From NCBI RefSeq assembly GCF_000688295.1, contig NZ_JHZF01000013.1:1240001-1304000 (forward strand): DNA of 64,000 bases. The letters are read 5' to 3'. The notes below the pieces were generated by a model. That model made no database searches, had not been told where the DNA came from, and was given only the letters and a program-made list of their open reading frames with translations. Positions 1-64,000 of the stretch are shown in pieces (the stretch's first letter is position 1; every line of letters starts with the position of its first letter). This DNA comes from Pseudooceanicola nanhaiensis DSM 18065. Lineage in GTDB: Bacteria > Pseudomonadota > Alphaproteobacteria > Rhodobacterales > Rhodobacteraceae. The position numbers and the translations under genes are program-made.

Positions 1-104
1 GCGATGTCTGCGTAGGTCTCGAGCACGGCGGCCCGGTCCTGCGCGGCGGCCGGAAGGGTGAGGGCGGTGGTCATGGCGAGGCTGGCGGTCAGCGTCCGGA
101 TCAT
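1..104 (-). CDS. Secreted protein, probable imelysin-family (partial, N-terminus only)
   Basis: Only the first 34 codons lie in the window; the gene runs off the left edge. It begins with a clear Sec signal peptide (MIRTLTASLAMTTALTLPAAA, cut after AAA). The mature protein starts QDRAAVLETYADIA. The segment AVLETYADIA resembles the start of the mature part of imelysin-like (peptidase M75 family) periplasmic iron-regulated proteins, which is why I name that family, but 13 mature residues are weak evidence. The ATG at 104 is preceded by a purine-rich GAAAGGACCCC stretch that can act as ribosome binding site. Export is well supported; the family is a guess. Confidence 0.5.
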   Translation of the reverse strand, partial: MIRTLTASLAMTTALTLPAAAQDRAAVLETYADI

Positions 105-235
105 GCGGGGTCCTTTCGAGTGTCCGTGATCGGAATCGGCCGGCGGCCGGGTCCGGGTGTCACCCCATTTCCTGACTGATTAAGTCAGCCAAGTCAAATC
201 CGATTGTTTTGCTTGGTCACCCCCGCGTGAGCGCC

Positions 236-268
236 AAAAGAAAAGGCCGGCCCCGTGAGGGGCCGGCC
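236..268 (-). terminator. Rho-independent terminator of the curlin-repeat gene
   Basis: On the minus strand a 10-bp perfect stem (GGCCGGCCCC, loop TCAC, GGGGCCGGCC at 245-268) is followed by TTTTCTTTT. It lies 25 nt past the stop codon of the curlin-repeat gene and isolates it from the imelysin-like gene. Confidence 0.9.
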
Positions 269-292
269 AGGGTATCGCGACGTTCGGAAGGC

Positions 293-1570
293 TTACTGCG
301 AGATCGCGGCGTTGTTGCCCGAGCCGACCTGCGAGAAGCCCGCGGTGTTGGCGTCGCCGACCTGCACCACGGCAACCTGGTTGCCCGCGCCGAAGCCGGT
401 GCTGTCCTGCTTGCCGGTGATGACGTTGTCGCTGCCGAGCTGGGCGGCTGCGAAGACGTTGTTGTTGCCGAAGACGTCCATCGTGAAGCTGTTGTCGCTG
501 CCGAACTGCCCGATGACACCAGCGGGCAGCAGCATGCTGGCTGCGTCGCTGCCTGCGGTGAAGCCGAGCGCGCCGCCGTTGAAGTCGCCGTCCACGTTCA
601 GGTCGATCCCGTTCGCGCTGCCGACCTGCAACATCCCGACTTCGTTCGAGTCGCCGGAAATGACGGTGCCGTTCAGGTTGGTGTTGCCGACCTGCGTGAA
701 CCCGATGTTGTTCGAGTCCCCGGTGATGGCCGCCACCGAGATCGTGTTGCCGCTGCCGTTCTGGTACGCGCCGATCTGGTTGAGGTCGCCGGAGATCGTG
801 ATCGTGCCGACGGTATTGCTGCCGCCGAGCTGGGTGGTCCCGAACTGGTTCTGCTCACCGCTGATGTCGAGCGTCGCGGTGGTGTTGCCGCCACCGATGC
901 TCGTGTTCTGGATGAGCGAGGAGGTCGTTGCACCCGACAGGTCGGCAAAGCCGGACAGCGCGCCGTTGCCGTTGTCCGACCCGGTCATGGTGACGGTCAG
1001 CAGGTTGCGCCTGTTGCCGCCGATGCCCGAGGTCTGGCGGATCAGCGCGATGGTGTCGCCGGCGCCGTCCTGCGTGACGGTGGCGTAGTTCGCCGTGCTG
1101 GAGCCCTTGGACTGGAGGAGCGCCTCGATGGTGTTGTCGTCGCCGCTCTGGGTCAGGGTGGCGCGGTTGTTGGTGAAATCGCCCGTGGAACCCGAGTTCT
1201 GGACCGCGGTGCCGATCTCGTTGCGGTCGCCGCTCTGGAGCACGGTCATCGCGTTGCCGGCGCGGGTGCCGGTGGCCGAGCCGTTGTGGTTCTGGCGGAC
1301 GCCCGAGACGCCGTTGAACGCGGTCGTGCCTTCGCCGAGGCTGTTGTTCGCACCCGACTGGGTCACGTCCACATCGTTGCGCGCGCCGTTCTGGCGCAGG
1401 TTCTGCGACGCGGAGCCGGCCACGTTGTTGCTGCCGCCGCTCTGGTCGATCAGGGCGGCGTTGCCGGTGCCGGCCTGGTCGAGATAGGCGTCGTTGCCGT
1501 CTGCATAGGCCGCGGACATGGACAGGCCGAGCGCGGTGCTTGCTGCCAGTGCGTATTTGATGGTCGTCAT
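293..1570 (-). CDS. Curlin-repeat (CsgA/CsgB-like) secreted amyloid-type protein
   Basis: A 425-residue secreted protein built almost wholly of degenerate curlin repeats, about 20 residues each, with the pattern N/Q-G-x-x-N-x-x-x-x-x-Q (for example QVGSGNNAAISQ at the C-terminus, QSGDRNEIGTAVQ, TQVGNTNLNGT). Residues 1-23 form a signal peptide ending SAAYA. Such Asn/Gln/Gly-rich repeats stack as beta strands in curli subunits, so the inferred role is an extracellular amyloid fibre or adhesin. At over 400 residues it is about three times the length of E. coli CsgA. The start at 1570 is chosen because AAGGGA precedes it at correct spacing; an in-frame ATG 15 nt upstream lacks a good site. No csgE, csgF or csgG secretion gene is visible here, so the export partner must be elsewhere. 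A strong terminator follows. Confidence 0.85.
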   Translation of the reverse strand: MTTIKYALAASTALGLSMSAAYADGNDAYLDQAGTGNAALIDQSGGSNNVAGSASQNLRQNGARNDVDVTQSGANNSLGEGTTAFNGVSGVRQNHNGSATGTRAGNAMTVLQSGDRNEIGTAVQNSGSTGDFTNNRATLTQSGDDNTIEALLQSKGSSTANYATVTQDGAGDTIALIRQTSGIGGNRRNLLTVTMTGSDNGNGALSGFADLSGATTSSLIQNTSIGGGNTTATLDISGEQNQFGTTQLGGSNTVGTITISGDLNQIGAYQNGSGNTISVAAITGDSNNIGFTQVGNTNLNGTVISGDSNEVGMLQVGSANGIDLNVDGDFNGGALGFTAGSDAASMLLPAGVIGQFGSDNSFTMDVFGNNNVFAAAQLGSDNVITGKQDSTGFGAGNQVAVVQVGDANTAGFSQVGSGNNAAISQ

Positions 1571-1987
1571 GATCGTTCCCTTCATGAAATCCGGCGCGCC
1601 CCGGAATGCCCCCCCGGGCCTTGCGGAGGAGGGCGGCGCCGTTTTTTTATCCTGCCCGGAAAAAGCCGGGGCCAAGCCCCGGCAGCGTTGAAATTATTTT
1701 GGAATTGGCAATCGCTGGTTGAAACCTCGTCTTCGTCCCGATTCCGGCAATTCAGTTTCGGGCGTTAATAGAGGTTAACAACCAAATGGGATGACGTAAC
1801 GCAAGCTTCTTGCACGTTCTTGCCCCAAAAAAGACAATATTAACGGTCTCGACGTGTCTGAAACCGGGAATGGCGCTTTATTGTTTCCGGAAGCGAACCG
1901 AATCCGCAAACTTCGCGCGGCAAATCGGGCCACAAGATGGCGAAACGGGTGAGTCGCGCCCCATTTCCGCCCGGGCGCTCAGGCTGC
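1571..1987. other. Intergenic region upstream of the curlin-repeat gene
   Basis: About 417 bases without a convincing gene. The part from about 1685 to 1900 is clearly less GC-rich than the surroundings (runs such as AAATTATTTTGG and TTAATAGAGGTTAAC), as expected for a promoter and regulator-binding region of the minus-strand curlin gene. A separately listed hairpin at 1660-1683 sits in the presumed leader. I cannot assign the promoter hexamers with confidence. Confidence 0.5.
1660..1683 (-). terminator. Intrinsic terminator or attenuator in the curlin leader
   Basis: Reading the minus strand, GCCGGGGC-TTG-GCCCCGGC is followed directly by TTTTT. It lies about 90 nt upstream of the curlin start codon and about 300 nt past the PAP2 stop. 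It could end PAP2 transcripts, or act as an attenuator if the curlin promoter lies in the AT-richer stretch upstream. Confidence 0.6.
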
Positions 1988-2707
1988 TCAGTGCTCGACC
2001 GCGCCTTCCGGCTCGATCTTGCCGCGCTGCGCCAGGAAGCGCGCGACCAGCGACACGCCGAGCGCCCAGGCCGCCCCGAGGGTCCAGCCGGCCAGCACGT
2101 CCGACGGCCAGTGGACGCCCAGGTAGACCCGGCTGAGCCCGACCAGGACCGTCACCAGCGCGGCCACGATGATGTGGAAGGCCTTGAGCCGCGCCCTGGT
2201 CTCGAGCCGGGCCAGCATCACGGCCAGCGTCAGGTAGGTCACCGCCGACATCATCGAATGGCCGGAGGGGAAGGAGGCAGTCACCACCTCGACCCCGTGC
2301 GGAACGAGGTCGGGGCGGGGGCGGCCGAAGAAGCCTTTCGCCACGGTCGAGACCAGCGCGCCGCCGATGATCGCGAGCGTCAGGAAGAGGGCGGAATGCG
2401 CCTGCCGGATCAGCAGCAGGTAGATCACCACGGCCGAGGTGATGAGCGTGATGATCGTCACCCCGCCGAGCGCGGTCAGGTCCCGCATCATGACCTCGAT
2501 GGTGTGGCCCCCGATCGGGTCGGTCGGGTCGCCCGGGGTCCGCAGCGCCATCAGGATCGCCTCGTCGAAGGCGTGGAACTCGCCTTCTGCCATCTCCGAT
2601 GCGATCTCGACAAAGGCCCAGAGCGCGCCGGTGCAGATGAGCAGCACGATCAGCGTGGCAATCTCGAGCCGGGCAATCGGGGCGGACAGGAAGGTTGGCA
2701 GGCGCAT
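1988..2707 (-). CDS. PAP2 (phosphatidic acid phosphatase type 2) family membrane phosphatase
   Basis: A 239-residue integral membrane phosphatase with about six hydrophobic segments. All three PAP2 signature motifs are present in order: KGFFGRPRP (K-x6-RP, near residue 118), FPSGHSM (PSGH) and SRVYLGVHWPSDVLAG (SR-x5-H-x3-D), which together form the vanadate-type active site with the catalytic histidines. Known relatives dephosphorylate undecaprenyl pyrophosphate, phosphatidic acid or other lipid phosphates at the periplasmic face; the substrate here is not identifiable. The start at 2707 puts a first membrane helix at residues 11-38. It lies 77 bases beyond the M20 gene on the same strand and may be cotranscribed with it. 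Confidence 0.9.
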   Translation of the reverse strand: MRLPTFLSAPIARLEIATLIVLLICTGALWAFVEIASEMAEGEFHAFDEAILMALRTPGDPTDPIGGHTIEVMMRDLTALGGVTIITLITSAVVIYLLLIRQAHSALFLTLAIIGGALVSTVAKGFFGRPRPDLVPHGVEVVTASFPSGHSMMSAVTYLTLAVMLARLETRARLKAFHIIVAALVTVLVGLSRVYLGVHWPSDVLAGWTLGAAWALGVSLVARFLAQRGKIEPEGAVEH

Positions 2708-2784
2708 GGTGGCTCCGGATCTGGGGGTGGGCGTTGAGACTGGGGCGGCAACGGCCCGAGGCAAGATGCCCCGGGCCGCGGCGC

Positions 2785-4071
2785 TCAGATCGCTTCCAGC
2801 CCGCACCATTCCGCAATGAAGAGCGCGATGGTCCCGGTGACGCGTTTCACCGAGGCGAGGCTGACCCGTTCGTCGAACCCGTGGATGCCCTCGGAATAGG
2901 GGCCGTAGACGAGGCACGGCGTCTCGCCGTAGATCACGAACACACGGCCGTCGAGGTAGCCGGGCGTGACGAAGCTTTCGAGCGGTTTGCGGTAGCTCGC
3001 CATATGGGCGCGGGTGAGGGTTTCCTCGGCGGCGCTGCCCTCCTCCAGCACGTAGCCTTCGGCGAAGAAGCCGTTGAAGATCACTTGCGGAGGGTTGTTG
3101 GCGAGGAAGGGGATGCCGTCCGAGACGCGGCGCAGATGCGTTTCGATCTCGCGCGCGGCGTCCTCGGCCCGGGTGCCGGGGTAGATCGCGATGCGGCAGT
3201 CGAATTCGCACCAGGCGGGCACCGAGGAGGCCCAGTCGCCGCCCACGATCTTGCCCACGTTGAAGTTGATCGGGTGATCGAGGTCCTCGAAATGCCGGTG
3301 GTCGCCCTTGCGGGCGTTCCATTCCTCTTCCAGAGCCCGCAGGACGCGGATCAGCTCGTAGGCGGCCTCGATGGCATTGGCGCCTGCGCCCGCCTCGCGG
3401 ACATGGACAGGAACGCCCTCGACGCGCACGCGGAACCAGATCACGCCGGTATTGGCGCGGACCAGCTTGTCATCCTCTGGCTCGGGAATGATCGCCGCAT
3501 CCGCGCGGTAGCCGCGCTGCAGGCAGGCCAGCGCGCCGTTGCCGGTGCATTCCTCTTCGACCACCGATTGCTGGTAGAGCGTCGCGGCCGGCCGGTAGCC
3601 CAGCGTTTTCAGCGCCTCGACCGCGAAGATGTTGGCGGCGAGGCCCGCCTTCATGTCCGCGACGCCGCGGCCATAGAGCCAGTCGCCATCCCGGCGCGGC
3701 GCGAAGGGCGGCGAGGTCCACATCCCCTCGGGCCCCGTGGGCACGACGTCCACATGGCCATTCAGGATCAGCGAGCGGCCCTTTTCCTCGGCCGGGCGCA
3801 GGGTGCCCACCACGTTGATCGCGTTGGAATAGTCCACGTCGACCGGGGAGAACCCGGGGTGATGACGGATCGCCTCCACGTCGATGGCCCAGCGGTCCAT
3901 CGTGTAGCCGCGGGCCTGCATCTCGCGGAACAGGAAGTCCTGCGCGGTGTGCTCCTGCCCGCGCAGCGAGGGAAAGCGCGACAGCTCTTCGGTGAAGGCC
4001 ACCTGATCCTCGAACCCGGCATCCACCGCGGCGAGGATGCGGTCGGTCAGCTCCTGCGACAGCGGGCTCAT
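2785..4071 (-). CDS. ArgE/DapE-type M20 family deacylase
   Basis: A 428-residue zinc-dependent amidohydrolase of peptidase family M20. The metal-site motifs are seen: GHVDVVPTG with MWTSPPF (first metal His and Asp), YGRGVADMKAG (bridging Asp) and VVEEECTGNGA (catalytic Glu pair). The central dimerisation insertion (NFNVGKIVGGDWASSVPAWCEFDCRI region) is normal. Members remove N-acyl groups from amino acids or split short amides in the cytoplasm. Its start codon overlaps the stop of the upstream histone-deacetylase-like gene in an ATGA (4068-4071), so the two are translationally coupled and probably act in one route, for example removal of acyl groups from polyamine- or amino-acid-derived amides. 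The exact substrate is unknown. Confidence 0.9.
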   Translation of the reverse strand: MSPLSQELTDRILAAVDAGFEDQVAFTEELSRFPSLRGQEHTAQDFLFREMQARGYTMDRWAIDVEAIRHHPGFSPVDVDYSNAINVVGTLRPAEEKGRSLILNGHVDVVPTGPEGMWTSPPFAPRRDGDWLYGRGVADMKAGLAANIFAVEALKTLGYRPAATLYQQSVVEEECTGNGALACLQRGYRADAAIIPEPEDDKLVRANTGVIWFRVRVEGVPVHVREAGAGANAIEAAYELIRVLRALEEEWNARKGDHRHFEDLDHPINFNVGKIVGGDWASSVPAWCEFDCRIAIYPGTRAEDAAREIETHLRRVSDGIPFLANNPPQVIFNGFFAEGYVLEEGSAAEETLTRAHMASYRKPLESFVTPGYLDGRVFVIYGETPCLVYGPYSEGIHGFDERVSLASVKRVTGTIALFIAEWCGLEAI

Positions 4072-5096
4072 GCGTCGCCTCCCAGGAAGCCGCCGAGGAA
4101 GCTCTCGAGCGAGGTGGTGAGATCCGTCGAGAGATAGCCGCCCTCCTGCACCAGCACCGTCGGATACCCCGCGGCAGCGATCATCTCGCCGGCCTGCCGG
4201 AAGCCGTCGAACGTCACCGCCATGCCCTTGAGCGGGTCGTTCTCGTGCGCGTCGAGCCCGAGGCTCACCATCAGCGCGCCCGGCCCGAAGCCGTTGATGT
4301 GGCGCAGCGCGTCCCGCAGCGTGTCGAGCCAGGGGCCGTCGCCGGTGCCGCGGGGCAGGGGGAAGTTGCGGTTGAACCCCTCGCCGTCGCCGGTCCCGGT
4401 CTCGGCGGCATGGCCCACGAAGAACGGGTAGTATTCCCGCGGATCGGCATGGATCGAAACGGTCATCACGTCGGCCCGGTCGTAGAAGATCGCCTGCGTG
4501 CCGTTGCCGTGGTGCACGTCGATGTCCAGCGTCGCGACCTTCTGGTGCCCGCGCCTGAGTCGGGCGGCGGCGATGGCCGAGACGTTCATCAGGCAATGCC
4601 CGGCCGCGATCTCGGCCGAGGTGTGATGCCCCGGCGGCCGGCAGAGCGCATAGGCCGCGCGCTCGCCCGCCAGAACGGCGTCGGCGGCGGCCACGGCGCA
4701 ATCGGCGGCGCGGCGGGTGGCCAGCCAGCTGCCCTTGCCGACCGGCGCGGCGGTGTCGCCCATGTGCCAGCCCGCGCGGGCCACGAGATGCTCGGGATAG
4801 CTTGCGGCGGCATCCCGGGGGAAGACGTTGGGGATCACCTCGGGCCCGGCATCGGGCAGCGCCTGCCATTCGTCCCAGCAGGTCTCGAGGAAGTCGATGA
4901 AGCGCGGGCTGTGCACCGCCTCCAGCGCGGAGCGCGGCGCCTCGGGCGGGTCCGAGACGGGCAGCCCGAGGGCCTCGAGCCCGGCGAGCAGGAGCCTCGC
5001 CCGCTCGGCCTGTTCCGCGTTCCGGGCGATCTGCCCGTGGGTCAGCCGGAATTTCGGGTCATGGGCCTCGGTCTCCGGCGCGTAGAAACATTTCAT
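4068..5096 (-). CDS. Histone deacetylase family protein (acetylpolyamine amidohydrolase-like)
   Basis: A 342-residue zinc deacetylase. Visible catalytic parts are RPPGHHTS (the His-His charge-relay pair), LDIDVHHGNGT (zinc-binding Asp and His), the second zinc Asp in SLGLDAHENDPL and the active-site Tyr in QEGGYLS. N-terminal MKCFYAPE followed by H-x-P-x-F is typical of the bacterial acetylpolyamine amidohydrolase branch, whose members remove acetyl groups from putrescine, cadaverine or spermidine. It is the first gene of a coupled pair with the M20 deacylase (ATGA overlap) and is transcribed away from the amidase gene, with 162 bases between the two starts for both promoters. Function as an amide deacetylase is firm; polyamine specificity is inference. 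Confidence 0.9.
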   Translation of the reverse strand: MKCFYAPETEAHDPKFRLTHGQIARNAEQAERARLLLAGLEALGLPVSDPPEAPRSALEAVHSPRFIDFLETCWDEWQALPDAGPEVIPNVFPRDAAASYPEHLVARAGWHMGDTAAPVGKGSWLATRRAADCAVAAADAVLAGERAAYALCRPPGHHTSAEIAAGHCLMNVSAIAAARLRRGHQKVATLDIDVHHGNGTQAIFYDRADVMTVSIHADPREYYPFFVGHAAETGTGDGEGFNRNFPLPRGTGDGPWLDTLRDALRHINGFGPGALMVSLGLDAHENDPLKGMAVTFDGFRQAGEMIAAAGYPTVLVQEGGYLSTDLTTSLESFLGGFLGGDA

Positions 5097-5258
5097 CTGG
5101 TCTGCCCTTCCTACTGCGGCCTTTGCAGGCACCCTGTTCCGCATGGCGCCGGAGGGCAAGGCCACATCGCAGCTTGCCGCGCTTCCGGGAGAATCCGCTT
5201 GACCTTGCGGGATGCGATGGCCCTCCCTGCGCGAAGACCGCAACAGAAAGAGACGCCC

Positions 5259-6653
5259 ATGACCGACGATCCCGACACGCTCTCCGCCCGCGAACTGGCA
5301 CACCGCATCCGCGAGGGGCGGCTTTCCGCGGCCGCGGTCACGCGCGGGGTGCTCGACAGGATGGCGCGGGTGAACCCCGGGATCAACGCGATCGTGCAGG
5401 AATGCGGCGACGCGGCGATGGCCGAGGCCGAGGCGGTCGACCGCAAGGCCGCGGCGGGCGAGAGGCTGGGCATCCTCGCGGGCGTGCCGGTGACGATCAA
5501 GGTGATCGCCGACCAGGCGGGCTATGCCACGACCAATGGCACGACCCTTGCCAGGGACCTTGTCGCGAAGGCGGACAACCCCTTCCTGCGCAACATGCGC
5601 GCCGAGGGGGCGATCGTCGTCGGGCGGACCAACACGCCCGCCTTTTCCTACCGCTGGTTCACCTCGAACCTGATCCACGGCACCACCGTGAACCCGCGCA
5701 ACCACGGGCTGACGCCCGGCGGCTCCTCGGGCGGGGCGGGCGCGGCGGTGGCGGCGGGGCTCGGGCATATCGCCCATGGCACCGACATCGCGGGGTCGAT
5801 CCGCTACCCGGCCTATGCCTGCGGCATCCAGGGGCTGCGCCCGACCCCGGGGCGGGTGCCCTATTTCAACGCGACCTCGGGCGACCGGGCGATCGGGCCG
5901 CAGATGATGGCGGTCTCGGGGCCGCTGGCGCGCCGGGTCGATGATCTCCGCCTCGGGCTCGAGGCGATGGCGGGCGAGGATCCGGACGATCCCTGGAGCG
6001 TGCCGGTGCCGCTGCGCGGTGCCCCCTACCGCCGCCGCGTGGCGCTGGTGACCCATCCCGGCGGGATCGACACCGACCCCCGCATCGTCGACGACCTGCA
6101 CCGCGCGGCCGGGATCCTGCGCCGCGCCGGCTGGGAGGTCGAGACCCCGACCCACGTGCCCGAGATCCGCGAGGCGGTGGAGCTGCAGACCGATCTCTGG
6201 CTCTCGGACGCCTATGCCGACAAGCTCGCCGCGGCGGAGGCCGAGGGCGATCCCGGCGCGCTCGCCTGTCTTGGCAAGTTCCGCGAGCGGGCCTCGACCA
6301 TCGACACGGCACGGATCACCCGGCTCTTCATCCGGCGCTCGGCGCTGGCCCGGGCGTGGCGCGCCTTCCTTGCCGATTACCCGGTGGTGCTGACACCCGT
6401 CTCGGCGGAGCTGCCGTTCAAGCAGGACGAGGATCTCGAAGGCCCCGAAGTGCTCGACCGGCTGTGGGAGGCGCAGCTGCCGCAGGTCGCCATCCCGCTG
6501 CTCGGCCTGCCGGGCGCGTCGGTCTGCTCGGGGATCGAGGGCAACGTGCCCTCGGGCGTGCACATCGTCACCGCACCCTGGCGCGAGGACATCTGCCTCG
6601 ACGCGGCGGAGGTGCTGGAGGCGGGCTTCGGCGTGCCGGAGGTGGCCGGCTGA
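5259..6653 (+). CDS. Amidase signature family protein
   Basis: A 464-residue amidase of the Ser-cisSer-Lys class. The catalytic Lys lies in VPVTIKVIADQAG (about residue 83), the cis-Ser in TPGGSSGGAGAAVAAG, and the nucleophilic Ser in GTDIAGSIRYPAYAC. Length and motif spacing are normal. The family hydrolyses carboxylic amides or acts in the GatA role; the isolated gene, lack of gatB/gatC and the neighbouring deacetylases point to catabolic amide hydrolysis. The start is the ATG at 5259 after an AGAAAGAGA purine stretch. It is divergent from the deacetylase gene and ends five bases from the convergent GNAT gene. Confidence 0.9.
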   Translation: MTDDPDTLSARELAHRIREGRLSAAAVTRGVLDRMARVNPGINAIVQECGDAAMAEAEAVDRKAAAGERLGILAGVPVTIKVIADQAGYATTNGTTLARDLVAKADNPFLRNMRAEGAIVVGRTNTPAFSYRWFTSNLIHGTTVNPRNHGLTPGGSSGGAGAAVAAGLGHIAHGTDIAGSIRYPAYACGIQGLRPTPGRVPYFNATSGDRAIGPQMMAVSGPLARRVDDLRLGLEAMAGEDPDDPWSVPVPLRGAPYRRRVALVTHPGGIDTDPRIVDDLHRAAGILRRAGWEVETPTHVPEIREAVELQTDLWLSDAYADKLAAAEAEGDPGALACLGKFRERASTIDTARITRLFIRRSALARAWRAFLADYPVVLTPVSAELPFKQDEDLEGPEVLDRLWEAQLPQVAIPLLGLPGASVCSGIEGNVPSGVHIVTAPWREDICLDAAEVLEAGFGVPEVAG

Positions 6654-6657
6654 GCGC

Positions 6658-7113
6658 TCAGAACAGCGGCTTCTCCATGTAGACCCGGTCGAAGCCCTTC
6701 TCGGACACCCGGTGCGTCTCGCGGTAGCCGATCCGGGTGTAGAGCGCGACGTTCTCGACCATCTTCTCGTGGGTGTAGAGCCGCATCCGCTCGAACCCGG
6801 CGGTGCGCGCGACCGCCTCGGCCTCGGTCAGAAGCTGTCGCCCGACGCCCAGCCCCTGCGCGCCCGGGGCGACGGCGATGTTGTCCAGGAGCATCGCGTC
6901 TTCCTGCGGGACGAGGACCAGCACCCCGCAGAGGCCCCGCGCCGCGTCCTCGCTCACCCGGACCCGGCCCGCGGCCACGAGGCCCGCGTAATCGTCACCC
7001 ATCGGCCCGGGCTCCCGCCCGATCCGCGCGACGTAGGGGGCGTAGGCCTCGCGCACGAGGCGTGCGACGGCGGGGACGTCCTCGGGCGTGGCAAGCCGGA
7101 TGGACTGGGACAT
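6658..7113 (-). CDS. GNAT family N-acetyltransferase
   Basis: A 151-residue acetyltransferase of the GNAT fold. Strand beta4 (DAMLLDNIAV) leads into the acetyl-CoA pyrophosphate loop APGAQGLGVGRQLL (Q/R-x-x-G-x-G/A), followed by the C-terminal ARTAGFERMRLYTHEKM and YTRIGYRETHR segments. The N-terminal IRLATPEDVPAVARLVREAY is the usual alpha1 region. The substrate cannot be predicted. Single gene, convergent with the amidase, with a start at 7113 preceded by GAGGTGCC. Confidence 0.85.
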   Translation of the reverse strand: MSQSIRLATPEDVPAVARLVREAYAPYVARIGREPGPMGDDYAGLVAAGRVRVSEDAARGLCGVLVLVPQEDAMLLDNIAVAPGAQGLGVGRQLLTEAEAVARTAGFERMRLYTHEKMVENVALYTRIGYRETHRVSEKGFDRVYMEKPLF

Positions 7114-7253
7114 GGCACCTCCTCACCCGCGCGGACAGCCCGTGCGGCCCGGCCATCCTTTCAGGCGGGGGGCTTCGACACAACGCGCCCGCCTTCGCCA
7201 TCGGCCGTTGCCCGCGCACGCGGCATCCCTGCCACGGGCCGAACGGACGCAAA

Positions 7254-7281
7254 CGCCCCGGCGGCCGGAGGCCCCGGGGCG
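7254..7281 (-). terminator. GC-rich hairpin after the TAXI gene, weak terminator
   Basis: On the minus strand CGCCCCGG and CCGGGGCG form an 8-bp stem about 28 nt past the TAXI stop codon, followed only by TTTG. The short U run makes intrinsic termination uncertain. Confidence 0.45.
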
Positions 7282-7308
7282 CGTTCAGGTGGCGGAAAGG
7301 ATTGCGCG

Positions 7309-8286
7309 TTACTTCAGCGCGCCGACCTCGCGGTAATACCGCTCCGCGCCCGGGTGCAGCGGCATGTCGGCGAGCGACTGGACCGCGTAGTCGATGTCCA
7401 GCGCCCTGGCCCAGGGGGCGTCGGTCGAGATCGACCCGATGTTCTCCCAGAACGCCCTGGTGACCTGGTAGATCGTCTCCTCGTCCAGATCCGCCCGGAC
7501 GCCGATCCCGACGGCCGTGTCGTTCGACATCACCGGCCCCTCGTTGACCTGCCCCTTGTACTGGCCCGCCGGGACCTCGGCGAGGTAGCGGAAGTTGCCG
7601 AGGAACTTGGTCACCGCCTCGCCCTCCCACGCCTCGGGGCCGATGAAGCGGACGTCCTCGGTCTCGGTGAACTGGATGAACTGCTGGCAGGGGTCGAGGC
7701 AGCCGTTGACATACATGTCGATCTTGCCGTCCAGGAACGACTGGAAGCCGGTCGCCCAGTTGGCGGTGATCGCCTCGTAATCCTCGCCCGCGACGAGGCC
7801 GGTCGTCGCCTCGATCCAGCCCTTGGCCGCGTTGAACGCCCCGCCGCCGGCGGGGCCGAGGAAGACCGTCGTGCCTTCCAGATCGTCGAGCGTCCGGATG
7901 TCGCTGCCGGCGCGCACGGCGTAGTGGTACTGGCCGTAGGGGAACCACATCAGCAGCGCGACGTTCCTGGCGGCCTCCGCGGCGTCGGGCTCGTTGCCAT
8001 ACATCGCCGTGCCCTTCGCCATGAAGTTGTAGATCGTCGGCGAGGCCATGAACATGTCGAGGTTGCCGCGCGCGGCCTCGAGCTGGTGCACGGTGGCGGC
8101 GCCGCCGCCCGCGACCTCGATCTCGATGTCCTCGAGGTGGTCGTTCACCACGTTGGCGAAGGTCGCCATGGTGATCGCCTGCCCGAGGGAGGGCTCGATC
8201 GTTGCCATCTTGAGGGTGGTCTCGGCCAGCACCGGGCCGGTCGCGAGCGCGAAAGCGGCCGTCGCCGCGAAGGTCAGTGATCTCAT
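7309..8286 (-). CDS. TAXI family TRAP transporter solute-binding protein
   Basis: A 325-residue periplasmic binding protein with a signal peptide (residues 1-21, ending PVLA). The start of the mature protein (TTLKMATIEPSLGQAITMATFANVV), the LEAARGNLDMFMAS segment and the paired domains match the TAXI (TRAP-associated extracytoplasmic immunogenic) branch of receptors. It delivers a small organic solute to the fused permease encoded just upstream (8311-10404), 24 bases away on the same strand. Known TAXI ligands are often glutamate or dicarboxylate-like, but the nearby sulfatase-type enzyme suggests a sulfate or phosphonate ester or its product here. That is inference from context only. Confidence 0.9.
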   Translation of the reverse strand: MRSLTFAATAAFALATGPVLAETTLKMATIEPSLGQAITMATFANVVNDHLEDIEIEVAGGGAATVHQLEAARGNLDMFMASPTIYNFMAKGTAMYGNEPDAAEAARNVALLMWFPYGQYHYAVRAGSDIRTLDDLEGTTVFLGPAGGGAFNAAKGWIEATTGLVAGEDYEAITANWATGFQSFLDGKIDMYVNGCLDPCQQFIQFTETEDVRFIGPEAWEGEAVTKFLGNFRYLAEVPAGQYKGQVNEGPVMSNDTAVGIGVRADLDEETIYQVTRAFWENIGSISTDAPWARALDIDYAVQSLADMPLHPGAERYYREVGALK

Positions 8287-8310
8287 CTTGGTCTCCTCCT
8301 CAGAATTCGT

Positions 8311-10404
8311 TCAGTTCGGCACCGCCTGCGCGCGCCGCGAGAGCACCAGCCCCGCGACGATCACCGCAAGCCCCGCCAGCGCCGCCGGCATCGCGATGGC
8401 GAGCTGCGGCAGCAGGGCGAGAAATCCCAGGACCCCGCGCAGGATCCGCTCCGGCGCCGAGAGGCGCGCCCGGTCGTAGCCCGCGAAGGCCGAGGCGATG
8501 AGCCACATGGCGAGCGTGAAGGCCGTGATGATCCAGGCGAGGTCGATCCAGCCCACGGTGCCGATGTCGATCATCGCGCGCGAGACGACGCGCTCCTCCC
8601 CGAACCACTCGAAGATCACCTGCAGCTTGTAGAGCACCGCCGGGTGATAGGCGAAGACGAAGGGGATCAGGAACCCGGCGAAGGCGATCCTGGCGGCCTG
8701 GAACCCGGTGCGGATCGGGTCCGCGCCCGCGATCGGCGCGGCGGCGAAGGCCGCGAGCGCCACGGGCGGCGTGACCGTCGACATCATCGCGAAGACCACG
8801 ACGAAGAGGTGCAGCGTCAGCGGCGGGATCCCGACCGCGTCGATCCCCGAGGACAGGGCGATGACGATGATGAAGTAGGTGGCCCCCGGCGGCAGCCCCA
8901 TCCCCAGCACGATGGCGCCCAATGCCACCACCATCAGCACCACCGGCAGCGGCCCGTCCGCCACCTGCGCGAGCAGCAGCGACAGTCGGCCCGCGAAGCC
9001 CGAGGTCTGGATCAGCCCGACGATCAGCCCGATGGCCGTCACGATCACGACGATGGAGGCGGACATCCGTCCCGCATCCACGAAGGCCGCCCAGATCCGG
9101 GCGCGGGAGCGGAAGTCGCTGAAGAGGATGGCCGAGGCCGCGAGCGCCACGACGAAGCCGTAGAACCCGGCCTTGGGCACCGAGGGCTGCGCGAAGAGGA
9201 AATAGGACAGCGTTCCGAGCGGGGCGACGAAGACGAGGCATTGCACCCATTCCCTGCGGGTGAGCTTCGGCCGGGCGGTGTCGGGCAGGGCGCCGATGCC
9301 GAGGCGACGCGCCTCGAAATAGACGGCGAGGAAGGTGCCGAGGTAGTAGAACACCGCCGGCACGATGGCCGCCACGACGATGTAGCGGTATTCGAGCCCG
9401 ATCTGCCCCGCGACGAAGAAGGCCACCACCCCCATCACCGGCGGCATGATCTGCCCGCCGGTCGAGGCCGCGGCCTCCACCGCGCCCGCGAAGGCCGGCC
9501 TGAAGCCCGAGCGCTTGATGACCGGGATCGTCATCACCCCCGTGGAGACCACGTTGGAGATCGCCGCCCCCGAGAGCGTCCCGAAGAGCGCCGAGGAGGC
9601 CACCGCCGCATGCGCCGCGCCTCCCGTCAGCCCTCCGGTCAGCCGGTTCGCGATCTTCATCAGCAGATCGCCCGCCCCCGAGGCCATCAGGACCGCGCCG
9701 AAGACGATGAAGATCAGGACGTTGCCGGTCACCACCTGGATCGGCTGGCCGAACATGCCCCCGGTCTGGGCCCAGAACTGCAGGACCATCTGGCGGAGGT
9801 TCTGGGCGATCGTGGCCTCGGACCCTGCGAGGATCCCGGTCCAGCCGGGCAGGAGGCCCTTCACGAAGAAATAGAGCACCCAGAAGAGGCAGAAGGCGAC
9901 GATGAAGCCGCCGAAGAGCCTGTAGGTCAGGTAGAGCGTGATGAGCGTCGCCACCGTGAACATCAGGTAATCGAGCGGCCGGACCGTCGGGAGCATCCCT
10001 GCGTCGCTGGCGAAGATGTTGGCGATCCAGCTCGAGAACGCGACGACAGCCAGCACCGCGAGCACCCGGTTGGTCCAGCGCAGGCTGTCGCGCACCGGCA
10101 GGACCAGCAGCGAGATCACGAAGCTCAGCACGATGGGCAGGCCGATGATCAGCCCCGTGGGCAGCAGCACCGATTGCTCGAAGCTCCGGTAGGACGCGCC
10201 CAGCCAGTGTTCGCGCAGGAAGACCCGCTGGTCGCGGCGGCTGAGCGCGTCGAAGCCGGGAGAGGTCGCCTCGATCACCCAGCGGACGAATTCGCTGATC
10301 GGGCCGGAGGCGGCGTAGAGCAGGATCACAAGCGTGAAGACCACCGCCACCACGTCGGCGATGCGGCGGTCGGAACGTCCGGCGAGGGGCGCCTCAGTGC
10401 TCAT
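8311..10404 (-). CDS. TRAP transporter permease, fused small and large subunits (DctQM type)
   Basis: A 697-residue membrane protein in which a four-helix DctQ-like N-terminal part (about residues 1-190) is joined to a 12-helix DctM-like part. The DctM part shows SSALFGTLSGAAISNVVSTGVMTIPVIKR and GGQIMPPVMGVVAFF, the typical gating hairpins of the large subunit, and MGLPPGATYFIIVIALSSG. Such 4TM/12TM fusions partner TAXI receptors, as found here directly downstream. It drives sodium-coupled uptake across the inner membrane. Its start overlaps the sulfatase 3' end by 11 bases, so the genes are almost certainly one transcript. Confidence 0.95.
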   Translation of the reverse strand: MSTEAPLAGRSDRRIADVVAVVFTLVILLYAASGPISEFVRWVIEATSPGFDALSRRDQRVFLREHWLGASYRSFEQSVLLPTGLIIGLPIVLSFVISLLVLPVRDSLRWTNRVLAVLAVVAFSSWIANIFASDAGMLPTVRPLDYLMFTVATLITLYLTYRLFGGFIVAFCLFWVLYFFVKGLLPGWTGILAGSEATIAQNLRQMVLQFWAQTGGMFGQPIQVVTGNVLIFIVFGAVLMASGAGDLLMKIANRLTGGLTGGAAHAAVASSALFGTLSGAAISNVVSTGVMTIPVIKRSGFRPAFAGAVEAAASTGGQIMPPVMGVVAFFVAGQIGLEYRYIVVAAIVPAVFYYLGTFLAVYFEARRLGIGALPDTARPKLTRREWVQCLVFVAPLGTLSYFLFAQPSVPKAGFYGFVVALAASAILFSDFRSRARIWAAFVDAGRMSASIVVIVTAIGLIVGLIQTSGFAGRLSLLLAQVADGPLPVVLMVVALGAIVLGMGLPPGATYFIIVIALSSGIDAVGIPPLTLHLFVVVFAMMSTVTPPVALAAFAAAPIAGADPIRTGFQAARIAFAGFLIPFVFAYHPAVLYKLQVIFEWFGEERVVSRAMIDIGTVGWIDLAWIITAFTLAMWLIASAFAGYDRARLSAPERILRGVLGFLALLPQLAIAMPAALAGLAVIVAGLVLSRRAQAVPN

Positions 10405-12049
10405 CGTCGCGCGCCGGTGCGTGGACCTGCCGTGCCGGGCCGCGGTAGGCCTCGGTCAGCTCGGGCGGCACTTCGGAACCGTCCACGAGGAATGGCATGA
10501 TCCCCTTGCGGAGCGACGCGCCCCGCGCGCGTTCGATGTCGGCATCCGACATGGTGACGCGCTGCGCGAGGCGGCGGCCCCAGGTGGCGAGGTGGTCGTA
10601 GAGGCGGTCGATCCGCTCGGCGTGGGCGGGATCGTCGCCGAGGTCCGCGAACTCGTCCGGATCGGTCTCGAGGTCGAAGAGCATCGGCCGGAAGCCGCCC
10701 TCGAAATGGATGAGCTTCCAGCGCCCGTCGAAGACCATGAAGATCCGCGCATCCCGGGGGCTGACCCCGAGCGCCTTGCAGCGCGGGGTGACGGAGTAAT
10801 CGTATTCGCTGATGACGAAGTCGCGCCACGCGGGCCTCTCGCCCCGGAGCCACGGCATCAGGGACCGGCCTTCGAGGATGTGGTCCGGCACCGCGCCGCC
10901 CGCGGCCTCCACGAAGGTGGCGGCAAGGTCGATCGCCTCGACCAGCGCGTCGCAGGTGGTGCCCCGGGTGCTGTCGGCCTCGGCCCGGGGATCGCAGATG
11001 ATGAGCGGGATCTTCACCGCCGCCTCGTGGAAGAAGTCCTTCTCGCCCAGCCAGTGATCGCCCAGATAATCGCCGTGGTCCGAGGTCAGGACGATCATCG
11101 TGTCGTCCATCTGCCCCGTCGCCTCGAGATGATCGAGCAGCCGCCCGAGCTGGTCGTCGCATTGCCTGATGAGCCCCATGTAGGCCGGGATCACCTTCTC
11201 GCGCACCTCGTCGCGCTGGAAGGCGTCGGCGACCTTGGTCTCGTGATAGGCGGCTAGGACGGGGTGCGGGTCCTCCAGCTCGGCCGTGTCGCGGACCACG
11301 GGCAGGATGTCGCCCGTCCCGTACATGTCGTGGTAGGGCGCGGGGACGATATAGGGCCAGTGCGGCTTGATGAAGGAGACATGCGCACACCAGGGCCCCT
11401 TCGCCTGGTCCAGGAAGCGGATGGTCTCCGAGGTCAGCCAGGGCGTCTCGCTGTCCTCCTCGCGGATGTTGGCGGGCTTGTCGGCGTTCATGAATATCCA
11501 GCCCGTGGCCATCTCGCCGTTCTCGACGCCTGCGTTGGCGTAATCCGCCCAGGGGTTCTCGCCGTCGTAGCCCTTGCCCTTGAGGTATTCGTTGTAGGGC
11601 GAGCGTTTCGCGTCGTAGAACCCGTCCGGCCCCTGTCCCCAGAGTCCGTCGTCGCGTGCCCAGGCGTCGAAGCCGCAATCGGCCTGCCTTGCGCCGATCT
11701 CGGTGTCCGGCGCAAGGCCGAGGCGGGCCATGCCCTTCGCGTCGGCCTTCATGTGGGTCTTGCCGAGCAGCCAGCATTCCATGCCGAGCTCGCGCAGGTG
11801 GTCGCCGAGCGTGATCTCTCCGACCCGGAGCGGGAAGCCGTTCCACTGCGCCCCGTGCGACGAGACGTAGCGCCCGGTGTAGAAGCTCATCCGCGAGGCG
11901 CCGCAGATCGGCGACTGGACATAGGTGTTGGTGAAGCGCACGCCCCGCGCCGCGACGCGGTCGAAATTCGGCGTGTGCAGATGCGGGTGCCCGGCGCAGC
12001 TCAGATAGTCGAACCTGAGCTGGTCGTACATGACGAACAGGATATTCAT
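10394..12049 (-). CDS. Sulfatase / phosphonate monoester hydrolase family enzyme
   Basis: A 551-residue alkaline-phosphatase-superfamily hydrolase. Early metal ligands are in NILFVMYDQLRFDYLSC, and the formylglycine site is SPICGASRMSFYTGRY near residues 60-75: Cys in a C-x-A-x-R context, which needs a formylglycine-generating enzyme for activity (not in this window). Later metal ligands lie in LTSDHGDYLGDHWLGEKDFF. The layout, including the PHWPYIVPAPYHDMYG segment, is close to bacterial arylsulfatase/phosphonate monoester hydrolases. No signal peptide is seen, so it acts in the cytoplasm on imported substrate, consistent with its operon partner, the TRAP transporter. The ATG at 12049 follows GGAGG. 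Confidence 0.9.
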   Translation of the reverse strand: MNILFVMYDQLRFDYLSCAGHPHLHTPNFDRVAARGVRFTNTYVQSPICGASRMSFYTGRYVSSHGAQWNGFPLRVGEITLGDHLRELGMECWLLGKTHMKADAKGMARLGLAPDTEIGARQADCGFDAWARDDGLWGQGPDGFYDAKRSPYNEYLKGKGYDGENPWADYANAGVENGEMATGWIFMNADKPANIREEDSETPWLTSETIRFLDQAKGPWCAHVSFIKPHWPYIVPAPYHDMYGTGDILPVVRDTAELEDPHPVLAAYHETKVADAFQRDEVREKVIPAYMGLIRQCDDQLGRLLDHLEATGQMDDTMIVLTSDHGDYLGDHWLGEKDFFHEAAVKIPLIICDPRAEADSTRGTTCDALVEAIDLAATFVEAAGGAVPDHILEGRSLMPWLRGERPAWRDFVISEYDYSVTPRCKALGVSPRDARIFMVFDGRWKLIHFEGGFRPMLFDLETDPDEFADLGDDPAHAERIDRLYDHLATWGRRLAQRVTMSDADIERARGASLRKGIMPFLVDGSEVPPELTEAYRGPARQVHAPARDDEH

Positions 12050-12150
12050 GCGCCTCCTCCCTTGACGTCCCGGTCGGCGGGGCCGGGATTGGCCCTTGCT
12101 AGCCGCTTCCCGGGGCGGGAGCGAGAGCCGAAATGTTGATGGATATAACC

Positions 12151-13062
12151 CTAGGGAATAGCCCCCTGGAAGACATTGGCCGCCTCCTGGCTCACGCAAT
12201 CGCAGAAACAGCGCAGGGCCGGGGTGGGGGGCCGGTCCGAGGCGGTGGTGATCGCGATCCGGGCGGGCCGGATCGGAGGCCGGATGTCGAGCGCCCGGAT
12301 CCGCCACTGGGCCAGCGTCTGTTCCAGAAGCAGGCCGGGGTAGGTGCAGAGGAAATCGCTGTCCTGCACCATGGCGAGCACGGAGGAGATGGATTCCGAC
12401 GTCACCCGCGCCACGGGCGGGTTCAGCCCGCGCGAGGTGAAATGGCGCTGGAGATAGGGCAGCCTCGCCTGCGTGCCGATCATCAGCCAGTCGCCCTCGA
12501 CCAGCTGGGCGAGGTCGGTGCAGCTGCGCCAGCGCGAGCTCTCGCCGGTGATGACCGAGACGGGGGTCTCGACGAGGAAGGCGACCGAGAGGCCCGCGAC
12601 GTCCTTGCCCTGCGGCTCGGGCCCGATGACGAGGTCGACGACCCCGTCGCGGACGGGCCCGAAGGCCATGGGCTCATGCCCGCCGGTGATCTGCACATGC
12701 ACCTTGGGAAAGCGCTTGCGGAACCGCTTGATGGCGCCCGCGATCAGGCGGTTGGCGGCCAGCGGCGAGACGGTGACCGTGATCCGGCCGGTGCCCTCGC
12801 CGCGGCGCTGGTCGATCTCTTCCTGCATGCGCCGCATCTCGGCCTGGATGACGCCGGCGCGGTGCAGGATCGCGCGGCCGTCCTCGGTGGCCACCACGCC
12901 CGAGGGGGCGCGCTGGAAGATGGCGACGCCCAGCTCGGCCTCGGCCTGGCGCAGCGCCTTGGTCACGGCGGGCTGGGTCCGGCCCAGCTGTTTCGACGCG
13001 GCCCGGATCGACCCGGCGCGGTCGATCGCGAGGATCATCTCGATGTGCTGGAGTTTCAGCAT
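12151..13062 (-). CDS. LysR family transcriptional regulator
   Basis: A 303-residue LysR-type regulator. The N-terminal winged helix-turn-helix is typical (LQHIEMILAIDRAGSIRAASKQLGRTQPAVTKALRQAE), followed by a linker helix and a periplasmic-binding-like effector domain. The VSVITGESSRW and AMVQDSDFLCTYP parts resemble GbpR/CbbR-type effector domains. It lies in the same direction 101 bases upstream of the sulfatase gene, so it likely regulates the sulfatase-TRAP operon, perhaps in response to the imported compound. The intergenic spacer holds a CCCTAGGG palindrome that covers the stop codon, with no clear function. Confidence 0.9.
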   Translation of the reverse strand: MLKLQHIEMILAIDRAGSIRAASKQLGRTQPAVTKALRQAEAELGVAIFQRAPSGVVATEDGRAILHRAGVIQAEMRRMQEEIDQRRGEGTGRITVTVSPLAANRLIAGAIKRFRKRFPKVHVQITGGHEPMAFGPVRDGVVDLVIGPEPQGKDVAGLSVAFLVETPVSVITGESSRWRSCTDLAQLVEGDWLMIGTQARLPYLQRHFTSRGLNPPVARVTSESISSVLAMVQDSDFLCTYPGLLLEQTLAQWRIRALDIRPPIRPARIAITTASDRPPTPALRCFCDCVSQEAANVFQGAIP

Positions 13063-13326
13063 GGGCGCGCTCCGGAGGGGTGATGCCTGCAGGTTATCGC
13101 ATCAAACCTTCCGGCGCATCCCCGCGCCGTCGACATGACGCGCATTGAAGTTCCCGCGATCTGCGGCCCTGCGGCGGTCTCCCGCGCAGGCGTGGGCGCG
13201 GTTCCGGCAGAGGATCGCCGGGCGGGCCGGGGGGCGGTTGCGGCGACGGGACGGGTGGTTAGCTCTTTGCACGAGCGGCGGCGCTGCCTGCGCCGCTTCC
13301 TCTCAAACAGGCATCCGGAGGATGAC

Positions 13327-13788
13327 ATGACGACACTGACTTCCAAGCTGCTTCGCGGCTCGATCATCGCGGGCCTCGCGCTCGCCCCCGTCTCGGCGCT
13401 CGCGCAGGAGACCACCGCGCCCGAGGCCGACGCCACCCCGCAGGCCGCGCCCGAGATGACGTCGCCGGACACCGGGGCGGAAGAGTTCAGCGAAGCGCAG
13501 CTCGAGAGCTTCATCGACGCGACGGTGAAGATCCAGGAGCTGCGCACCGAATTCATGCCGCAGATCGAGGCGGCCGAGACCGAGGAGGACGCGCAGGCCC
13601 TGGCCGAGCAGGCGCAGACCGAGATGCAGAATGCGGTCGAGGACACCGAGGGCCTCGATGTGGCGACCTACAACCAGATCGGCCAGGCGGCCCAGTCCGA
13701 TCAGGAGCTGAACGCGCGCCTCGTCGCGATGCTGCAGGACCGCGCGCCCCAGCCCGGCACCGCGCCCGCGCCCAGCGACGAGGGCTGA
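13327..13788 (+). CDS. DUF4168 domain secreted protein
   Basis: A 153-residue exported protein: signal peptide to about residue 25 (PVSALAQ), an acidic, Pro/Thr/Glu-rich linker, then a helical domain with FSEAQLESFIDATVKIQELRTEF and LDVATYNQIGQAAQSDQELNARL. This paired pattern, in which the second half is the usual YNxIxxxxQxDxxL signature, is the DUF4168 family. Function is unknown; relatives are small periplasmic proteins. The start follows GGAGGATGAC. A GC-rich terminator hairpin lies downstream at 13829-13860, making it a single-gene unit. Confidence 0.85.
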   Translation: MTTLTSKLLRGSIIAGLALAPVSALAQETTAPEADATPQAAPEMTSPDTGAEEFSEAQLESFIDATVKIQELRTEFMPQIEAAETEEDAQALAEQAQTEMQNAVEDTEGLDVATYNQIGQAAQSDQELNARLVAMLQDRAPQPGTAPAPSDEG

Positions 13789-13828
13789 GGACATCCTCCC
13801 CCCCGCCGGGGTGAATGCCCGGCACCGG

Positions 13829-13860
13829 AACGCCGTCCCCTCGGGGGCGGCGTTTCTCTT
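13829..13860 (+). terminator. Terminator after the DUF4168 gene
   Basis: AACGCCGTCCCC pairs with GGGGGCGGCGTT (one G-T pair, very tight loop), followed by TCTCTT. It begins 40 nt after the stop codon. Confidence 0.7.
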
Positions 13861-13873
13861 GTGCGGAGGCGGG

Positions 13874-14848
13874 TCAGCCCGAGCCGATCAGAACCCCCGC
13901 CGCGAAGACCAGCGCCCCGCCCAGCACGACCTGGAAGGCGGCGCGGAAGAACGGCGTCTCCATGTAGCGGTTCTGGATCCAGGCAATCGCCCAGAGTTCG
14001 AGGAAGACGACGATGAAGGCAGTGATCGTCGCGGTCCAGAAATCGGGGATCAGGTAGGGCAGGGCATGGCCCAGCCCGCCGACCGTCGTCATCACGCCCG
14101 AGGCCAGACCCCGTTTCACCGGAGAGCCCCGCCCGGACAATTCGCCGTCGTCCGAGGCGGCCTCGGTGAAGCCCATCGAGATGCCCGCGCCGACGGAGGC
14201 GGCGAGCCCGACGAGGAAGGTCGTCCATGTGTCCTGCGTCGCGAAGGCCGTGGCGAAGATCGGCGCGAGGGTCGAGACCGAGCCGTCCATCAGCCCCGCA
14301 AGCCCCGGCTGCACCCATGTCAGGACGAACTGGCGGTGGGCGGAGCGGTTCTCGGCCGCACGGGCGTCGTCGTCCAGATGCGCTTCGGCCAGCGCATTCG
14401 CGTGCCGCTGGTGCCCCGCCTCGGCGGCGGCGAGATCGCCCAGCAGGGCCCGGGTCGCGGGATCGCTGCTGCGCTGCGCGGCGATGTGGTAGAAGTGCTC
14501 CGCGTCATGTTCCATCGCCTCGGCCTCGGCGCGGATGCGCTCGATCCCGAGGTTCTCGACCAGCCAGACCGGGCGCCTCGCGTAATAGCCCGCCACATGC
14601 TCGCGCCGGATCAGCGGGATGGTGCCCCCGAAGCGCGATTCGAACAGGGCGATCAGGCGCCTGCGGTGTTCGTCCTCCTCGGTCGCCATGCCGTCGAAGA
14701 CGGCGGCGGTATCGGGGAAGTCGGACCTCAGCCGTTCGGCATAGCTGCGGTAGATGCGGGCGTCGTCCTCTTCGGACGAGATGGCGAGCGCGAGCACCTC
14801 CTTCTCGGAGAGGTCGCGGAAATGCCGGCGTTGCGTGAAGAAGCGCAT
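13874..14848 (-). CDS. mbfA: MbfA: membrane-bound ferritin, iron exporter
   Basis: A 324-residue two-domain protein. Residues 1-170 form a rubrerythrin/ferritin-like four-helix domain with di-iron ligands (SEEDDARIYRSYAE, ATEEDEHRRRL, MEHDAEHFYHIA, AAEAGHQRHA). Residues 171-324 form a VIT1/CCC1-type membrane domain with about five helices (GLAGLMDGSVSTLAP, LAASVGAGISMGFTEAASD). This architecture is MbfA, which oxidises Fe(II) and exports excess iron in Agrobacterium and Bradyrhizobium. The Irr-type palindrome just upstream (14862-14876) fits the known iron control of mbfA. It is transcribed alone, away from a TetR gene, and shares a short promoter region with it. Confidence 0.93.
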   Translation of the reverse strand: MRFFTQRRHFRDLSEKEVLALAISSEEDDARIYRSYAERLRSDFPDTAAVFDGMATEEDEHRRRLIALFESRFGGTIPLIRREHVAGYYARRPVWLVENLGIERIRAEAEAMEHDAEHFYHIAAQRSSDPATRALLGDLAAAEAGHQRHANALAEAHLDDDARAAENRSAHRQFVLTWVQPGLAGLMDGSVSTLAPIFATAFATQDTWTTFLVGLAASVGAGISMGFTEAASDDGELSGRGSPVKRGLASGVMTTVGGLGHALPYLIPDFWTATITAFIVVFLELWAIAWIQNRYMETPFFRAAFQVVLGGALVFAAGVLIGSG

Positions 14849-14861
14849 CTGGGCCTCTTGT

Positions 14862-14876
14862 TTAGAATGGTTCTAA
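14862..14876. promoter_or_regulatory. Iron control element (Irr box) upstream of mbfA
   Basis: TTAGAA-TGG-TTCTAA is a perfect inverted repeat 14 bases before the mbfA start. It matches the ICE motif bound by Irr in alphaproteobacteria (TTTAGAA, three bases, TTCTAAA). Its position close to the ribosome binding site would let Irr block transcription when iron is scarce. Confidence 0.8.
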
Positions 14877-14944
14877 GCCATACCTAGCGAGGCAGGCACC
14901 CCACGGCAAGACTTCCTGACATTCTGCCGGCGCGATGCTTGCCG

Positions 14945-14958
14945 GAACTGAACAGTTC
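14945..14958. promoter_or_regulatory. Palindrome upstream of the TetR gene, candidate self-operator
   Basis: GAACTG-AA-CAGTTC is a perfect 6-bp-arm palindrome 40 bases before the TetR start codon. TetR regulators commonly bind such sites and control their own gene. Confidence 0.5.
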
Positions 14959-14997
14959 TGTTTAACGTTGTGTCAGGAGGAGTTATCGGAGACTTCC

Positions 14998-15621
14998 ATG
15001 AACGCCCATGACACGGCCATCCGCCGGGGCCGCAAGTTCGAGCAGGTGCTGGAGGGCGCACGCGAAGTCTTCCTCGCCGAGGGCTTCGAGGGCGCGGGCG
15101 TGGACGAGATCGCCCGCAAGGCGGGCGTGTCGAAGGCGACGCTGTACTCCTACTTCCCCGACAAGCGCCTGCTGTTCTTCGAGGTCGCCAAGCGCGAATG
15201 CATGAAGCTCTCGGAAGACGCGATGGAGCTGATGAACACGCCGAAGCCGGTGCGCGACGTGCTCGAGATCGCGGCCCACCGACTGCTCGAGTTCTTCAAT
15301 TCCGACCTGTCGATCAACGTCTTCCGGGTCTGTATCGCGGAATGCGAACGCTTCCCCGAGCTGGCGCAGGAATTCTACCGCAACGGGCCCGCGCTCGGAC
15401 GGGCGCGGCTGGTGGAGTTCCTCGATCGCGCCCGCGCGCGCGGGCAGCTTGAGATCGACGACGTGGAGATGGCGGCCGACCAGTTCGCCGAGCTCTGCAA
15501 GTCGCGTGTCTTCACCGACCGGATCCTCGGGATCCGGGGAGAGTTCGCCGACAACGAGCTGGCGATGATCGCGGGCGAGGCGGTCGAGACCTTCATGAGC
15601 CGCTACGGCCGGTCCGACTGA
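14998..15621 (+). CDS. TetR/AcrR family transcriptional regulator
   Basis: A 207-residue regulator. The DNA-binding domain is residues 13-60, with the helix-turn-helix GVDEIARKAGVSKATLYSYFPDKRLLFFEV. The C-terminal ligand domain (AADQFAELCKSRVFTDRILG, residues about 160-180) resembles the AefR-like TetR_C_7 group. The start at 14998 is preceded by CGGAG at a suitable distance; an AGGAGG 18 bases upstream is too far. It is divergent from mbfA and convergent with the NYN gene. The palindrome at 14945-14958 is a candidate self-operator. No target operon is evident. Confidence 0.9.
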   Translation: MNAHDTAIRRGRKFEQVLEGAREVFLAEGFEGAGVDEIARKAGVSKATLYSYFPDKRLLFFEVAKRECMKLSEDAMELMNTPKPVRDVLEIAAHRLLEFFNSDLSINVFRVCIAECERFPELAQEFYRNGPALGRARLVEFLDRARARGQLEIDDVEMAADQFAELCKSRVFTDRILGIRGEFADNELAMIAGEAVETFMSRYGRSD

Positions 15622-15637
15622 CCGCGCCGGTCAGTCG
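15615..15637. terminator. Hairpin covering both convergent stop codons
   Basis: CGACTGACC-GCGCC-GGTCAGTCG is a perfect 9-bp stem whose arms contain the stop codon of the TetR gene on one strand and of the NYN gene on the other. It lacks U tracts, so it may protect the 3' ends or pause polymerase rather than end transcription by itself. Confidence 0.55.
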
Positions 15638-16341
15638 AGGCGACGCACCATCATCTGGTTGCCCGAGCCCTTGCGGGTCTCGAAGGCCTTGAGCTCCTGC
15701 ACGAGGTCGGAAAGCTTCCGCTTGCCGTAGGACCGGGTGTCGAAATCCGGGTTCTCGGCGGTGATGTACTGGCCGACCTGGCCCAGCGGATACCATTCGT
15801 CGTCGCTTTCGATCCGGTCCATCGCCCGGCGGATCAGCGGCACCGCCTCGATCGGCTTCATCTTGCCCTGCGGCTTCTCGGCGCCGGTCTCCTTCTCGGG
15901 TTCCTCGGCGATGTTCTCGATCAGGACGAAGCGGTTGCAGACGTTGCGCAGGCTTTCCGGCGCCTTCGCCTCGCCGATGCCGATCACGTCGAGCCCCTGT
16001 TCCCGGATGCGGTTGGCAAGCGCCGTGAAGTCGCTGTCGGAGGAGACCAGCACGAAGCCGTCGAAGCGGCCGGTGTGCAGGATGTCCATCGCGTCGATCA
16101 CCAGCCCGATGTCGCTGGCGTTCTTGCCCTTGGTGTTCGCCGTCTCCTGATGCGCCACGAGGCCCAGCGACCGGGTCTGTTCCGCCCAGGGGCGCAGCCG
16201 TTCGGCCGACCAGTCGCCGTAGACCCGGCGCAGGGCGGGCTCCCCGAAGCGCGTCACCTCCTTGAGCACCGCCGCGGCATGGCGGGCGGGGATGTTGTCG
16301 GCGTCGATCAGGACGGCATAGAGCGGGCGGCTGTCGGGCAT
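15631..16341 (-). CDS. NYN-domain (LabA/DUF88-like) protein with C-terminal OST-HTH-type domain
   Basis: A 236-residue protein. Residues 5-145 form a NYN/PIN-like ribonuclease domain: acidic residues in LYAVLIDADNIPA, KNASDIGLVIDAMDIL and FVLVSSDSDFTALANRIREQG form the metal site. A charged linker (EEPEKETGAEKPQGK) joins to a C-terminal OST-HTH/LOTUS-like domain (EAVPLIRRAMDRIESDDEWYPLGQVGQYI and SYGKRKLSDLVQEL). Such proteins are predicted RNA-binding nucleases; the target is unknown. The ATG at 16341 follows GGAGACCC. Single gene, convergent with TetR. Confidence 0.9.
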   Translation of the reverse strand: MPDSRPLYAVLIDADNIPARHAAAVLKEVTRFGEPALRRVYGDWSAERLRPWAEQTRSLGLVAHQETANTKGKNASDIGLVIDAMDILHTGRFDGFVLVSSDSDFTALANRIREQGLDVIGIGEAKAPESLRNVCNRFVLIENIAEEPEKETGAEKPQGKMKPIEAVPLIRRAMDRIESDDEWYPLGQVGQYITAENPDFDTRSYGKRKLSDLVQELKAFETRKGSGNQMMVRRLD

Positions 16342-16437
16342 GGGGTCTCCTTCGGTTTGGCCCCTCCTATCCCGCGGGGCGGCGATTGCATAGGGTGCGC
16401 GCACCGGGCGCGCCCCGGAGGAAGGATAGGCGGGAGA

Positions 16438-16869
16438 ATGGCACAGACAATCGCGCATATGGCGCTGGTGGTTCGCGACTACGACGAGGCGATCGCCTTC
16501 TACACCGGGGTGCTGGGCTTCGAGCTGGTCGAGGACACCTACCAGCCCGAGCAGGACAAGAGATGGGTCGTGGTGCGTCCCTCGGGCGGCGGCGCTTCGC
16601 TGCTGCTGGCCCGCGCGTCCTCGGACCGGCAGGCGGCCTTCATCGGCGACCAGGCGGGCGGGCGCGTGTTCCTGTTCCTGCAGACGGACGATTTCTGGCG
16701 GGATTACCGCAGCTACCTGGCCCGCGGCGTGCAGTTCGAGCGCGCGCCGAAAGAGGCGCCCTACGGCACCGTCGCGGTCTTCCGCGATCTCTACGGCACT
16801 CTCTGGGACCTCGTGGAGTTCTCGGACGGCCCTCAGCGCCCCGAAAGCGCGGCGGCCAGCGTGTCGTAG
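16438..16869 (+). CDS. VOC family (glyoxalase/bleomycin resistance-like) protein
   Basis: A 143-residue vicinal-oxygen-chelate fold protein with the paired beta-alpha-beta-beta-beta units: IAHMALVVRDYDEAIAFYTGVLGFELVEDTY first, and FLFLQTDDFWRDYRSYLARGVQFERAP second, ending GTVAVFRDLYGTLWDLVEF, which carries the metal ligand positions. Enzymes of this fold act as glyoxalases, dioxygenases or resistance proteins; no substrate is suggested. Its last 37 bases overlap the 3' end of the convergent LysR gene. Confidence 0.85.
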   Translation: MAQTIAHMALVVRDYDEAIAFYTGVLGFELVEDTYQPEQDKRWVVVRPSGGGASLLLARASSDRQAAFIGDQAGGRVFLFLQTDDFWRDYRSYLARGVQFERAPKEAPYGTVAVFRDLYGTLWDLVEFSDGPQRPESAAASVS

Positions 16870-17723
16870 ACCAGCCGGATGCGGCGCGAGGAATGCAGCT
16901 CCCGGTGGGTGACCAGCCAGACCGGGACCTGCACCACCGCGAGGTCGGGCAGGATCGCCTCGATCCCCGGCGTACGGGCCGCGATGTCGTCGGCCATGAT
17001 GCCGATGCCCAGCCCCTCGCGCACCAGCGCCCAGTAGGCGAGGCCGCTGTCGGTGGAATGGGTGATCTGGGCCGGCGCGACGGGGATGCCGCGCAGGCCC
17101 AGCTGGCGGGCGTAATCCTCGGCCGGACCCATGGCGATGAAGCTGGCGCGGGCGAGATCGGCGAGAGAGGCGGGCCGGCCGATGCGGTCGAGGTAGCCGG
17201 GGGTCGCGTACATCCGCGCCGTGCCCTCGGCGACCAGCCGCGCGGTCAGGTCCCCCTGGGTCGGCCGGACGTGGCGCAGCGCGATGTCGGCCTCGCGCCG
17301 GGTCAGGTCCTGCAGGTCGTTCGAGGCGATCAGCCGGATGCGGATCTCGGGCGCGGTCCGGGCGAGCGCGGCGAGGATCGGCGGCAGGGTGTAGGTCGCC
17401 ATCATGTCCGAGGCGGTGACCGAGACCTCGCCCGCGATCTCCTCGGACCGGCCGGTGGCGGCCAGCGAGAACCGGGTGGCGGCCTCCTCCATCGTGCGGA
17501 CATGGACCATCAGCTCGCGCCCCGCCTGCGTCAGGACGAGCCCGCGCCCCACCCGGTCGAAGAGCTGCACGCCGAGGCGGTCCTCCAGCGCCGCGATCTG
17601 GCGCCCGAGGGTCGGCTGGGTCTGGCCGAGCTGACGTGCGGCGGCCGAGAGCGATCCGGTCTCGGCGGTGGCGAGGAAGGCGCGGGCCTGGTTCCAGTCG
17701 AAGGCGGCGGCGGGCGAATTCAT
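16833..17723 (-). CDS. LysR family transcriptional regulator
   Basis: A 296-residue LysR regulator with the winged helix-turn-helix at residues 9-67 (FDWNQARAFLATAETGSLSAAARQLGQTQPTLGRQIAALE) and an effector domain that begins AGEVSVTASDMMATYTLPPILAAL. It is divergent from a methyltransferase gene with 92 bases between the starts, the usual arrangement for LysR regulators and their target, so it probably controls that gene and itself. The start at 17723 is preferred over upstream in-frame ATG codons because homologues begin near the FDWNQARAF helix. Confidence 0.88.
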   Translation of the reverse strand: MNSPAAAFDWNQARAFLATAETGSLSAAARQLGQTQPTLGRQIAALEDRLGVQLFDRVGRGLVLTQAGRELMVHVRTMEEAATRFSLAATGRSEEIAGEVSVTASDMMATYTLPPILAALARTAPEIRIRLIASNDLQDLTRREADIALRHVRPTQGDLTARLVAEGTARMYATPGYLDRIGRPASLADLARASFIAMGPAEDYARQLGLRGIPVAPAQITHSTDSGLAYWALVREGLGIGIMADDIAARTPGIEAILPDLAVVQVPVWLVTHRELHSSRRIRLVYDTLAAALSGR

Positions 17724-17735
17724 GCGTCCTTGTAT

Positions 17736-17770
17736 AACGCAGATGCAAATGCAGGCAATTCGTATGCGTT
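17736..17770. promoter_or_regulatory. Candidate LysR-binding region between divergent genes
   Basis: AACGCA at 17736 and TGCGTT at 17765 form inverted arms in an AT-richer spacer that also holds repeated ATGCA-like words. LysR footprints are usually long and dyadic, so this fits but is not specific. Confidence 0.3.
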
Positions 17771-17815
17771 CCCGTTTGGCGTAAGGTGGCGCCAACGCGG
17801 ATACGGAGAGATGGA

Positions 17816-18451
17816 ATGATCGGAGCGGAAAAATTCTGGGACGGGATGGCCACGCGCTACGCGGCGCGCCCGATTCCCGACATGGCGGCCTACGACGCGA
17901 CGCTGGAGCGGGTGGCGGCCTATCTCGGGCCGAACGACCGGGTGCTCGAACTGGGCTGCGGGCCGGGGACCACGCCGATCCGGCTGGCGCCCCTGGTCCG
18001 GCACTACGAGGCGACGGACATCTCGCGCGAGCTGCTGGCGATTGCCGGAGAGCGCGCGCGGGAGGCGGGGGTGGGCAACCTCGCCTTCCGGCAGGCGCGG
18101 CTGGAGGACGATTTCGGAGACGGGGCGTATGACGCGGCCATGGCGTTCAACGTGCTGCACCTGGCCGCCGATCCGGAGGCCGCGTTGCGGACCATGGCCC
18201 GCAGCGTGCGGGCGGGCGGGTATGTCATCACCAAGTCGGCCTGCCTGAAGGACGGGCAGGGCTGGCTGCGCCCGGTGCTCTGGGTGATGCAACGCCTCGG
18301 CAAGGCGCCGGATGTGCGTTTCATGTCGAGCGCGGAGCTCGACGCGATCCACGAGGCGGCGGGGCTGAAGATCGTCGAGACCGGCTGGTATTCCCGCAAG
18401 GCCGGCGCGCGGTTCGTGGTGGCGCAGAAGCACGACCAGCTGCCGGGCTGA
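17816..18451 (+). CDS. Class I SAM-dependent methyltransferase
   Basis: A 211-residue methyltransferase. Motif I is VLELGCGPGTTPIRLAPL, the motif II acidic residue lies in HYEATDISRELLAIAG, and later motifs are YDAAMAFNVLHLAADPEAAL and VRAGGYVITKSACLK. N-terminal KFWDGMATRYAARPIPDMAAYDATLER is typical of small-molecule methyltransferases in this family. The substrate is unknown. The start at 17816 has GGAGAG five bases upstream. It is divergent from a LysR gene, its likely regulator. A hairpin overlaps its stop codon and forms part of the repeat at 18442-18533. Confidence 0.88.
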   Translation: MIGAEKFWDGMATRYAARPIPDMAAYDATLERVAAYLGPNDRVLELGCGPGTTPIRLAPLVRHYEATDISRELLAIAGERAREAGVGNLAFRQARLEDDFGDGAYDAAMAFNVLHLAADPEAALRTMARSVRAGGYVITKSACLKDGQGWLRPVLWVMQRLGKAPDVRFMSSAELDAIHEAAGLKIVETGWYSRKAGARFVVAQKHDQLPG

Positions 18452-18533
18452 AACCCGGCCTGCCGCCGCGCGGGGATCGCGGTCTTTCTTCCGAAAGCGC
18501 AAGAACGATGCAGGCCGGGCTTGAGCCCGGCCT
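18442..18533. repeat. REPIN-like pair of inverted palindromes
   Basis: Two near-identical palindromic units face each other. The first, GCCGGGCTGAAACCCGGC (18442-18459) plus CTGC, overlaps the methyltransferase stop codon. The second, AGGCCGGGCTTGAGCCCGGCCT (18512-18533), is preceded by GC. The reverse complement of the second matches the first at about 20 of 23 positions, and 13-base outer arms (18451-18463 and 18510-18522) also pair with one mismatch. The element lies between convergent genes and can also act as transcript-end hairpins. Confidence 0.6.
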
Positions 18534-18563
18534 CTGTCCTGCGGTCTTCGCGATGTGTGGACC

Positions 18564-18914
18564 TCAGCGTCTCGAGGCGAGCTCGTCGAGCAGCCGGGTC
18601 ACCAGGAGGGCGCCGCCCGCGAAGACGAGCGACCGGCCCACGCTGTCCGACAGGTTGTCGGGGGCGATTTTCGACACGCCCTCGCGCGACTTGCGCGCGG
18701 CGCGGCGCCAGCCGTGGGTCGCGCTGTCGTCGTGCAGCGGCGCGGGTTCGGGAATCCGCAGCGCGCCCGGCTTCATCCGCCACAGGACGGCACCGGCCGC
18801 AAGCAGGCCGACGCCGAGCGCGACGGGCAGCAGCCGCTCGGCGGTGTCGGGGCGGTCGAGCTTGTTCAGCAGCGGAATGCTGTCACGGTTCGGCACGGGC
18901 AGCTTGGTCTTCAT
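18564..18914 (-). CDS. Small membrane protein of unknown function
   Basis: A 116-residue protein I do not recognise. It has a hydrophobic helix at about residues 25-44 (LLPVALGVGLLAAGAVLWRM), a basic soluble stretch (RRAARKSREGVSKIAPDNL) and a second, weaker hydrophobic segment near the C-terminus (LVFAGGALLVTRLL). Start at 18914 is supported by GGAGAGACCCG. It lies alone between convergent and codirectional genes. Nothing in the context suggests a role. Confidence 0.65.
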   Translation of the reverse strand: MKTKLPVPNRDSIPLLNKLDRPDTAERLLPVALGVGLLAAGAVLWRMKPGALRIPEPAPLHDDSATHGWRRAARKSREGVSKIAPDNLSDSVGRSLVFAGGALLVTRLLDELASRR

Positions 18915-19016
18915 CGGGTCTCTCCGTCGCGTCAGGGTCGGGTATGAAACCTCCGGCGGGCGCGCCCGGTTCCAACCCGGCCCGTGCGCCTGCGCGCGGC
19001 AGGCCGGCACGGGACA

Positions 19017-19047
19017 GACCGCGCCGGCGACGGACGCCGGCGCGGTC
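19017..19047 (-). terminator. Long perfect hairpin after frmA
   Basis: GACCGCGCCGGCG, a five-base loop and its full complement form a 13-bp stem starting 6 nt after the frmA stop. There is no U tract, so it may stabilise the 3' end or act with Rho. Confidence 0.55.
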
Positions 19048-19052
19048 CGGGT

Positions 19053-20183
<1,131 letters not shown>

Positions 20184-20325
20184 GGGGATGTCCCTCCTGA
20201 TGAGTTTGGCGGGGACCGTGGGCGAAAGGCGCCGGTTTTGCAATCCCGAAGGCGCCGCTCTGGACAGGGTTTCGGCAAAGGCGGAAGCTGCCCGCAACGC
20301 GTGTTACAGAACAGGAGATTTCGCC

Positions 20326-20595
20326 ATGAAGATGACCCTCGGGGGCGCGCTCGCCCTCATGGCCCTCGCGGGATGCGAGACGACCACGACCACGGTGTCG
20401 CAGCCGGCCGATTGCGGCGCGGCGGCGATGCAGGTCTACCTCGGCCAGACGTTCACGCAGAGCATGATCCCTCCGGGGGCGGAGCCGGTGCGGGTCGGCG
20501 GTCCGACGACCGCGATGACGGCCGATTTCAACCCGAACCGGCTGACCGTCCTTCTGGATGGCGAAGGCAAGCTCGAAGAGGCGAAGTGCCAGTAG
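20326..20595 (+). CDS. I78-family peptidase inhibitor-like lipoprotein
   Basis: An 89-residue lipoprotein with a lipobox LALMALAGC (Cys17). The mature part has the I78 pattern: an early Cys (PADCGAAAMQVYLGQ), GPTTAMTADFNPNRLTVLLDGEGKLEEAKCQ with the M-D-x-x-x-x-R-L-N/T-x-x-x-D segment and a late Cys for the disulphide. Related proteins (for example potato-inhibitor-like elastase inhibitors of bacteria) block serine peptidases; here it would sit on the membrane facing the periplasm. ATG at 20326 follows AGGAGATTTCGCC. Confidence 0.75.
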   Translation: MKMTLGGALALMALAGCETTTTTVSQPADCGAAAMQVYLGQTFTQSMIPPGAEPVRVGGPTTAMTADFNPNRLTVLLDGEGKLEEAKCQ

Positions 20596-20618
20596 GCTTG
20601 CCTTCGGCATGAGCATGT

Positions 20619-20649
20619 CCCATATTCGGGATGATTTTCCGGATATGGG
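20619..20649. promoter_or_regulatory. Inverted repeat, candidate operator of the XRE gene
   Basis: CCCATATTCGG, nine bases, CCGGATATGGG: 11-base arms with one mismatch, ending 10 bases before the XRE start codon. A weak promoter (TTGCCT, 16 bases, CATATT) would place the -10 box in the left arm, so binding would repress. Autoregulation by the XRE protein is the simplest reading. Confidence 0.55.
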
Positions 20650-20658
20650 ATTCGCCTC

Positions 20659-21207
20659 TTGGACGACCTCACCACGCGCCTGGCCGACAGGCTCCGCACC
20701 CTGCGGCGTGATCGGGGGCTGACCCTCGACGCGCTTGCCGGGCGGAGCGGGGTGAGCCGCGGCACCCTCTCGCGCATCGAGACCGGAGAGACCTCGCCCA
20801 CGGCCGAGGTCCTCGGCCGGCTCGGTGCCGCCTACGGCCTGCCGATCTCGCGCCTGATGCGGATGGTGGAGGACGCCGCGCCGCCGCTCGTCCGCGCCGC
20901 CGAGCAGGAGATCTGGGAGGATGCCGCGAGCGGATTCCTCCGCCGCGATGTCTCGCCCCCCGCCGAGGCGCTTTCCGGCCATGTCATCGAGGGGCGGCTG
21001 CGCCCCGGCGCCGTGCTGCGCTACGAGACGCCGCCGGTCCGGGCGCTCGAGCATCACCTCGTCCTGCGCGAGGGCGGGCTGGTGATGGAGGTCTCGGGCA
21101 CCCTCTACCGCCTGGAACCGGGGGATTGCCTGCGCTACCGGCTCGACGGGCCGACGGCGTTCCGCGCGGGGCCCGAGGGCGCGGCCTACCTGTTGTTCAT
21201 GTTGTGA
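20659..21207 (+). CDS. XRE family regulator with cupin-like C-terminal domain
   Basis: A 182-residue regulator. Residues 6-62 are a helix-turn-helix of the Cro/C1 type (LRRDRGLTLDALAGRSGVSRGTLSRIETGETSPTAEVLGRL). The C-terminal 80 residues form a small cupin-like barrel (HHLVLREGGLVMEVSGTLYRLEPGDCLRYRLDGPTAFRAG) likely to sense a small ligand. No in-frame ATG is available, so the start is the TTG at 20659. The GNAT gene begins 12 bases after its stop, with AAGGAGG across the stop, and the YdcZ gene follows, giving an XRE-GNAT-YdcZ operon. XRE-cupin regulators often control linked exporters and acetyltransferases. Confidence 0.85.
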   Translation: MDDLTTRLADRLRTLRRDRGLTLDALAGRSGVSRGTLSRIETGETSPTAEVLGRLGAAYGLPISRLMRMVEDAAPPLVRAAEQEIWEDAASGFLRRDVSPPAEALSGHVIEGRLRPGAVLRYETPPVRALEHHLVLREGGLVMEVSGTLYRLEPGDCLRYRLDGPTAFRAGPEGAAYLLFML

Positions 21208-21218
21208 AGGAGGTGGTC

Positions 21219-21737
21219 GTGGAGATCATCGAGATTGCACCGGCCGGTTATGCCGATCGGATCGAGGGGCTGACGGAGGTTCTGCACGCCTGCGTCCACG
21301 CGGGCGCCAGCGTCAACTTCATCCTGCCCTTCCCGCCGGAGGAGGCGCGCGCCTTCTGGACCGGCAAGGTCGCCCGCGCGATGGAGGGCGGCAAGCGGCG
21401 GCTCTGGATCGCCGAGGAGGACGGGCGCGTCGCGGGCTGCGTGATGCTCGACTGGGATACCGCGCCCAACCAGGAACACCGGGCCGAGGTGACGAAGCTG
21501 CTGGTGCATCCCGATTTCCGGGGGCGGGGCCTGGCGCACCGGCTGATGGCGGCGCTGGTCGGGGCGGCGCGCGGGATGGGCAAGCGGCTGGTGACGCTCG
21601 ACACCACCACGGGCAGCATCGCCGAGGGGGTCTATGCCCGGGCGGGTTTCGTCCCGGCGGGCAGCATCCCGAACTTCGCGCGCCATCCGGTCGAGGACCG
21701 GCTGGAGGGGACCACCTACATGTACCTGGCGCTCTGA
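21219..21737 (+). CDS. GNAT family N-acetyltransferase
   Basis: A 172-residue acetyltransferase. The core is LWIAEEDGRVAGCVMLDWD, then TKLLVHPDFRGRGLAHRLMAALVGAARGMG with the acetyl-CoA loop (R-G-R-G-L-A), and GVYARAGFVPAGSIPNFA. Such enzymes near XRE and exporter genes often inactivate a toxic amine, but the substrate is unknown. The GTG at 21219 is chosen because AAGGAGG lies five bases upstream (21207-21213). The stop codon TGA (21735-21737) lies in the first of three tandem 14-bp repeats that separate it from the YdcZ gene. Confidence 0.85.
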   Translation: MEIIEIAPAGYADRIEGLTEVLHACVHAGASVNFILPFPPEEARAFWTGKVARAMEGGKRRLWIAEEDGRVAGCVMLDWDTAPNQEHRAEVTKLLVHPDFRGRGLAHRLMAALVGAARGMGKRLVTLDTTTGSIAEGVYARAGFVPAGSIPNFARHPVEDRLEGTTYMYLAL

Positions 21738-21772
21738 TGGGGCCGCTCTGATGGGACCGCTCTGATGGGACC
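21731..21772 (+). repeat. Three tandem 14-bp repeats carrying a TGATG stop/start junction
   Basis: GCTCTGATGGGGCC, then GCTCTGATGGGACC twice. Each unit contains TGATG. The first TGA ends the GNAT gene; the ATG of unit 1 opens ATG GGG CCG CTC TGA, whose stop overlaps the ATG of unit 2, which opens ATG GGA CCG CTC TGA, whose stop overlaps the ATG of unit 3, the real start of the YdcZ gene. Because 14 is not a multiple of three, only the last ATG opens the long frame. Confidence 0.95.
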
Positions 21773-22214
21773 GGGGCCGTTCTTCGCGCTGGCCGTCCTG
21801 GCGGGGGCGCTGGTGGCCGCGCAGGGGCCGATCTATGCGCGGATGGCGCAGGCGCTCGGCGGGCCGGTGCAGGCGGCGCTGACGGCCTTCGTCTCGGCGG
21901 CCTGCGTGCTGGTGGTGCTGGCGTCCCTCGGCGGCGTGCTGCCGCGCGCGGCGGAGCTCCGGGCGCTGCCGCTCTGGGTCTGGGCCGGGGGCGTGCTGGG
22001 GATCATGGTGGTCGCGATCTCGACCCTCGCCGTGCCGAGGCTGGGCGCCGCGGGCTATCTCGTGGCGCTGGTCGCGGGGCAGATGCTGGCCGGCGCGCTC
22101 TATGACCGGGCGGGGGCGTTCGGCCTGCCGCAGAGGACGCCCTCGGCGCTGAACCTCGCGGGGCTCGCGCTGGTCGTCGCGGGGGCGCTGCTGGCGACGT
22201 GGCGGCGCGGGTGA
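21765..22214 (+). CDS. DMT family transporter (YdcZ/DUF606 type)
   Basis: A 149-residue membrane protein with four to five helices (FFALAVLAGALVAAQGPIYARMAQALG, AALTAFVSAACVLVVLASL, VWAGGVLGIMVVAISTLAVPRLGAAGYLVALVAGQMLAGALYD, LNLAGLALVVAGALLATW). The N-terminal G-A-L-V-A-A-Q-G-P-I-Y/N-A pattern and the A-x-x-L-V-A-G-Q-M segment match DUF606 small multidrug-like transporters that work as dimers or hetero-pairs. Substrate unknown. Translation must restart through two four-codon mini-ORFs or start directly at 21765, which has no good ribosome binding site of its own. Confidence 0.85.
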   Translation: MGPGPFFALAVLAGALVAAQGPIYARMAQALGGPVQAALTAFVSAACVLVVLASLGGVLPRAAELRALPLWVWAGGVLGIMVVAISTLAVPRLGAAGYLVALVAGQMLAGALYDRAGAFGLPQRTPSALNLAGLALVVAGALLATWRRG

Positions 22215-22271
22215 TTGACCTGTGGCGCGGCTTTCGCTAGGTCGCGGCCTTCCTAGACGGCGGAGGCATTC

Positions 22272-23177
22272 ATGGCGCGCAGGAAGAAGGGTCGCGACAT
22301 TTCCGGCTGGCTGGTGGTGGACAAGCCCGCGGGCTTGACCTCGACCGCGGTCGTGAACAAGGTCAAATGGGCCTTCGAGGCCAACAAGGCGGGCCATGCG
22401 GGCACGCTCGACCCGGATGCGACCGGCGTGCTGGCCGTGGCGCTCGGCGAGGCGACGAAGACCGTTCCCTACATCACCGACGCGCTGAAATGCTACGAGT
22501 TCACCGTCCGGCTGGGGCAGGCGACCAACACCGACGACGCCGAGGGCGAGGTGACGGGCGAAAGCGACCTGCGCCCCTCGGAGGACGAGATCAAGGAAGC
22601 GCTGCAGGGCTTCGTTGGCGAGATCATGCAAGTCCCGCCGAAGTTCTCGGCCGTGAAGATCGACGGGGAACGCGCCTACAAGCGCGCCCGGGACGACGAG
22701 GAGTTCGAGATCGCCGCCCGTCCGCTCTGGGTCGAGAGCCTGATCCTGATGGACCGCCCCGACGCCGACCAAATCGTGCTCGAGATGGTCTGCGGCAAGG
22801 GCGGCTATGTCCGCTCCATCGCGCGCGATCTCGGGGAAAAGCTGGGCTGCCTCGGGCATGTGCTGAAGCTGCGCCGCGTCTGGTCGGGGCCCTTCGAGGC
22901 CGCCGAGGGGATGACCTTCGAGCAGATCGAGGCGCTGGCCCGCACGCCCGAGCTGGACGAACGGCTCCTGCCGGTCGAGGCTGGGCTTCAGGACCTGACC
23001 GAGGTGAAGGCCACCGACGCGGGCGCGACCCGTCTGAGGAACGGCAATCCGGGGCAGGTCATCGCCCATGACGTCGAGTTCGGCGAAGAGGTCTGGGCGA
23101 GCCATGACGGCAAGCCGGTCGCGGTCGGCCAGTATCGGGGCGGAGAGCTGCACCCCTCCCGCGTCTTCAACCTGTGA
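22272..23177 (+). CDS. truB: tRNA pseudouridine(55) synthase TruB
   Basis: A 301-residue pseudouridine synthase that modifies U55 in the T-loop of tRNAs. The catalytic Asp lies in [25 protein letters not shown]. Other TruB marks are [24 protein letters not shown] at the N-terminus, [21 protein letters not shown], and [24 protein letters not shown] short C-terminal PUA-like end is present. truB is commonly next to rpsO and pnp, which occur here 1.7 kb downstream after inserted accessory genes. Its stop overlaps the GTG start of DUF1643 (GTGA). Confidence 0.97.
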
Positions 23178-23692
23178 CCGCGGCCCTCGTCGAGAGGACC
23201 CACGCGGCCCATGGCCTCCGCTCCCGCGCCGTCTATTCCGACTGCGGCGCCTACCGCTACCTGCTGGAACGGGAATGGGACGCCGGGACGGGCCGGATGG
23301 CCTTCGTCATGCTGAACCCCTCGACCGCGTCCGAGCTTGCCAATGATCCGACGGTCGAGCGCTGCGAGCGCCGGGCGCGGGCCATGGGCTTCGCGGCCTT
23401 CCGGGTGGTGAACCTCTTTGCCTACCGTGCCACCGTGCCCGCCGACCTGCGCCAGGCCGCGGCGCCCGAGGGGCCGGGCAATGACGCCGCGCTCGAGGCG
23501 GCCTGCGACTGGGCCGACCTCGTGCTCGCGGCATGGGGCGTGCATGGCGCGCATCGCGGCGCCGGTCCGGCGCTGGCGCAGCGGCTGCGCGGGCGGGGAC
23601 GGGCGCTGCATCACCTCGGGCTAACCCGGGACGGCCACCCGCGCCATCCGCTCTACGTGCCCTACCGCGTGGTCCCGCAGCCCTGGGTCTGA
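23174..23692 (+). CDS. DUF1643 domain protein
   Basis: A 172-residue cytoplasmic protein of the DUF1643 family. The marks are [54 protein letters not shown] (the typical MLNPSxAd...DPTxxRc core) and a C-terminal [24 protein letters not shown]. No biochemical role is established for the family. The GTG start overlaps the truB stop by four bases, so it is translationally coupled to truB. Confidence 0.9.
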
Positions 23693-23774
23693 GCCCTTAA
23701 CCAGTTCGGCCGGATGGTTTTGACCGCCTGAGCCGCCGCGTGGGATCATCGGACCTCTCGCGCAGGGGGCTCAC

Positions 23775-24659
23775 ATGTTCATGCTGGCCGGATTGATGGG
23801 CATGATGCTCTTCGGGGCGTCGGTCTTCGTCGGTATCAAGCCGTCGGAGGACAGCGAGGACGAGCCGCCCCCCGAGCTGGAGGAGGACGGCGCCATCGCC
23901 GCCGGCAGCGGGCTGGAGGATCTGCTGTTCGGCACGCCGGGCGGCGACCAGATCGGCGGCTACGGCGGCGCCGACACCATCGCGGCCGGGCCGGGCGACG
24001 ATCAGGCGCTCGGGCAGGACGGGGCCGATGCGCTGGCGGGCGAGGCGGGACGCGACACGCTCTGGGGCGGCGACGGCAACGACACGCTCGACGGCGGTTC
24101 GGGCGACGACACGCTCTTCGGGATGCTGGGCGACGACCTTCTGCAGGGCGGCGCGGGCGATGACAGCGCGCATGGCGGCGACGGCGCCGACAGCCTCTCG
24201 GGCGGGACGGGCGACGATGCGCTGCACGGCAACCTCGGGAACGACACGCTCGACGGCGGGGCAGGGGCGGACACGCTCTTCGGTGGCTGGGGCGACGACG
24301 TGGTCTCGGGGCTGGACGGGTCCGCCGATTACCTGAACGGCGGCGGCGGGGACGACACGATCCGCGCCGGGGCAGCGGACGTGGTGACCGGCGGAGAGGG
24401 GCGCGACGTCATCCTGCTGGACGGGGAGGGGATCGCGGGCGAGGCGGCCGAGATCATGGATTTCCAGCCGGGGGAAGACAGCCTGCTGATCCTCTACGAC
24501 GACACCCTCGGCGCGGTGCCGGGGGTCGAGATCGTCTCGGTCGCCGGACAGGTGCACCACGTGCTGGTCGACGGCGCCCTCTGCGCGAGCCTCACCGGAC
24601 CGGGGGCGCCGGGGCTGGAGAACATCGCGCTCGTGGCACAGAGCCGGGTCGCGCCCTGA
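23775..24659 (+). CDS. RTX-repeat (hemolysin-type calcium-binding) protein with N-terminal membrane anchor
   Basis: A 294-residue protein. Residues 1-21 are one hydrophobic helix (MFMLAGLMGMMLFGASVFVG) followed by an acidic, Pro-rich spacer. Residues 45-205 contain about 14 nonapeptide RTX repeats of the G-G-x-G-x-D-x-L-x type (GGDGNDTLDGGSGDDTLFG and similar), which fold as a calcium-binding beta roll. The C-terminal 80 residues are a beta-rich domain (IMDFQPGEDSLLILYDD) like that found after RTX repeats in Rhodobacterales. Unlike type I secreted RTX proteins it has an N-terminal anchor, so it may be inner-membrane tethered and periplasmic. Function unknown. It lies between the truB pair and rpsO. 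Confidence 0.85.
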   Translation: MFMLAGLMGMMLFGASVFVGIKPSEDSEDEPPPELEEDGAIAAGSGLEDLLFGTPGGDQIGGYGGADTIAAGPGDDQALGQDGADALAGEAGRDTLWGGDGNDTLDGGSGDDTLFGMLGDDLLQGGAGDDSAHGGDGADSLSGGTGDDALHGNLGNDTLDGGAGADTLFGGWGDDVVSGLDGSADYLNGGGGDDTIRAGAADVVTGGEGRDVILLDGEGIAGEAAEIMDFQPGEDSLLILYDDTLGAVPGVEIVSVAGQVHHVLVDGALCASLTGPGAPGLENIALVAQSRVAP

Positions 24660-24842
24660 CCCCGCGCGTGACAGGGCTGGGGGTGCCAGCGGGGCCGGAG
24701 GGCGGAGATTCCCCCTTTCCTTCGCGACCCGGATCCCTTATGTGCCCGCAATCCGTCGCGCCCGATGCGTGGCGGCCCCTCCATGGACCCTGCTGGACGA
24801 CATCCCGGCTTGCGCCCGAAACCCTTTGAACAGGAGACCCCG

Positions 24843-25112
24843 ATGTCGATCACTGCCGAAGAAAAAACCCGCCTGATGAAGGAATACGCGACCAAGGAAG
24901 GCGACACCGGGTCGCCGGAAGTCCAGGTTGCGATCCTTACCAGCCGCATCACCACCCTCACCGAGCACTTCAAGGTGCACAAGAAGGACAACCACGGCCG
25001 CCGTGGCCTTCTGATGATGGTGGCACAGCGCCGCAAGCTGCTGGACTACCTCAAGGGCAAGGACGAGGGCCGCTACCAGGACCTCATCAAGCGCCTCGGC
25101 ATCCGCCGCTGA
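24843..25112 (+). CDS. rpsO: 30S ribosomal protein S15
   Basis: An 89-residue ribosomal protein, the exact usual length. [36 protein letters not shown], the [32 protein letters not shown] core that binds 16S rRNA helices, and the C-terminal [12 protein letters not shown] are all canonical. The start is the ATG after AACAGGAGACCCCG. An intrinsic terminator follows 25 bases after the stop, so rpsO and pnp are at least partly separated. Confidence 0.99.
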
Positions 25113-25137
25113 GCCTGTCCGGTCTGCAAGACCCCGA

Positions 25138-25161
25138 AGCGCGCCCCCGGGCGCGCTTTTT
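25138..25161 (+). terminator. Intrinsic terminator after rpsO
   Basis: AGCGCGCCC-CC-GGGCGCGCT forms a 9-bp perfect stem (loop effectively four bases) followed by TTTTTCGTTTT. It starts 25 nt past the rpsO stop. Confidence 0.92.
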
Positions 25162-25295
25162 CGTTTTCGGGCCTCCTCGACCGCGTTTCATGCCGATTCC
25201 CTTATGTTAACGCGCATCGAGATCTCTTTTCTCGCGTCATGATTGCACTATCTGTTGACTGACTGACGGGTCGGCCAGCGCGAGGAGGAGGTGTC

Positions 25296-25574
25296 ATGCC
25301 CTATGCCCGTTCTGTTGCGGGATACGATCTGGAAGCCCATTCGGGCGGGCTTATACTGCGGGCACGGAGCGGATCGACCGAGCATCGCCTCGACCGCGTG
25401 TCCGGCCTCGTCTACACGTTCTGCGACGGGCGGACCTCGAACTGCGAGATCGCGGGATATCTGGCCATGATCCTCGGCGACGCTGCGCCCGGCCCCAGGG
25501 AGATGGACCGGATCATCACCCGCCTGAGCCTGTTGGGACTGGTCGAGGTGCAGCCCTCCGCCTCTGCCGCCTGA
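25296..25574 (+). CDS. Orphan PqqD-like winged-helix protein
   Basis: A 92-residue protein resembling PqqD, the peptide chaperone fold (RiPP recognition element). A beta-rich N-terminal part (AHSGGLILRARSGSTEHRLDRVSGLVYTFCDGRTSNCEIAGYLAMIL) is followed by a helix and a final strand (EMDRIITRLSLLGLVEV); the order L-x-x-x-x-x-x-V-x-x-x-C-D-G-x-x-x-x-x-E-I-A matches the family. No radical-SAM enzyme, precursor peptide or other pqq gene is visible, so a cofactor role is not supported. It lies between rpsO and pnp, with AGGAGGAGGTGTC before the ATG and its own AT-richer promoter region after the rpsO terminator. Confidence 0.65.
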   Translation: MPYARSVAGYDLEAHSGGLILRARSGSTEHRLDRVSGLVYTFCDGRTSNCEIAGYLAMILGDAAPGPREMDRIITRLSLLGLVEVQPSASAA

Positions 25575-25764
25575 CCGTCCGGAACCTTGAAAACAGGCGC
25601 GCTGACGCCCAGGTAAACCATCAGGCCGCCCGTGACGGGCGCGGACCACGGACCGCGCCGCGCGGCGCGTGACAAACGGTTTCCAAAACCCATGGATTCA
25701 TGTATGGCGGCGCAATCTGAGACGTGACGCTTCAGCCCCCGGCGTTGTGCGAGAGGATTGGGGG

Positions 25765-25822
25765 CGGCGGCAATGGGGCCGCCATGCAAATGGGAGACCC
25801 GGGAGGGCCCGGGAGTGCTCCC
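25765..25822 (+). promoter_or_regulatory. Structured leader of pnp (two hairpins)
   Basis: GGCGGC-N-GCCGCC (about 25765-25783), then a longer stem: GGGAG at 25792 pairs with CTCCC at 25818, enclosing CCCGGG at 25798 and CCCGGG at 25808. It ends 16 bases before the pnp start. In E. coli pnp autoregulation depends on RNase III cleavage of a leader stem; a similar role here is plausible. Confidence 0.5.
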
Positions 25823-25838
25823 CTACAGGATACGCTAG

Positions 25839-27971
25839 ATGTTCAACGTTACGAAGAAATCGATGGAGTGGGGCGACGAAACCCTCACTCTTGAGACGGG
25901 CAAGATTGCCCGTCAGGCAGATGGCACCGTCATCGCCACGCTGGGCGAAACCAGCGTCATGGCGAACGTGACCTTCGCCAAGGAACCGAAGCCGGGTCAG
26001 GACTTCTTCCCGCTGACGGTCCACTACCAGGAAAAATACTACGCCGCCGGTAAAGTGCCGGGCGGCTTCTTCAAGCGCGAGGCACGGCCGACCGAGAAGG
26101 AAACGCTGACCGCGCGCCTGATCGACCGTCCGATCCGCCCGCTGTTCGTCCCCGGCTTCAAGAACGAAGTGCTCGTGATGTGCACCGTGCTGAGCCACGA
26201 CCTCGTCAACGACCCCGACATCGTCGCGATGATCGCGGCCTCCGCGGCGCTGACCATCTCGGGCGCGCCCTTCCGGGGCCCGATCGCGGGCTGCCGCGTC
26301 GGCTATGTCGACGGCGAATACGTGCTGAACCCCGATGTCGAGGACATGCACAAGCTGCGCGAGAACCCCGAGCAGCGGCTCGACCTCGTGGTCGCGGGCA
26401 CCCGTGACGCGGTGATGATGGTCGAATCCGAAGCCTACGAGCTGACCGAGGCCGAGATGCTGGGCGCCGTGACCTTCGCGCATGACCAGATCAAGCCGGT
26501 CGTCGACCTGATCATCAGCCTTGCCGAAGACGCCGCGAAAGAGCCCTTCGACTTCTCGCCCCCGGATTACTCGGCGCTCTACGACGCCGTGAAAGCCGCC
26601 GGCGAGGACAAGATGCGCGCCGCCTACGCGATCACCGACAAGCAGGAGCGCACCGCCGCGGTCGCCGCCGCCAAGGCCGACATCAAGGCTGCGCTGAGCG
26701 AAGAGCAGCTGGAAGACGCGAACCTCGGGTCCGCGCTGAAGAAGCTGGAATCGAGCGTGCTGCGCGGCGACGTCGTCAAGAACGGCAAGCGGATCGACGG
26801 CCGCCGGACCGACGAGGTCCGTCCGATCGTCTGCGAAACCGGCCTGCTGCCGCGGACCCACGGCTCGGCGCTGTTCACCCGGGGCGAGACGCAGGGCCTC
26901 GTGGTCACGACGCTCGGCACCGGCGACGACGAGCAGATGATCGACGCGCTGAACGGCACCTACAAGTCGAACTTCCTGCTGCACTACAACTTCCCGCCGT
27001 ACTCGGTCGGTGAAGTGGGCCGCGTCGGCTCTCCCGGCCGCCGCGAGATCGGCCACGGCAAGCTCGCATGGCGCGCGCTGCAGGCCGTGCTGCCGGCGGC
27101 GACCGACTTCCCCTACACGATCCGCGTCGTGTCGGAGATCACCGAGTCGAACGGCTCCTCCTCGATGGCCTCCGTCTGCGGCGGCTCGCTGTCGATGATG
27201 GACGCGGGCGTGCCGCTGAAATCGGCGGTCGCCGGTGTGGCCATGGGCCTCGTGCTGGAAGACGACGGCGATTACGCCATCCTGACCGACATCCTCGGCG
27301 ACGAGGATCACCTCGGCGACATGGACTTCAAGGTCGCGGGCACCGAGAACGGCATCACCTCGCTCCAGATGGACATCAAGGTGGCCGGGATCACCCCCGA
27401 GATCATGGAGAAGGCCCTCGCGCAGGCGAAGGACGGCCGGATGCACATCCTGGGCGAGATGAACAAGGCGCTTTCGGGTGCCGGTGCGTTCTCGGCCCAC
27501 GCGCCGCGCATCGAGACGATGCAGGTCCCGACCGACAAGATCCGCGAAGTGATCGGCTCGGGCGGCAAGGTGATCCGCGAGATCGTCGAGGTTTCGGGCG
27601 CCAAGGTCGACATCAACGACGACGGCGTCATCAAGATCGCCTCGCCGAATGGCGACGCCATCCAGAAGGCCTATGACATGATCTATTCGATCGTGGCAGA
27701 GCCCGAGGAAGGCCACATCTACAAGGGCAAGGTCGTGAAGATCGTCGATTTCGGCGCCTTCGTGAACTTCTTCGGCAAGCGCGACGGCCTCGTGCATGTG
27801 TCGCAGATCGAGAACCGCCGCCTGAACCATCCGTCGGACGTGCTGAAGGAAGGCCAGGAGGTCTGGGTCAAGCTCCTGGGCTTCGACGACCGCGGCAAGG
27901 TCCGCCTGTCGATGAAGGTCGTCGACCAGGAGACCGGCCAGGAAGCCGAGAAGGAAGAGACCGCGGAGTGA
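25839..27971 (+). CDS. pnp: Polynucleotide phosphorylase
   Basis: A 710-residue exoribonuclease of normal length. Domain order: first RNase PH domain (residues 1-145; [14 protein letters not shown]), helical linker, second RNase PH domain (about 310-545, with the [30 protein letters not shown] and phosphate-binding [24 protein letters not shown]), KH domain ([19 protein letters not shown], about residue 565) and S1 domain ([33 protein letters not shown], about residue 625). It degrades RNA 3' to 5' in the degradosome. It has a structured leader and an intrinsic terminator. Confidence 0.99.
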
Positions 27972-27994
27972 TCCGCTCTCTTCCCCGAGACAGG

Positions 27995-28021
27995 AGGCCC
28001 CGCGGCAACGCGGGGCCTTTT
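27995..28021 (+). terminator. Intrinsic terminator after pnp
   Basis: AGGCCCCGCG-GCAA-CGCGGGGCCT, a perfect 10-bp stem with a tetraloop, followed by TTTTCC, 24 nt after the pnp stop. Confidence 0.95.
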
Positions 28022-28054
28022 CCTTTGCGCCGTCCACGGGACGTCGCCCGGGGG

Positions 28055-28179
28055 GCGCCCGCAAGGGGCATCGAGCCCCTCGCGGGCGCGGCCTGCGGCC
28101 CCTGCGCCCGGAAGGTCGAGGCCGGGGCCGGCGGTCAGGCCGGGATGCCTCCGGCGGGAGTATTTCCGGAAAGATGAAG
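28055..28179 (+). repeat. Dispersed structured repeat, copy A (hairpin with ATCGA loop plus tail)
   Basis: A 14-bp stem with one mismatch and an ATCGA loop (28055-28089) is followed after 57 bases by the conserved tail GCCTCCGGCGGGAGTATTT, CCGGAAAGATGAAG (28147-28179). The element lies between the pnp terminator and the convergent CDF gene. Matching tails occur at 32906-32939 (inverted), 35279-35313, 36811-36843 and 55081-55113. Confidence 0.8.
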
Positions 28180-28233
28180 CGGGACGCTCGTCCGGCAGCG
28201 GCGGCCGGGCTCCCGCCCGGCATGCGCTGCGGT

Positions 28234-29139
28234 TCAGGCCTCGGGGTCGGGGCCGACGGCGATGCCCTCGCCGGGTTTCGCCTTGTGCTCGGGCTCGACG
28301 TGGATCGTGACCCTGGCATCCTCGATCTCGTCCTGCAGCGCGCCCTCGATCCGGTCGCAGATCTCGTGCGCCTCGAAGACCGAGGTCTCGCCGGGGACCA
28401 CCAGGTGGAAGTCGATGAAGGTGGCCTTGCCGGCGTGGCGGGTGCGCAGGTCATGCGCCTCGACCGCGCCCCGGGCCTCGGCCGCGATCACGTCGCGCAC
28501 GACGGCGAGGGTGGAGTCGGAGACCGCCTCGTCCATCAGGCCGCTGAGCGAACTGCGGATCAGCAGGCCGCCGGACCACAGGATGTTGAGCGCCACGAGC
28601 GCCGCCATCAACGGGTCGAGGATCCACCAGCCGGTGGCCCAGGCCAGCGATATGCCCGCCGCGACCCCGGCCGAGGTCAGAACGTCCGCGTAGAGGTGCC
28701 GCCCGTCCGCCACCAGCGCGGGCGAGCGCTCGCGCCGCCCGGCGCGCAGCAGGACCTGGCACCAGACCGCATTGACCGCCGTGGCCCCGAGGGTGACGAG
28801 AAGCCCCCAGAGCGGGGCGTCGATCACCCGGGGGGTGCGGAGGGCCGACCAGGCCTCGTGCAGGATCAGCAGGGCGGCGGCGACGATCAGCAGGCCCTCG
28901 AGCACGGCGCTGAAGAACTCGGCCTTGTGGTGCCCGTAGGGGTGGTTGGCGTCGGCGGGCAGCGCGGCCACCCGGATCGCGATCAGCGCGGCGACGGCGG
29001 TCGCCACGTTGACGATGCTCTCGAGCGCATCGGAGAGCAGCGCGACCGAGCCCGTCAGCCACCAGGCCAGCGTCTTCAGCCCGAGGACGAGGAGGCCCAC
29101 GAGGATCGAGGCGACGGCGGTTCTGAGCGTGGACGACAT
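28234..29139 (-). CDS. Cation diffusion facilitator (CDF) family metal exporter
   Basis: A 301-residue CDF transporter with six membrane helices (about residues 8-205) and a C-terminal cytoplasmic domain (DLRTRHAGKATFIDFHLVVPGETSVFEAHEICDRIE). The intramembrane metal site appears as ALLSDALESIVNV in helix 2 and HLYADVLTSAG (H-x-x-x-D) in helix 5. The D-A-L-E-S variant is found in one large CDF subgroup that includes Zn, Fe and Mn exporters, so the metal is uncertain. A 23-base palindrome 71 bases upstream of the start (29210-29232) is a candidate metalloregulator site. Start ATG at 29139. Confidence 0.92.
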   Translation of the reverse strand: MSSTLRTAVASILVGLLVLGLKTLAWWLTGSVALLSDALESIVNVATAVAALIAIRVAALPADANHPYGHHKAEFFSAVLEGLLIVAAALLILHEAWSALRTPRVIDAPLWGLLVTLGATAVNAVWCQVLLRAGRRERSPALVADGRHLYADVLTSAGVAAGISLAWATGWWILDPLMAALVALNILWSGGLLIRSSLSGLMDEAVSDSTLAVVRDVIAAEARGAVEAHDLRTRHAGKATFIDFHLVVPGETSVFEAHEICDRIEGALQDEIEDARVTIHVEPEHKAKPGEGIAVGPDPEA

Positions 29140-29209
29140 GGGCCGTGCCTTTCGGGGGGAAGGGCAGCCCTGAATAGGCGGCGGGGCGGCGGAGCGCAAC
29201 CCACTGTGT

Positions 29210-29232
29210 TTGCTAGTGAAAATCACTCGCAA
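29210..29232. promoter_or_regulatory. Palindrome upstream of the CDF gene, candidate metalloregulator operator
   Basis: TTGC-T-AGTGA-AAA-TCACT-C-GCAA: nine of ten arm positions pair. It is AT-richer than the surroundings and placed where a promoter of the CDF gene should be. The layout is reminiscent of Fur-superfamily boxes, but I cannot assign a regulator. Confidence 0.45.
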
Positions 29233-29333
29233 ATGGGGGCGGCCCGCAACCGCGGGCGGGCAGCGGAGGCGCCTGGGATTGCAGGGCTTTCCGCCCGCGC
29301 TGCCCGTCCCGCGGTGCGGCGGAAGGTGTGCCG

Positions 29334-29648
29334 TCAGTCCCCGGCGGGCTGGGGCTCGGCTGCCTTTTCCGCCTCGGCCACGTCGGTGCAGCCGAGGAAC
29401 ATGCAGCCCTGGGCGCCGAGCGCCTCGCCCGCGGTGCAGGCCAGGCGCGCCTCGCGCGCGGCGGTGCGGATGGTCTCGCCCTCGGCGGCGTATCCGGCGC
29501 CGTTGGACTGGAACGGACCGACGTTGCCCTCGCTGTCCGACTGGCCCGGGATGCCGCCGGTGAAGGTGCAGGTGAAGGGGGTGGCCCCGGCGGTGGTGGC
29601 GCCGAGCAGGAGGATCGCCGTGGCGGCGACGCGGGACATGTGACGCAT
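29334..29648 (-). CDS. Small secreted cysteine-containing protein, unknown
   Basis: A 104-residue exported protein. The signal peptide is residues 1-22 (MRHMSRVAATAILLLGATTAGA). The mature part has five Cys (FTCTFTG, LACTAGE, QGCMFLGCTD), a Gly/Asn-rich start (GGIPGQSDSEGNVGPFQSNGAGY) and an acidic Ala-rich tail. The family is not known to me. The ATG at 29648 is preferred because AGGA lies seven bases upstream; the ATG nine bases further in is possible. It is followed by the CDF gene in the same direction. Confidence 0.6.
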   Translation of the reverse strand: MRHMSRVAATAILLLGATTAGATPFTCTFTGGIPGQSDSEGNVGPFQSNGAGYAAEGETIRTAAREARLACTAGEALGAQGCMFLGCTDVAEAEKAAEPQPAGD

Positions 29649-29851
29649 GGAGCTGTCCTGAGAAAACCGCGGCGCGTCCCGTCGCGCGGGGCCGCCGCGC
29701 GCCGAGTCGGTAGGCATCTCCTGACTCTGCGTCAAGATGGCCATGCCATTCGACATGTATGAGACAGGCGGGGCCGGTCCTCGGCCGCGCAACCGCCGGG
29801 TTGACGCGGGCGGCGGGGTGGCGATGCTGCGGAGAGGCGGAGGAGAGGCGC

Positions 29852-30544
29852 ATGTATCACGAGGGACAGATCAGCTATGAACCGGTGCCCCTGCCGGACC
29901 GTCGCGAGATGGACGACGCGGAGATGGCGGCGGCGGCGGAGGCCTTCCTGTCGCTGATGAAGGGCCGCCACAGCGTGCGGGACTTCGACACCCGCCCGGT
30001 GGCGCAGGAGGTGATCGCGCGCTGCGTCGAGACCGCGGGCCGGGCCCCCTCGGGCGCCAACCACCAGCCGTGGCATTTCGTGGCCATCGCCGATCCGGCG
30101 ATGAAGGCCGAGATCCGCGGGGCGGCCGAGTCCGAGGAGGAGAAGTTCTACGCGGGCGGGGCCGGGGACGCATGGCTCAAGGCGCTCGAACCGATCGGGA
30201 CGGGTGTCTCGAAGCCGCATCTCGAGGCTGCGCCGTGGCTGATCGTCGTCTTCGCGCAGCGCTACGGGGTGACGAAGGAGGGCACGCGGTACAAGAACTA
30301 CTACGTGCCGGAGAGCGTCGGGATCGCGACCGGGTTCCTGATCGCCGCGCTGCACAACGCGGGGCTGTCGGCGCTGACCCATACGCCGAACCCGATGCGG
30401 TTCCTGAACGGCCTCTGCGACCGGCCCGAGAGCGAGAAGCCGGTGATGATCCTCGCCGTCGGGCATCCGGCGGAGGGCGCGACGGTGCCGGCGGTGGCGA
30501 AGATCAAGAAGCCGCTGGAGGAGATCCTGACGGTGCGGGCATGA
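29852..30544 (+). CDS. Nitroreductase family flavoprotein (iodotyrosine deiodinase-like branch)
   Basis: A 230-residue FMN enzyme. FMN-contacting segments are SLMKGRHSVRDFDTRPV, GRAPSGANHQPWHFVAI and ESVGIATGFLIAALHNAGLSALTHTPNPM; the lid region is EEEKFYAGGAGDAWLKAL. This pattern is the IYD-like branch of the nitroreductase fold. It is not BluB: the sequence lacks the BluB layout even though a cobalamin region follows. The substrate is unknown. It is separated from fghA by 162 bases that hold a copy of the second repeat family. Confidence 0.88.
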   Translation: MYHEGQISYEPVPLPDRREMDDAEMAAAAEAFLSLMKGRHSVRDFDTRPVAQEVIARCVETAGRAPSGANHQPWHFVAIADPAMKAEIRGAAESEEEKFYAGGAGDAWLKALEPIGTGVSKPHLEAAPWLIVVFAQRYGVTKEGTRYKNYYVPESVGIATGFLIAALHNAGLSALTHTPNPMRFLNGLCDRPESEKPVMILAVGHPAEGATVPAVAKIKKPLEEILTVRA

Positions 30545-30580
30545 ATGATGGCCGGTCGCCTGTGCGACCGGCGGGGGGAA

Positions 30581-30656
30581 GGGGGGCGCTGCCCCCCTCT
30601 TGCGCGGCAGGCCGCGCAATTCACCCCCCGGGATATGAAACCAGAGGAAGATGGGG
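30581..30656 (+). repeat. Second repeat family, copy F
   Basis: GGGGGGCGCTGCCCCCC (hairpin), TC, then TTGCGCGGC-AG-GCCGCGCAA (9-bp stem), TTCACCCCCCGGGATAT and CCAGAGGAAGATG. The copy at 40646-40716 (inverted) has the same order, but the second stem is TTGCCCGC-AG-GCGGGCAA. The arms changed together. Confidence 0.85.
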
Positions 30657-30706
30657 CGTGGTGCGGGCGGGACCGTCGCGCGCGCGCCCCCGGAAAGGAA
30701 CGAGCG

Positions 30707-31537
30707 ATGAAGGTGATTTCGGAAAACCGGTGTTTCGGGGGCGTGCAGGGGGTCTATGCGCATGAGAGCGACGCGACCGCCTGCGAGATGACCTTCGGGC
30801 TCTTCCTGCCCGAGGAGGCGCGCGAGGGGCCGGTGCCTCTGCTGTGGTATCTCTCGGGGCTGACCTGCACCCACGAGAATGCCATGGTGAAGGCGGGCGC
30901 GCAGGGCTGGGCCGCGGAACAGGGGATCGCGCTGGTCTTTCCCGACACGTCGCCGCGCGGCGAGGGGGTGGCGGATCACGATGATTTCGACATGGGGCAG
31001 GGGGCCGGGTTCTACGTGAACGCGACCGAGGCCCCCTGGGCGCCGCATTTCCGGATGTGGGATTACGTGGCCGAGGATCTGCCCGACCTGCTCGCCCGCG
31101 ATTTCGCGCTCGACATGGAGCGGCAGGCGATCACCGGGCATTCGATGGGCGGACACGGGGCGCTGACGCTGGCGATGACCTATCCGGAGCGCTACCGCTC
31201 GGTCTCGGCCTTCGCGCCGATCTGCAACCCCACGCGCGGGGATTGGGGGCGAAAGCAGCTCTCGGCCTATCTCGGTGAGGATGAGGCGGCGTGGCGGGCG
31301 CATGACGCGAGCCTGCTGATGGCCGAGAAGGGCTTTGCCGGGCCGGTGCTGGTGGACCAGGGCGGGGACGACCAGTTCCTTGACCTGCTGAAGCCGGAGA
31401 CGCTGTTCGAGGCGGCGGCCAGGCGGCGGCAGGAGGGGAGCTTCCGGATCCAGAAGGGGTATGACCACAGCTATTTCTTCGTCTCCACCTTCATGGAGGA
31501 GCACCTGGGCTTCCATGCGGAGGCGCTCTACGCGTGA
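30707..31537 (+). CDS. fghA: S-formylglutathione hydrolase
   Basis: A 276-residue serine esterase that splits S-formylglutathione into formate and glutathione. The nucleophile is in [16 protein letters not shown] (G-x-S-x-G), the catalytic Asp in [12 protein letters not shown] and the His in [12 protein letters not shown]; the oxyanion region is [14 protein letters not shown]. It completes the glutathione-dependent formaldehyde route with FrmA (19053-20183), though the two genes are 10 kb apart. The start follows GGAAAGGAACGAGCG. Its stop overlaps the GTG start of yaiI (GTGA). Confidence 0.96.
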
Positions 31538-31989
31538 CGGTGCTCTACATCGACGCCGATGCCTGCCCGGTGAAGGAGGAGGCCGAGCGGGTCGCCACCC
31601 GCCACCGGGTGCGGATGCTGCTGGTCTCGAACGGCGGCATCCGGCCTTCGCGCAATCCGCTGGTGGAGATCGTCGTGGTGCCCGAGGGGCCCGATGCGGC
31701 GGACATGTGGATCGCGGAGCGGGCGGGCCCGGGAGACGTGGTGGTGACGCAGGACATCCCGCTCGCCGCGCGCTGCGTCGAGGGGGGCGCACGGGTGCTG
31801 AAGCCCAATGGCGAGGCGCTGGACGCGCGCAACGTCGGCCAGGCGCTGGCGGTCAGGGACCTGATGACCGACCTGCGGGCGGCGGACCCGTTCCGGCAGG
31901 GGGGCGGGAAGGCGTTCTCGAAGGCGGATCGGTCGCGGTTTCTCGATGCGCTGGAGCGCGAGGTCCGGGCGGGCCTGCGTCAGGGCTGA
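31534..31989 (+). CDS. YaiI/YqxD family protein (DUF188)
   Basis: A 151-residue protein with a PIN-like alpha/beta fold. Conserved parts are [18 protein letters not shown] (the DADACPVK mark of DUF188), [49 protein letters not shown] and [17 protein letters not shown]. It may be a nuclease-like protein; no activity is established. The GTG start overlaps the fghA stop by four bases, implying coupled translation. Its last 10 bases overlap the end of the convergent GFA gene. Confidence 0.9.
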
Positions 31990-32351
31990 TCCGGGTCGAG
32001 GGGCCAGGAGAGGCGCTCCTCGGTGTGGAAATTGCCTTCGATCTCGATCCGCGCCGGGTCGTCGAGGAGGGCCGCATGGAAATGCGTCTCTCCGGGCCAG
32101 CGGGTCGACCGGAAGGCGAGCTGCGATCCGCAGGTCGGGCAGAAGTGGCGGGTGACGCCGGGGCTCGAATGGTAGGTGGCGGGCGTCGCCCCGGTCCAGC
32201 GCCACGCCCCGTCCGCGACGCCTGCGAAGGTGGTCATCATCGAGGCCGTCGCCCGGCGGCAGCTCTCGTAATGGCAATGGCCGGTCCATTTCGGCGGAGC
32301 CGCGAAGGCGAAGCGGCAGGCGCCGCAGAGGCAATGCCCGGTGAGCGTCAT
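31980..32351 (-). CDS. GFA (glutathione-dependent formaldehyde-activating-like) family protein
   Basis: A 123-residue zinc protein. Zinc ligands are in [10 protein letters not shown] (C-x-C-x-x-C), [14 protein letters not shown] (C-x4-C) and [10 protein letters not shown] (C-x-x-C), the standard GFA/CENP-V layout. Founding members were reported to speed up S-hydroxymethylglutathione formation, a role since questioned. The position beside fghA is suggestive but it lies on the opposite strand. Its ATG overlaps the stop of the upstream GNAT gene (ATGA at 32348-32351). Confidence 0.9.
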
Positions 32352-32830
32352 GGCGCGGGCTCCGGCTGCGCCACGGTGCGGGTGAAGGTGACCGAGGTCG
32401 GCCGGTCGTAGCCCGCGTGTGCGGTCCGGCCGGTCTCGGCAAAGCCGAGCCGGGTGAAGGCGGCGTGGTTCTCGGTCAGCTCGACCCGGGTCTGCAGCAC
32501 CAGCGCGGGCAGACCGAGCGCACGGGCGCGGGCGTCGGCATGGGCGAGCATCAGCCGGGCGATGCCACGGCCGCGCTGGTCCTCGGCCACGGCGAGCTTG
32601 CCGAGGTAGAGATGCCCGGGCCTCGGCGTCAGCACCATGCAGGCCACGGGTGCGGGATCGAGGAGCGCCCAGAGCTCCTTCCTGCGGGCCTCCTCGGCGA
32701 AGGTCGAGGGCGTCATCCTGCGCAGCGAGGACGGCGGGTCGATCCGGTCCTCCATATAGGCGAAGGCCGTGCTCAGCAGGCGGTGGATGGCCTGCATGTC
32801 GTCGTCTGGGGTGAGGCGGACCGGCTGCAT
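32348..32830 (-). CDS. GNAT family N-acetyltransferase
   Basis: A 160-residue acetyltransferase. VACMVLTPRPGHLYLGKLAVAEDQRGRGIARLMLAHADARARALG contains the strand and the acetyl-CoA loop (Q-R-G-R-G-I-A). Then come LQTRVELTENHAAFTRLGFAETGRTAH and a C-terminal strand (PTSVTFTRTV). It is coupled to the GFA gene by an ATGA overlap. The start at 32830 is an ATG with only a weak GGGG upstream; the same frame continues open upstream but through a repeat element, so a longer product is unlikely. Substrate unknown. Confidence 0.82.
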   Translation of the reverse strand: MQPVRLTPDDDMQAIHRLLSTAFAYMEDRIDPPSSLRRMTPSTFAEEARRKELWALLDPAPVACMVLTPRPGHLYLGKLAVAEDQRGRGIARLMLAHADARARALGLPALVLQTRVELTENHAAFTRLGFAETGRTAHAGYDRPTSVTFTRTVAQPEPAP

Positions 32831-32905
32831 CCCCAAAGGTATAGCGGGAACCGCGGGCCGGGAAAGGGCTACAGGGAACGCGGCCCGCCTGCGAAGTGCC
32901 TTCCG

Positions 32906-32973
32906 CTTCCTCTTGCCGAAAATATCCCCGCCGGAGGCATCGCCCGGGGCGGGCTCGATGCCCGCCCCGGGCG
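32906..32973 (-). repeat. Dispersed structured repeat, copy B
   Basis: On the minus strand a 14-bp perfect stem with ATCGA loop (32941-32973) runs directly into GCCTCCGGCGGGGATATTT, TCGGCAAGAGGAAG (32939 down to 32906). The stem sequence differs from copy A while the ATCGA loop is the same. It lies between cobN and the GNAT gene. Confidence 0.8.
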
Positions 32974-33055
32974 ACCCCCGGGCGACGGGCAGCGCCCGGC
33001 GCACAGCGGGCGAGGCGGGCGCAGGACGTCGATGATCCGCCGGCCGGGGACCGGC

Positions 33056-36000
33056 TCAGATCAGCGCCGCGATCCGCGCCCTCGCGGAATTCGATCGCGG
33101 GATCCAGAGGGAGCGGTCGATGGCCTCCTGCAGCCGCTCGGCGATCTCGCGGAGGGCGGCGGGGTTATGCTCCGCGATGAAGCTGCGCGTGTCGACGTCC
33201 TCCAGGAAGGCCGCCTCGACGAGGTCGAAATGGTGGGTCTGCACCGCGCCCGTGGTGGCGGCGAAGGCGAAGAGGTAGTCGACCGTGGCGGCGATCTCGA
33301 AGGCGCCCTTGTAGCCGTGGCGCTTCACCCCGGCGATCCATTTCGGGTTCACCACGCGGGAGCGGACGACGCGGGAGATCTCCTCGTCGAGCGTCCGGAT
33401 GACCGGGCGTTCGGGGCGGGAATGGTCGTTGTGGTAGATCGGCACGTCGCGGTCCTGGAGCGTGTGGATCGCCGCCGCGGCGCCGCCTTCGAACTGGTAG
33501 TAATCGTCGGAATCGAGCAGGTCGTTCTCCCGGTTGTCCTGGTTCTGGACGATGGCCTCGGCCTGTTTCAGCCGCGTCTCGAAACCCGCGCGGTCCGGGA
33601 TGCCCTCTTCCTCGGCGGCATAGGCGTAGGACCCCCAGGTCAGGTAGGCTTCGCCAAGATCGGCCTTCTCCGCCCAGAGCCGTTCGTCGATCAGCGCCTG
33701 CAGCCCCGCGCCGTAGGCGCCGGGCTTTGCGCCGTAGACGCGGGCCGCGGGTTCGCCCGCCCGGGCGCGGGCGGCGGCGGGGTTCATGTCCTGCGGTTCG
33801 TCGAGGGCCTGCACGGCGCGGGCCGCGCGGTCGACGAGGGCGATGAGCTGGGGGAAGGCGTCGCGGAAGAAGCCCGAGATGCGGAGCGTGACGTCGACGC
33901 GGGGCCGGTCGAGGACCCCGAGGGGCAGGATCTCGAAACCGGTGACGCGGCGGTTGGCGCTGTCCCATTGCGGCTTCACGCCCATGAGCGCGAGGGCCTG
34001 CGCGATGTCGTCGCCCCCGGTGCGCATGTTGGCGGTGCCCCATGCGGTCAGCAGGAGCGCGCGCGGCCAGTCGCCATGGGTCTGGAGGTGTTTCTCGATC
34101 AGCAGGTTCGCGGATTTCCAGCCCAGCGTCCAGGCGGTCGGCGTCGGCACCGCGCGGCTGTCGACCGAGTAGAAGTTGCGCCCCGTCGGGAGGGTGTCCA
34201 GACGTCCCCGCGTGGGCGCGCCGGAGGGCGCCGGGGCGACGAAGTGCCCTGCAAGGGCGGTGAGGAGGCCCGCCCCCTCCGAGGGGCCGCAGGCGGCGAG
34301 GGTGGGGCGGATCCGCGTCTCGATGGTCTCGAGCACGGCGGTGCTCGCCGGTCCTTGCGCAGGCATGTCGCCCGCGATCAGCGCGGAGGCCAGGAGCTCC
34401 AGGCGCTCGACCGTATCGCCGTGGCTGCGCCAGGGCGAGGGGTCGATCCCGGCGAGGACCTCCGGGCGCGGCCCGGTCCAGCGGGCGGCCATGTCGCAGT
34501 CGAGCGGGTCGAAGGCAAGCGAAAGGTCGGCGGCGAGCGCGCGCGGGAGCGAGGCATCGGGGCCGGAGCCGTCCGCGCGCGGGATGCGGGTCAGGGCCTG
34601 CAGGAGGTCGCGTTCGAGGCGCTCCGTGGGAGACCGTCCGAAGACATGCAGGCCGTCGCGGATCTGGGCCTCCTTCAGCTCGCAGAGGAAGGCGTCGAGC
34701 TTCGCGAGGTCGGTCTCGGTGTCCTCGCCCGTCAGGCCTGCGTCCCGGTCCAGGCCGGTGGCGGCGGTGAGGCTCAGGATCTCCTTCCGGAGGTGCGTGA
34801 TGCGGCGCGGATCGACGCCGGCGGCCTCGTAATATTCGTCGACGAGGGCTTCGAGGTCGCGCATCGGCCCGTAGCTTTCCGCGCGGGTGAGCGGCGGGGT
34901 GAGGTGGTCGACGATCACCGCCTGCGCCCGGCGCTTTGCCTGCGTGCCCTCGCCGGGGTCGTTGACGATGAACGGATAGACATGGGGCATCGGCCCGAGC
35001 ACGGCCTCGGGCAGGCAGGTCCCGGACAGCGCCAGCGCCTTGCCGGGGAGCCATTCGAGGTTGCCGTGCTTGCCCATGTGCACGATCGCCTGCGCGCCGA
35101 AGACCTCGCGCAGCCAGATGTAGAAGGCGAGGTAGTTGTGCGGCGGGACGAGGTCCGGGGAATGGTAGGTCTCGGTCGGGTCGATGTTGTAGCCGCGCGC
35201 GGGCTGGAGGCCGACGACGACGTTGCCGTGGGTCAGGACGGAGAGCTTGAAGGCCGCTTCGGGCGCGTCCGGAGAGCGGCCCTCCGGGGGGAGTATTTCG
35301 GGAAAGATGAAGGGGTCGGCTTCGGGCTGGCCCCAGCGGTCGGTGATGCGTTGCTTCACCTCCCAGGGCAGGGCGTTGAAATGTGCGAGATAGGTCGAGA
35401 GGGGAAGGGCGACGCCGCCCTGCCTTTCCGCGCGGTCGGTGAGCCAGTTGGTGGGGCCTGCAAGGATCGCCTGCATCAGGGCGTCGCTGGTCTCGGGGGG
35501 GTTCTCGACGCTGTAGCCCTCGGCGGCGAGGAGGCGGAGGGCCTCCACCGTCGAGGCGGGGGTGTCGAGCCCGACGCCGTTGGCAAGGCGTCCGTCCTTG
35601 TTCGGGTAATTGGCGAGGACGAGGGCGATCCTGCGCTCCGCTGCGGGGGTGTGGCGCAGGCTGCACCAGCGGCGGGTCAGTTCGGCCACGAAGGTGATCC
35701 GGTCGCCGCGTGCGCGGTAGGTCGCGATCGGGCACTGGGTGGCGTCGTCGAAATAGGCCTCGTCCTTGAAGCTGATCGCGCGGGTGAGGACGCGGCCATC
35801 GACCTCCGGCAGGGCCACGTTCATCGCGATGTCGCGGGCGGAGAGGCCGGTGAGGCCCTGCTCCCAAGCCTCTTCCGCGCCGCCGGAGAGGACGATCTGG
35901 AAGACCGGCGCCCCGTTGGCGAAGGGGGCGGCGAGCGGGTTCTCGGCGCCGTCGCCATGGGGGGAGCCGGTGGCGAAGGCGGTGGCGTTGAGGATCGCGG

Positions 36001-36775
36001 AGGGCGGAGCTTCGGTGAAGAGGTGCTCGAGCGTGGCGGTGGAGACCGGGTCCTTCAGGGAGGCGACGAAGACCGGCAGGGGCGCGAGGCCGGCGCGGAG
36101 GAGGGCCTTGGTGAGACGGTTGATCGGGTTGAGCCCGGCGCCCTGAACGAGGGCGCGGTAGAAGATCACCGGCACGACCGGCGCGCCTTCGGGCCATTGC
36201 GCGCGGAGGTCGGCGAGGCTCGGGGCGGCGGCGCCCGGCCAGTAGAGCCCCGCGCGGAGGAGCGGCCTGGGGGCGGCGGGGGCCTCGGTGCCCTCCAGCA
36301 TGTGCGCGGTGTGGCGCAGGAAGTTGGCGGCGTTCTCGGGCCCGCCCTCGACGAGATAGGACCACAGACGGTCGTAATCCGCATCGGTGACGGTCGAGAG
36401 CGCGCGCAGCTCGGCGTCGGGCTTGTCGTCGCCCGGCAGCAGCGCCAGCGGGATGCCCGCGGCGTGCAGGCGCGCGGCGTATTGCTCGACCCCGTAGCGC
36501 CAGTAGCCGGAGCCGCCGAGGATGCGGGCGACGACGAGGCGGGCACGCCCGGCGCATTGGTCGAGGTGCAGGTCGACCGACATCGGGTGCCGCAGATGCG
36601 CGAGGTTGGCCAGGCGCAGGGTCGGGGCGGTGTCCAGCGACGCGCGCGCCTCGGAGAGCGCGGCGAGCTCGGTGTCGGCGGCGGAGATCACCACCACGTC
36701 GGCCGGGGTCTGGTTCAGATCGACGGGTTCCTGTCCGTCGTCATGGGAACCGGGGGTGGCGGCGAGGAGGTGCAT
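33056..36775 (-). CDS. cobN: Cobaltochelatase subunit CobN
   Basis: A 1239-residue protein, the large subunit of the ATP-dependent cobaltochelatase that inserts Co(II) into hydrogenobyrinic acid a,c-diamide, working with CobS and CobT (not in this window). Typical parts: GGSGYWRYGVEQYAARLHAAGIPLALLPGDD, LVLANYPNKDGRLANGVGLDTPAS, GLQPARGYNIDPTETYHSPDLVPPHNYLAFYIWLR, IVHMGKHGNLEWLPGKALALS and, at the C-terminus, NPKWIAGVKRHGYKGAFEIAATVDYLFAFAATTGAV. Odd point: residues about 488-499 (FIFPEILPPEG) are encoded by a copy of a dispersed repeat found elsewhere as non-coding DNA. It lies in a cobW-GNAT-cobN operon; the GNAT-cobN gap also carries a repeat copy. Confidence 0.96.
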   Translation of the reverse strand: MHLLAATPGSHDDGQEPVDLNQTPADVVVISAADTELAALSEARASLDTAPTLRLANLAHLRHPMSVDLHLDQCAGRARLVVARILGGSGYWRYGVEQYAARLHAAGIPLALLPGDDKPDAELRALSTVTDADYDRLWSYLVEGGPENAANFLRHTAHMLEGTEAPAAPRPLLRAGLYWPGAAAPSLADLRAQWPEGAPVVPVIFYRALVQGAGLNPINRLTKALLRAGLAPLPVFVASLKDPVSTATLEHLFTEAPPSAILNATAFATGSPHGDGAENPLAAPFANGAPVFQIVLSGGAEEAWEQGLTGLSARDIAMNVALPEVDGRVLTRAISFKDEAYFDDATQCPIATYRARGDRITFVAELTRRWCSLRHTPAAERRIALVLANYPNKDGRLANGVGLDTPASTVEALRLLAAEGYSVENPPETSDALMQAILAGPTNWLTDRAERQGGVALPLSTYLAHFNALPWEVKQRITDRWGQPEADPFIFPEILPPEGRSPDAPEAAFKLSVLTHGNVVVGLQPARGYNIDPTETYHSPDLVPPHNYLAFYIWLREVFGAQAIVHMGKHGNLEWLPGKALALSGTCLPEAVLGPMPHVYPFIVNDPGEGTQAKRRAQAVIVDHLTPPLTRAESYGPMRDLEALVDEYYEAAGVDPRRITHLRKEILSLTAATGLDRDAGLTGEDTETDLAKLDAFLCELKEAQIRDGLHVFGRSPTERLERDLLQALTRIPRADGSGPDASLPRALAADLSLAFDPLDCDMAARWTGPRPEVLAGIDPSPWRSHGDTVERLELLASALIAGDMPAQGPASTAVLETIETRIRPTLAACGPSEGAGLLTALAGHFVAPAPSGAPTRGRLDTLPTGRNFYSVDSRAVPTPTAWTLGWKSANLLIEKHLQTHGDWPRALLLTAWGTANMRTGGDDIAQALALMGVKPQWDSANRRVTGFEILPLGVLDRPRVDVTLRISGFFRDAFPQLIALVDRAARAVQALDEPQDMNPAAARARAGEPAARVYGAKPGAYGAGLQALIDERLWAEKADLGEAYLTWGSYAYAAEEEGIPDRAGFETRLKQAEAIVQNQDNRENDLLDSDDYYQFEGGAAAAIHTLQDRDVPIYHNDHSRPERPVIRTLDEEISRVVRSRVVNPKWIAGVKRHGYKGAFEIAATVDYLFAFAATTGAVQTHHFDLVEAAFLEDVDTRSFIAEHNPAALREIAERLQEAIDRSLWIPRSNSARARIAALI
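35279..35313 (+). repeat. Dispersed repeat tail, copy C, inside cobN
   Basis: GCCCTCCGGGGGGAGTATTT then CGGGAAAGATGAAG, the same 33-35-base tail as in four intergenic copies, lies antisense in cobN. In the cobN frame it reads FIFPEILPPEG, between DRWGQPEADP and the LSVLTHGNVVVGLQPARGYN core, where CobN proteins are variable in length. Confidence 0.85.
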
Positions 36776-36810
36776 CGGGTCGGGCCTTGGCGCTTGCGGA
36801 GGGTTCGGGA

Positions 36811-36843
36811 GCCTCCGGCGGGAGTATTTCGGGAAAGATGAAG
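36811..36843 (+). repeat. Dispersed repeat tail, copy D, upstream of cobN
   Basis: TTCGGGA followed by GCCTCCGGCGGGAGTATTT and CGGGAAAGATGAAG. It lies 36 bases upstream of the cobN start, in the GNAT-cobN spacer, in the opposite orientation to cobN. Copy E (55081-55113) shares the same upstream TTCGGGA. The rest of the spacer to 36990 shows nothing else I can name. Confidence 0.88.
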
Positions 36844-36990
36844 ACGGGCCGGGAGGAGCCGGAGAGCCTTGCGCCGGCCTGGAGGGCGGGCGCCACCGGC
36901 GGGGCCTTGTCTGGCCAGGTGCGGGGGCGCGCGGGCGGCGGGGCGGGGCGGAAAGAGGGCGGGGCGGGTTGGACCTGGAACGGGCCGGGG

Positions 36991-37476
36991 TCAGGCTTCG
37001 GTGGCGGGGTCGCGGGTCTCGGCCGGGGCGAGGCGTTTCTCCATGTAGACGCTGAGCGGGTCGAGGACGTATTCGCCGTAGGGGCCGCGCTCCTCAAAGC
37101 CCATGTTGGCGTAGAGCTTGCGGGCGGCGTGCAGGCGATCCCCGGTCTCGAGGCGGAGGAGGGGGAGCTTGAGCTTCCGCGCGTGGTCCTCGAGCATCCG
37201 CATGATCGCCTGCGCGGCGCCGGAGCCGCGGGCCTCGGGGTCGACGAAGACCGACTTGATCTCGCCGTAGCCGTCCTTCTCCGCCACCGCGCCGCAGCCG
37301 ATGGTCCGGCCGTCCCGCCGGGCGGCGAAGAAGTGAACATTGGGCGCGGCGAGTTCCTCGGGCATCATGTGATGGTTGCTTTCGGCCGGAAAGAGCTCGT
37401 CCATCAGCGCATGGCTGGCGAAGATCAGGCGGGTGACATCCGGGTCGAGCGGGGAGGCGGGGTCGATGCGGATCAT
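36991..37476 (-). CDS. GNAT family N-acetyltransferase in the cobW-cobN operon
   Basis: A 161-residue acetyltransferase. GCGAVAEKDGYGEIKSVFVDPEARGSGAAQAIMRMLEDHARKLKLP holds the beta4 strand and acetyl-CoA loop (A-R-G-S-G-A-A), then LLRLETGDRLHAARKLYANMGFEERGPYGEY, a form common in small-molecule N-acetyltransferases. Its start overlaps the cobW stop (ATGA at 37473-37476), so it is coupled to cobW and lies upstream of cobN. No known step of cobalamin synthesis needs such an enzyme; it may be a passenger. Confidence 0.85.
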   Translation of the reverse strand: MIRIDPASPLDPDVTRLIFASHALMDELFPAESNHHMMPEELAAPNVHFFAARRDGRTIGCGAVAEKDGYGEIKSVFVDPEARGSGAAQAIMRMLEDHARKLKLPLLRLETGDRLHAARKLYANMGFEERGPYGEYVLDPLSVYMEKRLAPAETRDPATEA

Positions 37477-38531
37477 GCGGTGAGCGCCTTTTCGATGGCG
37501 GCGCGGTCGAGGCCGGCCTGGCCGATGACCACCAGCCGCGTCTCGCGCGGGGCGGCGCCGAAGGGGCGGTCGAAATAGGTGTCCACGCGGGGGCCGACGG
37601 CCTGCAGCGTCAGGCGCATGGGCTTGCCCGCGATCGCCGCGAAGCCCTTGAGGCGGAGGATGTCATGGGCGCGGATCACCTCCGCCACCTGCTCGGCGAA
37701 GGCCGATGCATCTGCCACCTCCCCGCGCGATACCACGAAGGTCTCGAACTCGTCGTGCCCATGGTCGTGGTCGTGGTCGTGATCCTCCTCGTCGTCCTCG
37801 TGGTGGTGATGGTGGATCTCGTGCCGCGCCTCCGTGTCGGCCTCGGCCGCCGATTGCATCCCCAGCAGGACCTCGACCGGCAGCGCCCCCATGGAGGAGG
37901 GCACGATCCGGACGCCGTCGCGGATGCCGGCCTTGAGGTCTCCGAGGATCGCCTCGGCCTCGGCGGGTGACAGGAGGTCGGACTTGTTCATCACCACCAT
38001 GTCGGCGCAGGTGAGCTGGTCCTCGAAGAGCTCCGAGAGCGGCGTTTCGTGGTCGATCGATTCGTCGGCGGCCCGGATCCTGTCCACCGCCGCCTCGTCA
38101 TGCGCGAAGCGGCCGTCGCGCAGCGCCGGGCCGTCGACGACCGTCACCACCCCGTCCACGGTGACGCGGGTCGAGATTCCGGGCCAGTTGAAGGCGCGGA
38201 TCAGAGGCTGGGGCAGGGCGAGGCCCGAGGTCTCGATCACGATGTGGTCCGGGCGGTCGGGTCGGTCGAGGAGCTTCTCCATCGTGGGGACGAAATCCTC
38301 GGCCACGGTGCAGCAGATGCAGCCGTTCGAGAGCTCCATGATGTCGTCCTCGCCGCAGGCCTCGTCGTTGCAGCCCTTCAGGAGGTCTCCGTCCACGCCG
38401 AGATCGCCGAACTCGTTGATGATCAGCGCGATGCGCTTGCCCCTGGCATTGCTCAGCATGTGGCGGATCAGGGTCGTCTTCCCGGCACCGAGGAAGCCGG
38501 TGATGATCGTGGCGGGGGTCTTGGTCTGCAT
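37473..38531 (-). CDS. cobW: Cobalamin biosynthesis GTPase CobW
   Basis: A 352-residue COG0523 G3E GTPase, a metal-chaperone type protein. Walker A is ITGFLGAGKTTLIRHML, the conserved metal motif is NGCICCTVAEDF (C-x-C-C), switch and base motifs are VIETSGLALPQPLI and VVMNKSDLL (NKxD). A long His/Asp run around residue 245-270 (HEIHHHHH then EDHDHDHDHGHDE) can bind metal, presumably Co(II) for CobN. The C-terminal CobW_C domain (DILRLKGFAAIAGKPMRLTLQAVG) is complete. It heads the cobW-GNAT-cobN operon and is divergent from a DUF1636 gene, with 66 bases between. Confidence 0.96.
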   Translation of the reverse strand: MQTKTPATIITGFLGAGKTTLIRHMLSNARGKRIALIINEFGDLGVDGDLLKGCNDEACGEDDIMELSNGCICCTVAEDFVPTMEKLLDRPDRPDHIVIETSGLALPQPLIRAFNWPGISTRVTVDGVVTVVDGPALRDGRFAHDEAAVDRIRAADESIDHETPLSELFEDQLTCADMVVMNKSDLLSPAEAEAILGDLKAGIRDGVRIVPSSMGALPVEVLLGMQSAAEADTEARHEIHHHHHEDDEEDHDHDHDHGHDEFETFVVSRGEVADASAFAEQVAEVIRAHDILRLKGFAAIAGKPMRLTLQAVGPRVDTYFDRPFGAAPRETRLVVIGQAGLDRAAIEKALTA

Positions 38532-38597
38532 CTGGGTCAGGCTCCGGTGTTGTGCGGAAGGGGCGCGCGGCCTATGGCTCCGGGGAGGGAGTGCGGC

Positions 38598-38912
38598 ATG
38601 ACACGGCACGTGATTTCGATCTGCGGGGAGTGCGAGGGGGCGGGGGCGGCCCTGGCCGGGGCCGTCGGCGCGCTGCCCGAGGGGGTCGCGCTCCGGCTGG
38701 CCCCCTGCATGAACGTCTGTTCCCGTCCCGTCACCGTGGCGGCGCGGGCCGAGGGGAAGGCCGCGTATCTCTTCGGCGGCGTCGGGCCGGCGGATGCGGC
38801 GGCGCTCGCCACCTTCGCGCGCCTGTATGCCGGGGCGCCCGACGGCATGATCGCGGACGCGCGCCCGCTGGGGCGGCTGCGGTTCTGCCTGATCGGTCGG
38901 ATCCCGGCGTAG
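38598..38912 (+). CDS. DUF1636 family protein (first copy)
   Basis: A 104-residue protein with thioredoxin-like ferredoxin layout: HVISICGECEGAG at the N-terminus and LAPCMNVCSRPVTVAARAEGKAAYLFGGVGPADAAALATFARLYA, giving C-x-x-C and C-x3-C pairs suited to metal or a [2Fe-2S] cluster. DUF1636 genes accompany cobalamin genes in many Rhodobacterales; function is unproven. Divergent from cobW, convergent with the His-rich exported protein gene (one base between the ends). A paralogue is encoded at 47660-48028. Confidence 0.85.
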   Translation: MTRHVISICGECEGAGAALAGAVGALPEGVALRLAPCMNVCSRPVTVAARAEGKAAYLFGGVGPADAAALATFARLYAGAPDGMIADARPLGRLRFCLIGRIPA

Positions 38913-38913
38913 C

Positions 38914-39399
38914 TCATTCCACGGTCACCCTCTGCACCGCCTCGACCGGCGTGCCGTCGATCGCCAGCTGTTCGTGGCTGTTGGCGTTCAGGGTCACGCG
39001 GATCTCGGTCTCGCCGGGGGTGATGCCCGAGACATGGGCATAGGGGCCGTAGCTCCGCAGCACCTTCACCCCGTCGACATAGACATGGGCGTGGCCCTCG
39101 CCCGGGACGGGGGCGCCGTTGACGTGCTCCGGGGCGAAGCGGAAGTTCTCGGTGACGATATGAAGGTTCACGCCGCCGTTCCCCTCGGGCGTGGCCTGCA
39201 GCATCACCCGGAGGCCGGCCCCCGCCTCGAGCAGCGCGGAATGGTCGTGCCCCGCCATGTCGGCGTCGCCATGGGGCACGCCATGGGCGGCATGATCGTG
39301 CCCCTCGGACATCGTGGCGCCGGGCGCCTGCGCCAGCAGGAAGCCCAGCCCGGTGCCGAAGAACAGGCCGATGAGCAGCATGAAAAGGGTGTTCTTCAT
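38914..39399 (-). CDS. His-rich exported protein downstream of cbtBA, candidate metal-binding
   Basis: A 161-residue protein with an N-terminal signal or anchor (MKNTLFMLLIGLFFGTGLGFLLAQA). Next come a His/Asp-rich segment (EGHDHAAHGVPHGDADMAGHDHS, residues about 32-54) and a beta-rich domain (VNLHIVTENFRFAPEHVNGAPVPGEGHAHVYVDGVKVLRSYGPYAHV) with further His. I do not know a named family. It follows cbtA on the same strand after 52 bases, inside the unit preceded by the B12 riboswitch. The sensible inference is a periplasmic cobalt-binding partner of CbtAB. Start at 39399 after GGAAAG. Confidence 0.7.
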   Translation of the reverse strand: MKNTLFMLLIGLFFGTGLGFLLAQAPGATMSEGHDHAAHGVPHGDADMAGHDHSALLEAGAGLRVMLQATPEGNGGVNLHIVTENFRFAPEHVNGAPVPGEGHAHVYVDGVKVLRSYGPYAHVSGITPGETEIRVTLNANSHEQLAIDGTPVEAVQRVTVE

Positions 39400-39451
39400 C
39401 CCGTCGCTTTCCTTGCCCGAGGGGCGCCGCCGCGCGGGCGGCGCCGGTCTC

Positions 39452-40150
39452 TCAGGCGGTCCGGGGCAGGGCGGCGCCGGCCGCCTCGCGCTGCCAGAAA
39501 TACCCGGCGAAGGCCCCGAGCGCCACCCAGGCCGCCAGCCCGACGCCAAGCGCGCGGGCGGCGAAGAGGGCGCCGATCTCGGGCGGCACTGGGCCGGTGA
39601 AGCTGTCCGGATGCGGCGCGCCGACGAGCTGCGGTGCCAGCAGCAGCCCGATGGCCGCGCCCCACGCCATCCAGCCCGAGCCGAAGGCGATCAGCCAGAG
39701 CGCGGCGGCGGTCGCGACGACCGTGGCGCCCCACCACAGCTGGCGGGCGACGAGGTCCGCCGCGGCGACGCCGGGCACCTCGGGCGGCAGGCCGAAGGCC
39801 GGGGCGAAATGCACCGAGGCAAAGCCCGCGAGGCCCCAGAGGATGCCGTGCCGCGCGTCGATCACCGCGCCACGCTGCGTGGCCAGCGCCATCAGCGCGA
39901 CGAGGATCAGCGCGTAGCCGGTATAGACCAGCGCGGTGAAAAGCACCGAGAGCCCGTCGCGTACCGGATCGAAGCCGGGCAGGTCGGGATGGGCGCTGAC
40001 CGCCTCGGCCCCGAAATGGACAATGTCCCCGCCCTCGTAAAGCTCGGCATGCAGAAGCACGGGCTGGACGAAGACGAGCTGCAGCGCGGCGGCGATCAGC
40101 CCCGCGCAGAAACCAGCGAACAGCGCGCTGGTCGCGATCTGTCTGAACAT
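39452..40150 (-). CDS. cbtA: Cobalt transporter subunit CbtA
   Basis: A 232-residue membrane protein with five to six predicted helices, beginning MFRQIATSALFAGFCAGLIAAALQLVFVQPVLLHAELYE, the usual CbtA start. HGILWGLAGFASVHFAPAFGLPPEVPG and ARQLWWGATVVATAAALWLIAFG carry conserved His, Pro and Trp positions. CbtA is predicted to be the main membrane part of a cobalt importer regulated by B12 riboswitches. The gene lies 16 bases after cbtB on the same strand. Confidence 0.95.
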   Translation of the reverse strand: MFRQIATSALFAGFCAGLIAAALQLVFVQPVLLHAELYEGGDIVHFGAEAVSAHPDLPGFDPVRDGLSVLFTALVYTGYALILVALMALATQRGAVIDARHGILWGLAGFASVHFAPAFGLPPEVPGVAAADLVARQLWWGATVVATAAALWLIAFGSGWMAWGAAIGLLLAPQLVGAPHPDSFTGPVPPEIGALFAARALGVGLAAWVALGAFAGYFWQREAAGAALPRTA

Positions 40151-40166
40151 CCGACTGTCCCGGGGC

Positions 40167-40337
40167 TCAGTGGCAGGGGAAGCCGGTCGCGTGGCGCACG
40201 TCATGCGCGGCATCGTGCAGGGTCTGCGCCTGCAGGTGGCCCGCGAAGACGATGATGCCCAGGCCGATCAGGGCGGCGGCGACGATCGAGAGGGCGCCGG
40301 AGGTCGTGCCGGCGGCTGCGGGGGCGTGTGCGGTCAT
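40167..40337 (-). CDS. cbtB: Cobalt transporter subunit CbtB
   Basis: A 56-residue protein with one membrane helix (ALSIVAAALIGLGIIVFAGHLQAQ) and the family's C-terminal mark HDVRHATGFPCH, whose His and Cys probably bind Co(II). The start at 40337 is set by AAGGAG nine bases upstream; an in-frame extension reaching back to the riboswitch is possible but would be unusually long for CbtB. It is the first gene after the cobalamin riboswitch. Confidence 0.93.
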   Translation of the reverse strand: MTAHAPAAAGTTSGALSIVAAALIGLGIIVFAGHLQAQTLHDAAHDVRHATGFPCH

Positions 40338-40382
40338 GTTCTCACTCCTTGCCGTCATCCCCGACGGCGTTTGGGTTTCCAT

Positions 40383-40574
40383 CATACGGCCGGTCTCCTG
40401 GCTTGTGGGTCCCTGCGTGCCTTCGCCTTCCCGGTTTCCCAGTGGCCATCGAAGGCCCGCTCGCCACGTCACAGTCGCGGGGGCGGCTGCGGCTGCGGGC
40501 CCCTGGATGGGTCACCCGTTCCGCATTCCCGATTATCCCCGGGCGCTCCTGCGCCCTTCACGGGGAACCGTATG
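40383..40574 (-). ncRNA. Cobalamin (B12) riboswitch controlling cbtBA
   Basis: Reading the minus strand from 40574: closing arm CATACGG, then ATCGGGAATGCGG and GGGTGACCC, the B12 box GCCGCCCCCGCGACTGTGAC, then CCACTGGGAAACCGGGAAGGC, AGCCAGGAGACCGG and the pairing arm CCGTATG (40389-40383). All the conserved blocks of the class are present in order, 46 bases upstream of cbtB. It should shut down cobalt import when adenosylcobalamin is plentiful. Confidence 0.96.
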
Positions 40575-40645
40575 TACCGTTCATGCGAAATTCCCCGGGG
40601 TCACGTCAAGGTGAAACGGCGGGCGCGCGTCCGCCCTGCGCCCTG

Positions 40646-40716
40646 TCTTCCTCTGGTCCATGTATCCCGGGGGGTGAATTGCCCGCCTGCGGGCAAGAGG
40701 GGGGCAGCGCCCCCCC
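40646..40716 (-). repeat. Second repeat family, copy G
   Basis: On the minus strand GGGGGGCGCTGCCCCCC, TC, TTGCCCGC-AG-GCGGGCAA, TTCACCCCCCGGGATACAT and CCAGAGGAAG: the same modules as copy F (30581-30656), with a different but fully paired second stem. It lies between the riboswitch promoter side and smc. Confidence 0.85.
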
Positions 40717-40751
40717 TTTCGGGGCGACGGGCCGCGCCCGGCGCCATATCT

Positions 40752-40760
40752 TGTGGATAA
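40752..40760 (-). promoter_or_regulatory. Perfect DnaA box in the smc upstream region
   Basis: TTATCCACA on the minus strand matches the strong DnaA-binding consensus exactly. It is single and lies 100 bases before smc. It could tie smc expression to replication, or be chance. Confidence 0.4.
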
Positions 40761-40860
40761 CCGCCGATCGCCCGCCACATGCAGTCAGGCTTCGATTGAC
40801 TCGGCCCCGCCCCAGCCTCCACCCTGAGGCGATAACGGGAATCACCCCGAGGCAGAGCAT

Positions 40861-43800
40861 TTGCGTTTCTCGAAACTCAGACTGACCGGCTTCAAGAGCT
40901 TCGTCGACCCGACCGACCTGCTGATCCAGGACGGGCTCACGGGCGTCGTGGGGCCGAACGGCTGCGGCAAGTCCAACCTGCTCGAGGCGCTCCGCTGGGT
41001 GATGGGCGAGAACCGCCCGACCGCGATGCGCGGCGGCGGGATGGAGGACGTGATCTTCGCGGGCGCCGCCTCGCGCCCGGCGCGGAACTTCGCCGAGGTG
41101 ACGCTCCAGATCGACAATGCGGAGCGCCTCGCGCCCGCCGGGTTCAACGACCAGGACCATCTGGAGATCGTCCGCCGGATCACCCGCGACGTGGGCTCTG
41201 CCTACAAGGCCAATGGCAAGGACACCCGGGCGCGCGACGTGCAGATGCTCTTCGCCGACGCCTCCACCGGCGCGCATTCCCCGGCGCTGGTGCGGCAGGG
41301 GCAGATCTCCGAGCTGATCAACGCGAAGCCGAAGAACCGGCGCCGTATCCTCGAGGAGGCGGCGGGGATCTCCGGCCTCTATGCCCGGCGCCACGAGGCC
41401 GAGCTGAAGCTGAACGGGGCGGAGCAGAACCTGACCCGCGTCGACGACGTGGTCGAGAACCTCGCCTCGCAGCTCGCCACCCTGGAGCGGCAGGCGAAGC
41501 AGGCCGCCCGCTACCGCGCCATCGGGACCGAGCTCCGGCAGGCCGAGGGGATGCTCCTCTACCGTCGCTGGCGCGAGGCCGACGAGGCGCGGACCAAGGC
41601 GCTCGCGGCGCTGCGCGAGAAGACCTCGGCCGCCGCGCAGGCCGAAACGGCCGCCCGCGCCGCCGCCAGGGCGCGCGAGGAGGCGGACGAGGCGCTGCCG
41701 CCGAAGCGCGAGGAGGAGGCGATCGCCTCGGCCATCCTGCAGCGGCTGACGGTGGAGCGGGATGCTCTGGCCGACCGCGAGAAGCGGGCGCTGGACCTGA
41801 TCGGGACGCTGAAGGCGCGGATCGCGCAGCTGATGCGCGACATGGACCGGGAATCGGGCCTCAACCGCGACGCGGGCGAGACCATCGCGACGCTCGAGGC
41901 CGAGGCCGAGGCACTGGCCGAAGCAGGTGAGGGCCATGACGCCGCGCTGGAGGAGGCGGCGGAGGCCGCGCGCGAGGCGGCCGCGGTCTTGCGCGAGCGC
42001 GAGGAGGAACTGGCGGAGCTGACCGAGGATGTCGCCCGGCTGGCGGCGCGTCACCAGTCGGCGCACCGCTTCCTCGAGGACAGCCGCAAGACGCTGAACC
42101 GCTCCGAGGAGGAGGCCGGCAAGGCACGTGCGGCGGTGGCCGAGGCGCGCAAGCTGCTGTCGGGCGCCGACGCGGCGCAGGCGAAGGCGCAGGAAGAGGA
42201 AGAGATCGCCGCGGCCACCGCCGAGCGGGCGGAGGAGACCCTGCTGGCGGCCGAAACCGCGCGGGCCGAGACCCAGTCGCGCGAGGCCGATGCCCGGGCG
42301 GAACGCTCGGCGGCCGAGGGCGAGGTGAACGCGCTCCGGGCCGAGGTGACGGCGCTGGCGAAGCTGGTGCAGCGGGACACCGCCGAGGGCGGGCAGGTGA
42401 TGGACCTCGTGAAGGTCCGCGCGGGCTACGAGAAGGCGCTCGGGGCGGCCCTGGCGGACGACCTGCGGGCGCCGGTGGTGGATGCGGACGGGCCCTCGGG
42501 CTGGACGGTGCTGCCCGGCTACGGCGCGGGGCAGGAGCTGCCCGCCGGGGTGCAGGGGCTCGCGAATTACGTGACGGTGCCCGAGGTGCTGCACCGCCGG
42601 ATCTCGCAGATCGGCGTGGTCGAGGCCGAGGACGGCGCGCGGCTGCAGGCGCAGCTGAAACCGGGACAGCGGCTGGTGACGGTCGAGGGCGATCTCTGGA
42701 GATGGGACGGCTACCGGGCCTGGGCGGAGGACATGCCGTCCGCGGCGGCGCTGCGGCTGCAGCAGCTGAACCGGCTGGAGGAGCTGAAGCAGGAGCTGGA
42801 ACACGCGACCAACCGGGCCGAGGGCGCACGGTCGGCGCATGACCATCTCGCGCAGCGGCTCGCGGACCTCGCGGAGGCCGACAAGCAGGCGCGGCAGGCA
42901 CGGCGCGACGCGGACCGGCTGATGGCCGAGGCCGCGCGGGCCCTGTCGCGGGCGGAGGCGGACCGCAACCTCGCGGAGAGCCGGCTGGAGAGCCTGGGGC
43001 TGTCCGTGACGCGCCACGAGGAAGACGCGATGGCGGCCCGGAAGCAGCTGGCGGAGGCCGAGAAGGCCGTGGCCGATCTGGGCGATCTGGAGGCGGCGCG
43101 GTCGGCGGTCGACCAGATCAAGATGGCGGTCGAAGGGTCGCGGATGGCGATGATGTCGCGCCGCGCCTCCCACGACGAGCTGCGCCGCGAGGGCGAGGCC
43201 CGGGTGAAGCGCGCGGGCGACGTGGCGCGGGAGCTGACGAGCTGGCGGACGCGGCTGGAAAGCGCCGACCGCCGCGTCGGGGAGCTCGACGAGCGCCGCG
43301 CCGATACCGCGGCCGAACTGGCCGAGGCCGAAGAGCTCCCCGCCGGGCTGGCCGAGGAGCGCGAGAAGCTCTCGGCCGGGATCGAGGAGGCCGAAGCGCG
43401 GCGCCGGAAGGCCGCCGATGCGCTGGCCGAGGCCGAGACCGCCGCGCGGGAGACCGTGGCCAACGAACGCGACGCGGAGCGCCGGGCGTCGGAGGCGCGC
43501 GAGGCGCGCGCCGCGGCGGAAGCGCGGGCCGAAGCCGGGGCCGAGGCGGTGACGACGGCGGCCGAACGGATCGCCGAGGAGATGGAGCTCTCGCCGAAGC
43601 AGCTGCTGGAAAGCCTCGACATGGATCCGGATGCGATGCCGCCCTCGGACGATATCGAGAACGACGTGAACCGCCTGAAGCGCCAGCGGGATGCGCTCGG
43701 CGCCGTGAACCTGCGCGCCGAGGAGGACATGAAGGCGGTCGCGGGCGAGCACGGGGAGCTGATCCGCGAGAAGGCCGACCTCGAGGCCGCCATCGCGACG

Positions 43801-44316
43801 CTGCGCTCCGGCATCGCCTCGCTCAACAAGGAGGGCCGCGAGCGGCTGCTGACCGCTTTCGAGCAGGTGAATTCGAACTTCGGCCTGCTCTTCACCCACC
43901 TCTTCGGCGGCGGTGAGGCAAACCTCGTGCTGGTCGAGAGCGACGATCCGCTGGAAGCCGGGCTAGAGATCATGTGCCAGCCGCCGGGCAAGAAGCTGGC
44001 GGCCCTGTCGCTCCTTTCGGGCGGCGAGCAGACCCTGACCGCGCTGGCGCTGATCTTCGCGGTCTTCCTCGCCAACCCCGCGCCGATCTGCGTGCTCGAC
44101 GAGGTCGACGCGCCGCTCGACGACGCCAACGTGACCCGCTTCTGCGACATGCTCGACGAGATGTGCCGCCGGACGGACACGCGGTTCCTGGTCATCACGC
44201 ACCACGCGGTGACGATGGCCCGGATGGACCGGCTCTTCGGCGTGACGATGCAGGAGCAGGGGGTCAGCCAGCTGGTTTCGGTCGACCTGAAGAAGGCCGA
44301 GGCGCTGGTCGCCTAG
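40861..44316 (+). CDS. smc: Chromosome segregation protein SMC
   Basis: A 1151-residue SMC ATPase. Walker A is GVVGPNGCGKSNLLEALRWVMGE (residues 30-50). A coiled coil (about 170-480), a hinge domain near 490-620 (VMDLVKVRAGYEKALGAAL, WTVLPGYGAGQELPAG), a second coiled coil and the C-terminal ABC signature LSGGEQTLTALALIFAVF (about 1051) and Walker B PICVLDEVDAPLDDANV (about 1077) complete it. The start is TTG at 40861, with GAGG upstream; no in-frame ATG lies nearby. It organises and compacts sister chromosomes with ScpA and ScpB, which are not in the window. The alpha-proteobacterial lengths match. Confidence 0.98.
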   Translation: MRFSKLRLTGFKSFVDPTDLLIQDGLTGVVGPNGCGKSNLLEALRWVMGENRPTAMRGGGMEDVIFAGAASRPARNFAEVTLQIDNAERLAPAGFNDQDHLEIVRRITRDVGSAYKANGKDTRARDVQMLFADASTGAHSPALVRQGQISELINAKPKNRRRILEEAAGISGLYARRHEAELKLNGAEQNLTRVDDVVENLASQLATLERQAKQAARYRAIGTELRQAEGMLLYRRWREADEARTKALAALREKTSAAAQAETAARAAARAREEADEALPPKREEEAIASAILQRLTVERDALADREKRALDLIGTLKARIAQLMRDMDRESGLNRDAGETIATLEAEAEALAEAGEGHDAALEEAAEAAREAAAVLREREEELAELTEDVARLAARHQSAHRFLEDSRKTLNRSEEEAGKARAAVAEARKLLSGADAAQAKAQEEEEIAAATAERAEETLLAAETARAETQSREADARAERSAAEGEVNALRAEVTALAKLVQRDTAEGGQVMDLVKVRAGYEKALGAALADDLRAPVVDADGPSGWTVLPGYGAGQELPAGVQGLANYVTVPEVLHRRISQIGVVEAEDGARLQAQLKPGQRLVTVEGDLWRWDGYRAWAEDMPSAAALRLQQLNRLEELKQELEHATNRAEGARSAHDHLAQRLADLAEADKQARQARRDADRLMAEAARALSRAEADRNLAESRLESLGLSVTRHEEDAMAARKQLAEAEKAVADLGDLEAARSAVDQIKMAVEGSRMAMMSRRASHDELRREGEARVKRAGDVARELTSWRTRLESADRRVGELDERRADTAAELAEAEELPAGLAEEREKLSAGIEEAEARRRKAADALAEAETAARETVANERDAERRASEAREARAAAEARAEAGAEAVTTAAERIAEEMELSPKQLLESLDMDPDAMPPSDDIENDVNRLKRQRDALGAVNLRAEEDMKAVAGEHGELIREKADLEAAIATLRSGIASLNKEGRERLLTAFEQVNSNFGLLFTHLFGGGEANLVLVESDDPLEAGLEIMCQPPGKKLAALSLLSGGEQTLTALALIFAVFLANPAPICVLDEVDAPLDDANVTRFCDMLDEMCRRTDTRFLVITHHAVTMARMDRLFGVTMQEQGVSQLVSVDLKKAEALVA

Positions 44317-44443
44317 AACGGGCCGCCGACCGCTTCGTGTCCGCCCGGCACCGCCGCCGTATCGACGCGCGCGATGTCGCCGCGGTGGAAATGCGCTCTG
44401 GAGAGGGCCGCCAATCGCCGCGCCTGCGCCCAGTGCCCCACCA

Positions 44444-44480
44444 TGAAAGAAGACCCGGCAGAGCATTTCTCTGCCGGGTC
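44444..44480 (-). terminator. Terminator hairpin between smc and the lytic transglycosylase gene
   Basis: GACCCGGCAGAG-N5-CTCTGCCGGGTC is a perfect 12-bp stem. On the minus strand it is followed by TTCTTTC, so it mainly ends the transglycosylase transcript (80 nt past its stop). On the plus strand it may still stall smc transcripts. Confidence 0.75.
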
Positions 44481-44559
44481 GCAGTAAGGGAACGGCGCAC
44501 TTGCTACGGCACGACCCCGAGCCTAGGCCGCAAGTCCTACCGAAAGGTTACCGGGCCCC

Positions 44560-45735
44560 TCAGAGCCGGTTCAGCAGGTCGGGCGTCGGCCAGGCGTCTG
44601 CGGGCAGGCCAAGCTCGATCTGGACCTTCTGCACCGCCTCGCGGGTCTTCTCGCCGAGGATCCCATCGACATCGCCCACGTCGTGGCCGCGGGCCACGAG
44701 CTTCTGCTGGAGCACCTCCATCTGGTCGCCCGACAGGCCCGGATCGGGATTGCCCGGATCGAAGACCGGCGCGCCCTCCAGCCGGGTGGCGAAATAGGCG
44801 GCGGTCAGGACGTAGACGAAGCTCTGGTTCCACTCGAAATACACCCGGTAGTTCGGGTAGGCGAGGAAGGCCGGCCCATGCCGGCCCTGCGGCAGCAGGA
44901 CCGAGGCGGGCAGGTCCGGGCGCATCATCTGGCCCGAGCGGGGCTGCACCCCGAGCGCCTGCCATTCGGCGGCCGTCATCTCGTGGTCGAGGCCGGTCTT
45001 CGTCCAGTCGAGCCCCTCGGGGACCGAGACCTCCTGCAGCCACGGCTCGCCCGCGCGCCAGCCGAGCGAGCGCAGCATGTTGCCGCCCGACATCAGCGCG
45101 TCGGGGGCGGAGGTCTTGAGGCTCACGTGGCCGTCGCCGTCGCCGTCCACGCCGTTGGTGAGGATGTCCTCGGGCAGCATCTGGACCATGCCGATCTCGC
45201 CGGCCCAGGCGCCGGTCGTCGTGGCCGGCTCGAAATCGCCCTTCTCGTAGAGCTCGAGCGCGGCGAAGACCTGCGGGCGGAAAAGCTCGGGCCGACGGCA
45301 GTCGTGGGAGAGCGTGACAAGCGCGTTCAGCGTGTTGAAGTCGCCCTGGAAGGCACCGTAATCGGTCTCGAAGGCCCAGAAGGCCAGCAGCACGCCGGGG
45401 GCGATGCCGTAATCGCGTTCGATCCGGGCGAAGGTGTCGGCGAATTGCCGGGCCTTCTGCTGGCCGGTCTGCATCCGGTTGGCCGAGATCAGCCGCCGCG
45501 CGAAGGTGGTGAAGTCGAGCTGGAAGACCCCCTGCGCCCGGTCGGCCTGGATCACCTTTGGATCGTGGCGGACACCCGAGAAGAAACGCTGCGCGGCGGC
45601 GGCATCATGGCCGCGCGAGACGGCCTCCTGCTGCAGGCCCGCGACGAAGCTTCCGAAATCGCCGCCGCACTGGGCGGTGGCGGCTCCGGCGGAGAGGGTG
45701 AGCGCGAGGGCAAGGGCAACGGGCTTGGCGGTCAT
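44560..45735 (-). CDS. Lytic murein transglycosylase (MltB-like) with peptidoglycan-binding domain
   Basis: A 391-residue periplasmic enzyme: signal peptide residues 1-22 (SAGAATAQC), SLT_2 catalytic domain (about 25-310) with the catalytic Glu in LAFWAFETDYGAFQGDFNTL and the GAWAGEIGMVQMLPEDILTNGVDGDGDGHVSL segment typical of MltB. It ends in a PG_binding_1 domain (GDQMEVLQQKLVARGHDVGDVDGILGEKTREAVQKVQIELGLPADAWP). It cuts the glycan strand to form 1,6-anhydromuropeptides. The start at 45735 is an ATG after GAGGCCCTC. Single gene. Confidence 0.95.
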   Translation of the reverse strand: MTAKPVALALALTLSAGAATAQCGGDFGSFVAGLQQEAVSRGHDAAAAQRFFSGVRHDPKVIQADRAQGVFQLDFTTFARRLISANRMQTGQQKARQFADTFARIERDYGIAPGVLLAFWAFETDYGAFQGDFNTLNALVTLSHDCRRPELFRPQVFAALELYEKGDFEPATTTGAWAGEIGMVQMLPEDILTNGVDGDGDGHVSLKTSAPDALMSGGNMLRSLGWRAGEPWLQEVSVPEGLDWTKTGLDHEMTAAEWQALGVQPRSGQMMRPDLPASVLLPQGRHGPAFLAYPNYRVYFEWNQSFVYVLTAAYFATRLEGAPVFDPGNPDPGLSGDQMEVLQQKLVARGHDVGDVDGILGEKTREAVQKVQIELGLPADAWPTPDLLNRL

Positions 45736-45797
45736 GAGGGCCTCTGGCTGTGGTCAAATCCCGGCGAAGGTAGCAGCTTGCGCCCCCCAGGCAACGC

Positions 45798-46709
45798 CTA
45801 GCCGATCAGCGCCAGCGCCGCGGAGGCGGCCAGCAGCACCGCCCAGACCCGCCAGAGAAAGCCGCAGGCCCCGTCTATGGCGGCCGGGCCGGGGTCGCGG
45901 CGGCCCTGCGGGTGGACCCAGGGAAAGTCCTTCATTTCCCCGTGATAGGCGCGCGGGCCCGACAGGGCGACGTCCAGTCCCCGGGCCAGTGCGGCCTCGG
46001 GCCAGCCGGCGTTCGGCGAACGGTGGCGGCGCGCCTCGGCCGTGATCGCGGGCCAGTCGCCCAGCCCCCGGCCGAGCGCGGCGAGGATCAGCGCGGTCAG
46101 GCGCGCGGGGATCCAGTTCATCAGGTCGTCGAGCCGCGCGGCCGGTTTGCCGAAGCGTTCGTGGCGCGGCGTGCGGTAGCCGATCATGCTGTCCGCGGTG
46201 TTGACCATCTTGTAGAGCGCCATCCCCGGCAGCCCGCCGACGAGAAACCAGAAGGCGGGCGCGACGACCCCGTCCGACAGGTTCTCGGCCGCGCTTTCGA
46301 TCGCGGCGCGGGCGACGCCGGGGCCGTCGAGCGCGGCGGTGTCCCGGCCGACGATGCGGGCCACGGCCCGGCGGCCGTCGTTCAGCGACAGGCGCAACGC
46401 GTCACCCACGGCCGCGACATGCTGCACGAGGGATCTCTGTGCCAGCAGGATCGCCGCGGCCAGCGCCTCGACCACCGGGCCGAGCGCCGAGAGCGCGCCG
46501 CCGATCAGCAGGGCCAGCGTGCAGAGCCCGGCGAGGGCGAGCGCGCCGCGCAGCAGACGCGCGCGGCCGCGGTTGACGCGCAGGTCGCACCAGTGGATCG
46601 CGCGGCCCATCAGCACCGCCGGGTGCGGCAGGCGAGACCAGAGCCAGCGCGGCTCGCCCATGGCGGCGTCGATCAGCAGCGCGGCGCAGAGAAGGGCGGC
46701 CGTGTCCAT
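45798..46709 (-). CDS. cobD: Adenosylcobinamide-phosphate synthase (CobD/CbiB)
   Basis: A 303-residue integral membrane protein that joins aminopropanol phosphate to adenosylcobyric acid. The family marks are [28 protein letters not shown] at the N-terminus, [50 protein letters not shown] and a late [31 protein letters not shown]. It lies three bases from the cobC gene in a DUF1636-cobC-cobD operon, matching the joint role of CobC and CobD in the lower-ligand arm. Confidence 0.97.
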
Positions 46710-46712
46710 GGT

Positions 46713-47657
46713 TCAGGCGAGCGCGGCCTCGACCCGGTCCCATTCCTCGGGCGCGGGCAGGCCGAGGCGGATCAGGTCCGAGGACCAGGGGAAGACGCGG
46801 CTCCAGATCCGGTGCCGGGCGAGGCGGCCGCGCAGCGCCGCGGCGTTCGGGATCCTGTAGAGGCGGAAGAGGTCGGTGCCGCCCGCCGGCGTCGCGCCCG
46901 CGCCCGCGGCCAGCCGGTCCATCCGCGCCGCATCCGCGGCGAGGCGGGCGCGCGTCCGCGTGGCCCAGTCGTGGTCGGCGAGCGCGCGGCGGCCGATCTC
47001 CTGCGCGGGGCCCGAGATGTGCCACGGGCCGAGCGTCTCGCTCAGGCGGTCGGTGAACTCGGGATCGCCGATCACGAAGGCCAGCCGCAGGCCGCCGAGG
47101 CCCCAGAACTTGCCGAGGCTCTTGAGAACCAGCGTCCGGGGCTCGGCCGCAAGCGCGATGTGCGAGCGATCGGGGGCGAGGTCGCAGAAGCTTTCGTCGA
47201 TGACCCGAAGGCGGGCGCCGCTCGGCGGGGCCGGGTGCCAGCGGCCGTCGGGATTGTTCGGGTGGACGATCACCAGGGCATGATGGTCCGGCACCGGATC
47301 GAGGGCGAGGACCTGCCAGCCGGCTGCCGTGAAGGCGGGCGCGTATTCGTTGTAGGTGGGCCCGGGGATCGCGACGGTGCCGGCGGGCGTCAGGCCGGGC
47401 AGCCGGCCGATGATGGCGGAAAGCCCCGGCACCGGCAGGATCGCCGCCCCTTCCGGCACACCCCAGAAGCGGCGGGCCGCCTCGACAAGCTCCGTCTGCG
47501 CCGCCCGGTCGGGCAGGTCGCGCCAGGTGCGGGCGGAGAGGGCCGGGATCGGGTAGGGCACCGGGTTGATGCCGGTGGAGAGGTCGATCCAGGTGTCACG
47601 CGCGCCGCCGAACCGTTCGGCTGCGGCGTCGATCCCGCCCCCGTGGTCGCGCCCCAT
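46713..47657 (-). CDS. cobC: Threonine-phosphate decarboxylase CobC
   Basis: A 314-residue PLP-dependent enzyme of fold type I that decarboxylates L-threonine phosphate to aminopropanol phosphate. The N-terminal WIDLSTGINPVPYPIP, the VIVHPNNPDGRWHP turn, IDESFCDLAPD (Asp contacts PLP) and the Schiff-base Lys in LVLKSLGKFWGLGGLRLAFVIGD are as in CobC. Start at 47657 (MGRDHGGGIDAAAERFGG, the usual N-terminus). It follows DUF1636 by two bases and precedes cobD by three, in one operon. Confidence 0.95.
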   Translation of the reverse strand: MGRDHGGGIDAAAERFGGARDTWIDLSTGINPVPYPIPALSARTWRDLPDRAAQTELVEAARRFWGVPEGAAILPVPGLSAIIGRLPGLTPAGTVAIPGPTYNEYAPAFTAAGWQVLALDPVPDHHALVIVHPNNPDGRWHPAPPSGARLRVIDESFCDLAPDRSHIALAAEPRTLVLKSLGKFWGLGGLRLAFVIGDPEFTDRLSETLGPWHISGPAQEIGRRALADHDWATRTRARLAADAARMDRLAAGAGATPAGGTDLFRLYRIPNAAALRGRLARHRIWSRVFPWSSDLIRLGLPAPEEWDRVEAALA

Positions 47658-47659
47658 GA

Positions 47660-48028
47660 TCAGCTCTCCGGCAGCGGCGGGTGGCGGGTGACGAAATGGC
47701 CCTTCACGCCCTGCGGCCACTGCCGGAAGGGGACCTGCCCGGTCTCGGAGGCGGCATGCAGGCCGGCATATTCGACGATCGCCGCAGCCGCCTCCGCGCC
47801 CGGCTCGAACCGGCCCAGGGTGTAGGAGAGCTTGCCGCCCGCCTGGATCGCGACGTTGCAGCCATGGGTGCAGCCCATCAGGCACGAGACCCGGCGGGTG
47901 CGCAGGCCCGCGGCCTCGGCCATCGGTTCGAGCAGCTCGGCCAGACGTGCGCCGTCGGTGTCGGGGACACCGCGTTCGGCCCAGTCCTCGCGCTTGCAGG
48001 TGTCGCAGATGGTGATCCAGGTGGACAT
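47660..48028 (-). CDS. DUF1636 family protein (second copy)
   Basis: A 122-residue protein with thioredoxin-like ferredoxin pattern: WITICDTCKREDWAERGVPDTDGARLAELL and RVSCLMGCTHGCNVAIQAGGKLSYTLGRFEP, carrying C-x-x-C and C-x3-C-x3-C groups. The paralogue at 38598-38912 is more compact. It heads the cobC-cobD operon. The link to cobalamin metabolism is by context; the biochemical role is unknown, perhaps redox or cobalt handling. ATG at 48028. Confidence 0.88.
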   Translation of the reverse strand: MSTWITICDTCKREDWAERGVPDTDGARLAELLEPMAEAAGLRTRRVSCLMGCTHGCNVAIQAGGKLSYTLGRFEPGAEAAAAIVEYAGLHAASETGQVPFRQWPQGVKGHFVTRHPPLPES

Positions 48029-48159
48029 TCGGGCCTCTCGATGTGATGCGCCTCGGCGTCGGTTTCGCTCGAAAATCCCGGGGGATGCCGGTCCGCCCCG
48101 GCCGTCGGAACATTCGCTTTGTGTCAGGCGTCCGAAAAGCGCCGGGTGGGCCGGTTTCG

Positions 48160-48174
48160 TTAACCGTTTGTTAG
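48160..48174 (+). promoter_or_regulatory. CtrA-like box upstream of the response regulator gene
   Basis: TTAA-N7-TTAG, one change from the CtrA consensus TTAA-N7-TTAA, 72 bases before the receiver gene. The surrounding stretch is AT-richer. Single match only. Confidence 0.3.
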
Positions 48175-48245
48175 GAACTCGCTCGGACCGTGTTCATCAT
48201 TCAGGCTTCCTCTAGCCTGTCGCGGCCCTTTCGCGCAACGAGGCA

Positions 48246-48650
48246 ATGACCGGCATGACCCACGATCCGCAGCATGGCTCCCACGTGACACGGGTCCTGA
48301 TCGTGGAGGCCGAGGCCGAGCTTGGCCGGCTCTGGCAGGGCCATCTGGTCCGGCTGGGCTGCGAGACGCGTCTTGTCCACGATCAGGACGCCGCGGTGGC
48401 GGCGCTGCAGGCGCGCGAATACGACGTGATCGTGCTGGACCTGATCCTGCCCGGAGGCGCGGCTCTGGCCGTGTCGGATTACGCGAGCTACCGGCAGCCG
48501 GGCGCCCGGGTGATCTTCGTGACGAATTCCGCCTTCTTCTCGGACGGGTCGATCTTCAACCATGCCCCGAACGCCCGCGCGCTGCTGCGGGCGGACGGGC
48601 CGCCCTCCGACCTGGCCGCCATCGTCGAGCATTACGGCGAGGCCGGGTAG
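48246..48650 (+). CDS. Receiver-only response regulator
   Basis: A 134-residue protein made of a single receiver domain without an output domain. VTRVLIVEAEAELGRLWQGHL gives the acidic pocket (Glu-Ala-Glu in place of the common Asp-Asp), the phospho-acceptor is Asp in YDVIVLDLILPGG, the switch Thr is in VIFVTNSAFF, and the conserved Lys position near the end is replaced (ALLRADGPPSDL). Weakened acid-pocket and Lys positions suggest reduced or altered phosphorylation. Start at 48246; the ATG at 48255 is also possible. The histidine kinase partner is not in the window. Confidence 0.8.
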   Translation: MTGMTHDPQHGSHVTRVLIVEAEAELGRLWQGHLVRLGCETRLVHDQDAAVAALQAREYDVIVLDLILPGGAALAVSDYASYRQPGARVIFVTNSAFFSDGSIFNHAPNARALLRADGPPSDLAAIVEHYGEAG

Positions 48651-48720
48651 GGCCGCGTTTCCGGCATTGCGGCGCGGGGGGGGCGGGCTAGGCTGAGGCC
48701 GCGCAGCGGGGGGAATCGCC

Positions 48721-49407
48721 ATGCTCACGCCATTCGGTCCCGGTCTCAGGACCGCCGACGGCCCCGAGGTCGAGGTCTTCGGCTTCCGCTACCCGACACG
48801 CATGGCGCTGATCCGCCTCTCGGACGGCAGGCTGATGGCATGGTCCCCCGTGCGCCTGACCCCCGGCCTGCGCGACGCGGTGGAGGCCTTCGGTCCGCTG
48901 GCCCGGATCGTCGCGCCGAACGCGCTGCACCACCTGAGCCTCGGCGACTGGCAGGCCGCCTTTCCGGCCGCGCGTCTTCTCGCCCCGCCGGGGCTTGCGG
49001 CCAAACGGGGCGACCTGCGGATCGACGCGCAACTGGGGGAGGCGCCCGATCCGGCCTGGGCGGGCGAGGTCGATCAGGTCATGATCCGCACCCGGATCAC
49101 GGACGAGGTTGTCTTCTTCCACCGGGAAAGCGCGACGGCGATCGTCACCGACCTGATCCAGCGCGTGCCGGCCGAGACTCTGTCGGGCTGGCGCGCCGTG
49201 GTGGCGCGGCTCGACCGGATGAGCGGGCCCGAGCCGCAGGTGCCGCGCAAGTTCCGGATGGCGATGACGGACCGCAACGCGGCGCGCGCGGCCGTGGGGC
49301 GCATCCTCGACTGGCCGACGCAGCGCCTGCTGATCGCTCACGGCGCCCCGGTCGCGGTCGGCGGCGGGGCTGCATTGCGCTCCGCCTTCGGCTGGCTGAC
49401 CGGCTAG
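48721..49407 (+). CDS. DUF4336 domain protein (metallo-beta-lactamase-like fold)
   Basis: A 228-residue protein. LTPFGPGLRTADGPEVEVFGFRYPTRMALIRLSDGRLMAWSPVRLTPGLRDAV, then RIVAPNALHHLSLGDWQAAFPAARLLAPPGLAAKR. This is the DUF4336 pattern, distantly related to metallo-beta-lactamase folds with the N-x-x-H-H replacing the metal His cluster. A late LLIAHGAPVAVGGGAALRSAFGWL completes it. Function unknown. It is convergent with the glutathionyl-hydroquinone reductase gene, one base apart. Confidence 0.88.
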   Translation: MLTPFGPGLRTADGPEVEVFGFRYPTRMALIRLSDGRLMAWSPVRLTPGLRDAVEAFGPLARIVAPNALHHLSLGDWQAAFPAARLLAPPGLAAKRGDLRIDAQLGEAPDPAWAGEVDQVMIRTRITDEVVFFHRESATAIVTDLIQRVPAETLSGWRAVVARLDRMSGPEPQVPRKFRMAMTDRNAARAAVGRILDWPTQRLLIAHGAPVAVGGGAALRSAFGWLTG

Positions 49408-49408
49408 C

Positions 49409-50383
49409 TCAGCCGCGCCCGTGCGGCGCGGTCAGGTCGAGATCCGGCGTGATCGGGATGATCCGGTGCGGATTCACGGTCTCGTGGCTGTAATGGTAGT
49501 GCCGCACGATGTGGTCGAAATGCACCGTCTCCGCGACGCCCGGCCATTGGTAGAGCTCGCGCAGGTAGGGCCAGATGTTCGGGTAATCGACGATCCGGCG
49601 CAGGTTGCACTTGAAGTGCCCGTGATAGACCTTGTCGAAGCGGATCAGCGTGGTGAAGAGCCGCCAGTCGGCCTCGGTGATCGCGTCGCCCAGCAGGTAG
49701 CGGTTTTCGGACAGGATGCCCTCGATCCAGTCGAGGCTGTCGAAGAGCGGGCGGACGGCCTTGTCATAGGCCTCCTGCGTGGTCGCGAAACCCGCCTTGT
49801 AGACGCCGTTGTTCACGGTGTCGTAGATGCGCGCGTTGATCGACTCGATGGGCTCGCGCAGGGCCTCGGGCCAGTAATCGTCGGTGTTGCCGGTGATGCC
49901 GTCGAAGGCGGAATTGAGCATCCGGATGATCTCGGCGCTCTCGTTCGAGACGATCACCTCGCGCGCCTTGTCCCAGAGGACGGGCACGGTGACGCGGCTC
50001 GTCACCTCGGGCTCGGATTTCTGGTAGATCTCGCGCAGGAAATCGAAGCCGAAGAGCTTGTCGCCGGTGGCGCCGGGGAAATCGGTGCGGAACTCCCAGC
50101 CGTCCTTCAGCATGTCGGGATGCACGACCGAGACGTCGATATGCGCGCCCAGGTCCTTCAGCTGGCGGAAGATCAGCGCGCGATGCGCCCAGGGGCAGGC
50201 GTAGGAGACATACAGGTGGTAGCGGCCGCTTTCAGCCTCGAACCCGCCCTCGCCCGAGGGGCCGGGGCTGCCGTCTGCGGTGATCCAGTTGCGGAAACTC
50301 GATTCCTTGCGCTCGAACGCGCCGCCTTCGGAAAGCGCCTCGAGGCTCTCCTCGTGCCATTTACCGTCTATCAGCTGGCCCAT
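49409..50383 (-). CDS. Glutathionyl-hydroquinone reductase (YqjG/ECM4 type)
   Basis: A 324-residue Xi-class glutathione transferase. The catalytic Cys lies in YVSYACPWAHRALIFRQL (C-P-W-A motif), and the C-terminal helical domain contains LLGDAITEADWRLFTTLIRFDKVYHGHFKCNLRRI, both typical. The enzyme reduces glutathionyl-hydroquinones, clearing quinone adducts. NWITADGSPGPSGEGGF is the usual N-terminal loop. The start at 50383 is ATG after GGAGGATGAC. Single gene with a long upstream spacer shared with the cbiX operon. Confidence 0.95.
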   Translation of the reverse strand: MGQLIDGKWHEESLEALSEGGAFERKESSFRNWITADGSPGPSGEGGFEAESGRYHLYVSYACPWAHRALIFRQLKDLGAHIDVSVVHPDMLKDGWEFRTDFPGATGDKLFGFDFLREIYQKSEPEVTSRVTVPVLWDKAREVIVSNESAEIIRMLNSAFDGITGNTDDYWPEALREPIESINARIYDTVNNGVYKAGFATTQEAYDKAVRPLFDSLDWIEGILSENRYLLGDAITEADWRLFTTLIRFDKVYHGHFKCNLRRIVDYPNIWPYLRELYQWPGVAETVHFDHIVRHYHYSHETVNPHRIIPITPDLDLTAPHGRG

Positions 50384-50694
50384 GTCATCCTCCGTCGTGC
50401 TTCGGGTTCCACATAGACCATGGGACGCCGGTGCCTACGGGCAGGAGCGCGCAGGGGTTTTGCGCCCGCGCACAGGCGGCGCCGGAACCAGGGCGCGGAA
50501 TGCCGCGAAGGGCGATTGCGGCGGGCGGGGGCCATCCCTATAGAGGGGGCAGACGATGCCGCCGGGGCAAGCCCGGGGGCCGGAAAGGAGCAGGCCCTCC
50601 GCGCCGACCCGCACAGGGGGCGCCGGGCCGGATCGTCATGGCCCCGCGGCGGGGCGTCATCCCCTTTCCGTGGCTGAGACGAAAGAGGGACTTC
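50384..50694. other. Divergent spacer between the reductase gene and the cbiX operon
   Basis: 311 bases, very GC-rich, with a possible TATAGA box near 50539 and hairpins (for example GCCCC-GCGGC-GGGGC near 50641-50655) in what would be the leader of the plus-strand operon. I looked for the conserved blocks of a B12 riboswitch (GCCCCCGC-ACTGT, GGGAAGGC) on both strands and did not find them. Nothing else is recognised. Confidence 0.4.
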
Positions 50695-50928
50695 ATGCGC
50701 CATCTCCTACGCATCACCACGGTGATTTCCGCAGGCACCGCCCCCGTGGCCGCCCTGGCCCACCCGGGCCACCTGACCGAGGTCGCGGGCCACGGCCACT
50801 GGCTGGGCGCCGCCGCGATCGGCGCGGCCATCGCCATCGGCCTCTGGCAGGCGCTGAAGGGCCGCAGGAACGCCGCCCGTGACGATGACGCGGCGGAGAG
50901 CGCCGAAGCCGAGCCGCAGGACGCCTGA
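50695..50928 (+). CDS. Small membrane protein, DUF6732-like
   Basis: A 77-residue protein: signal-like N-terminus (MRHLLRITTVISAGTAPVAALA), then HPGHLTEVAGHGHWLGAAAIGAAIAIGLWQALKG, a His-rich start of one helix, then a charged tail (RRNAARDDDAAESAEAE). The A-H-P-G-H start is shared with metal-related HupE/UreJ proteins, and the pattern H-P-G-H-x5-A-G-H-G-H-W fits the family I remember as DUF6732. It lies three bases before cbiX and so probably handles cobalt; that is context inference. ATG at 50695 follows AGAGGGACTTC. Confidence 0.7.
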   Translation: MRHLLRITTVISAGTAPVAALAHPGHLTEVAGHGHWLGAAAIGAAIAIGLWQALKGRRNAARDDDAAESAEAEPQDA

Positions 50929-50931
50929 GCC

Positions 50932-52188
50932 ATGACGAAAATCGGAGTGATGATCTGCGGCCACGGCTCCCGGAGCCAGGCCGCGGTGGATGAATTCGCC
51001 GTGCTGGCCGAGAAGCTGCCGCCCCTGCTGCCGCCCGAATGGGAGGTCGATTACGGCTATCTCGAATTTGCCAACCCGGTGATCCGGGCGGGCCTCGACC
51101 GGCTGCGCGACAAGGGCTGCGAGCGGATCCTCGCGGTGCCGGGGATGCTCTTTGCCGCGATGCACGCGAAGAACGACATCCCAACGGTGCTGAACACCTA
51201 TGCCGCCGAGCACGGGATCGAGGTCAGCTATGGCCGCGAGCTGGGCGTGGACCCGAAGATGGTCGCCGCCGCGGGCGCCCGGATCCGCGCGGCGGTGGCC
51301 GAGGCGGACGCGCGGAGCGGGCCGGTGCCGCTGGAGGAGACCTGCCTCGTCGTCATCGGCCGCGGCGCCTCGGACCCCGATGCCAACGGCAACGTCGCCA
51401 AGATCGCGCGGCTGCTGCACGAGGGGCTGGGCTTCGGCTGGTGCGAGGTCGGCTATTCCGGCGTCACCTTCCCGCTGGTCGAACCCTGCCTCGAACACGC
51501 GGTGAAACTGGGCTACCGGCGGATCGTCGTCTTCCCCTATTTCCTCTTCACCGGCATCCTGATCGACCGCATCTACGGCTTCACCGACCGGGTGGCCGCG
51601 GCCCATCCCGGCATCGAGTTCGTGAAGGCGGGCTATCTCAACGATCATCCCAAGGTGCTCGAGACCTTCGCCGAGCGGGTCCGCGAACAGATGGGCGCCA
51701 TCGCGCCCCCGAACTGCGGCACCTGCCTGTTCCGGGAACAGATCCTCTCGACCGGCGAGACCGGGCACACCCATGTCACGCCCGCGGAACGCCGGGCGCT
51801 GGCCGAGGCGCGCGACAAGGGCCATCCGGCCCTCGGACCCGTTCCGCCGCAGACCTGCGTGATGTGCAAGTACCGGGTCGAGGTCCTGGGCTTCGAGGCC
51901 GAGCTCGGCGCCCCGCAGGAGAGCCATCACCACCATGTCGAGGGGCAGGGCGCCTCGGCACCGGGTTCCAACGTGGCCGATTGCACGCTCTGCGACACCT
52001 TCTGCACCGGCGCCTGCCGTCTGGAGATGCCGTGGCATCACCATCACCACGGGCACGGCCACGACCACGGCCACGGAGACGGCCACGGGCATCACCACCA
52101 CCATCACGGTCATGACCACGACCACGCGCATGCGGAATACCCGCATGCGAAGCATCCCCACGGGCCGGAAAGCGCCCGGCCGAAATGA
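50932..52188 (+). CDS. cbiX: Sirohydrochlorin cobaltochelatase CbiX, long form with His-rich tail
   Basis: A 418-residue class II chelatase. Two similar halves: VMICGHGSRSQAAVDEFAVLAEKL with the active-site His (GHGSR) and VVIGRGASDPDANGNVAKIARLL in the second; LEFANPVIRAGLDRL and VFPYFLFTGILIDRI are the typical chelatase core. C-terminal to about residue 270 lie Cys motifs (NCGTCLFREQ, QTCVMCKYRV, DCTLCDTFCTGACR) and a very long His-rich tail (about residues 365-415). CbiX inserts cobalt into sirohydrochlorin in the early-insertion (anaerobic) route. The Cys groups may bind a 4Fe-4S cluster as reported for some long CbiX proteins. Stop overlaps the next start (ATGA). Confidence 0.93.
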   Translation: MTKIGVMICGHGSRSQAAVDEFAVLAEKLPPLLPPEWEVDYGYLEFANPVIRAGLDRLRDKGCERILAVPGMLFAAMHAKNDIPTVLNTYAAEHGIEVSYGRELGVDPKMVAAAGARIRAAVAEADARSGPVPLEETCLVVIGRGASDPDANGNVAKIARLLHEGLGFGWCEVGYSGVTFPLVEPCLEHAVKLGYRRIVVFPYFLFTGILIDRIYGFTDRVAAAHPGIEFVKAGYLNDHPKVLETFAERVREQMGAIAPPNCGTCLFREQILSTGETGHTHVTPAERRALAEARDKGHPALGPVPPQTCVMCKYRVEVLGFEAELGAPQESHHHHVEGQGASAPGSNVADCTLCDTFCTGACRLEMPWHHHHHGHGHDHGHGDGHGHHHHHHGHDHDHAHAEYPHAKHPHGPESARPK

Positions 52189-53771
52189 CGCCGCTCTTCG
52201 ACACGCATCTCGTCGTCGACTGGTCCGCGCGCAATGCGCCCAGTCCGGCCCGGCCGACGATGGATGCCATCTGGATCGGGATCGTCCGCGACGGGGTGGC
52301 GGAGGATCCGGTCTATTGCCGGACCCGGCACGCGGCGGTCGCATGGCTCTCGGAGTTTCTGGCCGGCGAGGTCGCGCAGAACCGGCGGGTGCTGGCCGGC
52401 TTCGATTTCCCCTTCGGCTATCCCCGGGGCGTCGCCCGCAGGATCTGCGGTTCCGACGCGGCGCTCGATCTCTGGGACTGGTTCGCGGGGCAGGTCGTCG
52501 ACGGTCCGGACAACGTGTCGAACCGGTTCGAGGTGGCGGGACGGATCAACGACCTCTACGCGGGCACCGGACCTTTCTGGGGACGGCCCGAGACCGCACC
52601 GGTGCCGTCGATCCCGATCAGGGCCAATGCGCGCGAGGGCGGCGATCATCCGCCCGAACGCCGGATCGCCGACGCGCGGGCGAAGGGGGCCAAGACCGTC
52701 TGGCAACTCGCCTATTCCGGCTCGGTCGGCTCGCAGGTCATTCTCGGCCTGCCGGCGCTGGCCGCGCTCCGCTCCGATCCCCGGCTGGCCGGGCACGTGG
52801 CCGTCTGGCCCTTCGAGACCGGCCTCGCCGTGCCCGAGGCCCGGATCGTGCTCGCCGAGGTCTATCCCTCCCTGCTGCAGGCCCAGGCCCATGCGGCCGG
52901 GGACGAGGTGCTGGACCGGGCGCAGGTGCGGGTCACCGCCTCGGCGCTAGCGGGGCTGGACCGGTCGGGTGGGCTCGGCGCCCTGTTCGAGGCGACGGCC
53001 GACCTGAGCGCCGAGGAGCGCGAGACCGTGGCGCGGGAGGAGGCGTGGATCCTCGGCCTCGGCCACGAGACGGCGCTTGTGTCCGCCGCAGGGGGCGAGA
53101 GCCCCCCGGCGCAGCCCCGGCCGTATCTCCGCACCATGCGCTACGAGAAGGACCCGGCGGCGATCTACGCGCAGAGCTTTGCCACCGTCCGCGGCGAGGC
53201 CCGGCTGGAGCGGTTCGACGAGGGCATGGCCCGGATGGCGGTGCGGCTGATCCATGCCTGCGGCATGGTCGAGATCGCGGACCGGCTCGCGTATTCGCCG
53301 CTCGCCTTCGACGCGGGACGGGTGGCGCTCTTGAACGGCGCCCCGGTGATCTGCGATTGCGAGATGGCGGGCGCCGGGGTGATCCGGCGCTACCTGCCCG
53401 CGGACAACGAGGTGATCGTGACGCTGAACGATCCGCGGGTGCCCGCGATCGCCGCCGGGATCGGCAACACGCGATCGGCGGCGGCGACGGAGCTCTGGGT
53501 CGACCGGCTCGAAGGCGCGGTGGTGGCGATCGGGAATGCGCCGACGGCGCTCTTCCACCTGCTGGAGCTGCTGGACCAGGGCGCGCCGAAACCGGCGGTG
53601 ATCCTGGGTTTCCCGGTGGGCTTCGTGGGCGCGGCGGAGAGCAAGGCGGAACTGGCCGCCAACCCGCGGGGCTGCGATTTCGTGGCGTTGCGCGGGCGGC
53701 GGGGCGGCTCGGCCATGGCCTCGGCCGCGGTGAATGCGCTGGCGGCGGGGCTGCCGGAAGAGAAGGTCTGA
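52185..53771 (+). CDS. cobH: Fusion protein: DUF429-like N-terminal domain and precorrin-8X methylmutase (CobH)
   Basis: A 528-residue fusion. From residue about 313 onward it is precorrin-8X methylmutase (YLRTMRYEKDPAAIYAQSFATVRGEARL, active-site His in VRLIHACGMVEIADRLAYSP, then NGAPVICDCEMAGAGV and ILGFPVGFVGAAESKAEL), which shifts the C11 methyl to C12 and forms hydrogenobyrinic acid. Residues 1-300 (LFDTHLVVDWSARNAPSPARPTMDAIWIGIV, RVLAGFDFPFGYPRG) look like a DUF429-type RNase H-like domain with unknown role. CobH alone is about 210 residues. Start overlaps the cbiX stop (ATGA). Confidence 0.92.
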   Translation: MTPLFDTHLVVDWSARNAPSPARPTMDAIWIGIVRDGVAEDPVYCRTRHAAVAWLSEFLAGEVAQNRRVLAGFDFPFGYPRGVARRICGSDAALDLWDWFAGQVVDGPDNVSNRFEVAGRINDLYAGTGPFWGRPETAPVPSIPIRANAREGGDHPPERRIADARAKGAKTVWQLAYSGSVGSQVILGLPALAALRSDPRLAGHVAVWPFETGLAVPEARIVLAEVYPSLLQAQAHAAGDEVLDRAQVRVTASALAGLDRSGGLGALFEATADLSAEERETVAREEAWILGLGHETALVSAAGGESPPAQPRPYLRTMRYEKDPAAIYAQSFATVRGEARLERFDEGMARMAVRLIHACGMVEIADRLAYSPLAFDAGRVALLNGAPVICDCEMAGAGVIRRYLPADNEVIVTLNDPRVPAIAAGIGNTRSAAATELWVDRLEGAVVAIGNAPTALFHLLELLDQGAPKPAVILGFPVGFVGAAESKAELAANPRGCDFVALRGRRGGSAMASAAVNALAAGLPEEKV

Positions 53772-53817
53772 GAGGCGGGCGCGTCGCGCCGTCTCGCGTG
53801 GAACGGAGTACAGGGTG

Positions 53818-55020
53818 ATGGCGGACGCGTGGCTGCATATCGTGGGGATCGGCGAAGAGGGGATGGACGGCCTCATGCCCGCCACCCGCGCCGTGATCGA
53901 GGCGGCCGAGATCATCGTCGGCGGCGACCGGCATCATGCGCTGTCCGACAGCGTGACGGCCGAGCGGGTTGCCTGGCCGCATCCCTTCGATGCGCTGATC
54001 GACGTGCTGAAGGGCTATCGCGGGCGGCGTGTCGTGGTGCTGGCCACGGGCGACCCGCTCTGGTTCTCGGTGGGGGCGCGGATCGGGCGGGCGCTGCCTG
54101 CGGGCGAGATCGTGTTCCACCCGCAGCTCTCGGCGTTCCAGCTGGCGTCCGTCCGGATGGGCTGGTCGATGGCGGATCTCGAGACGCTGACGGTCCATGG
54201 CCGGCCGGTGGAGCAGATGATCGCCTTCATCCAGCCCGATGCGCGGCTGCTGATCCTGACGACGGGCTCCGAGACGCCGGGCCAGATCGCCCGGTTCCTG
54301 ACGGAGCGGGGGTTCGGCGCCTCGCCCATGACCGTGCTCGCCAACATGGGCGGGAAACAGGAGAGCCGCTTCGACGGGGTGGCGGAGAGCTGGGACCACG
54401 CGGTGCCCGCCTTCAACACGCTGGCGGTCGAGTGCCGGGCGGCGCCGGATGCCGCGCTGCTGCCGCGGGTGCCGGGGCTGGCGGACGAGCTCTTCCAGCA
54501 TGACGGCACGATGACCAAGCGCGAGGTCCGCGCGGCGACGCTGGCGAAGCTCATGCCGATGCGCGGCGCGCTGCTCTGGGACATCGGGACCGGCTGCGGC
54601 TCGGTCGCCGTGGAGTGGATGCGGGCGGCGCGCTATGCCCGCGCCGTGGGGATCGAGCCCCGGGCCGACCGGCGGGCGATGGCGGCGGCGAATGCGCTGG
54701 CGCTCGGCGCGCCCCGGCTCGAGATCGTCGACGGGGTGGTCCCGGCGGCGCTGGAGGGGCTCGAGGCGCCGGACGCGGTCTTCATCGGCGGCGGGCTCTC
54801 GCGCGAGGTCTTCGTGGCGGCCTGGGAGGCGCTCCGGCCGCTCGGGCGGCTCGTGGCCAACGCGGTGACGCTGGAGAGCGAGGCGGTGCTGGCGGAACTC
54901 CACGCGGAATTCGGCGGCGAGCTGGTGCGCATCGCCGTGCAGCGGGCGGAGCCGGTCGGCTCCTATCGCGGCTGGCGGGCCTCCATGCCCGTGACGCAAT
55001 GGTCGCTGGTGAAGCGGTGA
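53818..55020 (+). CDS. cobL: Precorrin-6Y C5,15-methyltransferase (CobL = CbiE + CbiT)
   Basis: A 400-residue bifunctional enzyme. Residues 1-200 are the CbiE-type uroporphyrin methylase domain (LHIVGIGEEGMDGLMPATRAVIEAAEIIVGG, VVLATGDPLWFSVGARIGR), residues 210-400 the CbiT-type domain (HDGTMTKREVRAATLAKLMPMRGALLWDIGTGCGSVAVEWMR and DAVFIGGGLSREVFVAAWEALRPLGRLVANAVTLESE). It methylates C5 and C15 and decarboxylates the acetate on ring C. The start is ATG at 53818, with a GTG directly before it. 46 bases follow the cobH stop. Confidence 0.96.
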   Translation: MADAWLHIVGIGEEGMDGLMPATRAVIEAAEIIVGGDRHHALSDSVTAERVAWPHPFDALIDVLKGYRGRRVVVLATGDPLWFSVGARIGRALPAGEIVFHPQLSAFQLASVRMGWSMADLETLTVHGRPVEQMIAFIQPDARLLILTTGSETPGQIARFLTERGFGASPMTVLANMGGKQESRFDGVAESWDHAVPAFNTLAVECRAAPDAALLPRVPGLADELFQHDGTMTKREVRAATLAKLMPMRGALLWDIGTGCGSVAVEWMRAARYARAVGIEPRADRRAMAAANALALGAPRLEIVDGVVPAALEGLEAPDAVFIGGGLSREVFVAAWEALRPLGRLVANAVTLESEAVLAELHAEFGGELVRIAVQRAEPVGSYRGWRASMPVTQWSLVKR

Positions 55021-55080
55021 GCGGCTTCGTGGACGCGGTGCGCGCCTGGCCCGGCCGCGGGGGAGGTGGCGCGTTCGGGA

Positions 55081-55113
55081 GCCTCCGGCGGGAGTATTTC
55101 CGGAAAGATGAAG
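55081..55113 (+). repeat. Dispersed repeat tail, copy E, between cobL and cobI
   Basis: TTCGGGA then GCCTCCGGCGGGAGTATTT and CCGGAAAGATGAAG. It lies 60 bases past the cobL stop inside the operon, in the same direction as the genes. Confidence 0.88.
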
Positions 55114-55210
55114 AAGAGGGGCGGTCCCGGGGGACACGGGGCTGCGACGGGCTGCAGGCGGCCGACCCGCGGCCGGGATGTCGGGCTCTGTCGGCCCGGA
55201 GGGCGTGCTG

Positions 55211-55912
55211 ATGGCGGGGGTGCTCTACGGCGTTGGACTGGGGCCGGGGGATCCGGAGCTGGTGACGCTGAAGGCGGCGCGGCTGATCGGGGCGGCGGAG
55301 GTCCTGGCCTATCCGGCGCTCGCCGGGGCGGCGAGCTTCGCGCGGTCGATCGCGGCGGGGCTGATCCCGGCGGGGGCCGAGGAGATCGTCATGGAGATGC
55401 CGATGACCGAGGCGCGGGGGCCGGCGCAGGTGGCCTATGATGCGGGAGCGGCGCGGATCGCGGCGGTGCTGGAGGGCGGGCGGGACGTCGTCTGCCTCTG
55501 CGAGGGGGATCCGTTCTTCTATGGCTCGTTCATGTACCTTTTCGCGCGGCTCTCGGAGCGGTTCGCGGTCGAGGTGGTGCCGGGCGTGACCTCGGTCACC
55601 GCCTGCGCGGCACGGGCGGGCGTGCCGCTGGTGGCGCGGAACGAGCGGCTGGAGGTGCTGCCGGGGACCTTGCCTGAGGATGAGCTGGCCGCAAGGATCG
55701 GCGGGGCCGAGGCCGTCGCGGTGATGAAGGTCGGCCGGCATCTGGGCAAGATCCGGCGGGTTCTCGCGGGGCTCGGGCTCGAGGGGCGGGCGGTCTACGT
55801 GGAGCGGGCGACGCTCAGGGAGGAGGTCGTGCTGCCGCTGGCGCAGGCGCCGGAGGCGGCGCCCTATTTCTCGATGATACTGGTGACGAAGGGGGGCGAT
55901 CCGTGGCTCTAG
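55211..55912 (+). CDS. cobI: Precorrin-2 C20-methyltransferase
   Basis: A 233-residue uroporphyrin-III methylase family enzyme that turns precorrin-2 into precorrin-3A. Marks are LYGVGLGPGDPELVTLKAARLIGAAEVLAYPA, DVVCLCEGDPFFYGSFMYLFARLSERFAVEVVPGVTSVTACAARAG and AVAVMKVGRHLGKIRRVLAGLGLEGRAVYVERATLREE. The start is the ATG at 55211 with GGAGGG six bases upstream. Its last ten bases overlap cbiG-cobJ. A 190-base spacer with repeat E precedes it. Confidence 0.95.
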   Translation: MAGVLYGVGLGPGDPELVTLKAARLIGAAEVLAYPALAGAASFARSIAAGLIPAGAEEIVMEMPMTEARGPAQVAYDAGAARIAAVLEGGRDVVCLCEGDPFFYGSFMYLFARLSERFAVEVVPGVTSVTACAARAGVPLVARNERLEVLPGTLPEDELAARIGGAEAVAVMKVGRHLGKIRRVLAGLGLEGRAVYVERATLREEVVLPLAQAPEAAPYFSMILVTKGGDPWL

Positions 55913-57753
55913 ATCCTGTGGTGATGGCGGTGTCGGGCTCGGGCGCGGGGGTGGCGCGCCGGGTGGCCGATGCGCTCGGCGTGGCGATGTGCGGACGCGC
56001 GGGGCGGGTCGCCGGGGCGGATGCGGGTTTCGCCGATGCGCTGGTCTTCGCGCGCGAGATGTTCGCGGCGGGGCGCCCGGTGGTGGGGGTCTGCGCGAGC
56101 GGGATCCTGATCCGGGCGGTGGCGCCTCTGCTGGGGGACAAGCGGGCGGAGCCGCCGGTCGTGGCGGTGAGCGACGACGGGCGGGTCGTCGTGCCGCTGC
56201 TCGGCGGGCATCGCGGGGCGAACCGGCTGGCGCAGCGTGTGGCGGAGGCGCTCGGCGGCGTGGCGGCGGTGACGACGGCGGGCGAGGTCTCGCTGGGGCT
56301 CTCGCTCGACGAGCCGCCGGAGGGCTGGGTGCTGGGGACGCCGGAGCTCGCGAAGGACGCGATGGCGCGGCTGCTCGCGGGCGGGACGGCCCGGATCGGG
56401 GGGGACGCGGCGGCCGCGGCCGACTGGCTGGCGCGGCTGCCGCAGGCGGCACCGTCGGACGAGGGCGGCCGGGACGTCGTGGCCATCGCGGCGACGACGA
56501 TGCCTGCGGCCGAAGGCGTGCTGACGTACCATCCGCAGCGCTTCGCGCTCGGGGTCGGGTGCTCGCGGAACTGCCCGCCGGAGGAGCTCGAGACGCTGGC
56601 CCGGGACGTTCTGGCCGAGGCCGAGGCTGCGCCGGGGGCGATCCGTGCGGTCTATACGATCGACGTGAAGGCCGACGAACCGGCGGTCGTGGCGCTGGCG
56701 CAGACGCTGGGCGTGCCCCTGCGGGTGTTCCCCGCGGAGGCGCTGGAGGCGGTGGCCGGGCGGCTCGAGACGCCATCGGAGGTGGTCTTTGCCGAGGTCG
56801 GCTGCCACGGGGTCTCCGAGGGGGCGGCGCTCTGCGGGGCGGGCGCGGCGGGCGTGCTGGCGGTGCCGAAGCGCAAGACGGCGATGGCCACCTGTGCGCT
56901 GGCGAAGGTCCCGGGGGTGATCGACGAGCTGCGCGGGCGGCCGCGGGGGCGGCTCTCGGTCGTGGGCATCGGGCCGGGGCAGGCCGCCTGGCGGACGCCG
57001 GAGGTCTCGCGGCTGGTGGCCGAGGCGGAGGAACTGGTGGGCTACGGGCTCTACATCGACCTGCTGGGGCCGCTGGCCCTGGGCAAGGCGCGGTCGGATT
57101 TCCCGCTGGGCGGGGAAGAGGCGCGCTGCCGGTATGCGCTGGAACGCGCGGGCGAGGGGCGGAACGTGGCCCTGGTCTGCTCGGGGGACGCGGGGATCTA
57201 CGCCATGGGGGCGCTGGTCTTCGAACTCCTGGACCGGGAGGAGGCCGCGGGCGGCGTGAGTGCCGCGGCGCGTCGGGTGGAGGTGGTCTGCTCGCCGGGC
57301 GTGAGCGCGTTGCAGGGGGCGGCGGCGCGGGCCGGGGCGCCCCTGGGGCATGATTTCTGCGCGATCTCGCTGAGCGATCTGCTGACGCCGCGGGAGGATA
57401 TCCTCCGCAGGCTCCGGGCCGCGGCGGAGGGGGATTTCGTGATCGCCTTCTACAACCCGGTCTCGAAGACGCGGCGGACGCTGCTGGCCGAGGCGCGGGA
57501 TATTCTTCTCGCGCACCGGCCCGGCGAGACGCCGGTGATGCTGGCGACCAACCTCGGGCGGGCGGAGGAGCATGTGCGCTACCGGCGGCTGGATGAACTG
57601 GATGTCGACGAGGTGGACATGCTGACCGTGGTGCTCGTCGGCTCGTCGAATTCGCGGCTGGCGCATCTGGGCGAGGGGCCGCGGATGTATACGCCGCGGG
57701 GCTATGCGCGGCGGATCGACGGGGATCTCTCGGGGAAGGCGGGGTCCAAATGA
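55903..57753 (+). CDS. cobJ: CbiG-CobJ fusion: cobalt-precorrin-5A hydrolase-like domains and precorrin-3B C17-methyltransferase
   Basis: A 616-residue fusion. Residues 1-340 hold CbiG-like N and C domains (VGVCASGILIRAVAPLLGDKRAEPPVVAVSDDGRVVVPLLGGHRGANRLA and FALGVGCSRNCPPEELETLARDVL, AEVGCHGVSEGAAL). From about 348 onward is CobJ (LSVVGIGPGQAAWRTPEVSRLVAEAEELVGYGLYIDLLGP, VALVCSGDAGIYAMGALVFELL, VIAFYNPVSKTRR), which makes precorrin-4 with ring contraction. CbiG opens the lactone ring in the anaerobic pathway, so this is an anaerobic domain next to an aerobic-type enzyme. GTG start at 55903 inside cobI. Confidence 0.94.
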   Translation: MALDPVVMAVSGSGAGVARRVADALGVAMCGRAGRVAGADAGFADALVFAREMFAAGRPVVGVCASGILIRAVAPLLGDKRAEPPVVAVSDDGRVVVPLLGGHRGANRLAQRVAEALGGVAAVTTAGEVSLGLSLDEPPEGWVLGTPELAKDAMARLLAGGTARIGGDAAAAADWLARLPQAAPSDEGGRDVVAIAATTMPAAEGVLTYHPQRFALGVGCSRNCPPEELETLARDVLAEAEAAPGAIRAVYTIDVKADEPAVVALAQTLGVPLRVFPAEALEAVAGRLETPSEVVFAEVGCHGVSEGAALCGAGAAGVLAVPKRKTAMATCALAKVPGVIDELRGRPRGRLSVVGIGPGQAAWRTPEVSRLVAEAEELVGYGLYIDLLGPLALGKARSDFPLGGEEARCRYALERAGEGRNVALVCSGDAGIYAMGALVFELLDREEAAGGVSAAARRVEVVCSPGVSALQGAAARAGAPLGHDFCAISLSDLLTPREDILRRLRAAAEGDFVIAFYNPVSKTRRTLLAEARDILLAHRPGETPVMLATNLGRAEEHVRYRRLDELDVDEVDMLTVVLVGSSNSRLAHLGEGPRMYTPRGYARRIDGDLSGKAGSK

Positions 57754-57788
57754 GCCTTCGGCACATGACTCATCGGCCCCCATCCTGG

Positions 57789-57811
57789 CCTTCCCCCGAT
57801 CCGGGGGAAGG
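57789..57811. repeat. Palindromic hairpin after cobJ
   Basis: CCTTCCCCCG-ATC-CGGGGGAAGG, a perfect 10-bp stem 36 bases after the cobJ stop. No U tract. It may be a short palindromic repeat or an RNA-stability hairpin within the operon. Confidence 0.5.
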
Positions 57812-57932
57812 AAGCCCGTGGCGGGCCGACCCCCTTCTCCGGGACAGGGCGCCCGTGGCGGCGGCGGGGATGTCTGCCGAGATGCGGTTCGGGGGCAGGT
57901 CTGCCCCTGAACGCGCCTTTTCAAGTGTGGGT

Positions 57933-58011
57933 CGAGTCGCGCCCGCCTCAAGGACAGGCCGCGGCGGGGCCGCGGTGCGCGGCCGCGCATCCTTGACCGG
58001 GGCCCGACTCG
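57933..58011 (+). other. Two-headed stem structure between cobJ and cobM
   Basis: The outer stem pairs 57933-57954 with 57990-58011 (GAGTCG/CGACTC, GCCC/GGGC, TCAAGGA/TCCTTGA; 18 of 22 positions pair). It encloses two hairpins: CCGCGG-N5-CCGCGG (57959-57975) and the palindrome TGCGCGGCCGCGCA (57976-57989). It ends 16 bases before cobM. I know no named RNA with this shape. Confidence 0.6.
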
Positions 58012-58027
58012 CGACGGGAGAGATGTC

Positions 58028-58798
58028 ATGACGGTGTTCTTCGTGGGGGCGGGGCCGGGGGATCCGGAATTGCTGACGCTCAAGGCGCAACGGGTGATCG
58101 CGGCCTGTCCGGTCTGCCTCTATGCCGGTTCGCTGGTTCCGGCGGAGGTGGTGGCGGGCGCGCCGGAGGGGGCGCTCGTGCGGGACACGGCGCCGATGAC
58201 GTTGGAGGAGACCCATGCGGAGATTGTCGCGGCGCATGCGCGCGGCGAGGACGTGGCGCGGGTGCATTCGGGAGACCCGTCGCTCTATGGCGCGATCGCG
58301 GAGCAGATCCGGCTGCTGCGGCGCGACGGCATCGGCTACGAGATCGTGCCGGGGGTGCCCGCCTATGCCGCGGCCGCCGCGGCGCTCGGGCAGGAGCTGA
58401 CGATTCCCGAGATCGCGCAGTCGATCGTGCTGACGCGGGTGTCGATGAAATCGACCTCGATGCCCGCGGGCGAGACGCTGGAGAACTTCGCGCGGACCGG
58501 GGCGACGCTGGCCATTCACCTGGGCGTGCGGAACCTGCGCGAGATCGAACGGCAGCTGGTGCCGCATTACGGCGCGGCCTGTCCGGTGGTCGTGGCCTAC
58601 CGGGTTGGCTGGCCGGACCAGAGGCTGATCCGCGGCACGCTTGCGGACATCCACGCGAAGGTCCGGGCCGAGAAGATCACCCGGACGGCGCTGATCCTCG
58701 TGGGCCCGGCGCTTGGAGACGGGGCGGTCTTCCCGGATTCGGCGCTCTACGATCCGGCCGTGCCGCATGTGCTGCGGCCGCGGGTGCGCAAAGCATGA
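58028..58798 (+). CDS. cobM: Precorrin-4 C11-methyltransferase
   Basis: A 256-residue member of the uroporphyrin-III methylase family. TVFFVGAGPGDPELLTLKAQRVIAACPVCLYAGSLVPAEVV, ARVHSGDPSLYGAIAEQIRLLRRDGIGYEIVPGVPAYAAAAAALGQELTIPE and SIVLTRVSMKSTSMPAGETLENFARTGATLAIHLGV are the CobM/CbiF signature. It methylates C11 of precorrin-4. A 274-base spacer with unusual hairpins separates it from cobJ. It is the last identified gene of the operon that starts at 50695. ATG at 58028 after GGGAGAGATGTC. Confidence 0.95.
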   Translation: MTVFFVGAGPGDPELLTLKAQRVIAACPVCLYAGSLVPAEVVAGAPEGALVRDTAPMTLEETHAEIVAAHARGEDVARVHSGDPSLYGAIAEQIRLLRRDGIGYEIVPGVPAYAAAAAALGQELTIPEIAQSIVLTRVSMKSTSMPAGETLENFARTGATLAIHLGVRNLREIERQLVPHYGAACPVVVAYRVGWPDQRLIRGTLADIHAKVRAEKITRTALILVGPALGDGAVFPDSALYDPAVPHVLRPRVRKA

Positions 58799-58828
58799 CA
58801 CTCCGATGAAGATTTGCCGCATTATCTT

Positions 58829-58840
58829 GACGTAAACGTC
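58829..58840. promoter_or_regulatory. Palindrome in front of the hypothetical gene 58892-59242
   Basis: GACGT-AA-ACGTC, preceded by TT, giving TTGACG (a -35-like hexamer). It may be an operator, with arms reminiscent of some MerR-type sites, but no regulator is assignable. Confidence 0.35.
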
Positions 58841-58891
58841 CCTCAGGTCAAACTTCGTCAGGGGCGCGCTGGAGAACGGACGAGTCGGATC

Positions 58892-59242
58892 ATGACGGAA
58901 TATCTGCCGAAAGAGCTTCGGGACGGTCTCAAGGCCGCAAACCAGCTGGCGCGCGCCAAGAAGAGCCGCCTGCGGGTGCGGGCGGGCGACGAGCTGATTC
59001 CCGTGATCCGCTTCTGGGACAAGGGCTTTGCCGTGGAGGCCGAGGCCGCGCCGCGGCTGCGCGGGCTGGTCGACATCTACGACGGCACGCGGCATATGTT
59101 CCAGTGCCTGATCGTGGCGGCCGACGAGGACGACGGCGAGATGTGCTACGATTTCAAGCGCGCGACGCCGGCCACCGATCATGTGCCGCTGGACTTCGAA
59201 CGGCCGGACGACGCGCCGGCCGGGCTGATCGGGCGGAACTGA
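58892..59242 (+). CDS. Conserved-looking hypothetical protein
   Basis: A 116-residue soluble protein that I do not recognise. It is basic at the start (MTEYLPKELRDGLKAANQLARAKKSRLRVRAGDELIPVIRFWDKGFAVEAEAAPRLRG) and acidic towards the end (DEDDGEMCYDFKRATPATDHVPLDFERPDDAPAGL). The order of strands (RVRAGDELIPVIRFWDKGFAVE, VDIYDGTRHMFQCLIVAADEDDGEMCYDFKR) suggests a small beta barrel, possibly PilZ-like, but the usual RxxxR and D/NxSxxG motifs are not clear. It follows cobM with 93 bases between and has its own candidate promoter. Confidence 0.65.
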   Translation: MTEYLPKELRDGLKAANQLARAKKSRLRVRAGDELIPVIRFWDKGFAVEAEAAPRLRGLVDIYDGTRHMFQCLIVAADEDDGEMCYDFKRATPATDHVPLDFERPDDAPAGLIGRN

Positions 59243-59286
59243 CCGGCCGGGGCCGCAAGCGGGGCGACGCCGCGCCCGTCGCGCGG

Positions 59287-59315
59287 ATTGTTATGCCTGA
59301 TAGCAATTGTTGACA
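59287..59315 (+). promoter_or_regulatory. Operator-like inverted repeat and -35 box before dctP
   Basis: ATTGTTAT-GCCTG-ATAGCAAT (59287-59307; one mismatch in 8-base arms) lies directly before TTGACA (59310-59315), a perfect -35 hexamer. A -10 would fall near 59333 (CATGGT, poor). Position and symmetry suggest control of the TRAP operon. The MarR protein encoded at 63228-63698 is one candidate. Confidence 0.45.
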
Positions 59316-59416
59316 GCAATCTTCCCGCCGGTCATGGTGACGCCGACGGCGGAACCTCCGGCGGTGCGCGATGGCGCGCCGGGAACCGGGGGACGCCCGA
59401 CTTGGGAGGATACCAT

Positions 59417-60448
59417 ATGACCATCATGAAGACCCTTTCCCGGGGCCTCGCCATCGGTGCGGCCGCGACGCTTCTGGGCACCGCCGCCTTCGCGCAGGAG
59501 GTGACGCTGAAGATGCACCAGTTCCTGCCGGCGCAGGCATCGGTGCCGAAACACGTGCTCGACGTCTGGGCGGACAAGGTCGAGGCCGACAGCGACGGCC
59601 GCATCAAGATCGAGCGCTACCCCTCGATGCAGCTCGGTGGCAAGCCGCCGGAACTGGTCGACCAGGTGCTCGACGGCGTGGCCGACATCGTCTGGACCCT
59701 GCCGGGCTATACGCCGGGCCGCTTCCCCTCGACCGAGGTGTTCGAGCTGCCCTTCATGGAGACCAACGCCGAGGCCACCAGCCGCGCCTACTGGCAGCTG
59801 GCCGAGAAGCACTTCATGGACACCGAGTTCGGCGACCTGAAGATGCTGGGCCTCTGGGTGCACGGCCCCGGCCTGATCCACTCCTCCGAGCCGGTGACCG
59901 AGCCCGCCGACCTGAACGGCGTCAAGCTGCGCGCGCCGACGCGGGTGACCAACCAGCTCTTCACCGGGCTGGGGGCGACCACCGTCGGCCTGCCGGTTCC
60001 GGCGGTGCCCGAGGCGCTGTCGAAGGGCGTGATCGACGCCACCGTGATCCCGTGGGAGGTGACCGCCTCGCTCAAGGTGGGCGAGCTGGTGAAGAACCAC
60101 ACGGAATTCGGCGACGCCTCGCTCTACACCGCGACCTTCATCTTCGCGATGAACAAGGACAAGTACGAGGCGCTGCCCGATGACCTGAAGAAGGTCATCG
60201 ACGACAATTCCGGCGAGGACTTCTCGGCCTTCGCGGGCAAGGTGATGCAGGACTACGATGCCCCGGCGCGCCAGGTCGCCGTGGACCTCGGCAACAACAT
60301 CATCGAGCTCACGCCCGAGCAGGTGCAGGTCTGGCGCGACGCGTCGGCCGGTGTCGAGAAGGCCTGGGTCGAGGAGATGTCGGGCCGGATCGACGCGCAG
60401 GCGCTCGTGGACGAGGCCCGCGCGCTGATCGAGGAAAACACCAAGTAA
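59417..60448 (+). CDS. DctP family TRAP transporter solute-binding protein
   Basis: A 343-residue periplasmic protein with a signal peptide (residues 1-27, ending GTAAFA). Typical segments are EVTLKMHQFLPAQASVPKHVLDVWADKVEADSDGRIKIERYPSMQLGG, ADIVWTLPGYTPGRFPSTEVFELPFM and KLRAPTRVTNQLFTGLGATTVGLPVPAVPEALSKGVIDATVIPW. The Arg in LRAPTR is the conserved carboxylate-binding residue, so the ligand is an organic acid. ATG at 59417 with GGGAGGA six bases upstream. It opens a dctP-Q-M-SDR-MarR unit. Confidence 0.94.
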   Translation: MTIMKTLSRGLAIGAAATLLGTAAFAQEVTLKMHQFLPAQASVPKHVLDVWADKVEADSDGRIKIERYPSMQLGGKPPELVDQVLDGVADIVWTLPGYTPGRFPSTEVFELPFMETNAEATSRAYWQLAEKHFMDTEFGDLKMLGLWVHGPGLIHSSEPVTEPADLNGVKLRAPTRVTNQLFTGLGATTVGLPVPAVPEALSKGVIDATVIPWEVTASLKVGELVKNHTEFGDASLYTATFIFAMNKDKYEALPDDLKKVIDDNSGEDFSAFAGKVMQDYDAPARQVAVDLGNNIIELTPEQVQVWRDASAGVEKAWVEEMSGRIDAQALVDEARALIEENTK

Positions 60449-60505
60449 CGCGGACGGGGGCGCGGCACAGGCGCCCCCGATCCCCCCGGAGGCGCGCGTT
60501 CCGCG

Positions 60506-61087
60506 ATGACCAAGTTCTTCATGACCCTCGCCCGCGCGATGGCCGTGCTCGGCGGCGTGGTGCTGACCGCGATCATGCTGCTGACCTGCCTGTCGGTGCT
60601 GGGCCGGGGCGGCAACACCTTCCTGCACTGGGAGAGTTTCGAGGCGCTGGCCCCCGGCCTGTCGGCCCGGCTGCTCGAGACCGGCATCGGCCCGATAGGC
60701 GGCGATTTCGAGCTGGTCGAGGCGGGCATGGCCTTCTGCATCTTCGCCTTCCTGCCGCTGGCGCAGATCTCGGGCGCGCATGCCTCGGTCGACATCTTCA
60801 CCAGCTACATGCCCGAGCGCTTCAACCGGGTGCTCTCGGCGCTCTGGGAGGTGCTCTTCGCGGTGGCGCTCGTGGTGATCGCGTGGCGGCTCTACGAGGG
60901 GATGGCGTCGAAGATGCGCTACGGTGAGACGACCTTCATCCTGCAATTCCCGATCTGGTGGGCCTATGGCGCGAGCTTCGCGGCCGCCTGCGTGGCGGCG
61001 CTCGTCGGGCTCTTCACGGCGGCGGTGCGGGTGATGGAGCTGGCGACCGGTCGGACCATCCTCGTCACCGGAGAGGCGGGCGCGTGA
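60506..61087 (+). CDS. TRAP transporter small permease (DctQ)
   Basis: A 193-residue membrane protein with four helices (MAVLGGVVLTAIMLLTCLSVLGR, LVEAGMAFCIFAFLPLAQISGAHASVDIFT, VLSALWEVLFAVALVVIAWRLYEGM, PIWWAYGASFAAACVAALVGLFTA). The S-x-x-G-R-G and G-x-H-A-x-V-D segments are typical. An extended loop after the first helix is slightly longer than in the founding DctQ. It supports the large subunit DctM. Its stop overlaps the GTG start of DctM (GTGA). Confidence 0.92.
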   Translation: MTKFFMTLARAMAVLGGVVLTAIMLLTCLSVLGRGGNTFLHWESFEALAPGLSARLLETGIGPIGGDFELVEAGMAFCIFAFLPLAQISGAHASVDIFTSYMPERFNRVLSALWEVLFAVALVVIAWRLYEGMASKMRYGETTFILQFPIWWAYGASFAAACVAALVGLFTAAVRVMELATGRTILVTGEAGA

Positions 61088-62406
61088 GCAATATCGAAAT
61101 CGGCCTGTGGTCCTTTCCGGCCCTGATGCTTCTCATCTTCCTGCGCATGCCCATCGGGCTGGCGATGTTCGCGACCGGGATGGTCGGGCTGGGGCTGATC
61201 AATGGCGGCAATGCCGTGGGGCTCGCCAAGCTGAAGACCGAGACCTATTCGACCTTCTCGAGCTACTCGCTCTCGATCGTGCCGCTGTTCCTGCTGATGG
61301 GCCAGTTCGCGACCCTGGGGGGCATGAGCCAGGCGCTGTTCCGCGCGGCCGAGAGCTGGCTCGGGCACCGGCGGGGCGGGGTGGCAATGGCCGCCGTCGG
61401 CGCCTGCGCGGGCTTCGGGGCGATCTGCGGCTCCTCGCTCGCGACCGCCGCCACGATGAGCCAGGTCGCGCTGCCCGAACTGAAGCGCTACGGCTACTCG
61501 GGCGGGTTCTCGACCGCGACGCTGGCCGCCGGGGGGACGCTGGGGATCCTGATCCCGCCCTCGGTGATCCTCGTGATCTACGCGATCCTGACCGAGCAGA
61601 ACATCGCCAAGCTCTTCCTCGCGGCCTTCATCCCGGGGATCCTTGCGGCCATCGGCTACATGATCACCATCGCGATCTACGTGCGGATCAACCCGAAATC
61701 CGCGGGCACCCGTCCCGCGATGCCGATGGCGGAGCGGTTCCGCGCGCTGGTCGACGTCTGGCCGGTGATGCTGGTCTTCCTCGCCGTGGTGGGCGGGATC
61801 TACCTCGGCTGGTTCACCCCGACCGAGGGCGCGGCCGTGGGTGCGCTCGGCACCGGGCTGATCGCGCTGGTGAACGGCGGGCTGCGGGGGCGGGCCTGGC
61901 TCGAATGCTTCTACGCGACAGCCCGCAACACCGCGATGATCTTCTTCATCGTGCTGGGCGCGGCCATCTACAACGGCTTCCTCGCGCAGACGCAGGTCCC
62001 GCAGGAGCTCAGCCGCTGGGTCCTCGAACAGGGCTTCTCCGCCTGGACCGTGCTGACGATGATCCTCGTGCTCTACCTGATCTTCGGCTGCCTGATGGAC
62101 AGCCTCTCGATGATCCTGCTGACCATCCCGATCTTCTTCCCCATCGTCTCGACCCTCGATTTCGGGCTGGGGCCGGAGGAATTCGCGATCTGGTTCGGGA
62201 TCATCGTGCTGATCGTGGTCGAGGTCGGGCTGATCACGCCGCCGGTCGGGATGAACCTGTTCGTCATCAACTCGATGGACCGCGAGACGCCGATCTCGCG
62301 GACCTACGGGGCGGTCATGTATTTCGTCGGGTCGGACATCCTGCGGGTCATCCTGCTGGTGCTCTTCCCCGGCATAACGCTGGGACTGCTGCGCCTCTTC
62401 CACTGA
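61084..62406 (+). CDS. TRAP transporter large permease (DctM)
   Basis: A 440-residue membrane protein with about 12 helices. LLIFLRMPIGLAMFATGMVGL, PLFLLMGQFATLGGMSQALFRAAESWLGHRRGGVAMAAVGACAGFGAICGSSLATAATM and AAGGTLGILIPPSVILVIYAILTEQN are DctM hallmarks, as is the late FGIIVLIVVEVGLITPPVGMNLFVI. It forms the sodium-coupled uptake channel. The GTG start at 61084 is fixed by the GTGA overlap with dctQ. Confidence 0.95.
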   Translation: MSNIEIGLWSFPALMLLIFLRMPIGLAMFATGMVGLGLINGGNAVGLAKLKTETYSTFSSYSLSIVPLFLLMGQFATLGGMSQALFRAAESWLGHRRGGVAMAAVGACAGFGAICGSSLATAATMSQVALPELKRYGYSGGFSTATLAAGGTLGILIPPSVILVIYAILTEQNIAKLFLAAFIPGILAAIGYMITIAIYVRINPKSAGTRPAMPMAERFRALVDVWPVMLVFLAVVGGIYLGWFTPTEGAAVGALGTGLIALVNGGLRGRAWLECFYATARNTAMIFFIVLGAAIYNGFLAQTQVPQELSRWVLEQGFSAWTVLTMILVLYLIFGCLMDSLSMILLTIPIFFPIVSTLDFGLGPEEFAIWFGIIVLIVVEVGLITPPVGMNLFVINSMDRETPISRTYGAVMYFVGSDILRVILLVLFPGITLGLLRLFH

Positions 62407-62452
62407 CGGCGCGGCGCGAAGGCGCGGAGACACAAAGAGGAGGAGAGACATC

Positions 62453-63223
62453 ATGGATATCACGGATGGCATCGGGGCGATCGTCACCGGGGGCGGCAGC
62501 GGACTCGGCGCTGCCACGGCGCGGCATCTCGCGTCGCTGGGTGCGAAGGTCGGCGTGCTCGACTTCAACGCCGAGGGCGCGCGCGAGGTGGCCGACGAGA
62601 TCGGCGGGCTCGCGCTGCACGTGAACGTGGCGGACGAGGCGCAGGTCGAAACGGCCTTCGCCGAGTATATCGACTGGGCCGGTTCGGCCCCCCGGATCGT
62701 CAATTCCTGCGCCGGCATCGGCACCGCGGCGCGGGTGGTGAACCGCGACGGCGACCTGTCGATCGACAAGTTCCGCCGCACGCTCGAGGTGAACCTCGTC
62801 GGCACCTACATCGTCATGTCGAACGCGATCAAGGCGATGTCGTCGCTCGAACCGCTGGGCCGCGACGGCGAACGCGGGGTGGTCATCAACACCTCCTCCG
62901 TGGCCTATCAGGACGGCCAGCTGGGCCAGGCGGCCTATGCCGCGTCGAAGGGCGGCGTCGCCTCGCTGTCGCTGCCCGTGGCGCGCGAGACGGCACGCTC
63001 GGGCATCCGGATCATGGCCATCGCCCCGGGCCTCTTCGCCACCGCCATGGCGGCGGGCCTGCCCGAGGACATCCAGAAGGGCATCGAGGCCAACATCCCC
63101 TTCCCGCCGCGCTTCGGCGATGCCGAGGATTACGCCCTGATGGTCGAACAGATCGTGCGCAACAAGATGCTGAACGGCTCGACCATCCGGCTTGACGGGG
63201 CGGTCCGCCTGCCGCCGCGCTGA
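62453..63223 (+). CDS. Short-chain dehydrogenase/reductase (3-hydroxyacyl-CoA dehydrogenase type 2-like)
   Basis: A 256-residue SDR. The cofactor motif is AIVTGGGSGLGAATARHLASLGAKVGVLDFN (T-G-x3-G-x-G, with Asp selecting NAD), then NSCAGIGTA (NAG-type), NTSSVAYQDGQLGQAAYAASKGGVASL with Ser, Tyr and Lys of the catalytic set. The HSD10-like layout suggests oxidation of a hydroxyacyl-CoA or hydroxy acid. It lies 46 bases after dctM, so it likely acts on the imported acid or its CoA derivative. Start ATG with GAGGAGGAGAGAC upstream. Confidence 0.93.
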   Translation: MDITDGIGAIVTGGGSGLGAATARHLASLGAKVGVLDFNAEGAREVADEIGGLALHVNVADEAQVETAFAEYIDWAGSAPRIVNSCAGIGTAARVVNRDGDLSIDKFRRTLEVNLVGTYIVMSNAIKAMSSLEPLGRDGERGVVINTSSVAYQDGQLGQAAYAASKGGVASLSLPVARETARSGIRIMAIAPGLFATAMAAGLPEDIQKGIEANIPFPPRFGDAEDYALMVEQIVRNKMLNGSTIRLDGAVRLPPR

Positions 63224-63227
63224 GGCG

Positions 63228-63698
63228 ATGGCGGAGCCCCCGGTGGACATGCCGGCCGCGCAGGCCGGGGAGCGCCTGCCGGACCACCGGCTCAGGCGGC
63301 TGACGGGCTATGCGCTGCGGCTGGCCTATCACCGCCTGAAGAACGAGGCCTCGCGGGTGCTGGAGGGGTTCGGTCTCAGGACCCGGACCTTCTCGGCGCT
63401 CGCGATCATCTGCGACACGCCGGGTCTGCGGCAGACGCAGCTGGCCGAGGTCCTGCACATGGAGCGGTCCAACACCGTCACTCTGGTCGACGCGCTGGAA
63501 CGCGGCGGGCTGATCCAGCGCCGGCAGGTGCCCGAGGACCGCCGCTCCTACGCGCTGCGCGCCACGGCCGAGGGACGCCGCGTCTGTGCCGCCGCCACCG
63601 CCGCGCTGGAGGCGCAGGAGGACGCGGCGCTCGCCGGGCTGAGCCCGGAGGAGCGCAGGCTGCTGCTGGGTCTTCTGGCGAAGGTGGACGGGGGCTAG
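63228..63698 (+). CDS. MarR family transcriptional regulator
   Basis: A 156-residue regulator. The winged helix-turn-helix is GLRQTQLAEVLHMERSNTVTLVDALERGGLIQRRQVPEDRRSYALRATAEGRRVC, with the wing D-R-R-S-Y. N- and C-terminal helices form the dimer interface. It starts four bases after the SDR stop, so it belongs to the TRAP-SDR operon and probably controls it, perhaps through the inverted repeat at 59287. Ligand would be an aromatic or acyl compound. ATG at 63228. Confidence 0.9.
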   Translation: MAEPPVDMPAAQAGERLPDHRLRRLTGYALRLAYHRLKNEASRVLEGFGLRTRTFSALAIICDTPGLRQTQLAEVLHMERSNTVTLVDALERGGLIQRRQVPEDRRSYALRATAEGRRVCAAATAALEAQEDAALAGLSPEERRLLLGLLAKVDGG

Positions 63699-63707
63699 GG
63701 CCGCGCG

Positions 63708-63932
63708 TCAGGGATCGAGGCGGCGCGCCTCGTCCACCAGCATGATCGGGATGCCGTTGCGGATCGGGTAGGCGAGCCCCGCCGCCTCGCTCACCAGTTC
63801 GTTCGCGTCCTGGTCGTAGCTGAGCGTCGTGTGGCTTTCCGGGCAGATCAGCGCCTCGAGCATTCGGCGGTCGAAGGCCGGGGCAGAGGGCGCCGTGGTC
63901 TCGGGCACGGGTGGGACGTTGGCTTCGGTCAT
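63708..63932 (-). CDS. Trm112 family protein
   Basis: A 74-residue protein. After a Pro/Ala-rich N-terminal tail, [54 protein letters not shown] matches Trm112/YcaR: L-x-x-L-x-C-P-x-x, L-A-Y-P-I-R-x-G-I-P-I-M-L-x-x-E-A. In eukaryotes Trm112 activates methyltransferases; bacterial versions are less well known. It starts in an ATGA overlap with the upstream gene's stop and lies convergent to MarR. Confidence 0.9.
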
Positions 63933-64000
63933 TGCATGATCTCCTTCCCGTTGCCGCCACGCAGCATGTATTCCAGCAGCGTAACGAGCGTCTCGCGGCG
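63929..64000 (-). CDS. C-terminus of a protein upstream of Trm112, likely LON substrate-binding domain protein (partial)
   Basis: The last 23 residues are [23 protein letters not shown], then TGA overlapping the Trm112 start (ATGA at 63929-63932). The helical end and the gene order are like the small LON peptidase substrate-binding-domain proteins next to Trm112 in Rhodobacterales. Only the tail is visible, so the name is tentative. Confidence 0.45.

What the first reader, a model, noticed from the sequence alone, without database searches (positions are those of the whole stretch)
28055..55113. Dispersed repeat with conserved tail and compensating hairpin stems (copies A-E)
A 33-base tail (GCCTCCGGCGGGAGTATTT, then C/CGGGAAAGATGAAG) occurs at 28147, 32906 (inverted), 35279, 36811 and 55081. 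In copies A and B the tail is preceded by a 14-bp hairpin with the same ATCGA loop but different, still fully paired arms. Coordinated change of both arms with a fixed loop implies selection on folded nucleic acid. Copies D and E share a further TTCGGGA at the 5' end. Four copies lie in spacers, one in a gene.
Basis: seen in the sequence. Interest (0 to 1): 0.72.

Follow-up and report, generated by a model that had tools for sequence, protein, structure and literature searches.

The report
Gene-end palindromic repeats with dialect tails
The bacterium carries about a hundred copies of a short DNA signal, a hairpin-forming stretch plus an almost unvarying tail, mostly placed just behind genes; a related species keeps the signal at many of the same places, but its copies there are written in another 'dialect', as if something in the cell reads it.

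Summary
The tail occurs 107-109 times in the genome (reversed-pattern control 0); of 102 copies analysed, 100 lie in spacers, 93 of them beside a gene 3' end. The hairpin of A and B recurs 22 times with a fixed apex and differing but complementary 11-bp arms: 96.4% of 330 cells paired, 76 double changes against 18.2 in shuffles. Tails fall into two linked dialects; two inner bases vary. Other Rhodobacteraceae sampled have other dialects. At 30 of 94 own loci the relative G103 has a copy in the same spacer, its tails differing almost only at dialect positions and the free bases. Outside the family only stray hits appear.

This is a REP-like family, but not a GTAG/RAYT REP: no GTAG tag, no Y1 transposase in any of 20 genus genomes. 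No G-U pairs, weak orientation bias and some flips favour DNA-level over RNA-level recognition, weakly. My preferred reading is a gene-end site read by an unidentified, co-evolving factor (inferred). New variant of a known kind; no function shown experimentally.

The parts
28027..28047 (+). Copy A, first hairpin module (GCGCCG-N-CGTCGC type)
   Evidence: Read; similar modules precede most of the class-I hairpins printed
28055..28089 (+). Copy A, class-I hairpin: 15-pair helix with apex GGGC-ATCGA-GCCC, one A-C mismatch
28147..28179 (+). Copy A tail, dialect T1 (nn = CC)
32906..32938 (-). Copy B tail, dialect T2 (nn = TC)
32940..32974 (-). Copy B class-I hairpin, 15 of 15 pairs
32982..33002 (-). 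Copy B, first hairpin module (GCGCCGGGCGCTGCCCGTCGC)
   Evidence: Read
35280..35312 (+). Copy C tail, dialect T1, inside cobN and antisense to it; a tail-like stretch sits at the same cobN place in 10 of 12 genus relatives with a close CobN
36804..36843 (+). Copy D: TTCGGGA plus T1 tail, between the cobN start and the gene upstream, antisense to both
55074..55113 (+). Copy E: TTCGGGA plus T1 tail, between two codirectional tetrapyrrole-methylase genes (53815-55020 and 55178-55912); G103 has a copy in the same spacer
   Evidence: L022/L351
27996..28026 (+). Ordinary intrinsic terminator of pnp (hairpin 27996-28017 plus T-rich stretch); it lies before copy A, so A is not pnp's terminator
   Evidence: Read; similar hairpin-plus-T stretches are visible behind pnp in many of the relatives printed

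Best explanation
SHOWN: copies A-E belong to a family of extragenic palindromic elements found, in the samples searched, only in Rhodobacteraceae. The unit is one or more hairpin modules followed by a tail of about 21 fixed positions interrupted by two free bases (RRTATTTnnGNNNAGANGAAG across the genomes seen). In the window's genome the tail exists in two discrete dialects and is almost invariant. Copies sit in spacers at gene ends, in either orientation, with an excess between convergent genes. Many sites are old: the same spacer carries a copy in a related species, where the tail is in that species' dialect. INFERRED: the tail is the recognition site of a trans-acting, sequence-specific factor (probably two specificities per genome) that acts on DNA (double strand, or a strand folded at the palindrome), and the palindrome next to it is part of the site. 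Factor and sites co-evolve, which makes the dialects. The likely effect is that of a gene-end boundary, as has been proposed for REP elements: stopping or absorbing what runs out of the neighbouring gene (read-through, supercoiling, 3'-end decay). The factor has not been identified.
For: Number and sharpness: 107-109 copies, reversed-pattern control 0; of 102 typed copies 41 T1, 60 T2, 1 neither; the dialect bases are completely linked across the nn spacer (41 of 41, 60 of 60) while nn varies; 94 of 102 fit a dialect exactly at every other position after the first G. Palindrome: all 11 varying pairs have double changes; covariation score 0.651 v 0.129 shuffled, 0.07-0.13 slid; near-perfect hairpin before 70 of 100 own tails, 1 of 100 in shuffles, 15 of 100 behind the tail. 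Selection in place rather than copying: 30 of 94 own loci have a G103 copy in the same spacer, 24 of them with flanks matched on both sides. There 32 of 35 own tails and 32 of 35 G103 tails fit their own genome's dialects exactly; own tails are 2.09 mismatches from G103's two main dialects, G103 tails 2.0 from the own ones. In L025/L175, L010/L187 and L140/L182 neighbouring sequence is alike and the tail differs at dialect bases, plus nn in two of the three. T1 sites are D1 in G103 in 9 of 9 single-copy pairs typed D1 or D2, T2 sites D2 in 8 of 13 (p = 0.006). Dialects in further genomes: (partial lists). Gene ends: 91 unique spacers 51 codirectional / 33 convergent / 7 divergent, against 26 / 3 / 11 for 40 window spacers without a copy (Fisher p = 0.0005 convergent, 0.005 divergent); 26 of 60 tails facing an antisense gene end lie within 20 nt of it, 3 of 41 lie that close to a sense gene start. 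Annotated plasmids: 13 of 14 fetched regions have annotated genes, none overlapping the tail. DNA level: 0 G-U of 330 cells; G-T 11 v A-C 14 in near-perfect hairpins of 369 copies; no clear orientation preference; opposite orientation in 6 of 23 single-copy shared spacers.
Against: No factor is known and none was found; the dialect argument is circumstantial. G103 also has a minor third dialect one mismatch from own T1; counting it, own tails at shared sites are 1.69 instead of 2.09 mismatches from G103's dialects. The first mismatch count, on minimum-energy folds of all 369 copies, gave G-T 45 v A-C 30 (p = 0.11), which leans the RNA way if anything; a third count on own copies gave 2 v 3. 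Orientation is reversed in 5 of 8 T2-D2 single-copy pairs, which looks like turnover rather than plain inheritance. 11 of 41 BLAST pairs turned out not to be the same spacer, and the 64 other own loci have no demonstrated counterpart (only 90 of about 121 G103 copies were fetched). Four genus genomes (G102, G108, G109, G115) have at most 2 hits, so the element is dispensable. Hairpin-tail adjacency is not strict (copy A), and 20 of 41 T1 tails had no hairpin of a class I had named. The tails were found with patterns, so decayed copies are undercounted.
Confidence: 0.42

Rival explanations
1. A REP/REPIN-like non-autonomous mobile element: a single-strand transposase of a family other than Y1 recognises the folded hairpin and the tail and copies the element into gene ends; dialects are successive waves.
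For: Copy number, gene-end location, single units and inverted pairs (e.g. L002, L006, L015, L037, L053), more than one subfamily per genome, patchy presence in the genus, orientation differences at some shared spacers, and no tail (pattern <=2 mismatches) behind pnp in 29 of 29 loci of other genera.
Against: No PF01797 hit in any of 20 genus genomes although 5 of 14 control genomes ring; no transposase-like cluster among the 14 largest groups of similar genes out of 581 called around own and G103 copies (groups judged by eye); copies do not carry arms, flanks or nn with them; old sites carry each species' own dialect, which transposition to new sites does not explain.
Confidence: 0.25
2. An RNA element: the 3' UTR hairpin (and tail) terminates transcription or protects the upstream mRNA from 3'-to-5' decay, the tail being bound or cut by an RNA-binding protein or RNase E.
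For: Gene-end location and convergent excess; near-perfect hairpins; RRTATTT fits the RNase E consensus RN-WUU (recalled); G-T 45 v A-C 30 in the cruder count.
Against: 0 G-U of 330 cells and 12 mismatches without one G-T; codirectional contexts 33 sense v 24 antisense (p = 0.29); copies between codirectional genes of apparent operons such as cob (this window) and rfbB-rfbD; pnp already has its own terminator before copy A; the T-stretch is only TATTTnn.
Confidence: 0.2
3. A DNA-uptake or recombination signal spread by molecular drive, like DUS/USS: sequence-biased uptake converts sites in place, giving dialects.
For: In-place dialects, and gene-end, inverted-pair location as described for DUS (PMC3630211, passages); no need for copying flanks.
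Against: Only about one copy per 43 kb (4.66 Mb / 109), far fewer than I recall for DUS/USS; tail about twice as long as a DUS (recalled); two dialects in one genome. No uptake receptor was sought.
Confidence: 0.06
4. Neutral multi-copy sequence homogenised by gene conversion, with arms kept complementary by template-switch correction; no function.
For: Both processes exist (recalled); covariation need not mean selection.
Against: Gene conversion over about 22 bases that does not carry nn or the flanks is hard to imagine; 94 of 102 tails exact; gene-end bias.
Confidence: 0.07

Closest known systems
GTAG-tagged REP elements / REPINs with RAYT (TnpA-REP)
   Same: About 100 dispersed extragenic palindromes, gene ends, single units and inverted pairs, subfamilies per genome
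   Different: No GTAG tag beside the hairpin; no Y1 transposase in the genus sample; about 21-position tail instead of a tetranucleotide; free arms; old sites carry the dialect of each species
CGTC-tagged REPs (Di Nocera et al. 2013, PMC3733652; abstract, passages and first part of the discussion seen)
   Same: Extragenic palindromes mainly of alphaproteobacteria without dedicated transposase, 4-5 base loop, some units inside genes. The paper says CGTC families occur in species of all alphaproteobacterial orders, so Rhodobacterales must be among them
   Different: No CGTC tag next to the stem, 15-pair stem instead of 8-9, no CCA end, long dialect tail. Rhodobacter, Paracoccus, Roseobacter, Ruegeria, Jannaschia, Dinoroseobacter and Rhodobacterales have 0 occurrences in the main text, but its Figure 2, which lists the species, is not held
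DNA uptake sequence dialects of Neisseriaceae (PMC3630211, passages)
   Same: Species dialects at many sites; inverted pairs associated with terminators
   Different: Length, copy number (recalled), palindrome with free arms, two dialects in one genome; uptake untested here
Intrinsic terminators
   Same: Hairpin followed by a few T at gene ends
   Different: No clear orientation preference, weak T-stretch, conserved sequence beyond the T-stretch, present between codirectional genes of apparent operons

Membership tests
REP (GTAG) with RAYT | High-copy short palindromes in spacers | tested here: met
REP (GTAG) with RAYT | Conserved GTAG tetranucleotide beside the hairpin | tested here: not met
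   Not in the tail consensus of the typed copies nor as a common feature of the adjoining sequences printed (read by eye)
REP (GTAG) with RAYT | Y1 (RAYT) transposase in the genome | tested here: not met
   PF01797: none in the own genome and in 0 of 20 genus genomes; controls positive in 5 of 14
REP (GTAG) with RAYT | Mobility of the unit | tested here: inconclusive
   Shared sites found, other sites without demonstrated counterpart; no clean empty site analysed
CGTC REPs | CGTC tag, 8-9 bp stem, 4-5 base loop, CCA end | tested here: not met
   Class I has a 5-base loop but a 15-pair stem and no CGTC directly beside it and no CCA end; definition. Other hairpin classes were not tested against it
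CGTC REPs | No dedicated transposase | tested here: met
   as far as Y1 and the flanking genes go
Intrinsic terminator | Oriented with the upstream gene | tested here: not met
   33 sense v 24 antisense in codirectional contexts, p = 0.29
Intrinsic terminator | Ends RNA in vivo | not testable with these tools
   No RNA data held
DNA uptake sequence | Uptake receptor and uptake bias | not tested
   -
Known Rfam family | Covariance model match | tested here: not met
   At gathering score only a cobalamin riboswitch in the window; no search below gathering score was made

The most novel reading that the evidence does not exclude
A family-wide, transposase-independent site-recognition system: two paralogous (or two-specificity) DNA-binding factors per genome read about 100 gene-end sites made of a palindrome plus a 21-position tail, and factor and sites change together, producing species dialects in place, of a kind I otherwise know only from DNA-uptake sequences.
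Probability: 0.3. Interest if true: 0.85.

Novelty: new variant of a known kind. Interest (0 to 1): 0.6.

Why it matters
If it is a transposase-less REP family, it is a clean case for the open question of why such elements persist: here old sites stay and carry each species' own version.

Tried and rejected
Rejected: 'A is the terminator of pnp' (pnp has its own terminator before A; none of 29 loci from other genera has the tail behind pnp within 1500 bases at <=2 mismatches, though a diverged dialect would be missed). 'RAYT-type REP'. 'Phage-borne' (one stretch in viral contigs, with one strict pattern). 'Alphaproteobacteria-wide' (3 of 380 genomes outside the family, one 1-mismatch hit each; one hit in the reversed control too). 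'Strand-specific RNA' (not supported, not excluded). 'Element next to its own transposase gene': of 581 genes called around own and G103 copies, the 14 largest groups of similar genes shown looked like ordinary paralogues, judged by eye from their first sequences.

One search had measured own tails against two of three G103 dialects only; one search gives both. The conclusion got slightly stronger; I left the odds as they were.

Led nowhere: full-text searches for the sequence or for Rhodobacter(aceae) palindromic repeats showed, in the listings seen, no description of this element; that covers only the open-access library and these terms. The CobN protein alignment printed is void (loci were not all on one strand); one search replaced it. 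rests on noisy minimum-energy folds of GC-rich DNA; one search uses near-perfect hairpins. Hairpin classes come from hand-written patterns and leave 29 of 102 copies unclassed. L058, a lone GGGCATCGAGCCC without complementary arms, was dropped before (22 of 23 kept). Not all copies were fetched: the listing shows 100 of 109.
Full report
Observation. Expected by chance: 0.03 for the 19-mer with up to 3 mismatches. B is a second variant of the tail; C has two mismatches in the 19-mer. Gene context from Pfam (nine proteins) and a codon-usage gene caller written here: A lies behind pnp and its ordinary terminator, facing the end of a cation-efflux gene; B behind cobN; C inside cobN, antisense; D in front of cobN, antisense; E between two tetrapyrrole-methylase genes.

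Genome-wide. 58 copies of the 18-mer with <=2 mismatches, 109 of GGGRRTATTTNNGGNNAGANGAAG with <=2, 107 of GRRTATTTNNGNNNAGANGAWG with <=1; the reversed pattern gives 0 in each. From 94 fetched loci I took 105 hits, dropped three with 3 mismatches and typed 102: 41 T1, 60 T2, 1 neither. The dialect bases (AG, A, T in T1; GA, C, G in T2) occur in 41 of 41 and 60 of 60. The nn bases are mixed (CC 41, TC 21, AT 10, others). 94 of 102 fit a dialect exactly at all other positions after the first G. So the tail is fixed on both sides of a free dinucleotide. Caveat: copies were found by pattern, but the dialect positions were degenerate in it.

Hairpins. GGGCATCGAGCCC occurs 23 times; 22 have an 11-bp arm of free sequence on each side: 16 stand directly before a CCTCCGGCGGG tail at constant spacing, 1 before a tail with another linker, 4 before a GGGGGGCTGTCTGCCCCCC module, 1 is copy A. 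15 pairs, 330 cells: 96.4% paired; 11 pairs with double changes; 76 double-change cells v 18.2 shuffled and 16-21 in slid controls; no one-sided (G-U) change. The 12 unpaired cells are C-C 5, A-C 4, T-C 2, C-T 1. Other modules stand before the same tail: GGGGG-CGCTG/CTGTCTG/CCAG-CCCCC with a second free-arm hairpin, GCGAT..ATCGC, GATTTCG..CGAAG. A near-perfect hairpin (score >= 8) precedes 70 of 100 own tails, 31 of 94 G103 tails and 46 of 175 others; shuffles 1, 5 and 6; behind the tail 15 of 100, 8 of 94, 9 of 173. So hairpins are strongest in the window's genome and not universal.

Position. Of the 102 copies 100 are intergenic: convergent 36, sense-codirectional 33, antisense-codirectional 24, divergent 7; two lie inside called genes. 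Unique spacers 51/33/7 (codirectional/convergent/divergent) v 26/3/11 for the 40 window spacers of at least 40 bases without a copy. 26 of 60 tails facing an antisense gene end are within 20 nt of it. Independent annotation: of 433 plasmid records matched (mostly weak Salmonella matches) I fetched 14 Rhodobacterales regions; one had no annotation, in the other 13 no annotated gene overlaps the tail, and 10 have neighbours annotated on both sides. Several are the same locus in sister strains or species (UDP-glucose dehydrogenase / ParB-domain gene in four Leisingera records, rfbB-rfbD in two, a gcvH end in two), so they are fewer than 13 independent cases; the plasmid gene table is incomplete.

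Distribution. 42 of 100 Rhodobacteraceae genomes, one per genus and own included, with a strict pattern; 18 of 20 genus genomes with the core, from 0 to 121 copies, four of them with at most 2; 3 of 380 class genomes outside the family, one hit each at 1 mismatch. Viral contigs: 1 with a strict pattern.

Dialects and old sites. G103: AATATTTnnGGCAAGATGAAG (D1) and GATATTTnnGACCAGAGGAAG (D2), plus a few AGTATTTnnGGAAAG tails (D3) (100 of 121 listed). G110: GGCCAGATGANN and GACAGGATGAAG; G116: GACGAGATGAAG and GACAAGGTGAAG; further ones. BLAST of 94 own loci against 90 of about 121 G103 loci gave 41 best hits. Projecting tails through the aligned flanks, 30 of 94 own loci have a G103 copy in the same spacer, 24 with both flanks or a spanning alignment, 6 with one flank; 11 BLAST pairs are other spacers. 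At the shared sites 35 own tails are 0.14 mismatches from own dialects, 2.09 from D1/D2 and 1.69 if D3 is counted; 35 G103 tails (22 D1, 12 D2, 1 D3) are 0.09 from their own three dialects and 2.0 from the own genome's. Single-copy pairs: T1-D1 9, T1-D2 0, T2-D1 5, T2-D2 8 (p = 0.006), T1-D3 1; orientation kept in 17, reversed in 6 of 23: T1-D1 8 of 9 kept, T2-D1 5 of 5, T2-D2 3 of 8. Copy C's place in cobN carries a tail-like stretch in 10 of 12 relatives with a close CobN, copy D's spacer in 6 of 12 at up to 3 mismatches; G109, nearly without elements, lacks both. In cobN the coding sequence itself may help to preserve C.

What it is. The unit resembles REP elements in copy number, place and inverted pairs, but the two tagged super-families described for REPs do not fit (membership table), and no Y1 transposase was found in 20 genus genomes. 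Free nn, free arms and free flanks mean the tail is not kept by recent copying; old sites that carry each species' own dialect mean the whole set answers to something common. I therefore prefer a trans-acting reader with co-evolving sites. DNA rather than RNA is favoured by the missing G-U pairs, the weak orientation bias and the orientation flips; each is modest evidence, and one cruder count leaned the other way. A mobile REP-like element with an unknown transposase is the main rival.

Limits. Papers: PMC3733652 (abstract, passages, first part of the discussion), PMC8266576, PMC3630211, PMC7866481 (passages), PMC6006769 (term look-up, no occurrence), PMC12306157 (abstract, outline, one passage), PMC8049555 (abstract, outline).

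Noticed in passing
window 40371-40587 (-): Cobalamin riboswitch (RF00174, 98.9 bits), fitting the cob gene neighbourhood
   Followed up: no
window 35280-35312: A tail-like stretch is retained at the same place inside cobN, antisense, in 10 of 12 genus relatives with a close CobN, so the protein seems to carry an element-encoded stretch
   Followed up: partly
L412 and L417 (plasmids of Tritonibacter mobilis and Ruegeria sp. TM1040): The tail fills about half of the 65-base rfbB-rfbD spacer inside an rfb gene cluster in two species
   Followed up: no
L420 (Pontibrevibacter nitratireducens plasmid): A tail lies in the spacer between a DNA polymerase Y family gene and an error-prone DNA polymerase gene
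   Followed up: no
L037, L053, L006, L002, L015: Composite units: two tails pointing outward around hairpins between genes, with at least one tail 9-16 nt from a called stop codon
   Followed up: partly
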